31,320 nt of DNA. It comes from a virus. The number at the start of each line of letters is the position of its first letter. Positions within the stretch are counted from its first letter, which is position 1. The stretch is from IMG/VR virus record IMGVR_UViG_3300037247_000150, positions 1 to 31,320 of that record; one strand, written 5' to 3'. Below the pieces are notes generated by a model that was not told the DNA's origin, did not search any database, and saw only the letters and a list, made by a program, of their open reading frames with translations. The position numbers and the translations under genes are program-made. Below, piece after piece: positions 1 to 31,320 of this stretch.

Positions 1-67
1 CTAAGGCTCTGTCCCCTTTGTTTGCATCAACTAACTTATACTGTTTACCTACTATAAATTTACTCAT
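1..67 (-). CDS. Partial small FKxGK-type protein (N-terminus only)
   Basis: The first 22 codons of a leftward gene are present; the rest lies beyond the left edge. The ATG at 67 overlaps the stop of the upstream primase gene as ATGA, so translation is probably coupled. The visible peptide (MSKFIVGKQYKLVDANKG) closely matches the start of the gene at 3886-4149 (MSNIFKVGKQYKLLDSNK), so the two are paralogues. Function is unknown; the fold is probably the same small SH3-like barrel suggested for the other FKxG proteins in this operon. Confidence 0.7.
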   Translation of the reverse strand, partial: MSKFIVGKQYKLVDANKGDRAL

Positions 68-894
68 AATTGTATACCTTTAAATGTTTGGTTAAGTTGT
101 TGCACTGTCATGTCCTTGGGATCTGCCCCTAGTAAGGGTATGACATGTACGTTATTAAAAGCTAATGACAAGCCACGCTTCAGCTTGATAGCCTTGACCA
201 CTGCATCTGCATCAAGCAGAATGATTAGCTCCTCCACTCCTAGTGAAAGCATAGTATTTATATGCCTATCGAATATGTTAGTGCCCCCTAGACAGCAGGT
301 TGGTATCCCCATCTGTGAATTGATACGTAGCATGGACGGATAGTCCTCCACTACACACACACGCTTACTCTCTACCACCTGTGCTAGTACATTCATGTTA
401 GGGAATAGTAATCCCCCATCTCCTTGCATTGTTTGCTTCCAGTACACCTTAGCCCCCTTGGTTGGCTTGTTATTATCCAGTGCAGGATAGTGACGGGCTA
501 TGTACCCATGAATGCGACCAAGCACATCATACTGAGGGAAGTATACCCTCCCATCACCTTCACTGTAACGAACGTTAGCTAACCAAGCCCTTCCTATCCT
601 GAAGGTGTAGTAAAGATAATCTCTCTCGTACTTGGTAAGGATGGACAGTGTACCAGTAAACAGCTTAGCCTGTCTAATAACTGGTTGGTCTAAGCCCTTA
701 GCTTCACCCCCCTTGCTAGTTATAACACCCCTACAAGGACAGCTAGCACTGAAGCATATGTACATCACCTCACTAGCAGTGCGAGAGATACTAAATGCTT
801 GTGTACTGCCACACTTAGGACATACACCTCGCATACCACATCCTTCAGGGAGAGACAACACTTGTGTTAGCACTACCTGCTTATAGTTACTCAC
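64..894 (-). CDS. Phage DNA primase (zinc ribbon + TOPRIM)
   Basis: A 276-residue protein expected to make RNA primers for phage DNA replication. An N-terminal zinc ribbon is visible as C25-P-K-C28 paired with C47 and C52/C54. The TOPRIM fold follows: the acidic strand VCVVEDYPS (E183, D184) and the metal-binding IILLDADA (D228, D230), then GADPKDM. It resembles the primase half of T7 gp4, but no RecA-type helicase domain follows, so a helicase would have to be encoded further left. The start is a GTG at 894 overlapping the previous stop by 8 nt, with a weak Shine-Dalgarno, which fits coupled translation. It is the only clear replication gene in the window. Confidence 0.9.
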   Translation of the reverse strand: MSNYKQVVLTQVLSLPEGCGMRGVCPKCGSTQAFSISRTASEVMYICFSASCPCRGVITSKGGEAKGLDQPVIRQAKLFTGTLSILTKYERDYLYYTFRIGRAWLANVRYSEGDGRVYFPQYDVLGRIHGYIARHYPALDNNKPTKGAKVYWKQTMQGDGGLLFPNMNVLAQVVESKRVCVVEDYPSMLRINSQMGIPTCCLGGTNIFDRHINTMLSLGVEELIILLDADAVVKAIKLKRGLSLAFNNVHVIPLLGADPKDMTVQQLNQTFKGIQL

Positions 895-1177
895 CTGTTA
901 CAGGACGTATAAACTTGCCTGCTATATGAGCAGGACACAATGGCGTTGCTCCACCTATCCTATCCTTTATAATTTCACAGCCTTGCCACTCACGCTCACC
1001 CAGTACAGCTTTATCATAAGAGATGTCAAAGGTACATACACTGACCCCTTTAGCTCCCACAAGGGCACCTGCATATTCAAATGAATAACCTACAGCATCC
1101 TTCCATACTAAACCTAGTAACTTAACGCCATGTTCAGCAGCAGGGACATACATTTCATAACGTTTGCCTGCTACCAT
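887..1177 (-). CDS. Hypothetical small early protein, start uncertain
   Basis: The first ATG in frame is at 1177 (MVAGKRYEMYVPAAEHG...), giving 96 residues, but it has no good ribosome binding site. The same frame is open and protein-like back to 1234, adding a stretch that includes FELSLTAPILDADGNQ. A strong AAGGAGG lies just upstream at the end of the preceding gene, yet no ATG, GTG or TTG stands at a usable distance in this frame. Either a rare start is used, or the product is made as a +1 frameshift fusion with the upstream gene. The GKRYE segment is reminiscent of the GKQYK segment in two other genes of this operon. Function unknown. Confidence 0.65.
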   Translation of the reverse strand: MVAGKRYEMYVPAAEHGVKLLGLVWKDAVGYSFEYAGALVGAKGVSVCTFDISYDKAVLGEREWQGCEIIKDRIGGATPLCPAHIAGKFIRPVTGE

Positions 1178-1232
1178 CTGATTGCCATCTGCATCCAGTA
1201 TGGGTGCAGTTAGGCTTAGCTCGAAGTTGTAC

Positions 1233-1523
1233 TTAAGCAGCCTCCTTGTTGGCAGTACGCTTAGCTTTACGCTTAAGTTTTAAGTCACGCTTAACTAACA
1301 ACGCTGCATACTGAGGGCTAACATCTTTAGTCACTGCTCCATACAGGTCTTCAAAGATACGCTTACCTTCAGACAGACTGATGGTCTGCTTGTTACGTGG
1401 ATTGTCACGAGTGGTGTATGTGATAACAGTACCCTCTTTGTTAAGAGATGCAAACTTATCTGTTACACTGTGTAGTTTACGTAACATAACTTCCATAAAG
1501 AAATGGGGTGAAGATTTAAACAT
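1233..1523 (-). CDS. Hypothetical early protein with basic C-terminus
   Basis: A 96-residue protein with ATG at 1523 preceded by AAGGAG at a good distance. The N-terminal half is mixed alpha/beta (TVITYTTRDNP, ISLSEGKRIFEDLYG). The last 20 residues are strongly basic (KRDLKLKRKAKRTANKEAA) and could bind nucleic acid. No family recognised. The end of the gene carries AAG GAG GCT GCT TAA G, which resembles the layout of the prfB +1 frameshift site; the next open frame is reached by a +1 shift there. Confidence 0.75.
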   Translation of the reverse strand: MFKSSPHFFMEVMLRKLHSVTDKFASLNKEGTVITYTTRDNPRNKQTISLSEGKRIFEDLYGAVTKDVSPQYAALLVKRDLKLKRKAKRTANKEAA

Positions 1524-1524
1524 A

Positions 1525-1752
1525 TTATAACTCCTTCGCTAAGGTTAATACTGTACCACTAAGAACAACTACATCACCTACATCATCAATGAATGCTGTA
1601 GCTGCTGCTTCATAAGGCAATCCATCACTACCTGTGGCAGTCACCGTGTATACCTTGCTTGGTGTACAGTCACGCGCGGCTAGCGCTTGTCCTACTTTTA
1701 AGCCTACTTGATTCACTGTAATCTTATCACCAATTTTAAATGTATTACTCAT
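1525..1752 (-). CDS. Small FKxGD-type (SH3-like) protein
   Basis: A 75-residue, beta-rich protein starting MSNTFKIGDKITVNQ. The FKxGD start is shared with at least four other genes of this operon, suggesting a family of small barrel proteins made by duplication. The middle (SKVYTVTATGSDGLPYEA) and end (DDVGDVVVLSGTV) look like successive beta strands. No catalytic motif is seen. The gene ends in the Shine-Dalgarno of the next gene. Function unknown. Confidence 0.75.
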   Translation of the reverse strand: MSNTFKIGDKITVNQVGLKVGQALAARDCTPSKVYTVTATGSDGLPYEAAATAFIDDVGDVVVLSGTVLTLAKEL

Positions 1753-1755
1753 AAT

Positions 1756-1932
1756 CTATCCTATCATTATCATATAACATGTAGTTAATATCAGGGGTAC
1801 TAGTATCACAGTCCACCCTATGCCCATGCTTATGCTTACTATTAAACTTTCAATTGTTACTATCACTGCATGTACTGCTAGTATTACTACTAGTGCTAGA
1901 CATATAGTGAGGTGTACTAATACGCATATTAT
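1756..1932 (-). CDS. Possible small two-span membrane protein, no normal start codon
   Basis: One frame between the genes at 1752 and 1929 encodes a very hydrophobic peptide: a first span including CLALVVILAVHAVIVTI and a second including GWTVILVPLILTTCYMI, then TAG three bases before the next ATG. A strong AGGAGGTG lies in the end of the upstream gene, but only ATA codons (1932 and 1929) stand at a suitable distance. An ATG in another frame (1926) gives only 25 residues. Two explanations fit: a membrane protein begun at ATA, or a decayed gene. The length, hydrophobicity and exact fit of the gap favour a real gene; the start is unproven. Confidence 0.3.
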   Translation of the reverse strand: MICVLVHLTICLALVVILAVHAVIVTIESLIVSISMGIGWTVILVPLILTTCYMIMIG

Positions 1933-2129
1933 ATTATCGTTGTGTCACCTCCTGCTAGTAGCAACTTAAAACATTCAGCTTCATGTAAGTGCAAGCCTCT
2001 ATATTCAGCTATGCATAAGTACGTACCATGAAGGCAATCGCTTACCTCTATAACTGTACCCTTGTCACGCGACACCATACCTGCATTCATGCCACGTATA
2101 CGTATAACTCTATCACCTCTCTTAAACAT
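1929..2129 (-). CDS. Small FKxGD-type (SH3-like) protein
   Basis: 66 residues from the ATG at 2129, preceded by AGGGGGTAAT. This start is preferred over the longer frame because the upstream gene ends just before it. The protein (MFKRGDRVIRIRGMNAGMV...) aligns along its length with the first half of the gene at 3119-3628. Shared features are FKxGD at the start, a GMV turn, a VIEV strand, and LH followed by an acidic/AFKL end. These two are clear paralogues. KOW/SH3-like fold is likely; no function is assigned. Confidence 0.75.
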   Translation of the reverse strand: MFKRGDRVIRIRGMNAGMVSRDKGTVIEVSDCLHGTYLCIAEYRGLHLHEAECFKLLLAGGDTTII

Positions 2130-2130
2130 A

Positions 2131-2370
2131 TTACCCCCTATTATGTCTAAAGCAAAAGACTTCATCACCATTTGGTAACAGTCCATACACTAAATCAGTA
2201 GCCCATCCATTACGATGGCACATAAGCAAGGCTAGTGCATGTGCAGGCTGTTTGGTTGGCAAGTCAAGTGTGTCACGTTGAATGCCTCGCTCCCCTATAC
2301 TTGATGCTCTCATGACAAGCTTATCACCCTGCTTTACTAGCTTGACTACAATAGCCTTGTTACTACTCAT
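2131..2370 (-). CDS. Hypothetical early protein
   Basis: 79 residues, MSSNKAIVVKLVKQGDKLV..., overlapping the end of the upstream gene by 8 nt. It reads as a beta hairpin with GDKLVMR, a polar loop (ERGIQRDTLDLPTKQ), a helix (AHALALLMCHRNG) and two strands (DLVYGLLPNGDEVFCF). The stop is followed at once by the next FKxGD gene. No family recognised. Confidence 0.7.
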   Translation of the reverse strand: MSSNKAIVVKLVKQGDKLVMRASSIGERGIQRDTLDLPTKQPAHALALLMCHRNGWATDLVYGLLPNGDEVFCFRHNRG

Positions 2371-2533
2371 GCTCTTTACCTTTTAAGTACTGCGCTAGCT
2401 TGTCTAGTAGCACCTCCACTTCCCACTGGTACATCATACGCTCACTGTTCTGTATGTCCACCACATCAGGGGGATTAGACCACTTAGCTGCTGTTACCTT
2501 GGCTGCTGCTATTGCCCTACTTACTTTAGTCAT
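2363..2533 (-). CDS. Hypothetical small helical protein
   Basis: 56 residues from the ATG at 2533, which overlaps the upstream stop (TTATGA) and follows GGAGGGG. The product starts MTKVSRAIAAAKVTAAKW and ends with an amphipathic helix (WEVEVLLDKLAQYLKGKEHE). It is probably all alpha. The longer reading from 2557 lies inside the upstream gene and is not needed. Function unknown. Confidence 0.65.
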   Translation of the reverse strand: MTKVSRAIAAAKVTAAKWSNPPDVVDIQNSERMMYQWEVEVLLDKLAQYLKGKEHE

Positions 2534-2736
2534 AACCCCTCCTCCACATAGCCCCATCTATCCTTATCAAAGGTAAACCGCGCACCTTTAACATGTGTTG
2601 TCAAGTAGTGTTCCATTGTCACCTGTTCAGCCCATACGGGAGTAGGTAAGAACTTATTAAGCCTTGACTTGATGTTCTCATACTCATTAGCAATTACTGA
2701 TGGTGCTATCAATATTGTTACGTCACTGAATAACAT
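2530..2736 (-). CDS. Hypothetical early protein
   Basis: 68 residues with ATG at 2736, two bases beyond the stop of the upstream gene, and AGGGGTG as ribosome binding site. It has an N-terminal hydrophobic strand (VTILIAPSV), a helix (EYENIKSRLNKFL) and a C-terminal part rich in aromatics (ARFTFDKDRWGYVEEG). No recognised family. Confidence 0.7.
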   Translation of the reverse strand: MLFSDVTILIAPSVIANEYENIKSRLNKFLPTPVWAEQVTMEHYLTTHVKGARFTFDKDRWGYVEEGL

Positions 2737-2737
2737 G

Positions 2738-2908
2738 TTACACCCCTGAACGTATATAAATTAAGTTATTATGTCTTGCCAGTATAAGCTGACAATTACG
2801 TGTACTCTTAGGGAATGGTAGCTCATTAGTGAAGATAGTTTCAAAGCCCTTGTCTCGCATCATACGCATGAACTCATCGTTTGCTTGTGTGTTAGTTTGT
2901 TTAGTCAT
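2738..2908 (-). CDS. Hypothetical 56-residue early protein
   Basis: This small gene fills the gap between two larger ones: ATG at 2908 overlaps the upstream stop as TAATG, and TAA at 2738-2740 sits one base before the next ATG. The product runs MTKQTNTQANDEFMRMMRDKG and ends RHNNLIYIRSGV. It is a helix followed by strands. The tight junctions at both ends support that it is translated. Function unknown. Confidence 0.65.
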   Translation of the reverse strand: MTKQTNTQANDEFMRMMRDKGFETIFTNELPFPKSTRNCQLILARHNNLIYIRSGV

Positions 2909-3126
2909 TAACCTTGTACTCCTACGGTTACACCCATGTCATTGAGCTGTCGTATGCACTGCGCTGTTAGTGGTTCGCTACTAAGCAGCTGCTTTTTAAT
3001 ACCCTTTAATGTGACAGCTGTAACCTTATAATCTCTACGTGCTACATCAAACAGTGTTGCTAGGCAGTCAGTAGTTTCTAGTGTACCCCAGTCATCATAA
3101 ATATTGTGCTGTAGTTGCTTAGCCAT
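2908..3126 (-). CDS. Hypothetical early protein
   Basis: 72 residues from the ATG at 3126, which overlaps the end of the upstream gene. The much longer reading upstream overlaps that gene entirely and is rejected. The product (MAKQLQHNIYDDWGTLETTD...) contains a central basic segment (VARRDYKVTAVTLKGIKKQ) and a helix (PLTAQCIRQLNDMG). No family recognised; a helical fold is likely. Confidence 0.65.
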   Translation of the reverse strand: MAKQLQHNIYDDWGTLETTDCLATLFDVARRDYKVTAVTLKGIKKQLLSSEPLTAQCIRQLNDMGVTVGVQG

Positions 3127-3628
3127 AGTAGTCCTCGTTGTTAATGAATTCATCAGGTGAGAAGGGCATGCTATATGTCTCTTCAAACCACACACATGTG
3201 GCAGTACATGTCTTAACAGTGCGTGTCTCGCCATTAGGCATAGGTGTACCATCACGGTATACTAGCACATCCCCTGCCTTAAACTTACCAAGGCTACACA
3301 CTGGGGCAGCTGCCTTACGCTCATCATAATCCATGCCATCATCAGCCCCTTCCACAGGGTCATCACTATACTGTCCCTGACATGTAGGATGTATCGCTAC
3401 TGCCACCTTAGTGGCTGACAGTGCCTTAGTCTTACGTAACTGTTGTGTAGTGGGGGTTACTAGCTTAAATGCATCATCAGAGTGAAGGCCATTAGCGTTA
3501 CCCTTATAAGCTTTAAACTTAATACCCATTACATCCACTTCAATGACAACAGCAATGTCACCTGCTACCATGCCTTGATACTTACCACTAATACGTTCTA
3601 CTGTATCACCTACCTTGAATGGGTTCAT
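3119..3628 (-). CDS. Two-domain FKxGD protein (tandem SH3-like)
   Basis: 169 residues from the ATG at 3628 (ATGA overlap with the upstream stop). There are two copies of the small-barrel signature: MNPFKVGDTVERISG at the N-terminus and KFKAGDVLVYRDG from about residue 112. A polar linker joins them (about residues 65-105). The first copy is paralogous to the whole 1929-2129 protein, so this looks like a duplication or fusion of a single-domain gene. No catalytic residues are evident; binding to protein or nucleic acid would fit. The alternative GTG start at 3637 adds only three residues. Confidence 0.75.
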   Translation of the reverse strand: MNPFKVGDTVERISGKYQGMVAGDIAVVIEVDVMGIKFKAYKGNANGLHSDDAFKLVTPTTQQLRKTKALSATKVAVAIHPTCQGQYSDDPVEGADDGMDYDERKAAAPVCSLGKFKAGDVLVYRDGTPMPNGETRTVKTCTATCVWFEETYSMPFSPDEFINNEDYYG

Positions 3629-3822
3629 AATGTACACCCTGCAATAGCCTTAGCAAACTTAGCATCTGTAATGATACGCTCAATAGTCTTAGCCAATACA
3701 TACTCAGACTTATCACCAATGCTAGTATCAACACGCCCATGACTGTTAAGTTGTAGATTAAGCAGCACTATCAGTGCTGCTCCCGTTGTACTGTTAACAT
3801 TGCCCTTACTTGAGTCTTTCAT
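3625..3822 (-). CDS. Hypothetical early protein
   Basis: 65 residues from the ATG at 3822, preceded by AGAGG at about 8 nt. A longer reading from a GTG at 3867 would place the start inside the repeated hairpin at 3855-3873 and has no Shine-Dalgarno, so the shorter form is preferred, though the extra residues (TRLEAQL) look protein-like. The product is mainly helical (TGAALIVLLNLQLN; YVLAKTIERIITDAKFAKAIAG). Function unknown. Confidence 0.6.
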   Translation of the reverse strand: MKDSSKGNVNSTTGAALIVLLNLQLNSHGRVDTSIGDKSEYVLAKTIERIITDAKFAKAIAGCTL

Positions 3823-3854
3823 CAGTTGTGCCTCTAATCTAGTTAATATCAGTA

Positions 3855-3873
3855 AGCCCACTTGCACTAGGCT
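3855..3873 (-). repeat. 19-nt hairpin repeat, copy 1
   Basis: On the minus strand this reads AGCCTAGTGCAAGTGGGCT, identical to positions 6547-6565. The RNA would form a 6-bp stem (AGCCUA with UGGGCU, one G-U pair) and a 7-nt loop. Both copies sit in the wider gaps of the leftward operon. No U-run follows, so it is not an ordinary terminator. It could be a processing or protein-binding site. Confidence 0.6.
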
Positions 3874-3885
3874 TATAGCTATATA

Positions 3886-4149
3886 CTAATGTTCAGTTAC
3901 TTCTTCCCATACACCAGTATCTAAGCTACCCTCAACACCTATTACATGGTCGCCCGTAACAGGGTTAGGATAACGGGAGCTAACACCTGTCGTGTGTGTC
4001 TCGGCATCACCATCGTGTACTGCATGACATGTCCACACCAGTTCTTTTGGACATACAAGATATCCTTGCTTTAGATAATTATGAGTGGTGGTATGCTTAT
4101 TGCTATCTAACAACTTATACTGTTTACCAACTTTAAATATATTACTCAT
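3886..4149 (-). CDS. Small FKxGK-type protein, paralogue of the left-edge gene
   Basis: 87 residues starting MSNIFKVGKQYKLLDSNK, nearly the same as the N-terminus of the partial gene at 1-67. AAGGGG at a good distance supports the ATG at 4149. It contains two cysteines (VCPKELVWTC), too few for a clear zinc site, and several histidines. The middle (RYPNPVTGDHVIGVEG) reads as beta strands. Function unknown. Confidence 0.75.
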   Translation of the reverse strand: MSNIFKVGKQYKLLDSNKHTTTHNYLKQGYLVCPKELVWTCHAVHDGDAETHTTGVSSRYPNPVTGDHVIGVEGSLDTGVWEEVTEH

Positions 4150-4163
4150 GGTATGCCCCTTAC

Positions 4164-4370
4164 TTAGTTAAATTTACGGATGTTGTTACGTTTGGTAGCT
4201 GCTCGCTTAAGCTGAGCTGCACCTGATGGCTTATTGCCCTTACCTAATGCTCTGCCATATGCTTGCGTTTCACTGGCTGATATGGACTGCTTAATATGAT
4301 TAAGCTCTGGCTGTGTGCTTGCTACTGATAGTGCAATGTTTGCTAGTGTACGTGCTATGTTTTTAAACAT
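4164..4370 (-). CDS. Small basic protein
   Basis: 68 residues, net basic, with ATG at 4370 behind AGAGG. The N-terminus is an amphipathic helix (FKNIARTLANIALSVAS). The C-terminus is rich in lysine and arginine (KGNKPSGAAQLKRAATKRNNIRK) and could bind DNA or RNA. No family recognised. Confidence 0.7.
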   Translation of the reverse strand: MFKNIARTLANIALSVASTQPELNHIKQSISASETQAYGRALGKGNKPSGAAQLKRAATKRNNIRKFN

Positions 4371-4383
4371 GTTGTATGCCTCT

Positions 4384-4596
4384 TTAGTTAAGTGAATGTA
4401 GTAACCGTGCCATAGTTACAGCTTGGCTTGCTGTTGTAAATGTTAGTTTAAATCTAGCACCATCAGGACGTACCACCCACCAACTAAGATCATCTATACA
4501 ACCCGTTGCCATAACACGCCACGGATAATAATCCCCTACGCTATGCCCTCTTAAGCCTGCATTATTTGTTAAGTGTCCTGCTGTTAATGCTTTCAT
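4384..4596 (-). CDS. Hypothetical early protein
   Basis: 70 residues from the ATG at 4596. This start is chosen because AGGGG precedes it and because it overlaps the stop of the newly recognised upstream gene as ATGA; the upstream start at 4629 would lie deep inside that gene. The product (MKALTAGHLTNNAGLRG...) has a beta-rich centre (DDLSWWVVRPDGARFKLTF) and a C-terminal helix (ASQAVTMARLLHSL). Function unknown. Confidence 0.7.
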   Translation of the reverse strand: MKALTAGHLTNNAGLRGHSVGDYYPWRVMATGCIDDLSWWVVRPDGARFKLTFTTASQAVTMARLLHSLN

Positions 4597-4772
4597 TTTA
4601 TACCCCTGTCCCATTGTCTCATTGTCCATATGTTAATACGTTGCACCCTTGCGTTGTACTGTGCGTTTGTTATCAGACCGCGCACTAACTTACATGATAA
4701 ACGTCTTAACACTATGCCCCGTTGCTCGTACGCCTTATTGAATAGTGCTCTGTTTACTGGATGCCTCGTCAT
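4593..4772 (-). CDS. Small basic SHOCT-like protein
   Basis: A 59-residue gene that exactly fills the interval between its neighbours: ATG at 4772, stop TGA overlapping the next ATG. The product (MTRHPVNRALFNKAYEQRG...) is very basic. Its second half, LVRGLITNAQYNARVQRI, resembles the SHOCT pattern of a short helix, G-x-I-T, then a second helix. SHOCT segments are short oligomerisation modules found on many unrelated proteins. Identification is from the pattern only. Confidence 0.6.
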   Translation of the reverse strand: MTRHPVNRALFNKAYEQRGIVLRRLSCKLVRGLITNAQYNARVQRINIWTMRQWDRGIK

Positions 4773-4773
4773 T

Positions 4774-4971
4774 TTATATCCGTCCTATTAGTTCAAATCG
4801 TTTGGTACTGAAGTGTCCCTTGACACCCTCTAATACTACAATGTAGTTACCTAACGCATTGCTGACAGTGTACTCTTGATGTGCTGTTATCTTGCTGTTG
4901 TAGCAGTCACTAGGCATTACATTGCCAATGGTACACACCACCTTATCCCCCTTCTTATATGGATTAGGCAT
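4774..4971 (-). CDS. Small xKKGD-type (SH3-like) protein
   Basis: 65 residues, MPNPYKKGDKVVCTIGN..., with AAGGGG upstream of the ATG at 4971. It follows the same plan as the FKxGD genes: start motif, strands (YTVSNALGNYIVVLEG) and the ending HFSTKRFELIGRI, matching the AFKL-type endings of its relatives. Probably another diverged copy of the same small barrel. Function unknown. Confidence 0.75.
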   Translation of the reverse strand: MPNPYKKGDKVVCTIGNVMPSDCYNSKITAHQEYTVSNALGNYIVVLEGVKGHFSTKRFELIGRI

Positions 4972-4981
4972 TACTTACCCC

Positions 4982-5563
4982 TTACCTGTTGACTGTAAAT
5001 TTATATGTTACCCAAGTGATAGCTTGGAGTTGGTATGCCTTGATACCTAAGCTAGCTGCTACCATACGGTATGCTTGTCGTGCCGCAAGGTATTGTACCT
5101 TAGTTACCTTGTCAATGGCTGCACTTGTATCATCATATGCTACCCTTAAGGCATGCCTATCAATGGTTACTTCAGTGCTGTCAAGGTATGCTATGTTGTC
5201 AGCAAAGCTATATGTTTTAAGCCTTGACATAGCTATCATCCACTCACCTGACATAATACGGTGACACTCATCAATGGTACGTGCACTAGCAAAGTAACCA
5301 AAGGCAGGAATGATACCATTAAAATGCTCATTGAATAATGCTACTGCCTCGCGCTTGTTCTGTTCCCACTTCTTTTGAGGTGATAACACACTGATTATCT
5401 GTGCTGCCTGTAGTACACTGACATGATACTCACTGCTAAGCTGCACTGCTAAGCTATGCGCCTCACTATACCATCCAATACCCTCTATAACTTGTTGTTT
5501 AGTGGCAACATGATACCATTTAAGGATACGATTACATTGCTGTCTTACTGTTAACTTATTCAT
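4982..5563 (-). CDS. Conserved phage protein, possible divergent HhH-GPD DNA glycosylase
   Basis: 193 residues, all helical. The pattern IISVLSPQKKWEQNKREA near residues 57-73 and VTIDRHALRVAY near 132-143 are those of a phage protein family of unknown function. The second segment looks like the VDTH segment of endonuclease III/HhH-GPD glycosylases, where the aspartate is catalytic. Here D135 is followed by R-H, and K116 lies 19 residues before it; in E. coli endonuclease III, K120 and D138 are 18 apart. No iron-sulphur cysteine cluster is present. Base excision or modified-base handling is therefore possible but unproven. It is the second largest gene of the leftward operon. Confidence 0.75.
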   Translation of the reverse strand: MNKLTVRQQCNRILKWYHVATKQQVIEGIGWYSEAHSLAVQLSSEYHVSVLQAAQIISVLSPQKKWEQNKREAVALFNEHFNGIIPAFGYFASARTIDECHRIMSGEWMIAMSRLKTYSFADNIAYLDSTEVTIDRHALRVAYDDTSAAIDKVTKVQYLAARQAYRMVAASLGIKAYQLQAITWVTYKFTVNR

Positions 5564-5625
5564 ATGTCACTCACATATTAGTTGATACTAGATAGCATGC
5601 TTGCACCGTGCTATTAACTATTAAC

Positions 5626-5871
5626 TTATAGACCTTGTGCCCGTTCGATAAAGTTTGTCCATGCTGCCTGCTTATCCATGTCATAGCACCCACTAATGAA
5701 CTCGACTTTACTGTTGTTATATACAGCACATCGCCATGTGATGTAAGTATCATCACTAGCACGAGCGCATAAGATAACGTTACCTAGTACAGCTTGTACT
5801 GTACAGCCTAGTTCACATGCTCGTATTTTAACGAGGTTACAATTTGCTAGTATACTATTAACTTTAATCAT
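5626..5871 (-). CDS. Hypothetical early protein
   Basis: 81 residues starting one base inside the previous stop (TAATG), so translation is coupled. The first half contains four cysteines (NCNLVKIRACELGCTVQAV...LCARA) without clear metal-site spacing. The second half reads as a strand pair followed by a helix (ISGCYDMDKQAAWTNFIERAQGL), a layout common in small phage proteins. Function unknown. Confidence 0.7.
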   Translation of the reverse strand: MIKVNSILANCNLVKIRACELGCTVQAVLGNVILCARASDDTYITWRCAVYNNSKVEFISGCYDMDKQAAWTNFIERAQGL

Positions 5872-6284
5872 TACTTAACACTCCAATAGTCACAGCCATT
5901 AAGGATAGTGTAGCTTGTAGCCCCCTTGGGTGCGTTCTGTCTGCACTTAAATCCATGACCTATATGTGTAGTAGTACAGTCACTGTTATGTAGCTGTACA
6001 TCGTGCTTGCGATTGTTACTAACAAGCACACACTCTTGCTTATACACCTCAAGACCTAGCCGCTTAATATCACCCACTGTATGACTACTGTTAGTGTGGA
6101 TAACATACGCTTGCTCAGCATCACTATGATATACGCCTATTGCAGGGATAGCATGCACATGATAATGATGCTCTAATCTATCATGCATACGTGCACTGTT
6201 GATTAAGTTGGTTAGCTCAGTTGCATTACTAAGGTATGCGCTAAGTATCACCGTGTATTTCTTGTCCGTTACTAAGGTGTTCAT
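5871..6284 (-). CDS. Conserved-looking early phage protein
   Basis: 137 residues with ATG at 6284, AGGAAAG upstream and a 4-nt overlap with the preceding membrane protein. Recognisable stretches are GVYHSDAEQAYVIHTNS, followed by a helix (TVGDIKRLGLEVYKQECVLV), resembling short proteins common in the early regions of T7-like and other phages. Several histidines are clustered (EHHYHVHA). No catalytic assignment can be made. Confidence 0.75.
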   Translation of the reverse strand: MNTLVTDKKYTVILSAYLSNATELTNLINSARMHDRLEHHYHVHAIPAIGVYHSDAEQAYVIHTNSSHTVGDIKRLGLEVYKQECVLVSNNRKHDVQLHNSDCTTTHIGHGFKCRQNAPKGATSYTILNGCDYWSVK

Positions 6285-6400
6285 GTTAGCTTTCCTAGTA
6301 GTATAATCAACTCTATTGATACAGCCACAGCACTAACTCCTAGCACCATTAGTATCACACTTATAATAAACAACTTAGCCGTGTCAAGTAAGAGATTCAT
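6281..6400 (-). CDS. 39-residue single-span membrane protein
   Basis: ATG at 6400 overlaps the stop of the upstream gene, and the stop overlaps the next ATG, both as ATGA. After MNLLLDTAK a hydrophobic segment follows (LFIISVILMVLGVSAVAVSI and ELIILLG), ending KLT. It is almost entirely transmembrane. Together with its neighbour of equal length it forms a pair of tiny coupled membrane proteins. Role unknown; inner-membrane interference or superinfection exclusion are possibilities only. Confidence 0.65.
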   Translation of the reverse strand: MNLLLDTAKLFIISVILMVLGVSAVAVSIELIILLGKLT

Positions 6401-6516
6401 ATTGCCCACTTAGCTATCTCAATAGCTGTTATTACTACCACTGTTAATAAGAATGTAAGGTACAATGTTTGCACTATGTCCCACACGATATTCAATCCAT
6501 CCAGTACCTTGTCCAT
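6397..6516 (-). CDS. 39-residue single-span membrane protein
   Basis: ATG at 6516, stop overlapping the next start by 4 nt. The N-terminus is amphipathic and acidic (MDKVLDGLNIVWDIVQT), followed by one span (LYLTFLLTVVVITAIEIA) and the tail KWAI. It has the same length and general plan as the following gene. The upstream GGTGA is a weak ribosome binding site. Function unknown. Confidence 0.6.
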   Translation of the reverse strand: MDKVLDGLNIVWDIVQTLYLTFLLTVVVITAIEIAKWAI

Positions 6517-6546
6517 AATCATTCACCTTGTTTGTTGTCATTATGT

Positions 6547-6565
6547 AGCCCACTTGCACTAGGCT
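6547..6565 (-). repeat. 19-nt hairpin repeat, copy 2
   Basis: Identical to 3855-3873, again between two genes of the leftward operon and able to form the same 6-bp RNA stem and 7-nt loop. The flanking bases differ after the core, so the conserved unit is the hairpin itself. Confidence 0.6.
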
Positions 6566-6580
6566 ATTAATGATAACTAA

Positions 6581-6730
6581 TTAAGCTTTGCCTTCTTCAT
6601 AGTGACCAAAACTTTTACCTTTATTCTTGTGCCCGTTAGGTCTTAGGTTGTCATTAAAGCTATGTACTTGAAACGTGTTAATAAATGCTTGGCTTGGTTT
6701 ACGTGGTAGTAACGATACATATTTACTCAT
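6581..6730 (-). CDS. Hypothetical 49-residue protein, first gene of the leftward operon
   Basis: ATG at 6730 preceded by AAAGAGAG. The product (MSKYVSLLPRKPSQAFINTF...) is basic and polar, ending with NGHKNKGKSFGHYEEGKA, and is probably poorly structured. It lies next to the candidate leftward promoter and would be the first gene expressed from it. No family recognised. Confidence 0.6.
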   Translation of the reverse strand: MSKYVSLLPRKPSQAFINTFQVHSFNDNLRPNGHKNKGKSFGHYEEGKA

Positions 6731-6761
6731 GCTATATACTCTCTTTGTTGAATGTAAGCTA

Positions 6762-6791
6762 ACTATAAACGAGTAGTTTTAAATGTGTTAA
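6762..6791 (-). promoter_or_regulatory. Candidate sigma70 promoter for the leftward operon
   Basis: On the minus strand TTAACA (6791-6786) is followed after 18 nt by TATAGT (6767-6762); each differs from consensus at one position. Transcription would begin near 6755, about 25 nt before the first ATG at 6730. The site is well placed, but the region is AT-rich and chance matches are possible. Confidence 0.45.
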
Positions 6792-6913
6792 TTCAATTAA
6801 TGAATAATGAATATAGATGATATGAATACCCCGAACACTGCACCACAGTGCAAGACTCAAGTCTGATAGTGTACGGATATACAGTGGATTAAGTACAGGC
6901 TAATGAATATAGG

Positions 6914-6968
6914 CATGCCAATGTGCAAAATACTTGCTAAGTGCTTGATTAAATACCATGCCAATGTG
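6914..6968. repeat. Direct repeat pair, CATGCCAATGTG
   Basis: The 12-mer CATGCCAATGTG occurs at 6914-6925 and 6957-6968, start to start 43 bp. Looser repeats follow nearby: AACGCGATA at about 7038 and 7128, and GTAGTACCAT at about 6982 and 7104. They lie in non-coding DNA and could be iterons or operators. Confidence 0.5.
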
Positions 6969-7229
6969 TCAAAGCAGGGCAGTAGTACCATTGCATCAGT
7001 TTAGGATAGGACAGCTTAGAATGGCTTACAGAGCGCCTAACGCGATACACCAATATACAGGATAATAGAGATATAAATAAATATATGATTGAATAATATT
7101 GTGGTAGTACCATGGATTAGCAACACCAACGCGATAGGGTAGCGTTTAAAATAAGTTAACGTACTGAATGATATAAGTATGCTAGCTATTCCAATGGTGG
7201 GGGGATAGGTTGATATGCAATGTGACTGA

Positions 7230-7259
7230 TTGACATATTATGTCCGACAGGATTATTAT
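7230..7259 (+). promoter_or_regulatory. Candidate rightward sigma70 promoter
   Basis: TTGACA (7230-7235, consensus) and TATTAT (7254-7259, one mismatch) are separated by 18 nt. Transcription would start near 7266 and run right toward the late genes through a leader of over 600 nt. No phage RNA polymerase is visible in the window, so host-type promoters are expected. Confidence 0.45.
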
Positions 7260-7412
7260 TGATGTCCGGTCTTCATATATGTTGCACTGCACTGCATTTC
7301 TTCAGGGGGTACAAGGGGGGATACATGTGCGCCAGACACAGAGCATTCGGCAACACTAATTTCTACATATATTATTATCTAGGAGGGGGCAGGATGGCAT
7401 ACTAAATTTTAT

Positions 7413-7442
7413 AAAAAAAAAAGCACCAACATGGTAAGTGCT
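7413..7442 (-). terminator. Rho-independent terminator, leftward
   Basis: On the minus strand AGCAC, an 11-nt loop and GTGCT form a stem followed directly by ten T residues. The orientation is opposite to the late genes, so it must end a leftward transcript begun between here and 7939; a strong leftward promoter is present at 7734-7762. Confidence 0.7.
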
Positions 7443-7528
7443 GATGCAAAGGAGAGAGCTAAGGCAGCTCTTTAATAAGGTAAGTGCCTACTGATGCTTA
7501 ACAGTAGGTCTTGTACTGATGGTAGACA

Positions 7529-7624
7529 TTAAGTCCAACATGTGAGAGATTCATGATAAGTAAAGCAAGGTTGTCCATCTGTATCAAAGTATGGGTGTAC
7601 CCACACCACATATCTTACTTTCAT
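7529..7624 (-). CDS. Candidate 31-residue peptide in the isolated leftward unit
   Basis: ATG at 7624 with AAGGA 6-7 nt upstream. The peptide begins MKVRYVVWVHPYFDTDGQ and ends ESLTCWT; the composition is protein-like with several aromatic residues. An overlapping 37-codon frame (MWCGYTHTLIQMDN...) has a weaker ribosome binding site. It is the only well-initiated ORF in the transcript from the 7734-7762 promoter. No homology recognised; it may be a truncated or genuinely small early protein. Confidence 0.35.
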   Translation of the reverse strand: MKVRYVVWVHPYFDTDGQPCFTYHESLTCWT

Positions 7625-7733
7625 CTAGTATCCTTACGCTTCTTAAGGAAGCTTAGTATCTACAGTCTGCAAACAGTATATATGAAACAGAAGGAGAAAA
7701 TTTCATAAAAGAAATTAAAGAGGAAGAATATCC

Positions 7734-7762
7734 ATCATATAACTATACCCATTCCGTGTCAA
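7734..7762 (-). promoter_or_regulatory. Near-consensus sigma70 promoter, leftward
   Basis: On the minus strand TTGACA (7762-7757) and TATGAT (7739-7734) are exactly 17 nt apart, one mismatch from perfect. A second TTGACA lies at 7772-7767 with TATAGT 19 nt beyond. A LexA-type palindrome ends at 7773, adjoining the upstream TTGACA. This is the best promoter match I found in the window. Confidence 0.65.
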
Positions 7763-7772
7763 CCCTTGTCAA

Positions 7773-7792
7773 TACTGTTCCTTTATACAGTA
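7773..7792. promoter_or_regulatory. LexA-type operator 1
   Basis: TACTGTTCCTTTATACAGTA has the enterobacterial LexA pattern CTGT-N8-ACAG with the flanking TA on both sides. It lies immediately upstream of the tandem TTGACA elements of the leftward promoter. It could bind host LexA or a phage repressor of similar specificity. Confidence 0.55.
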
Positions 7793-7842
7793 GTCGCGTA
7801 ACTCATTGGAATGGTTAGACTCCTTCCGTAATATATTTTCAT

Positions 7843-7862
7843 AGCTGTATACTTGTACAGTA
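7843..7862. promoter_or_regulatory. LexA-type operator 2
   Basis: CTGTATACTTGTACAG at 7845-7860 again fits CTGT-N8-ACAG and is followed by TA. It lies 70 bp right of operator 1, between it and the first rightward gene, in a position suited to controlling rightward transcription. Confidence 0.55.
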
Positions 7863-7880
7863 GTGTATATAACAACAGTA

Positions 7881-7909
7881 TATATTTCAGTGTCTACTTA
7901 TACTATAAT
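7881..7909 (+). promoter_or_regulatory. Possible rightward promoter before the first late gene
   Basis: A perfect TATAAT at 7904-7909 lies 31 nt before the ATG at 7940. The element 17 nt upstream (TATATT, 7881-7886) is a poor -35, so activity may need an activator, or this may be a chance match in AT-rich DNA. Confidence 0.3.
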
Positions 7910-7939
7910 GTAATAACCAAATTGAATAAGGAAGCGTAC

Positions 7940-8206
7940 ATGGAAATGAAACGAGTAGGCAGTTTTAATATAACTGACGCTGTCGTCTTTGGTGACGAGG
8001 TTACAATGAAAGCTGTACAGAAGTTGTTAGGTGATGTGTTCATATGCTCTGCCATACATAACTTTGGTTATGGTAGGTTTGAGTACATAGGCTTTAGCAA
8101 GCACTTCCAAGAAGTGGAAGAAGGTGAAATGGCTCCTGCATACATGATAGTATGTCAGAACAATTCTGAAGAAGAAGAAGCAACAGCTCACTTCGATAAG
8201 TTATAA
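7940..8206 (+). CDS. Hypothetical acidic protein
   Basis: 88 residues from the ATG at 7940, preceded by AAGGAAG; the longer upstream frame has no ribosome binding site and runs through promoter-like DNA. Beta-rich N-terminal half (VGSFNITDAVVFGDEVTM, KLLGDVFICSAI) and an acidic tail (NNSEEEEATAHFDKL). It is the first gene of the rightward block, 9 nt from the Ntn hydrolase. No family recognised. Confidence 0.7.
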   Translation: MEMKRVGSFNITDAVVFGDEVTMKAVQKLLGDVFICSAIHNFGYGRFEYIGFSKHFQEVEEGEMAPAYMIVCQNNSEEEEATAHFDKL

Positions 8207-8215
8207 GGAGAGTGC

Positions 8216-8710
8216 ATGACTACGATAGTATGGGATGGTAAAACCCTAGCAGCAGATGGTAGAATGACATCACACAATAGAGTGTTACAGGATAACCGAT
8301 TAAAGATATTCGTAACAGAAGGGCTAGACATTCGAGGAGATGAGGTTATATGTTATGCTCATACAGGTGATGCTGATATGACATATAGAATACTTACATG
8401 GATGGCAGAAGGATGTCAGCATACGATAGAAGGTCGCCCTGTTGACTGGGGTGATGCAGACTTTGGCGTAGTTATAATCACCCGGAGCCATGCTTATGTT
8501 TATGCAAGTGAGAGTAATGACCTACTAGAACTTGAGACTAGTGAAGCTATGGGTAGTGGTAGAGACTTTGCTGAAGTAGCATTACACTTAGGTAAAGACG
8601 CTAAGGCATCCGTGAAGCTAGCAGCTGAGATGGATATCTTCTCTGGTGGTACTGGCACATACATTAACTGCCGGGTTAAACACCCTAAGCTTAAGGAGTT
8701 CCAATGTTAG
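8216..8710 (+). CDS. HslV/proteasome-like Ntn hydrolase
   Basis: 164 residues. The start MTTIVWDGKTLAADGR matches the N-terminus of HslV and proteasome beta subunits (TTIV...GDG): T2 would become the catalytic N-terminal threonine after methionine removal. D14 and K30 (DNRLKIF) take the places of HslV D17 and K33. AMGSGRDFAEVAL near residues 111-123 matches the GSG segment of HslV. Length is close to HslV (about 175). No HslU-type ATPase is encoded nearby, so it may act alone, pair with host HslU, or process phage or host proteins. Related proteins occur in other phages, with role unsettled. AAGGAG near its end serves the next gene. Confidence 0.85.
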   Translation: MTTIVWDGKTLAADGRMTSHNRVLQDNRLKIFVTEGLDIRGDEVICYAHTGDADMTYRILTWMAEGCQHTIEGRPVDWGDADFGVVIITRSHAYVYASESNDLLELETSEAMGSGRDFAEVALHLGKDAKASVKLAAEMDIFSGGTGTYINCRVKHPKLKEFQC

Positions 8711-9075
8711 ACATGAAGTTCTTAGTGTACTTCCTGCTACCTATTATAATCTCATGTACCCTGCTAACCGACTTAGCAATGAATGCTGTAGGAGGTGGAA
8801 GTAAAGGTGGTATCAACACAGAGCTTGTAGTTGGAGATAAGGAGCAAGTGGTGGGCACTAACTTAGAAGTTAAAGCTAAGGTGGTAGGCAAGGTTACAGC
8901 AGGTAATGACAATACTGTGGTTGCCTCTAATGCAAAAGAAGTGACAGTAACAAACAATTCATTTCCTGTATGGGCAATATTATTTATTGGTGCACTGACA
9001 ACCTTAATTGGTTATCTTGCTCCCCGTCCTAAAGCATGGAAACAACTAATACAAAGGAAACAAGATGAGCAATAA
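8704..9075 (+). CDS. Putative unimolecular spanin (u-spanin)
   Basis: 123 residues with the layout of a u-spanin such as T1 gp11: an N-terminal hydrophobic signal (KFLVYFLLPIIIS) ending in a lipobox-like IISC (C18), a beta-rich periplasm-spanning region with repeated VVG turns (about 30-85), and a C-terminal transmembrane segment (VWAILFIGALTTLIGYLAP, 89-107) with a basic cytoplasmic tail. Such proteins fuse inner and outer membranes at the last step of lysis. A holin or other membrane protein is the alternative. It overlaps the Ntn hydrolase by 7 nt and has AAGGAG. Confidence 0.6.
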   Translation: MLDMKFLVYFLLPIIISCTLLTDLAMNAVGGGSKGGINTELVVGDKEQVVGTNLEVKAKVVGKVTAGNDNTVVASNAKEVTVTNNSFPVWAILFIGALTTLIGYLAPRPKAWKQLIQRKQDEQ

Positions 9076-9262
9076 ACAATATTTAGAGTATGACCCTACA
9101 GTAGGAACTATAGTAGACTCTACAGGAACTTTAGTGTATACAATGCCGGGATTCTCTGCAATACAATTAGAGGACAATAGTACTATAGATGATGTTATCA
9201 AGCTAAAGAATGCAGGCTTTACTGCAGAAGAGATTATAGCGATGAAGAAGGCAGGAGTATAA
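9065..9262 (+). CDS. Small protein with SHOCT-like C-terminus
   Basis: 65 residues, overlapping the previous gene by 11 nt. The N-terminal 30 residues (YDPTVGTIVDSTGTLVYTMPG) resemble a short beta hairpin. The end, VIKLKNAGFTAEEIIAMKKAGV, fits the SHOCT pattern of two short helices joined by G-F-T, used for oligomerisation. The gene sits among virion surface genes, so a small structural role is possible. Confidence 0.7.
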   Translation: MSNKQYLEYDPTVGTIVDSTGTLVYTMPGFSAIQLEDNSTIDDVIKLKNAGFTAEEIIAMKKAGV

Positions 9263-9263
9263 C

Positions 9264-9554
9264 GTGAGCATTCTTAGTCAAGAAGTAACGCAGACTGGTG
9301 TAGGTAACTCTACAGCCATAGACATATTCGAGACAGTGGATATAAGAATCTCGTACGCTTTAGGCGTAACGGGAACAGTTAACTATACAGTTCAACATTC
9401 ACTAGACGGGGTAAGGTTCTTTGACAATTCAGATAATGCAGCACAAACTACTGACCAAGATGGTAACTATGTTATGCCTATACGAGCTGTACGGGTTAAA
9501 GTTAATTCAGGCTCTGGCTCCGTACAGTTGTATGTAAGGCAGTTAATAGTATGA
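9264..9554 (+). CDS. Small beta-sandwich virion protein (putative)
   Basis: 96 residues with a GTG start at 9264 behind AGGAG. The sequence alternates strands: VDIRISYALGVTGTVNYTVQ, then SLDGVRFFDNS, and AVRVKVNSGSGSVQLYVRQ. This resembles small Ig-like or jelly-roll decoration and fibre-base proteins of phages. It is directly upstream of a fibre-like gene. The exact place in the virion cannot be told. Confidence 0.65.
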   Translation: MSILSQEVTQTGVGNSTAIDIFETVDIRISYALGVTGTVNYTVQHSLDGVRFFDNSDNAAQTTDQDGNYVMPIRAVRVKVNSGSGSVQLYVRQLIV

Positions 9555-10270
9555 GTAAGCTTGGTGGTAAAGTAATGTCAGAGAACACTGACTCAGAAGA
9601 GATTGCTGCAGGCACAGTTACATCTGTTAATGCAGGTACTAACGTTACAGTAACAGGTACAGCAAGTGACCCTATAATCAATGCTGATACACAGAACAAT
9701 GCTAAGGTTACAACCAAAGGTGACATCGAAGGTTTCAGTACAGTAGCAGCTCGTATCCCTGTGGGAACGAATGATGATGTGTTAACAGCTGATAGCACTG
9801 CAGCATTAGGAGTATCATGGAAGACTCCTGCGGCAGGTGGTGGAGGTGTTGTAGGTGGTAGAGCGTTACGTACGACTAGTGCTAGTAGTGGAGGCACCAA
9901 CTATACATTAGTTTATCAGACAGAAGATTATGATGATTCTACATTCATCGACTTAGGTACGGATAACGACAGATTTACTGTACCTACAGGTGTGACTAGG
10001 ATTAACTTGCAGTGCTACCTAGACATGAGCAATATAACAGTAGGAGCAGGTGTAAGTGTTGCCTTTGCATTATATAACAGCAGTGATGTATTCCAAAGAA
10101 ACTTATCAATGTCACGCGCACACAACACAACTGCCTTTATGGATGTGACCATATCAGCTTTAGGTATCACTGTTACACCCGGAGAGTATATTGAAGTACA
10201 GCTATTTTCAAGTGATTCGTCCTATACTATAAATGCTGCCTCGGCTACCATACAGGATGTATCACCATAA
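9551..10270 (+). CDS. Fibre-like protein with C1q-like C-terminal domain
   Basis: 239 residues. The N-terminal region carries GTVTSVNAGTNVTVTGTASD, a repeat-like segment typical of phage fibre proteins, followed by IPVGTNDDVLTAD, another common fibre motif, and a glycine-rich hinge (PAAGGGGVVGGR, about 93-104). The C-terminal 130 residues look like a trimeric C1q/TNF-type jelly roll (DRFTVPTGVTRINLQCYLD, then VSVAFALYNSSDVFQRN). Likely a trimeric capsid or tail fibre involved in host contact. It overlaps its neighbours at both ends. Confidence 0.7.
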   Translation: MSKLGGKVMSENTDSEEIAAGTVTSVNAGTNVTVTGTASDPIINADTQNNAKVTTKGDIEGFSTVAARIPVGTNDDVLTADSTAALGVSWKTPAAGGGGVVGGRALRTTSASSGGTNYTLVYQTEDYDDSTFIDLGTDNDRFTVPTGVTRINLQCYLDMSNITVGAGVSVAFALYNSSDVFQRNLSMSRAHNTTAFMDVTISALGITVTPGEYIEVQLFSSDSSYTINAASATIQDVSP

Positions 10271-10500
10271 TGGCTGACTTTAAAATTAACTACAAAGGTA
10301 CAGACTGTCGTGGTACTTTGTTTCTTTACAGATGTCCTAGCTGTGAATGTGAGAAAGAAGTAACACACCCTGCCTCAGAAGAACATCATGAGATGTGCCT
10401 TTGCAATAGGGCAGAACTTATTAAAAAACCTACAGTCACGGCACTGGATGCAGACTATCATGATGGGTGTAAATCTCATAACATAGGATGGGAATCATAA
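10270..10500 (+). CDS. FmdB-like zinc-ribbon protein
   Basis: 76 residues. A zinc ribbon is visible as C22-P-S-C25-E-C near residues 22-27 and C43-L-C45 later. The C-terminus (ELIKKPTVTALDADYHDG) resembles phage FmdB-like small zinc-ribbon proteins. The start overlaps the fibre gene stop as TAATG. Its place just before terminase is known from other phages, but its role is not established; regulation or nucleic-acid binding is possible. Confidence 0.7.
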   Translation: MADFKINYKGTDCRGTLFLYRCPSCECEKEVTHPASEEHHEMCLCNRAELIKKPTVTALDADYHDGCKSHNIGWES

Positions 10501-11144
10501 TGGGTAGACGAAGTAAGAAGGATGCGGAAGAAGCTCTGCAGGAAGCACTCAACGAACATCTAAAAGAAGATGAACCAAAGGAGGTGGAACTATCTGAAGA
10601 GGTAGAGGAAGCCTTAGAAGAAGTAACCAAGCAAGCTTTACGACCTAAGGTAGGTAATGAATTGCCTATACCTAAAAGGTTTGTTGGTTGTACCAAAGCA
10701 CTGTTTGTAGAGCATAGACATAACACAACAGTTAAAGAGAAATCTCCCTACTGCCTAAAGGCAAATGACCACACCTATAAGGGTGAGGTATATCGTTCCA
10801 TGTATTTAATTTACATGTCATGTGATAGTGAGTATGAAGCAGCAATCAAATTACTAGGTAACTACCAACACTGGACTAAACTTAAAAGATGTAACTGGTT
10901 CTTACCCTATGTAGAAGAGTGGAATGCTGAACTAGTACTACGTGAATCTGCATTAGCCAAAGCTAAGCTAGTTGCATTGACTGAAGCAGGTAATGTTACA
11001 GCAGCTCGTACACTACTTAACACTAAGAAGATTGCAGGTGTTGGCAAACCTAAACGCCCCGGAAAGCGTACCAGTGATATCATCCCCGGTGACTTAGAGG
11101 AGATGTTAGAGAGAACGGACTTCAAGGATAGTAAACCAAGTTAG
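10500..11144 (+). CDS. Putative terminase small subunit
   Basis: 214 residues from the ATG at 10500 (TAATG with the upstream gene, GGGA upstream); an in-frame ATG at 10488 is less well placed. The N-terminal 60 residues are highly charged and helical (KKDAEEALQEALNEHLKED). The centre (YRSMYLIYMSCDSEYEAAIKLLGNYQHWTKLKRCNWFLPYVEEW) looks like a helix-turn-helix, and LVALTEAGNVTAARTLL matches helical segments of small terminases. The C-terminus is basic. It would recognise phage DNA for packaging. Position two genes before the large subunit supports it. Confidence 0.75.
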   Translation: MGRRSKKDAEEALQEALNEHLKEDEPKEVELSEEVEEALEEVTKQALRPKVGNELPIPKRFVGCTKALFVEHRHNTTVKEKSPYCLKANDHTYKGEVYRSMYLIYMSCDSEYEAAIKLLGNYQHWTKLKRCNWFLPYVEEWNAELVLRESALAKAKLVALTEAGNVTAARTLLNTKKIAGVGKPKRPGKRTSDIIPGDLEEMLERTDFKDSKPS

Positions 11145-11152
11145 GAATCTTA

Positions 11153-11398
11153 ATGGAATTAATTTTATATACAGTTGTAGGTCAACTGACATTCGTAGGA
11201 ATATTGTTTAGGTGGCTACAGGTACAGAATAGAGACATCAGATTAAAGGTAGATTCTATGTACAGTAAACAAGAAACCACTGACATGATAGACTTAAAGC
11301 AGAAACCAATTGAGGTAGGCATTGAACACGTACAGAAAGAACTAGCAGAAGTTAAACATATGATAGGTAGATTACTAGATGAGAAGAACAAAGGTTAA
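11153..11398 (+). CDS. Membrane-anchored coiled-coil protein (possible i-spanin-like)
   Basis: 81 residues: one N-terminal transmembrane segment (LILYTVVGQLTFVGILFRWL), then a charged coiled coil (VGIEHVQKELAEVKHMIGRLLDEKN). AGGA precedes the ATG. In T7 the Rz-type spanin gene 18.5 lies in the same place, between small and large terminase genes, which suggests an Rz-like inner-membrane spanin. The coil is short for this role, and a u-spanin candidate exists upstream, so a holin-related role or another function remains possible. Confidence 0.6.
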   Translation: MELILYTVVGQLTFVGILFRWLQVQNRDIRLKVDSMYSKQETTDMIDLKQKPIEVGIEHVQKELAEVKHMIGRLLDEKNKG

Positions 11399-13013
11399 AT
11401 CAAAAACTCCACATGTATCCTTAGCAGAGACTAAGCTGATGCAGCTGCGAGAGCGCTGTACCAACTCCCTGTTTAAGTTTGCATGTGCTGTGGAACCTCA
11501 TCGTGAATACGGAGATTGCCACAGAGACTTATATGACTTCTGGCAACAGTCAGAAATAAACGATATAGATAACACGTTGGCATTACTGCCTCGTGACCAT
11601 CAGAAGTCTCACATGTTAGCTGTAAGGTGTGCATGGGAAATCTACCGTTACCCGGCTATCACTATTATATATGTGTCTGCTACATCAGGATTAGCAGAAC
11701 GTCAGTTGGTTGACATACAACAGATACTAGAGTCACGTTACTTCAGGCAGTTAAGTCCTGATATGATACATAAGGACAAAGGTAAACGTGCCATGTGGAA
11801 TACCACAGGCATATCAGTTGACCATCCTGATAGAGAGAAGGAAGGTGTACGTGACCCTACAGTAGCAACTGCAGGACTTACCACCAACACTACTGGTTGG
11901 CATTGTATCTTCCTAGCAAAGGATGATGTAGTAATACCAGAGAATGCTTACACCATTGAGTCCCGTAAAAAGGTAGAGGCTAACTGTTCACAGCTTGCTT
12001 CAGTGCTTACAACTGGTGGTACGGAATGTGCAGTAGGTACAAGGTATCATCCACGCGACCATTACGCTACACTCAAAAGTATGGTAGAATCTGTACATGA
12101 TGAAGAGACTGGTGAGGTTGTTGATGAGCGAGCAGTGTATGCAGTACATGAACGTCAGGTAGAAACTAACGGAGTGTTCCTTTGGCCTCGTAAAGCGCGG
12201 CCTAGTGATGGTCATATGTATGGCTTTGATTGGGCACAGTTGTCTCGTAAGAAAGCCAAATATAAAGACAGGCTTCAGTACTTCGCACAGTACTATAACA
12301 ATCCTAATGACTTAGAAAATCGTAGCGTAGAACGTGAGCAGTTCACATACTATAAGCGTGAACATATTTATATGTACCAAGGCAATTGGTACTATGGCAA
12401 ACATGGCAAAGGTTATGATGGTCATGATGGACGGAGGTTGAATGTCTATGCTGCAATGGATTTTGCATTCAGCAAAAGCAAGAAAGCCGATTACACTTGT
12501 ATAGTGGTATTCGGAGTAGACTATGAGTTCAGAGTGTACGTACTTGACATCGTTAGGTTCAAGACCAACAAGACATCAGTTTACTTTAGCAACTTTAAAG
12601 ACATGCTAATCAAGTGGGAGTTCACTAAGTTAAGAGCTGAAGTGACAGCGGCACAGGAAGTTATCGTACAGTCCCTGAAGGACAGTGTGTCCACTGAAGG
12701 GATGCATTGTAAGATATATCCACACCGTCCTAACAGGTATGATGGTGCCAAGGAAGAACGTATGGAAGCAGCACTGCTGCCTAAGTACGAGGATGGTAGT
12801 ATACTCCACTTCCAAGGAGGACTGTGTACTTACCTTGAAGAAGAAATACTATTAGATAATCCAGAGCATGATGACATAAAGAACACACTGGCTGATGGCC
12901 TGAGTTCTGAGTATATCAAGAAGCCTCGTAGACCTTCAAGAGCGGAAGAAGTTTCTCGTGAAAGGTTCGGACAGAAAGAACAATACCACGCCCGATTTGG
13001 AGGCATGAAGTAA
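11379..13013 (+). CDS. terL: Terminase large subunit
   Basis: 544 residues: the packaging motor and nuclease. The ATPase domain has a Walker A-like LLPRDHQKSHM (69-79), the segment IIYVSATSGLAERQ (96-109), a Walker B-type CIFLAKDDVV (176-185) and the coupling motif SVLTTGGTECAVGTRYH (208-224). The C-terminal RNase H-like nuclease begins with YAAMDFAF (D361), with further acids around D390 and in DDIKNTLADG near the end. Length is normal. It overlaps the upstream gene by 20 nt and ends with TAATG into the portal gene. Confidence 0.93.
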   Translation: MRRTKVKSKTPHVSLAETKLMQLRERCTNSLFKFACAVEPHREYGDCHRDLYDFWQQSEINDIDNTLALLPRDHQKSHMLAVRCAWEIYRYPAITIIYVSATSGLAERQLVDIQQILESRYFRQLSPDMIHKDKGKRAMWNTTGISVDHPDREKEGVRDPTVATAGLTTNTTGWHCIFLAKDDVVIPENAYTIESRKKVEANCSQLASVLTTGGTECAVGTRYHPRDHYATLKSMVESVHDEETGEVVDERAVYAVHERQVETNGVFLWPRKARPSDGHMYGFDWAQLSRKKAKYKDRLQYFAQYYNNPNDLENRSVEREQFTYYKREHIYMYQGNWYYGKHGKGYDGHDGRRLNVYAAMDFAFSKSKKADYTCIVVFGVDYEFRVYVLDIVRFKTNKTSVYFSNFKDMLIKWEFTKLRAEVTAAQEVIVQSLKDSVSTEGMHCKIYPHRPNRYDGAKEERMEAALLPKYEDGSILHFQGGLCTYLEEEILLDNPEHDDIKNTLADGLSSEYIKKPRRPSRAEEVSRERFGQKEQYHARFGGMK

Positions 13014-14809
13014 TGACAACCAATGTACATGCAATGATAGCAGAACTGACACCTGATAAGATGGCTACAGAGATTGACTTAATATGGCATAACTATAAGT
13101 CAGCTCGTTACTCTTGGGAACAGGAGATGCTTGAGATAAGAGAATATAAGTATGCCACATCCACCAACACTACAGGTGTTAGGGATGCAGGGTTTGCTAA
13201 CTCTACCACTATACCAAAGCTGTCACAGATAGCCATGAACCTGCAGGCTAACTACTCAGCTCACTTGTTTAGCAATCCTAAGTGGGCACAGTTTGAAGCC
13301 TTTGATGACAATGCTGCAGCCATTGAGTCAAGGAAACTAGTGGAGGCTTATGTTAGAACTAAGCTTAACCGTAAAGATTATGAAGCTGTATTCAACAAGT
13401 TATTAATCGATTGGATTGATTCAGGTGTATGCTTCGCACAACAACGATATATAACTGAAACTTATGAGGACATCAATGGTCATTCCAAAATGTTATATCA
13501 AGGATGTGTACTTGAGCGCATATCCCCGGAAGATATTGTATTTGATGTTACTGCCACTTCCTTTGCCAAGGCTACTAAGGTCATTCGCAAAGCATATTCT
13601 TTGGGAGATATACGAGCAGAGATTGATGAGAATCCTGAATCACCGTTCACCCATGAACTGCTTGAAGAGATGCGAGTTACCAGACAGAATGTTAGGAGTG
13701 CAGGAAATCTAGGCAGTACTCGTGGCATAAAGTGGAAAGACCAAGCTCTTAGCAGAGCAGGGTTAGGGTCACTAATGAATTACATGAATGGTGACATAGT
13801 AGAAGTACTTGAGTTCTATGGTGACTTCTATTCAGTTGAGACTGGTGAGTTCCTTAAGAACCACAAGATTATTATAGCTGATAGACGTAAGGTTATATTC
13901 TCTGAGCCTATCCGTACACGTAATGGTAGCCAACGAATTTACTACTCAGGTTGGGAAGATAGACCTGACAACTTAATGGGCATGTCACCACTAGCACGGC
14001 TAGTAGGTATGCAGTATAAACTGGACAAGTTGGAGAACCAACGTGCTGACGCATTCGATAGAATCATACATCCAACAATGCTAGAGAGAGGAGATGTAGA
14101 GTTCTTTGGTACTCGTGGTGAACCGGGTGGTAGGTATGTGACAGATGAAGAAGGTAGTGTAACAGAGATGCGTCCTGACACCACTGTGCTTAACGCAGAC
14201 TTCCAAATGCAGAACAGTATGGCTATAATGGAAGAGATGGCAGGTAGCCCTCGTAACAATTCAGGCTTCCGTACTCCGGGAGAGAAGACAGCACTTGAGG
14301 TGCAGTTCCTTGAGCAAGGCAGTAATAGAATCTTCAGAAACAAGACCAACAAATTTGAAAAGGAAATGATTGAGCATGTCCTTGAGGATATGGTTGAGAT
14401 GGGTATGGACAACATGGGTGAAACAGATTTAGTATCCACTGAAGGTACTGAGTTTAAGACTCAGGAGTTCCTATCAATCAGTAAAGAAGATTTGAATATT
14501 AGTGGTAAGCTACGTGCCCGTGGTAGTAGATTATTTGCAGAGAAAGCAAATGCATTACAGAACTTGATAGGTGTGTTCAACACTCCTGCATTCCAGTTAC
14601 TAAATCCGCACATCTCTCGTGAGAAATTAGCTGATGCAGTAGAGTACTTAGCAGACTTAGAATCATTAGACATATTCACACCGAACATTGGTGTACAAGA
14701 AGATGCTAAGACACGACAGCTTGTTAATCAGACAACACAATCTACTGGTGAGATAGATGCAGTGAATGCAGATGAACCAATTGAAGATGATAGTGAAGAG
14801 ATTGAATAG
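13013..14809 (+). CDS. Portal protein (head-tail connector)
   Basis: 598 residues, the size of podovirus portals. It should form the ring through which DNA is packaged and the tail attached. Typical features are the N-terminal helix-rich region with YKSARYSWEQEMLEIREYKY, the central beta region, the segment PLARLVGMQYKLDKLENQRA (about 325-345), and the long helical C-terminal part ending in an acidic tail (DEPIEDDSEEIE). It starts one base inside the terminase stop and is followed by the next gene as TAGTG. Confidence 0.9.
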   Translation: MTTNVHAMIAELTPDKMATEIDLIWHNYKSARYSWEQEMLEIREYKYATSTNTTGVRDAGFANSTTIPKLSQIAMNLQANYSAHLFSNPKWAQFEAFDDNAAAIESRKLVEAYVRTKLNRKDYEAVFNKLLIDWIDSGVCFAQQRYITETYEDINGHSKMLYQGCVLERISPEDIVFDVTATSFAKATKVIRKAYSLGDIRAEIDENPESPFTHELLEEMRVTRQNVRSAGNLGSTRGIKWKDQALSRAGLGSLMNYMNGDIVEVLEFYGDFYSVETGEFLKNHKIIIADRRKVIFSEPIRTRNGSQRIYYSGWEDRPDNLMGMSPLARLVGMQYKLDKLENQRADAFDRIIHPTMLERGDVEFFGTRGEPGGRYVTDEEGSVTEMRPDTTVLNADFQMQNSMAIMEEMAGSPRNNSGFRTPGEKTALEVQFLEQGSNRIFRNKTNKFEKEMIEHVLEDMVEMGMDNMGETDLVSTEGTEFKTQEFLSISKEDLNISGKLRARGSRLFAEKANALQNLIGVFNTPAFQLLNPHISREKLADAVEYLADLESLDIFTPNIGVQEDAKTRQLVNQTTQSTGEIDAVNADEPIEDDSEEIE

Positions 14810-15099
14810 TGGAAACTTTAAAGATAATTAATAACCTAGAAAGAATACAGAACTTAACCCCTGAACAAAAGCGTAGCACAGCTGCTGCGTTTAATGCTGC
14901 TGCCGGAGTGACTGGCTGCATAACAGACTACTTAGAACATGAGCTGCATCAGTTAGATAAAGCTCTGTCAAACCCTATAAAGCTTTACAAAGAAAGCAAC
15001 TCAGATACCTATGTAGCGTTCAAATTAGCAGAACGTGCAACTATAAATAAGCTTCTAGTTTTGTTAACCGACAAGACCAAAGTCGCAAACGTAGATTAA
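14809..15099 (+). CDS. Small helical protein between portal and scaffold
   Basis: 96 residues with a GTG start overlapping the portal stop (TAGTG). Nearly all helical: LKIINNLERIQNLTPEQKR, then TDYLEHELHQLDKALSNP, and a last helix. The position between portal and scaffold suggests a head-assembly accessory, but no family is recognised. Confidence 0.7.
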   Translation: METLKIINNLERIQNLTPEQKRSTAAAFNAAAGVTGCITDYLEHELHQLDKALSNPIKLYKESNSDTYVAFKLAERATINKLLVLLTDKTKVANVD

Positions 15100-15133
15100 A
15101 ATATAATTGACACGACCAGTGTTGGAGAGTAAA

Positions 15134-15868
15134 ATGAGTACAACAAATAGTTTATTTAGTAATAACGAAGTTGATTCTAATAACCAAACGGAATTAAGCG
15201 GTGAAGATGCATTGAAGCTTTTAGTTGGAGATGGTGCAAAGTATAAAACCATTGAAGACTTAGCCAAAGGAATGGTTCACGGACAAGCACATATTACTAA
15301 ACTCGAAACCGAGGCGACCACCTTGAACGAGAATGCACAGAAGCAGACAAGTATTGATGAGATATTAGCTGCCATAAATGCAGACAAAGGTCAACAACAA
15401 CATACAGAGCAGCAAGAACAGACCGACCAGTCTACTCAGCAGCCTGACACTGTTGATATTGCCACACAGATAAAAAATGCTTTAGCAGAACAAGCACAGA
15501 CTACCAATGCACAGGACAATATAAAGAAGGTCACTGACAGCTTGGGCAAGTCATTAGGTGTAAGAGCTGATGAAGTATATAGCCGAGTAGGTAAAGACTT
15601 AGGTGTAAACTTAGATGAGTTATCTAAGACTGCTCCTGATGCTGTAATCAGACTATGTACTGGACAACAGTCAGCAGTCCAACAGCAAGGTGACCTTACT
15701 CAATCACAGCATAGCGCTGCGCTGACTCAGCAAACGCTTATGAGCGAACTGACACAGACAGGTATACAAGAGTTGTATGCCAAGGGTGGTATGACCCGTG
15801 AACAGAAATTTACATTGGAGATGAATAACGCTGTGTCATTAGGCGACAAGTTCTTCGATAAAAAATAG
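15134..15868 (+). CDS. Capsid scaffolding protein
   Basis: 244 residues from the ATG at 15134, chosen because GGAG precedes it; the frame extends upstream without a start. The protein is glutamine-rich and low in complexity in the middle (KGQQQHTEQQEQTDQSTQQP), with KYKTIEDLAKGMVHGQAHIT near residues 36-55, a segment typical of podovirus scaffolds, and a helical C-terminus. It should direct capsid assembly and leave the prohead. Placement just before the major capsid gene supports the call. Confidence 0.85.
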   Translation: MSTTNSLFSNNEVDSNNQTELSGEDALKLLVGDGAKYKTIEDLAKGMVHGQAHITKLETEATTLNENAQKQTSIDEILAAINADKGQQQHTEQQEQTDQSTQQPDTVDIATQIKNALAEQAQTTNAQDNIKKVTDSLGKSLGVRADEVYSRVGKDLGVNLDELSKTAPDAVIRLCTGQQSAVQQQGDLTQSQHSAALTQQTLMSELTQTGIQELYAKGGMTREQKFTLEMNNAVSLGDKFFDKK

Positions 15869-15877
15869 GATTAGATT

Positions 15878-16828
15878 ATGTCTGGTAATAATACACAGAA
15901 CACACTAGCGTTAATTCGTGGTGAAGTGTGGCAAGCTCAGTTAGAAGAAATTCTACATGAGAACTTAATGGGTGTACCCTTTGTACGCCAAGTAGACTTT
16001 CCTGATGGGGATAAATTTACAATGCCTTCTATTGGTACACCTTTAGTGCGTGACCTTCCTGAAGGAACAGAGCTTACGTTTGACGCGCTTGATACAGGTG
16101 AAGTGTCTATCACTATGAATGCACCAGTAGTAGCAGCTAATAGCTTAAGTCAGATTTTATTGGAAGATGCTTTATGGGCTTCAGAGCTTATCTCAGCAGT
16201 GCCAGTAGAACAAGCACAAGCAATCATGGAACGTTTTGAAACGGATACCCTCGCATTATGTATGAATCAATCAGGTGGGCTTAGCAACGCTAACAACATC
16301 AATGGTGTGGCTCATCGTAAGATTGGTACTGGTACTAATGAAACCATGGCAGTGAAAGACTTTGCATTTGCAGGCTTTAGCCTACAGAAAGCTAAGGTGC
16401 CACGTACTAACTTGGTAGCTATTGTTGACCCTTCAGTGGGCTTTGCATTAGAGACTGCTACGCAGTTAACTAACTTAAGTAACAACCCTCATTGGGAAGG
16501 TATCATCGAAACTGGTATCACTGACAACTTCCGTTTTGTACGTAACGTATTTGGCTTTGATGTATTCGAAAGCAACATGTTACCTACCATGAATGAAACC
16601 ATTGGTGGCTTAACTACTACAGCAGGTAAAGCTAATATCTTTACTTCACTAGCTCGTCCCGGTATTGCACCGTTCGTACTAGCTTGGCGTAGACAGCCTA
16701 TCTTGGTTGCTGAGTGGAACAACAAGAAGAAGCAAACTGAAATTGATACTACCGCACGTTGGGGTTCAGGTTTAGTTCGTGAAGAAAATATCGTAGTTAT
16801 CGGTACTGATACCGACCAAGTAGTATAG
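15878..16828 (+). CDS. Major capsid protein
   Basis: 316 residues, the expected size for a HK97-fold capsid subunit. The N-terminal arm is helical (LALIRGEVWQAQLEEILHEN), followed by the E-loop-like beta region (DGDKFTMPSIGTPLVRDL). A long spine helix follows, and the C-terminal part includes RQPILVAEWNNKKKQTEID and TARWGSGLVREENIVVIG. It lies after the scaffold with AGGA before ATG. The fold is inferred from context and general pattern. Confidence 0.88.
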   Translation: MSGNNTQNTLALIRGEVWQAQLEEILHENLMGVPFVRQVDFPDGDKFTMPSIGTPLVRDLPEGTELTFDALDTGEVSITMNAPVVAANSLSQILLEDALWASELISAVPVEQAQAIMERFETDTLALCMNQSGGLSNANNINGVAHRKIGTGTNETMAVKDFAFAGFSLQKAKVPRTNLVAIVDPSVGFALETATQLTNLSNNPHWEGIIETGITDNFRFVRNVFGFDVFESNMLPTMNETIGGLTTTAGKANIFTSLARPGIAPFVLAWRRQPILVAEWNNKKKQTEIDTTARWGSGLVREENIVVIGTDTDQVV

Positions 16829-16837
16829 GAGATACTT

Positions 16838-17344
16838 ATGACTAGAATTAAATTAGCCACAGGAGCTTCTGGTGGTAATGGTGCACATGCTGCAACACAC
16901 TATGGTGCCCGTGAAATTGAAGATGTACTTGGTAGCAAGTATGCAGGTAGTAATGGTGTTAACATTATGAACTGGGTATTTAGTTTTGATGACTTACCAG
17001 TGGCAACACTGGATGAAGCTCAACAAGTTATTCCGGGAAACTCGTTTATCGAGAGTGCAACACTGCGTGTAATCACACCTATTGCAGGTACTACACCTAC
17101 TCTTACTATTGGCTTAGTAGAGAAAGATGGTACTACAATTGATGCTGATGGTATTGATGTAGCAATCGCAGCAACAGCCATTGATGCAGTTGGTGAAACT
17201 GTTCTTTGTGACGGGGCACTAGTTGCCAAGTTATTAGGCATTGGTGTAGAAGCAGGACAGTTAGTAGTTACTACTGGTGGTACTGTTACAGCAGGTAAGT
17301 TCTCTCTTGAGATTATCTACCGTGAGTTACAAGACCGCGCATAG
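16838..17344 (+). CDS. Capsid-associated protein (possible decoration/cement protein)
   Basis: 168 residues, directly after the major capsid gene and before the terminator, so probably made in similar amounts. The N-terminus is glycine-rich (TGASGGNGAHAATHYGAREI). The rest is beta-rich (SFIESATLRVITPIAGTTPT; LTIGLVEKDGTTIDADG; KFSLEIIYREL), compatible with a trimeric decoration protein. A head-tail joining role is the alternative. Confidence 0.7.
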   Translation: MTRIKLATGASGGNGAHAATHYGAREIEDVLGSKYAGSNGVNIMNWVFSFDDLPVATLDEAQQVIPGNSFIESATLRVITPIAGTTPTLTIGLVEKDGTTIDADGIDVAIAATAIDAVGETVLCDGALVAKLLGIGVEAGQLVVTTGGTVTAGKFSLEIIYRELQDRA

Positions 17345-17374
17345 GCTAAACACCTAGAAGCGTATACTAAATTA

Positions 17375-17402
17375 GGGAGGCTTCGGCTTCCCTTTTTTGT
17401 TT
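17375..17402 (+). terminator. Rho-independent terminator after the capsid genes
   Basis: GGGAGGC, loop TTCG, GCTTCCC (one G-T pair), followed by TTTTTTGTTTT. The UUCG tetraloop makes this a very stable hairpin. It separates the capsid genes from the tail block and likely keeps capsid protein high relative to tail proteins. Confidence 0.92.
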
Positions 17403-17416
17403 TAAAAGGAAACATA

Positions 17417-18172
17417 ATGCCAAATCATGCAGACTTGACAACAACAGAATTACATGAAAGTAAAGGTACTGATGCAGCAACAGTAGATGAAGTATTTGTA
17501 GCTGATGGTGCAGGTAGTGGTGAATATAAAAAGTTACATGAAAGTTCAATTGATACTACAGGACATGAAAAAGGTAGGAGCCTTATATCTGATGGAGCAG
17601 GTGGTGCAAGTTTTGATACGCCTGTATGGAATGATTTGCAGGGCAAGCTTATACCTAAAGCTTCAGGTGCAGGTTCTCCTAATAGGACTACTTACATAGG
17701 TAACATTTCAGATTATGCATTTGCACTTAATGACATAGTAGATATTAATTATCACATACCACATGACTATGCACCGGGAACTGATATATTCCTACACATG
17801 CATTGGAGTCATACAGGTACTAACATTAGTGGTACATTAGAAGTGACCTTCTTTTCTACTATAGCAGCAGGACATGATGTAGGTACATTTGGTACTGAGA
17901 TAGCTCCTACTATAACTAGAAGTAGCTTGGCTATAGGAACAGCAGCACAACGACAACATTTATTAGATGAGATACAACTATCAGCTACGTCACCTTCTGC
18001 CACACAGTTTGACACCGCTACCCTTGTACCTGATACTATCATAATTATGTCTGTTAAATTAACTACACTACCTACAGTAACAGCAGGTGCACTATTTCTG
18101 CATGAGGTGGATATACATTATCAATCTAGCTTTGAAGGTACTGCTAATAAAGTTCCTGACTTTTACGTTTAG
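17417..18172 (+). CDS. Fibre-like virion protein
   Basis: 251 residues with AAAAGGAAAC upstream. The N-terminus carries LTTTELHESKGTDAATVDE and VFVADGAGSGEYKKL, a pattern repeated in fibre and head-surface proteins of many phages. From about residue 75 a beta-sandwich domain follows (TTYIGNISDYAFALNDIVD; DIFLHMHWSHTGTNISG) ending with MSVKLTTLPTVTAGALFLHE. Probably a trimeric head or tail fibre. It is the first gene after the capsid terminator. Confidence 0.7.
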   Translation: MPNHADLTTTELHESKGTDAATVDEVFVADGAGSGEYKKLHESSIDTTGHEKGRSLISDGAGGASFDTPVWNDLQGKLIPKASGAGSPNRTTYIGNISDYAFALNDIVDINYHIPHDYAPGTDIFLHMHWSHTGTNISGTLEVTFFSTIAAGHDVGTFGTEIAPTITRSSLAIGTAAQRQHLLDEIQLSATSPSATQFDTATLVPDTIIIMSVKLTTLPTVTAGALFLHEVDIHYQSSFEGTANKVPDFYV

Positions 18173-18181
18173 GAGTATACT

Positions 18182-20305
18182 ATGGCACGACAAAAGGCAG
18201 TAGACACTAAGATACAAGTTACTCGTGGATTCGTAACAGAGTTCACTCCTGTGGGCTTTCCTCAGGAAGCAGCCATTGATATTGATAACTGTATTATTGA
18301 TACAGATGGCAGTGTAAGACGTAGACCGGGTATTGATATTGAGCATGAGTTTGTACTCAATAATATAAATGGAGGTCAACTAGGACAGGCAGAGTTAGAA
18401 TCATTATCCATAGGCAACTTCTTATGGAGAGGGGTAGCTAACTCAGGCACCCTGAACATAGTGGTAGTACAGATAGGTGTTATCCTGCAGTTCTATGCAC
18501 AGATAGGCGCTGTGTCTGCTAACCTACTAGGTGAGGTGAATTTAACAGCACACGCTGTAAGCGTTGTGAGGGCACAGGGAACACCTTTAAGGTTTGCCTC
18601 TGGCTTGGGTAGTCTATATTTAACTAGTGAGGACATGGAGCTATTACGTATTGTATATGATGGCACTACGTTCACAGTTACAGCTGTTAATATACAGCAA
18701 CGAGACTTTACAGGATTAGATGATTCTTTAGCTACAGATGAACGGCCTACAACATTAAATCGAAACCATTATTATAATCTACTTAATCAAGGTTGGACAG
18801 ATGTTAATATTAAAGTGTTTGGTGGGGTAGGTGCAGGCATAGACTTATGTAATGCTACAGGAGGAACAGGACTAGCAGCTGCAGCTGATTGGCCTAGTAA
18901 TGCTGACATAATGACAGTGGGTATAGTAACCAACAGCAGTGGTGATTTAGAGTTTCAGCCTGACTTCATTCGTGAAGATTTCTTAGGTAACACTCCTGCA
19001 CCAAAGGGACATTTTATACTGGATGCATTCTTTAAGAACTACGATGTAGCTTCAGGATGTGCAGGCATAGGAACAGAAGTTATAAACAATAGACCTGAAG
19101 GAATAGCATTCCACAATGGTCGTGTGTTCTTCTCATCTCCTGTGGTACAGAACAAAGTGAGTGGCATATTCTATAGCCAGAACTTACTAGACGATACAAG
19201 GGTAGGGCTGTGCTTTCAAGAAGCAGACCCAACAGCTTCAGAGATTAATGACCTAATAGATACTGATGGTGGGTTTCTACCTACCCCCGGTATAGGCCAG
19301 ATAATATCTATGGAAGAGTTTGGTAATGGTGTAATCATACTAGCCTCTAATGGCGTATGGTACTTAACAGGTGCTGAGCTAGGTGCAGGTATAACAGCCA
19401 CAAGTATACGCTTAGAGAAGGTACATGCATCAGGTGTACTAAGTGCATCCAGTGTGGTACAAGCTGAAGGACAGCTGTACTACTGGGGTACTGAAGGTAT
19501 CATGGTAGTAGCATTTAATGAGGCAGGAATGCCTGCAGCTGTAAGCATAACGCAGAATAGTATACAACAGTTCTATGTGAACATATCAGCAACAGCTCGT
19601 AAGACAGCTAGCTCGGTGTTCATTCCTGAACAGCGTAAGATTTACTGGGCATACCATGACACAGCCAAGGACGTTACAACTAGCAGACGGAATGCTAACA
19701 AGATGCTTATACTAGACTTGGACATTAAGGGATTCTATAAGTACTCCATAGGTGAGGACGTAGACAATAACTTCCCTGAGATAATGGGACTATCCAAGGT
19801 AGAGGCAATATCTGCAGGAACATCTGCAGTAGAGGTAGTGACTGATAGCACGTTAGAAGCAGTAGTAGACTCAGGTGGCAACGTAGTTACCACAGTGTCT
19901 ATACTAGAAGGCGCACAAGTTAGCACCCTGAAAATGGCTACTATGATGTACTCAACAGCTGACGCAGGGTATAAGATTACCTTCTCTACTATAGCAGATA
20001 GAGCATTTGTTGATTGGAGGTTTAGTTCAGGAGATGGGCTAGGTTTACCCATGAGTTCCTTTGTTGAGTTTGCAGAGTTTAACTTAGGGTCAGTGCATAC
20101 TAAAGGTAATCCTACATATGTACATAGCTACTTTAGTACAACAAGTAAGAATCTTAATCCGGGAGGGTACTATGAGCTACCACCTAGGTTCTTTAAGAGT
20201 ACAGGACTACGCTTAAGTCAGTCAGTATTAGAAGTGTTACATAAACCTCAATCAGAAGTAAGGCTAAGTCAATCAGTACTTGAAGTTTTACACAGTGCAC
20301 CATAG
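18182..20305 (+). CDS. Tail nozzle protein (T7 gp12-like)
   Basis: 707 residues; T7 gp12 is about 790. The beginning (IQVTRGFVTEFTPVGFPQEA, then DNCIIDTDGSVRRRPG) has the layout of tail tubular protein B/nozzle subunits. Beta-propeller-like repeats follow: IISMEEFGNGVIILASNGVW, GQLYYWGTEGIMVVAF, KIYWAYHD. It would form the hexameric tip of the short tail. The C-terminus carries two copies of RLSQSVLEVLH (20210-20242 and 20261-20293). AGGAG precedes the ATG. Confidence 0.8.
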   Translation: MARQKAVDTKIQVTRGFVTEFTPVGFPQEAAIDIDNCIIDTDGSVRRRPGIDIEHEFVLNNINGGQLGQAELESLSIGNFLWRGVANSGTLNIVVVQIGVILQFYAQIGAVSANLLGEVNLTAHAVSVVRAQGTPLRFASGLGSLYLTSEDMELLRIVYDGTTFTVTAVNIQQRDFTGLDDSLATDERPTTLNRNHYYNLLNQGWTDVNIKVFGGVGAGIDLCNATGGTGLAAAADWPSNADIMTVGIVTNSSGDLEFQPDFIREDFLGNTPAPKGHFILDAFFKNYDVASGCAGIGTEVINNRPEGIAFHNGRVFFSSPVVQNKVSGIFYSQNLLDDTRVGLCFQEADPTASEINDLIDTDGGFLPTPGIGQIISMEEFGNGVIILASNGVWYLTGAELGAGITATSIRLEKVHASGVLSASSVVQAEGQLYYWGTEGIMVVAFNEAGMPAAVSITQNSIQQFYVNISATARKTASSVFIPEQRKIYWAYHDTAKDVTTSRRNANKMLILDLDIKGFYKYSIGEDVDNNFPEIMGLSKVEAISAGTSAVEVVTDSTLEAVVDSGGNVVTTVSILEGAQVSTLKMATMMYSTADAGYKITFSTIADRAFVDWRFSSGDGLGLPMSSFVEFAEFNLGSVHTKGNPTYVHSYFSTTSKNLNPGGYYELPPRFFKSTGLRLSQSVLEVLHKPQSEVRLSQSVLEVLHSAP

Positions 20306-20314
20306 GGAGCATAT

Positions 20315-21343
20315 ATGTCTTTATTATTTATAGATGGCTTTGACCATTATCCAAGTATAAGAAGAAAATATCAAGTATCGGCAGCGTTAGAAAACCCTGA
20401 CTTTGTAGCAGGACGCTTCGGAGGCAAGGCTATACGTAAGCAGTTTCAGAATGGCACAGGTACTAACACTCGCAGCTTTGGGCAGCAGAGTGAAATATTC
20501 TTTGGTATAGCATACTTTCCTCCGCAATTTCCGGGCAATACACAGTCCATGTGGAGGCTATTAGATACTCCGGGGAATATTATATGTTCTGTTAACATAA
20601 CTTCAGGAGGTATACTGTCCATTGTAGCAGGAGGTCAGTCTGCTACATCCTTAACAGCTTTACCTACTGCACAGTGGAGCTATATTGAAGTACATTACAC
20701 TGCCAAGGACTCAGGTGGTGTTGCACAGCTTAAAGTAGATGCTGCAGTTGTAGCAACTATAACAGGTGATACAACCACGGGTGCAGAGGATGATATAACA
20801 GGGTTTCAATTACTAGATAACGGTACTAACTCTCCGCGATACTTGTTAGATGATTTATATATACTCAATGGCAGCGGTACTGAGAATAATAATTATCTAG
20901 GTGATGTACGTATAACTACACTGTATGCTAAAGCTGATGGCAATGATAATAACTGGGCAGCACTAAGTGAGGTAGAGAACTACCTAGAGGTAGATGAAGT
21001 GTCATTAGATTCTACTACGTATGTTGAGTCAGGTATAGTAGGTGCAGCGGAGGATTATAACAATCAAGGATTTGATGATGCAGCTGTAACACCGGGGACT
21101 ATTTATGGGGTTCAGACATCTAACGCTACATTGCGTACTAATGCAGGTAGTATCACTCATAACAATACTATGACAGTGGCAGGTATAGATTATACTGATG
21201 CTGCAGGAATTGTAGCAGGCGCAGGTAACTATTTTATAGATTGTTACATTCGTGACACAGACCCTAGTGATAATGCTACATGGACAGAGCAGAAGGTAGA
21301 TGACGTAGGTAGTGGTATTGTAATTATAGCTAAGGAAGTATAA
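20315..21343 (+). CDS. LamG/concanavalin-like virion protein
   Basis: 342 residues. The first 200 residues look like a LamG/concanavalin jelly roll: LLFIDGFDHYPSIRRKY, a GRFGG turn, IFFGIAYFPPQFP, WSYIEVHYTAKDSGGVAQLK, and YLLDDLYILNGSGTENN. The last 120 residues form a second, beta-rich region ending TWTEQKVDDVGSGIVIIAKE. Such proteins occur next to tail genes of marine phages and may bind surface sugars. The gene lies between nozzle and adaptor and overlaps the next start (TAATG). Confidence 0.7.
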   Translation: MSLLFIDGFDHYPSIRRKYQVSAALENPDFVAGRFGGKAIRKQFQNGTGTNTRSFGQQSEIFFGIAYFPPQFPGNTQSMWRLLDTPGNIICSVNITSGGILSIVAGGQSATSLTALPTAQWSYIEVHYTAKDSGGVAQLKVDAAVVATITGDTTTGAEDDITGFQLLDNGTNSPRYLLDDLYILNGSGTENNNYLGDVRITTLYAKADGNDNNWAALSEVENYLEVDEVSLDSTTYVESGIVGAAEDYNNQGFDDAAVTPGTIYGVQTSNATLRTNAGSITHNNTMTVAGIDYTDAAGIVAGAGNYFIDCYIRDTDPSDNATWTEQKVDDVGSGIVIIAKEV

Positions 21344-21630
21344 TGAAAACTTCAGAGACATACAGTGCCATGCTCACGGTTAAGTTTGACTTTGCCATAG
21401 ACAACGACACCGCTAAGTGGAGCAAGCCACAAGAGGCATTTAAATATAGTACCCTGCGCCTAGCTAAGGTGTTAGGGTTTGAAGCTTCTTATCCTTATAG
21501 TGTGGTTGACACACGACTACGAGTGAGAGGAATTGGCAAGGTGGTAGTGTACCGTTATGAATCTACTCCCGGCAAAGACTTTGAATTGATAGGCAGAGTG
21601 ACACCATTCACAGCTGCAACGGAGGGTTAA
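21343..21630 (+). CDS. Small tail-associated protein
   Basis: 95 residues, starting in the stop of the LamG-like gene. The pattern (KYSTLRLAKVLGFEASYPYS; TRLRVRGIGKVVVYRYE; GKDFELIGRV) suggests an alpha/beta fold. The last part resembles the FELIGRI ending of the early gene at 4774, which is probably convergence. Placed between two tail genes and directly before the adaptor, it is likely a virion protein. Not recognised. Confidence 0.65.
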   Translation: MKTSETYSAMLTVKFDFAIDNDTAKWSKPQEAFKYSTLRLAKVLGFEASYPYSVVDTRLRVRGIGKVVVYRYESTPGKDFELIGRVTPFTAATEG

Positions 21631-22392
21631 ATGACTAAGAGAACAATACTAAAACTAGTACAGGACTTGGGTGCAGGCATTGACTCTGATGAGATTGATG
21701 CACTGGATGAGACTATTGAAGTTACTGACATCACAACCATACTTTCTCAGACACTGAAAGAAGTACTTGACCGTAAGACTTGGGAGTTTATGAAGGATAA
21801 GGTACGTCAGTTAGATGATAGAGAAGGTGGCAGCGCACAGCTTAACACCTTATTAATACCTGATGATGTTAACCGTATCAGTTGCCTACGTTATAAGGAT
21901 GGGAACACTGGTAAGTTTGGTGACTTAATATACCTTACAGCTTGTGAGTTCTTAGACATGGTTCAGACCAGAGATGGTACATTACCTGAAGTAGTAGAAA
22001 TAGTTAATGCAGATGGTGTTACTCTTAATACATTTAGTGATAGAGTACCTGTTCACTGGACATCCTTTGATGAGGTTACTATTACATTTGATGCATACGA
22101 CATCTCACAAGGTGACGGGAATATTGCAGCAGATAGTGTTATAATAGCTGATGTAGTTCCTGTTACAGACTTTACTGACCCGACAGCGGTACTGAATATA
22201 CCAGAACGAATGGAAAGTTTAGTCTTTAATGAGGCACTGAGTACATGCAACTATCGCCTACGTCAGACAGCTGACCCAAGGACAGATAGACTAGCACGAA
22301 GACAACATATCTCTCTGAGAGAGAATGAACACGTTACCAAAAAAGATACAACGGAGAAGACCTATGGGCGCAGAAGTAGAAGCGGTAGATAA
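21631..22392 (+). CDS. Tail adaptor (T7 gp11-like)
   Basis: 253 residues, close to T7 gp11 (196). Opening helices (TILKLVQDLGAGIDSDEIDA and TTILSQTLKEVLDRKTWEFM) are those of head-to-tail adaptors that dock under the portal. A beta domain follows (TLLIPDDVNRISCLRYKD; VHWTSFDEVTITFDAYD), then returning helices (ERMESLVFNEALSTCNYRLR) and a basic tail. GGAGGG precedes the ATG. The gene follows the nozzle gene here, the reverse of T7 order. Confidence 0.8.
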   Translation: MTKRTILKLVQDLGAGIDSDEIDALDETIEVTDITTILSQTLKEVLDRKTWEFMKDKVRQLDDREGGSAQLNTLLIPDDVNRISCLRYKDGNTGKFGDLIYLTACEFLDMVQTRDGTLPEVVEIVNADGVTLNTFSDRVPVHWTSFDEVTITFDAYDISQGDGNIAADSVIIADVVPVTDFTDPTAVLNIPERMESLVFNEALSTCNYRLRQTADPRTDRLARRQHISLRENEHVTKKDTTEKTYGRRSRSGR

Positions 22393-22621
22393 AGCATACC
22401 TAAGAGATTTACTAGGTGTTACACCTAACGGTAAAGAGATTTATATGATGCGTAAACCTAATGCACCATTACGCAGAATAGCATTTGGTTCGGGTGGACA
22501 ACTACCTGAATGTTTAGAAGGGGGTTACAGTAGCGTACTGATGGCACAGAGTGCTGTTGATAGTTACATTGCAGAGTTAGAAGATGCAGCTGCTAAGCAG
22601 AAAGGAAGAAAAAGTAAGTAG
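22364..22621 (+). CDS. Hypothetical small virion-region protein
   Basis: 85 residues from the ATG at 22364, which has GGAGAAG at 7 nt; an upstream in-frame ATG at 22325 lacks this. It overlaps the adaptor gene by 29 nt. The product (MGAEVEAVDKAYLRDLLGVT...) contains YMMRKPNAPLRRIAFGSGG and a basic helical end (LEDAAAKQKGRKSK). Function unknown; it ends the tail block before the hairpin pair. Confidence 0.7.
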   Translation: MGAEVEAVDKAYLRDLLGVTPNGKEIYMMRKPNAPLRRIAFGSGGQLPECLEGGYSSVLMAQSAVDSYIAELEDAAAKQKGRKSK

Positions 22622-22626
22622 TATAT

Positions 22627-22648
22627 GTAAACTCTGCGCGGAGTTTAC
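22627..22648 (+). terminator. Perfect 8-bp hairpin after the tail block
   Basis: GTAAACTC, loop TGCGCG, GAGTTTAC: a perfect stem with no T-run. With the next hairpin it forms a tandem pair in a 122-nt gap. It may protect mRNA ends or reduce transcription into the internal-core genes. Confidence 0.5.
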
Positions 22649-22654
22649 TGCAGT

Positions 22655-22680
22655 ATAAGAGGCTACCAAGCCTCTCTTAT
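22655..22680 (+). terminator. Second hairpin, weak terminator-like
   Basis: AGAGGCT, loop ACCA, AGCCTCT, extended by ATA/TAT around a 2-nt bulge, followed by TGTATCTACTT. The tract is too poor in T for a strong terminator, so partial termination or RNA stability is likelier. No convincing promoter was seen before 22744. Confidence 0.55.
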
Positions 22681-22743
22681 TGTATCTACTTCCATGTAGT
22701 TTTATTCGCTGTCCATAGCTCAATTATAACGAGGTATTAAATC

Positions 22744-23223
22744 TTGTCAAGAACTATCAACTCTATAGAAATAACTAGTCTAAGCTTTAAAGACCTTAGA
22801 ACATTAATGAATAACCAACCCGTACAACACCTTGATGAGGTGCCGTTTGGTAACTTTGAATTGAAGTTAGACCTCTGTGATGATGTATACAACTACTCCG
22901 TAGACACGGGATACTGTCACTGTTATGCTGCATTCGTTGACGGAGATTATGCAGGGTATATGGTAGTGATGGCATCTGAAATGATTCATCATAAAGATAC
23001 TATACAAGCCGTAACAGATTCATTCTATATAGCACCTGAGTACAGAAGTACTGGGGTGTTTTCTGCGTTAATATATTACGTGGAACAAGACTTAAGTAAG
23101 AACAATATTAGATTTTTCACAATAGGACTTAATCCTAATATGCCACACTTCGACCAGATGCTGACATACATGGGAACTAAGCAGTATCAACATACAGAGT
23201 ATTTAATTACTAAGGAATTATAA
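22744..23223 (+). CDS. GNAT-family acetyltransferase
   Basis: 159 residues with a TTG start at 22744, supported by CGAGG 9 nt upstream. GNAT motif A is visible: TDSFYIAPEYRSTGVFSALI (91-110), with the acetyl-CoA loop R101-S-T-G-V-F; the last position is F rather than the usual G or A. Strand beta4 (YAGYMVVMAS) precedes it. The substrate is unknown. Its place before the gp14-like gene is that of T7 gene 13, so it may be a virion or assembly protein rather than a free metabolic enzyme. Confidence 0.8.
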   Translation: MSRTINSIEITSLSFKDLRTLMNNQPVQHLDEVPFGNFELKLDLCDDVYNYSVDTGYCHCYAAFVDGDYAGYMVVMASEMIHHKDTIQAVTDSFYIAPEYRSTGVFSALIYYVEQDLSKNNIRFFTIGLNPNMPHFDQMLTYMGTKQYQHTEYLITKEL

Positions 23224-23663
23224 TGGCATCAGCAGCATTAGCAATAGTAAGTTTGATAGGTATTGGTGTACAAGCAGTACAGCAGCGTAAGATAGGCAAA
23301 GAACAGAAGAAGCAGAATAAGCTAGCCAACAAGATAGCTGCTATCCAACGTAGACGTAATGTTAAGCGCAGCATAGCAGCCTCTCGTATACAGGTGGCAC
23401 AACAACAAGCCTTAGGATTTCGGTTAGGAGTTGGTGGCAGCACAGCTGTACAAGGCGCAACAGCAGGTGTACTAAGTGATACTGCATCAGCAGTTGGAGC
23501 ATCTAACTTACAATTTACAGGACAGCAATTCCAAGCACAATTTGCAGATAACATTAGCGGATTCCAAGAGACATCAGCATTAGCAGGTGCAGTTAGTAAT
23601 GTTGCAGGTGGTGTAGCAAACAATCCAAAGGCATTAGAAGCCTTGACTAGTCTGGTAGGTTAA
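23223..23663 (+). CDS. Internal virion protein (T7 gp14-like)
   Basis: 146 residues (T7 gp14 is 196). An N-terminal hydrophobic segment (ALAIVSLIGIGVQAV) is followed by a basic coil (QRKIGKEQKKQNKLANKIAAIQRRR) and the segment GFRLGVGGSTAVQGATAGVL. In T7, gp14 ejects first and inserts in the outer membrane. The match is by layout and position before the two large core proteins. It starts in the stop of the GNAT gene (TAATG). Confidence 0.75.
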   Translation: MASAALAIVSLIGIGVQAVQQRKIGKEQKKQNKLANKIAAIQRRRNVKRSIAASRIQVAQQQALGFRLGVGGSTAVQGATAGVLSDTASAVGASNLQFTGQQFQAQFADNISGFQETSALAGAVSNVAGGVANNPKALEALTSLVG

Positions 23664-23664
23664 C

Positions 23665-26600
23665 ATGGCAGAAGAACTATTAAACCCTGAAAGCTTTGGT
23701 AAGGTGATAGACACGGATGTCTCCTCCGACAAAGAAGTGATGGCACCTGACAGCATGGCAACGCTGTTGGATGATGCCTTAACTGAAGGCAATACCAAAC
23801 AGGCAGACCTTGCAACTCAGAATGCAATGATACAAGGTAAGGCCACTAATACAGAAACAATTAACTTAGCTGCAGCCTCCTCCGAAGGGGCTGTGGCTTT
23901 GTCTATTGCTGCAGATAAATTATATGGTGAGATTGAAGGCAACATCCGTAATATAGGTAATAGCTTCGCAGAGATTAGCCCTAATGATATGCCGGGAGTA
24001 CTGGAACAAGTAGTAACAGCACAGACTCAAGTGAATGAATTCCGTAAGAGTCCCGTAGCGACAGAATTAGCTGTCATACGTGGTGCAACTACCACTCCAC
24101 TAGCTGAAGCAGTTCAGAAGGAGTTAGCGTTCTCTCTGGCTGCGCACAATGAGATATCAGCCCTGCTAGATGACCAAGGTATATGGGATACCATTGCTAA
24201 CATAGGTGGTAACTTTGTTCCATTCCGGCAGGCAACTGACTATAGTGACACCAAGGATAATATCAGTGAGCATCCTGACCTTAAAGATGTTATAGATGGC
24301 AACAGTATTGCTAGCATGATAGGTTCATTTCAGGCGCTGCCTACTGAGCGTAAGGTAGCTATCTTTCCCATGATAGTTGAGGCAGTATTACAAGCTACAG
24401 GTGTGGATTATTCACCGGGAAACGTGCTACTTAGGTCAGATAAGAATGTACTGAATGCTGCAGGTATACTAATTAGGTTCCTACAACCAGAAGGTGGGGA
24501 ACGTGCAACACTTGAGACTAAAATCTTAGGTGGTATAGATGTACTTAGTGTGCTACCCTTTGGTGCTATAAGCAAAGCAGCCAAGCTAGCGACTATACCT
24601 AGCACCTCACCTCTAGCAGCAGCCCTAGCAGGTAAACGCTTAGCCAAGATTAATAAGCTAACTCCTGTGACACGTAAGAACATGGAGGGTATCCTTGCTA
24701 ATGCAGGTGACTACTTACGCAGAGTGAATAACCCTGTCAAGGTTGTGGCTAACGCAGGTGATACTAAACAAGCAGCACACATGAACCTAGCTGCTATGAT
24801 GGATGATGACGTAGCCAAAGCTTATGGTTTACCTAGTGATGGCGCATATAAAAATGCTATGCCTATGAGAGCTGATGCAGCTACTCCTGAATTCGTAGAA
24901 GGATTAGTATCAGAGACAGCAGAGGCTTTGAATGGATTCATTAGTAAGAGCCAAGGTTTTGTACGAAGCATGACTTCAGAGTCAGACTTGATTACATTAG
25001 GTGTAATTGGTAAGTCAGAACGTAACTTAGTAGTTAGAAACTTTTATAACGATATGGAATTAAAAGCTGAAGACTTATTACAAGAAGGTATAAGCCTTAC
25101 TGATGTTAAAGTACTTGAGAAGTCCATTGATGAAGCAGGATTTACATATGAGTTTGTCTTACAAAACACCAAGCACCTTGAACTTGAAGCAGCAGGAGAG
25201 CTTACCAATCTTAAACCTAAAACTCACACAGCATTCCGTAGTTGGCGAGTTAATGAGCAAACGGGTAACTTTGAAGAGACAGTTAAGCACCTGTCCAAGG
25301 CAGGCAGTGGCAGAATTGCAGGACTATCACCTGCTGCATGGTCAGTTACTAAGAAGGGAGGTATGGACTTCAACGATGCCGTCAAGCAGTCAACAGCACT
25401 GGAAGATGTCTCAGTTACTAGCAAGCAACTTATCAATAGGCAGTGGATTGAAGCCAACGAAGGGATTGCAGGAATTGGTGGTACTAAAAGCCGTGCTCGT
25501 ATTGAGTCTATTGAACTGGCAGGAGATGAGTATATTAATAAAGGGTCGCAGATACGGGGTAAAGTCTTTACAGAGAATGAGCTTATTGCAGGTGTGCAGA
25601 CCAGAGATGGCACCGTAAGATTAACTAAGCAGAATGAGATTGAAGGCTACTACAAACGTAGAGTATTTGCGGATAACCTGTGGAGTATTCAGAACTACAT
25701 CACCCGTAGAGAACTACAGATAGCAGGGTTCAATAGCTCCGTCACCTTGAAGGGACAGGGCTTATCTGTTAAGACATTTGATACCCCATTGGCAGCAGCC
25801 ATGTCAGCTAATCAGCGTGTAGGACGTAACGTTTACATCACCAACACAGATGAGACAGTGGCATTAACCACTGAGCTTATTGAGAAGCAGTATGCTAAAG
25901 GCAAGGTGCTAGTACGTTCACGTAACGATTGGAATGTAACAGGTGCAGGAGATTTAGCCCGTGGTGGTGAGGTTGTAGAGTATATCTTCTTAGAACGAAA
26001 AGCTCTAAAGAACTTACCAGACCAAGTATTACATTATAAGAACGGATATGTGCCTAAGATTAATGAAGGTGTGGAGTATGTAGTTAAACGTAAGATGCCT
26101 GTTGATAAAGTAGGTGTTACAGGAGCAACTAAAGATACAGCACTAAGAGCATTCAGTTCTAATGCAGATGCCTTGTTATTCCAAGAGCGTGAGATAGCTA
26201 AGATACTAGCCAAGCACCCTGAAAAGACTCAGGATGAAGTGGCTAAGTTGTTTGAAATAGCAGATGGTAGCAAAATGGCACAGATGGAGCGTATGGAGAA
26301 CGCACTGAGTGGCACAGGAGGGCTATACACTGGCACACGTAGTGCAGATGACTTACTGATGGGCTTAGATGGTGTTCCTATTGAGCGTATGGCTCCGGGT
26401 GAGGCATTTGGCAGATATATTGACCACCTTGGTGGAGCGGTAACACGTAATGAGTGGAGAATAGGACAAGAACAGCAGTGGCTTAACACTGTACGTAAGA
26501 TGGACAATGGCATAGAGATTAAAGGCTTCAACGGTACATTCTTACCTGATACCCCGGAAGGCAACGCCCTACGACGTATGCGTAACCAGATTAACACATG

Positions 26601-28440
26601 GAATCGTGTACCTAGCAGACAAGAGAGCTTATTTGAGGGTATGATACAGAAGTACCATGACTGGATGCTTGAAGGTTCCCGTAAAATGGGACTTAATAAG
26701 AACAGTATCAACCATGCACTATGGCTCAAGCATGCTGACCCTGTGTCTGCCATCCTTACAGCTAACATGCACGTTATGTTAGGTGCTATGGCTCCCGTTC
26801 AGGTGTATGTACAAGCATCAGCTGCTACAGTAGCGCTGAGCTTAGTACCTATCAAGAGTATACCGGGAATCATTGCAGATACTGCACGGTTTACCATGCT
26901 AGATAACATCCGTAACTTCAGTACATTTGAGAAGGTACTAGTCAAGTTAGTTAATGGCAAGCAGGTGTTAAAAGAACAAGAGGAAATGTACAAAGGTTGG
27001 AGAAGGTCAGGTCTATATGACTCTGTACGTTCCAACGCTGACATGAACTACATGTCCAGTACAGGACTAGGCATAACATCTGACTTTATGCGTAAGGGCA
27101 GTAATGCTTCCTTAATATTTTATAGAGCAGGCGAGCTAACTAACAGACGTATTAGCTTTATCTCTGCATACACTAGGTGGAAGACTGCTAATCCTAAGGC
27201 TACATTAGACAATGACAACCTATTACAGGTGGTACAAGAGGCTAATAAGACTATGCTTGAGCTGAACGCTGCTAACAAGGCTTGGTGGCAAGGTGGGGCA
27301 GGAACGTCAGCACCACAGCGTGTACTATCTATCACAGGACAGTTCCAACAAGTACTGGCTAAGACTGTGGAGTTATCCCTTAAGGGTACAAAACAGGGAG
27401 GCTTTACTAAAGCTCAGAAGGCGCGTATTGCTACAGGACAGGTATTAATATTTGGAGCAGCAGGTGTACCTTTACTTAACGTTGTACTCCCTGCATACTT
27501 TGAGTGGCTAGGTATTGAGCCTAACAGTGCAGCTGCTAATGCATTTAACCAAGGAGCTACAGGTGCTTTAGTCAGAGAGGTGTTTGCTGCAGGTATTGAT
27601 ATCGCAAGTAGAGCATCATTGTTTAGTGGTACATTTGAAACTATGAGGGACATTATTACAAGTAAAGACCCTATGTGGCAGAAAATGTTAGCTGTGAGTG
27701 GTACTACAGGACAGCGAATTGTAGAAGCAGTGTCAACAGCAAGTATGGTAGCTAAGTCTCAAGCATTTACTGCTCTGGCTGAATTAGAGCCGTTACTTAT
27801 GCATGACCGTAGTGGAGAGACTATAATGCAAGAGCCTACTATGATAGAAACAGCTCGTGATATTGCTGTACTGTTAGGTACAATACCGTCAGGTAGTCGT
27901 GGTATATTAAAAGCATTGATGATGCATAACTCAGGCAAAATACTTGACCGAAGAGGCCGTGTAGTTATTGACACCACTGATGAAGGCGGTTTTACCTTTG
28001 CGGATAAAATGGGAGTGGCATTAGGCTTTCAGTTAACCCGTGAAACTAGGGTACGGTTACTACAGCAGCACAATAGAGACACTGATGCAACAGTTAACGC
28101 TGCAGCACAGGTTATCATAGCTTCTTACCATAGATATGTGTACACCCATAACATGAACCCTAAGTATGCACAATCAGTGAGCAATGTGGTACAATTGATA
28201 CACGAATCAGTGGACAATCCCTACTTAGTGGAACGTATTATGTCTCGTGTTGAGAGTGGTATCTTTAAGGATGCTAAGTCCGTAGAAGAACGTGAGATGC
28301 TGAAGTTCTATGAGTCAGTAGCAGCTGAGAAGCTAACTGAAGGTGTCATGATGGACACAGGTATTAACTTTGGTAAACTATTTAATAAACAAGCTATCGT
28401 GCAACCATTCCAACACACGTTAGAACAGGAGAATAAATAA
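23665..28440 (+). CDS. Giant internal core protein (T7 gp16-like, no lytic transglycosylase seen)
   Basis: 1591 residues (T7 gp16: 1318). It should lie in the capsid core and be ejected to build the channel across the cell envelope. The first 150 residues are acidic and helical, without the E-S and GLMQ motifs of the lytic transglycosylase at the T7 gp16 N-terminus. Hydrophobic stretches occur near 1033-1065 (AMAPVQVYVQASAATVALSL) and 1257-1285 (QVLIFGAAGVPLLNVVLPAY), candidates for membrane contact. The remainder is alternating helix and beta. No frameshift was seen. It joins the next gene as TAATG. Confidence 0.8.
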   Translation: MAEELLNPESFGKVIDTDVSSDKEVMAPDSMATLLDDALTEGNTKQADLATQNAMIQGKATNTETINLAAASSEGAVALSIAADKLYGEIEGNIRNIGNSFAEISPNDMPGVLEQVVTAQTQVNEFRKSPVATELAVIRGATTTPLAEAVQKELAFSLAAHNEISALLDDQGIWDTIANIGGNFVPFRQATDYSDTKDNISEHPDLKDVIDGNSIASMIGSFQALPTERKVAIFPMIVEAVLQATGVDYSPGNVLLRSDKNVLNAAGILIRFLQPEGGERATLETKILGGIDVLSVLPFGAISKAAKLATIPSTSPLAAALAGKRLAKINKLTPVTRKNMEGILANAGDYLRRVNNPVKVVANAGDTKQAAHMNLAAMMDDDVAKAYGLPSDGAYKNAMPMRADAATPEFVEGLVSETAEALNGFISKSQGFVRSMTSESDLITLGVIGKSERNLVVRNFYNDMELKAEDLLQEGISLTDVKVLEKSIDEAGFTYEFVLQNTKHLELEAAGELTNLKPKTHTAFRSWRVNEQTGNFEETVKHLSKAGSGRIAGLSPAAWSVTKKGGMDFNDAVKQSTALEDVSVTSKQLINRQWIEANEGIAGIGGTKSRARIESIELAGDEYINKGSQIRGKVFTENELIAGVQTRDGTVRLTKQNEIEGYYKRRVFADNLWSIQNYITRRELQIAGFNSSVTLKGQGLSVKTFDTPLAAAMSANQRVGRNVYITNTDETVALTTELIEKQYAKGKVLVRSRNDWNVTGAGDLARGGEVVEYIFLERKALKNLPDQVLHYKNGYVPKINEGVEYVVKRKMPVDKVGVTGATKDTALRAFSSNADALLFQEREIAKILAKHPEKTQDEVAKLFEIADGSKMAQMERMENALSGTGGLYTGTRSADDLLMGLDGVPIERMAPGEAFGRYIDHLGGAVTRNEWRIGQEQQWLNTVRKMDNGIEIKGFNGTFLPDTPEGNALRRMRNQINTWNRVPSRQESLFEGMIQKYHDWMLEGSRKMGLNKNSINHALWLKHADPVSAILTANMHVMLGAMAPVQVYVQASAATVALSLVPIKSIPGIIADTARFTMLDNIRNFSTFEKVLVKLVNGKQVLKEQEEMYKGWRRSGLYDSVRSNADMNYMSSTGLGITSDFMRKGSNASLIFYRAGELTNRRISFISAYTRWKTANPKATLDNDNLLQVVQEANKTMLELNAANKAWWQGGAGTSAPQRVLSITGQFQQVLAKTVELSLKGTKQGGFTKAQKARIATGQVLIFGAAGVPLLNVVLPAYFEWLGIEPNSAAANAFNQGATGALVREVFAAGIDIASRASLFSGTFETMRDIITSKDPMWQKMLAVSGTTGQRIVEAVSTASMVAKSQAFTALAELEPLLMHDRSGETIMQEPTMIETARDIAVLLGTIPSGSRGILKALMMHNSGKILDRRGRVVIDTTDEGGFTFADKMGVALGFQLTRETRVRLLQQHNRDTDATVNAAAQVIIASYHRYVYTHNMNPKYAQSVSNVVQLIHESVDNPYLVERIMSRVESGIFKDAKSVEEREMLKFYESVAAEKLTEGVMMDTGINFGKLFNKQAIVQPFQHTLEQENK

Positions 28441-30215
28441 TGGCAGCTTCGCCCTTTGCTACGTCAGGTAATGTAGCCGATATTGCACCAGTACAGTTGA
28501 GGGGTGGCTTCACCCCTAACACTGGCATTGCTGATGCAGTAGTTAACGTGGCTAACTTAGCCATACCACTTATCACTAAGGCTCATGAGGATGAGCTTGT
28601 AGATGATGTGTCAGGTAGAATTAAAGCAGTAAGTCTTGCACTAAAAGCAACTAGGTTCCCCTCCATTCAGGATAGTATATTCAGTGAGGAGGCTTTAGCT
28701 AATCCACAAGTAGCACTAGCACTGAAGGAGTTCACTCTTATACAGGATGCTGCCACTAAGGGCAGATTACCACAGACATTTGCACTTGAACGCTTGGAGC
28801 TTATACAGAATAACGCAATACGTAATGCTCCTGAGTTTGAAGCAGAGATACGTGGTGCCATGAGGGATGCAACAGGACAAGACCCACAGAAGACTCTGTT
28901 CCAACAGTTAATTAGTACTACCAGTGGTAAGACTGCACAGCAGAAACTGGATGAACAATTGTTCATTGAAGCAGGCAAGCAGGGTATCACAGTTGAGAAG
29001 CTTATAGCTATAAATCACTCTGTAGCACAGAACCAGATACAACAACAACAATATGACCTAGCAGCTAAGCAAGGTACATATGACTTAAATACACTTAGTA
29101 AAGATGTTGCTATTAAGAGTGCTACAATAATCACAGATATAATGTCTACTGTGAATAAGACATTAGTAGGTGGTGGTAGTATTGGTGTAAATGAGAAGCG
29201 TAACTTAATAACGCAAGTTAATGCTGCTTACGGAGTAGCATCTGCACAAATTATGGCTAATGTTAATGGCGTGAACGTATCAGGTACGGCAGTGCAAGCA
29301 GAACTTGCTCCACTTAATGCTATGAGGGACAATACTATTGCTATGATTGAAGATAACACAATGCAGACTATGCTCTCACAACACAACAAAGTAATCGTAG
29401 ACTCCACCGTCAGTAACGTGTTGCACAATGAGCAGTTTGGAGGCATTTATGCACTAGCAGGGGAACGTGGACTGCTAGACTGGATGAAGTGGATGGGTAA
29501 AGCAGGTGGTACAGCTGAAGGTAAAGCTTTAGTAGCCTCCCTTAATGCAGATGCTAAGATAGGCTTTGAATTAAACAACATAGGTAAAGCTTATACTGAA
29601 ATAGGTGGTGCTGTAGAGCCTGAGACTAAGCAGGCTAAACAAGAGCGTGTGATAGCTGCAGGCATTGCATTAGCAACGCAGGGTATACCTGAAGAGTTTC
29701 AGATTACAGCACTAGAAGAGATTAAGAAGTTTGGTGGTGAAGAACTAGCATGGTCTAGCTTTAACAGCAACAAGGTGTTAACAGCCACTGCTACAAGCAA
29801 CAAGCTTAAAGCAGCATTCATTAATATGCAGGTGACAACCACTGCAGGGCTATCGAGTGAGTTACTTAACTTAGCTGCTGACCCTGAGTTACCGCTAGAA
29901 CGATTAGAACTTAACCAAGCAGACCAGTTGCATATTAAACCTCAAAGTGGATTTGGTACAGTTGGCCGTGATGCTAGATTAGCAGAGGGTAGACTGCAGA
30001 CATTCGTTGATAGGTTCAATAGAGCCAACAGCATATCTGCTAAGTACAACGGAGCAGGCATACTACCTTCAGCTAGGTATCAAGGTGCAGCTCAGTACTG
30101 GGAAATTGTGAAGAGTGCAGCTAGTGCTGCAGTAGCACCGAAGGAGAAGACTAGCGCGCCTAGGACAGTGGTTCGTGACAGTGATGGTAACCTTAGCTTT
30201 AGTGACGGGAGTTAA
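28440..30215 (+). CDS. Internal core protein (T7 gp15-like)
   Basis: 591 residues (T7 gp15: 747), nearly all helical: ATKGRLPQTFALERLELIQN, AQQKLDEQLFIEAGKQ, and ERVIAAGIALATQG. It has the size, position and character of the second large core protein of T7-like virions, although here it follows rather than precedes the giant one. The N-terminal 20 residues are glycine- and proline-containing and mobile-looking. Starts with GGAGAATAAATAATG. Confidence 0.7.
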   Translation: MAASPFATSGNVADIAPVQLRGGFTPNTGIADAVVNVANLAIPLITKAHEDELVDDVSGRIKAVSLALKATRFPSIQDSIFSEEALANPQVALALKEFTLIQDAATKGRLPQTFALERLELIQNNAIRNAPEFEAEIRGAMRDATGQDPQKTLFQQLISTTSGKTAQQKLDEQLFIEAGKQGITVEKLIAINHSVAQNQIQQQQYDLAAKQGTYDLNTLSKDVAIKSATIITDIMSTVNKTLVGGGSIGVNEKRNLITQVNAAYGVASAQIMANVNGVNVSGTAVQAELAPLNAMRDNTIAMIEDNTMQTMLSQHNKVIVDSTVSNVLHNEQFGGIYALAGERGLLDWMKWMGKAGGTAEGKALVASLNADAKIGFELNNIGKAYTEIGGAVEPETKQAKQERVIAAGIALATQGIPEEFQITALEEIKKFGGEELAWSSFNSNKVLTATATSNKLKAAFINMQVTTTAGLSSELLNLAADPELPLERLELNQADQLHIKPQSGFGTVGRDARLAEGRLQTFVDRFNRANSISAKYNGAGILPSARYQGAAQYWEIVKSAASAAVAPKEKTSAPRTVVRDSDGNLSFSDGS

Positions 30216-30216
30216 C

Positions 30217-30918
30217 ATGGCATTACATGAACCAACAACAATATTTCATGAGCCTGCCGTAAAGCCAGAGCCATTGGACATAAGGGAGGATGTGTCTGAT
30301 AAGTCCATCTCCTTTAATGGGCAGATATACAACTTCCCTGCAGATACCAACGATGAGGAGATGTTACAGTTCCTTAACGACATACCTGCAGATGAAGAGG
30401 CAACTGATGAGGAGCCACCAGAGCCATTTAGAGAGACAGCAGTCATTAAGAAGGACGAAGGGGTCAGGAAAGATAAAGATGACAACCACATCTCATACAG
30501 GGATACTGAGAAGCACCTTACAGGGGGTAGAGGACATCTACTTAACAAGGATGAGCGTAAATTATACCCTAAAGGTACAATCATACCAGACGAAGTGGTT
30601 GATGCTTGGTTTAAAGAGGACATGGAAGTGGCAGATGCTGACCTAACTAGCATACTTGAACAGAAGGCAACACATGTGCCAGATGAGGTGTATGATATCC
30701 TCCTGAACATGAGCTTTAACCTAGGCAAGAAGAACCTACTCAAGTTTAAGAAGATGTGGGCTGCAGTGGAAGTAGAGGATTGGGCAACAGTGTCCCATGA
30801 AATGCTGAACACAGGTGACAGCAAGAGTAAGTGGCATAAGCAAGTAGGTAACAGAGCAGTGAGACTAGCAAACAGAATGAGAGCATTAGCACCTAAGAGT
30901 GAGGAGCAGTTAACTTAG
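30217..30918 (+). CDS. T4-type lysozyme (GH24) with virion-type N-terminal extension
   Basis: 233 residues from the ATG at 30217 (GGGAG upstream). The C-terminal 150 residues are a T4-lysozyme-like muramidase: catalytic E81 (KKDEGVR), D96 (YRDTEKH) and T102 in TGGRGHLLNKDE, with the D-to-T spacing of T4 (D20, T26); E-to-D is longer (15 against 9). Later GH24 features are LLNMSFNLGKKNLLKFKKMW and the RAVRLANRMR end. The first 75 residues are acidic and hold ISFNGQIYNFPADTNDEEML, a motif seen in phage virion proteins. No signal peptide, so it needs a holin or delivery in the virion. Confidence 0.85.
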   Translation: MALHEPTTIFHEPAVKPEPLDIREDVSDKSISFNGQIYNFPADTNDEEMLQFLNDIPADEEATDEEPPEPFRETAVIKKDEGVRKDKDDNHISYRDTEKHLTGGRGHLLNKDERKLYPKGTIIPDEVVDAWFKEDMEVADADLTSILEQKATHVPDEVYDILLNMSFNLGKKNLLKFKKMWAAVEVEDWATVSHEMLNTGDSKSKWHKQVGNRAVRLANRMRALAPKSEEQLT

Positions 30919-30959
30919 CAACAACTGGTATCCCCAGTGAAGAGAGCTTTGGTGCTGCA

Positions 30960-31151
30960 GTGATAACCCAAGCTACTGACGTTGTGTTGTTAGCAACAGG
31001 TATACCTAGCACAGAGACTTTCGGTAGTCCGATAGTGTCACTGGAAGGTGATAAGATAATTAAGATAGATGGGCTAGGAGAGAAGATACTTGCTCAGAAC
31101 TTAGCATCAACAACGCTGTATTACAATGGTAGGGATTACTTCAGTATATAA
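30960..31151 (+). CDS. Small repeat protein (GIPSxExFG motif), start uncertain
   Basis: The first canonical start is GTG at 30960 (63 residues), with no good ribosome binding site. The frame is open from 30903 and encodes LATTGIPSEESFGAAV before the GTG, a clear copy of LLATGIPSTETFGSPIV after it, so the coding part probably begins earlier. GAGGAG lies at 30901-30906, but no ATG, GTG or TTG follows in this frame. A GTT (30909) is the closest candidate. GIPSxExFG motifs are common in short or C-terminal segments of phage tail proteins; their function is unknown. Confidence 0.55.
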   Translation: MITQATDVVLLATGIPSTETFGSPIVSLEGDKIIKIDGLGEKILAQNLASTTLYYNGRDYFSI

Positions 31152-31163
31152 CAGGCAAAAGAA

Positions 31164-31190
31164 AGCCCCAGTTAAGGGGCTATTCTTACT
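31164..31190. terminator. Bidirectional terminator between converging genes
   Basis: AGCCCC, loop AGTTAA, GGGGCT. On the minus strand it is followed by TTCTTTTG, on the plus strand by ATTCTTACTT. It sits exactly between the last rightward gene and a leftward gene ending at 31190, so it can stop transcripts from both sides. Confidence 0.8.
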
Positions 31191-31320
31191 TATAACTTAA
31201 GGTTTAACTTGTACTGCTCCGATAATACACGTAACACATACTTCTGATTGTCATCAAGGATAGTATTTTTACCTACCAACTCCAAGTACTCTGTCACACC
31301 TTGCATCTTAGTAGCAGCAG
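31190..31320 (-). CDS. Partial leftward gene at the right edge (C-terminus)
   Basis: The last 42 or so codons of a gene entering from the right. The visible end contains TKMQGVTEYLELVGKNTILD and RVLSEQYKLNLKL, amphipathic and helical. Its orientation, like the left arm, indicates that the early block resumes beyond the late module. Function cannot be told from the fragment. Confidence 0.65.
   Translation of the reverse strand, partial: AATKMQGVTEYLELVGKNTILDDNQKYVLRVLSEQYKLNLKL

Follow-up and report, generated by a model that had tools for sequence, protein, structure and literature searches.

Near-total loss of GATC by selection at silent sites in a Zobellviridae-type podovirus: a possible mark of host Dam/MutH mismatch repair

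The stretch of DNA analysed here, referred to as the window, is the whole of virus record IMGVR_UViG_3300037247_000150 (31,320 bases). Its relatives are longer, 42-50 kb, and the window is therefore very likely a genome fragment. The terminase and the major head protein fall inside the classified Zobellviridae (tblastn searches, trees, and taxonomy lines), beside members of the family that infect Vibrio breoganii, Enterovibrio norvegicus, and V. parahaemolyticus. The phage itself is a marine podovirus of the Zobellviridae type, and probably a lytic one. The genes are arranged in two divergent blocks (Table 1). In the rightward block, the HslV-type peptidase is followed by the terminase, a head-tail adaptor, and the major head protein, after which come tail proteins, an internal virion protein, and a lysozyme-like protein. 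Neither a helicase nor a DNA polymerase is present among the genes recognised in this 31,320-base fragment.

Table 1. Features of the window, with positions counted from its first base
Feature	Coordinates	Strand	Remarks
Early gene block, leftward	64..6284	-	Both GATC sites inside
Primase (PHROG 47)	64..894	-	Kin of the stand-alone primase in GATC-free Vibrio phages
GATC site 1	120..123	.	Lies in the gene for primase; Asp GAT followed by Pro CCC, part of a D-P-K-D motif
Small early gene carrying GATC site 2	4384-4629	-	
GATC site 2	4488..4491	.	Asp GAT + Leu CTT; GAT to GAC would remove it
DUF7178 / PHROG 3842 protein, 193 aa	4982-5563	-	
Intergenic stretch dividing the divergent blocks	6285..7942	.	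GATC, CCWGG, CCAGC, and GGNCC all 0
Late block, rightward	7943..30918	+	Head, packaging, tail, and lysozyme-like genes; GATC 0
HslV-type peptidase	8216-8710	+	PHROG 1040; opens the late block
Terminase large subunit	11379..13013	+	Marker for the family tree
Major head protein	15878..16828	+	70% identical to that of Vibrio breoganii phage 1.015.O

GATC occurs only twice in the 31,320 bases, at 120 and 4488. The number of copies to be expected is 115 given the base composition, 75 under a Markov model of maximal order, and 68 under a dinucleotide model. When synonymous codons were swapped among the 43 genes in 400 trials, keeping the proteins and the codon usage, 65.9 +/- 6.0 copies were expected, with a minimum of 49, which places the observed count at z = -10.6. 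This recount of the whole window agrees with a preliminary description made from the letters alone, which had reported these two sites, both in the leftward early block (64..6284), had seen none in the late module, and had judged the word to be far below random expectation: positions 7943-31320 and the intergenic stretch (6285-7942) contain no GATC, and two copies stand against 66-115 under the four null models.

The loss of GATC is written almost wholly through synonymous codons. Asp before a C is encoded by GAT and GAC in a proportion of 2:44, as opposed to 334:170 before other bases (p = 2e-17), and Ile is encoded by ATC in none of 93 cases after a G-ending codon, as opposed to 109 of 470 in other contexts (p = 5e-10); Ser TCN after a codon ending in GA has no case in the window genes. 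Taken together, the codon-shuffle deficit and the neighbour-dependent choice of Asp and Ile codons mean that the loss is the result of selection at silent positions. Both surviving sites consist of an Asp GAT followed by C. Since four relatives (L275, L276, L277, and L281) have GAC CCN at the position of the first one, the GATC at 120 seems to have arisen recently by a silent change. The overall pattern could hardly have come about by chance, through base composition or mutation bias, or as an artefact of assembly: nothing was found in favour of these origins, with dinucleotides lowering the expectation only from 115 to 68, and they are contradicted by the codon shuffles, by the neighbour-dependent codons, and by seven other short contigs of the window's clade, all of which have zero GATC.

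The effect had initially been described as specific to GATC, which proved wrong, because CCWGG, GGNCC, and CCAGC/GCTGG are likewise at zero, with 34, 17, and 48 copies expected, respectively, by codon shuffle (the last one counted on both strands); all three are depleted under composition and Markov expectations too. The related claim that GATC is unlike other 4-base palindromes holds in part: among the 16 compared, GATC alone is near-absent (2/75), but GGCC is also strongly low (10/38), no other palindrome being so. GGCC after G or before C contains GGNCC, so that the absence of GGNCC would account for at least some of the GGCC deficit. Regarding CCAGC/GCTGG, Ala directly ahead of a codon starting with GG is written GCA 76 times out of 77, the effect of which is that GCTGG is avoided.

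EcoRII-type and Sau96I-type endonucleases recognise CCWGG and GGNCC, and the codon shuffle thus finds for both words what restriction-site avoidance entails, namely the elimination of motifs cut by known endonucleases. We know of no enzyme with CCAGC/GCTGG as its site. The purge of CCWGG, GGNCC, and CCAGC reads as ordinary restriction-site avoidance on top of the loss of GATC. The three words are unevenly distributed among the relatives. CCAGC/GCTGG is also absent from L002 and L007 and nearly absent in the V. breoganii phages; within the window's clade, only the window, L002, L007, L116, and the V. breoganii phages have lost it, and outside the clade it is lost in L122 and L124. The loss of CCWGG extends to most of the Zobellviridae, with gamma- and alphaproteobacterial hosts alike (1/74 in roseophage SIO1), except for the Pseudomonas, OM43, and Salinivibrio phages, and a gene-presence comparison of the family genomes gave no convincing candidate for a gene tracking it.

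The comparison with relatives encompassed 22 phages with full or nearly full genomes, plus a set of environmental contigs. Among the rows listed, the GATC ratio (observed over expected) is bimodal in the family, either at or below 0.15 or at or above 0.32, the others all being above 0.7. In the terminase clade of the window, 15 of 15 rows, several of them short contigs, have a GATC ratio of 0.00-0.03, whereas CCWGG is at zero in 13 of these rows, GGNCC in 10, and CCAGC is near zero in 6. Uniform loss of GATC next to patchy loss of the other motifs makes GATC the constant target in this clade. On the terminase tree, with 120 rows, the GATC state switches at least 12 times. One contig, L197 (IMGVR_UViG_3300023223_000751), has 6 GATC versus 13 expected in 5.5 kb, and its helicase is 72% identical to that of the GATC-free contig G007; it may represent a lineage that has only lately escaped the GATC-avoiding regime. 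No paper linking Zobellviridae with GATC was found among those searched.

Gene-presence clustering of these genomes gave rise to the idea that a replication module with a separate primase and a DnaB-like helicase causes the loss of GATC, irrespective of the host. All genomes of the family with that primase (8/8), including an OM43 phage, are GATC-free or nearly so, which is why the module was considered as a possible cause. However, two scans of viral contigs showed that many of those with a related helicase have normal GATC. Stenotrophomonas phage StenR_269 has 202/268, and W08, W10, and W11 are GATC-free yet have a fused primase-helicase. That the module dictates the GATC state is thereby largely refuted, and we regard this idea as very improbable.

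The GATC state is associated with the host group. Of the 12 named phages that infect Vibrionaceae, Enterobacteriaceae, or Pseudoalteromonas, 10 have a GATC ratio of 0.15 or less, as does none of the seven phages of P. aeruginosa and Rhodobacterales (roseobacters), all seven of which are at 0.6 or above (Fisher p = 0.0007, with related rows counted as separate). Dam is generally present in Vibrio, Enterobacteriaceae, and Pseudoalteromonas, and is not known from P. aeruginosa and roseobacters. An independent-pairs test of host Dam status comprises only two phylogenetically independent contrasts, and therefore too few for significance. The phages of Rhodobacterales have GANTC, the CcrM site, at 0.28-0.37 of the expectation of the dinucleotide model. 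In the five roseobacter phages (L070-L079: SIO1, P12053L, ICBM1, ICBM2, and CRP-4), CGCG is missing altogether from every one, and CCGG is at 0-2 in four of them. The earlier proposal of long-term host selection on GATC thus stands as far as the use of synonymous codons, the clade-wide loss, and the tracking of host groups are concerned, but not in its specificity.

Vibrionaceae, to which the nearest named hosts belong, generally carry both Dam and MutH. A search of genome contigs for the terminase as a pointer to the host gave 14 contigs of metagenome-assembled genomes (MAGs), whose binning is doubtful. A MutH model matches 74/79 genomes from the order to which a Colwellia MAG belongs and 21/94 from its class; for an alphaproteobacterial MAG, the figure for the class is 0/41. 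The Zobellviridae contig binned with the MutH-bearing Colwellia MAG, possibly in error, has a GATC ratio of 0.84, which speaks against MutH as the cause. Models of the D12, Dam, and N6_N4 methylases (PF02086, PF05869, and PF01555) have no match in the window, which is a fragment, or in the GATC-free relatives, the scan covering these three families.

From these data, we consider that GATC was purged from this lineage of Zobellviridae-type podoviruses by counterselection through the Dam/MutHLS system of the host, and the other motifs by restriction avoidance, a reading to which we assign a probability of roughly 0.55. We infer MutH as the agent and a host bearing Dam and MutH for the window phage. 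According to this proposal, the lineage would infect bacteria with Dam/MutHLS mismatch repair, in which the copying of phage DNA would outpace methylation by the host Dam, so that GATC sites would stay un- or hemimethylated. At such sites MutH, acting with MutS and MutL at replication errors, would nick or break the phage DNA. A genome devoid of GATC would give MutH no site, and newly arisen sites would be cleared by purifying selection. The loss of GATC probably shields the phage from a host enzyme cutting at this word.

Such an enzyme might also be a type II endonuclease of the DpnII/MboI/Sau3AI kind, driving the avoidance with Dam and MutH uninvolved, which we hold to be possible but somewhat unlikely. 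The window has also been cleared of other words of the restriction type, and the GATC-free OM43 phages also lack GGCC. Moreover, Rusinov et al. 2018 (PMC6286503) document restriction-site elimination mainly in non-temperate dsDNA phages, and found GATC under-represented in 46/46 phages whose hosts encode type IIM GATC enzymes. Nevertheless, the loss of GATC is uniform across the window's clade and several host genera, whereas restriction repertoires differ by strain and the other motifs are lost patchily. A steady loss of GATC beside patchy loss of the rest fits a core host enzyme, and this near-invariance within the clade, a matter of sequence comparison, leads us to lean towards Dam/MutH over restriction.

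Methylated or hemimethylated GATC could also be harmful in other ways, either by SeqA delaying replication or packaging, or by a nuclease of the DpnI kind cutting it. In favour of this alternative, SeqA and Dam co-occur in Vibrionaceae, Enterobacteriaceae, and Pseudoalteromonas, and the association with hosts is identical to the one for MutH, from which the sequence does not set it apart. On the other side, type IIM and IV sites are in general only weakly avoided, which the authors of the survey ascribe to type II systems (PMC6286503). We regard this alternative as distinctly unlikely.

Two sets of phages weigh against the Dam/MutH reading, which leaves them unexplained. Even within Vibrio, phage 1.264.O (L098) retains 108/160 GATC, and VPMCC5 (L052-L054) 90/154. 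Neither has a recognisable methylase according to the three methylase family models, and the annotation of 1.264.O shows no evident gene for a methylase or for base modification. These two phages have in common a dozen gene families that none of the other genomes under comparison possesses, and which are candidates for a protective function. The OM43 phages MEP401/402 have zero GATC and have also wholly lost GGCC (0/41); the paper on them makes no mention of methyltransferase, restriction, or methylation. One might imagine a GATC-directed defence common to Vibrionaceae and OM43, neither MutH nor a classical endonuclease, which a gene of 1.264.O and VPMCC5 would neutralise, even though we see this as a long shot.

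The purge of GATC is a known phenomenon, to which the lineage of the window adds a new case, in a setting well suited to comparison. The reason for its loss from phages has been debated since 1984, with evidence coming mostly from enterobacteriophages. The Zobellviridae represent a natural experiment in this regard, as the counts of GATC inside this one family run from exactly zero up to normal, Dam, CcrM, and MutH vary between its host groups, and its roseobacter members lose GANTC instead. This clean on/off switching within one phage family is the most useful aspect of the case and, if the link to the host were true, motif profiles could help to predict the hosts of uncultured marine phages.

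The closest systems for comparison are the phages 1.015.O, 1.034.O, 1.077.O, and VpV262, which belong to the terminase clade of the window and have GATC at 0 of 128-197 and CCWGG at 0, but whose terminases are only about 47-53% identical to that of the window, and which differ among themselves in GGNCC and CCAGC status. The phages surveyed by Rusinov et al. 2018 resemble the window in that short palindromes, CCWGG and GGNCC being examples, are eliminated (ratio <0.1); contrary to them, the window also eliminates the asymmetric 5-mer CCAGC on both strands. Type I, IIG, and III sites showed no systematic avoidance in that survey (PMC6286503). For enterobacteriophages such as T7 and phiX174, counterselection of GATC goes back to McClelland 1984 and to Deschavanne and Radman 1991, with MutH proposed as its basis in the latter; both are cited here after PMC5014478, which itself regards the forces behind it as unclear. 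A GATC-bearing variant of phiX174 has been published (PMC5014478). The window belongs to the Zobellviridae, whereas T7 is a member of the Autographiviridae and phiX174 an ssDNA microvirus. Run through the same script as the window, T7 has GATC at 6/153 and CCWGG at 2/70, and phiKMV has GATC at 194/181. Like the window phage, T7 is small, encodes no recognisable Dam, and has lost nearly all of its GATC; unlike in the window, GGNCC and CCAGC are not eliminated in T7.
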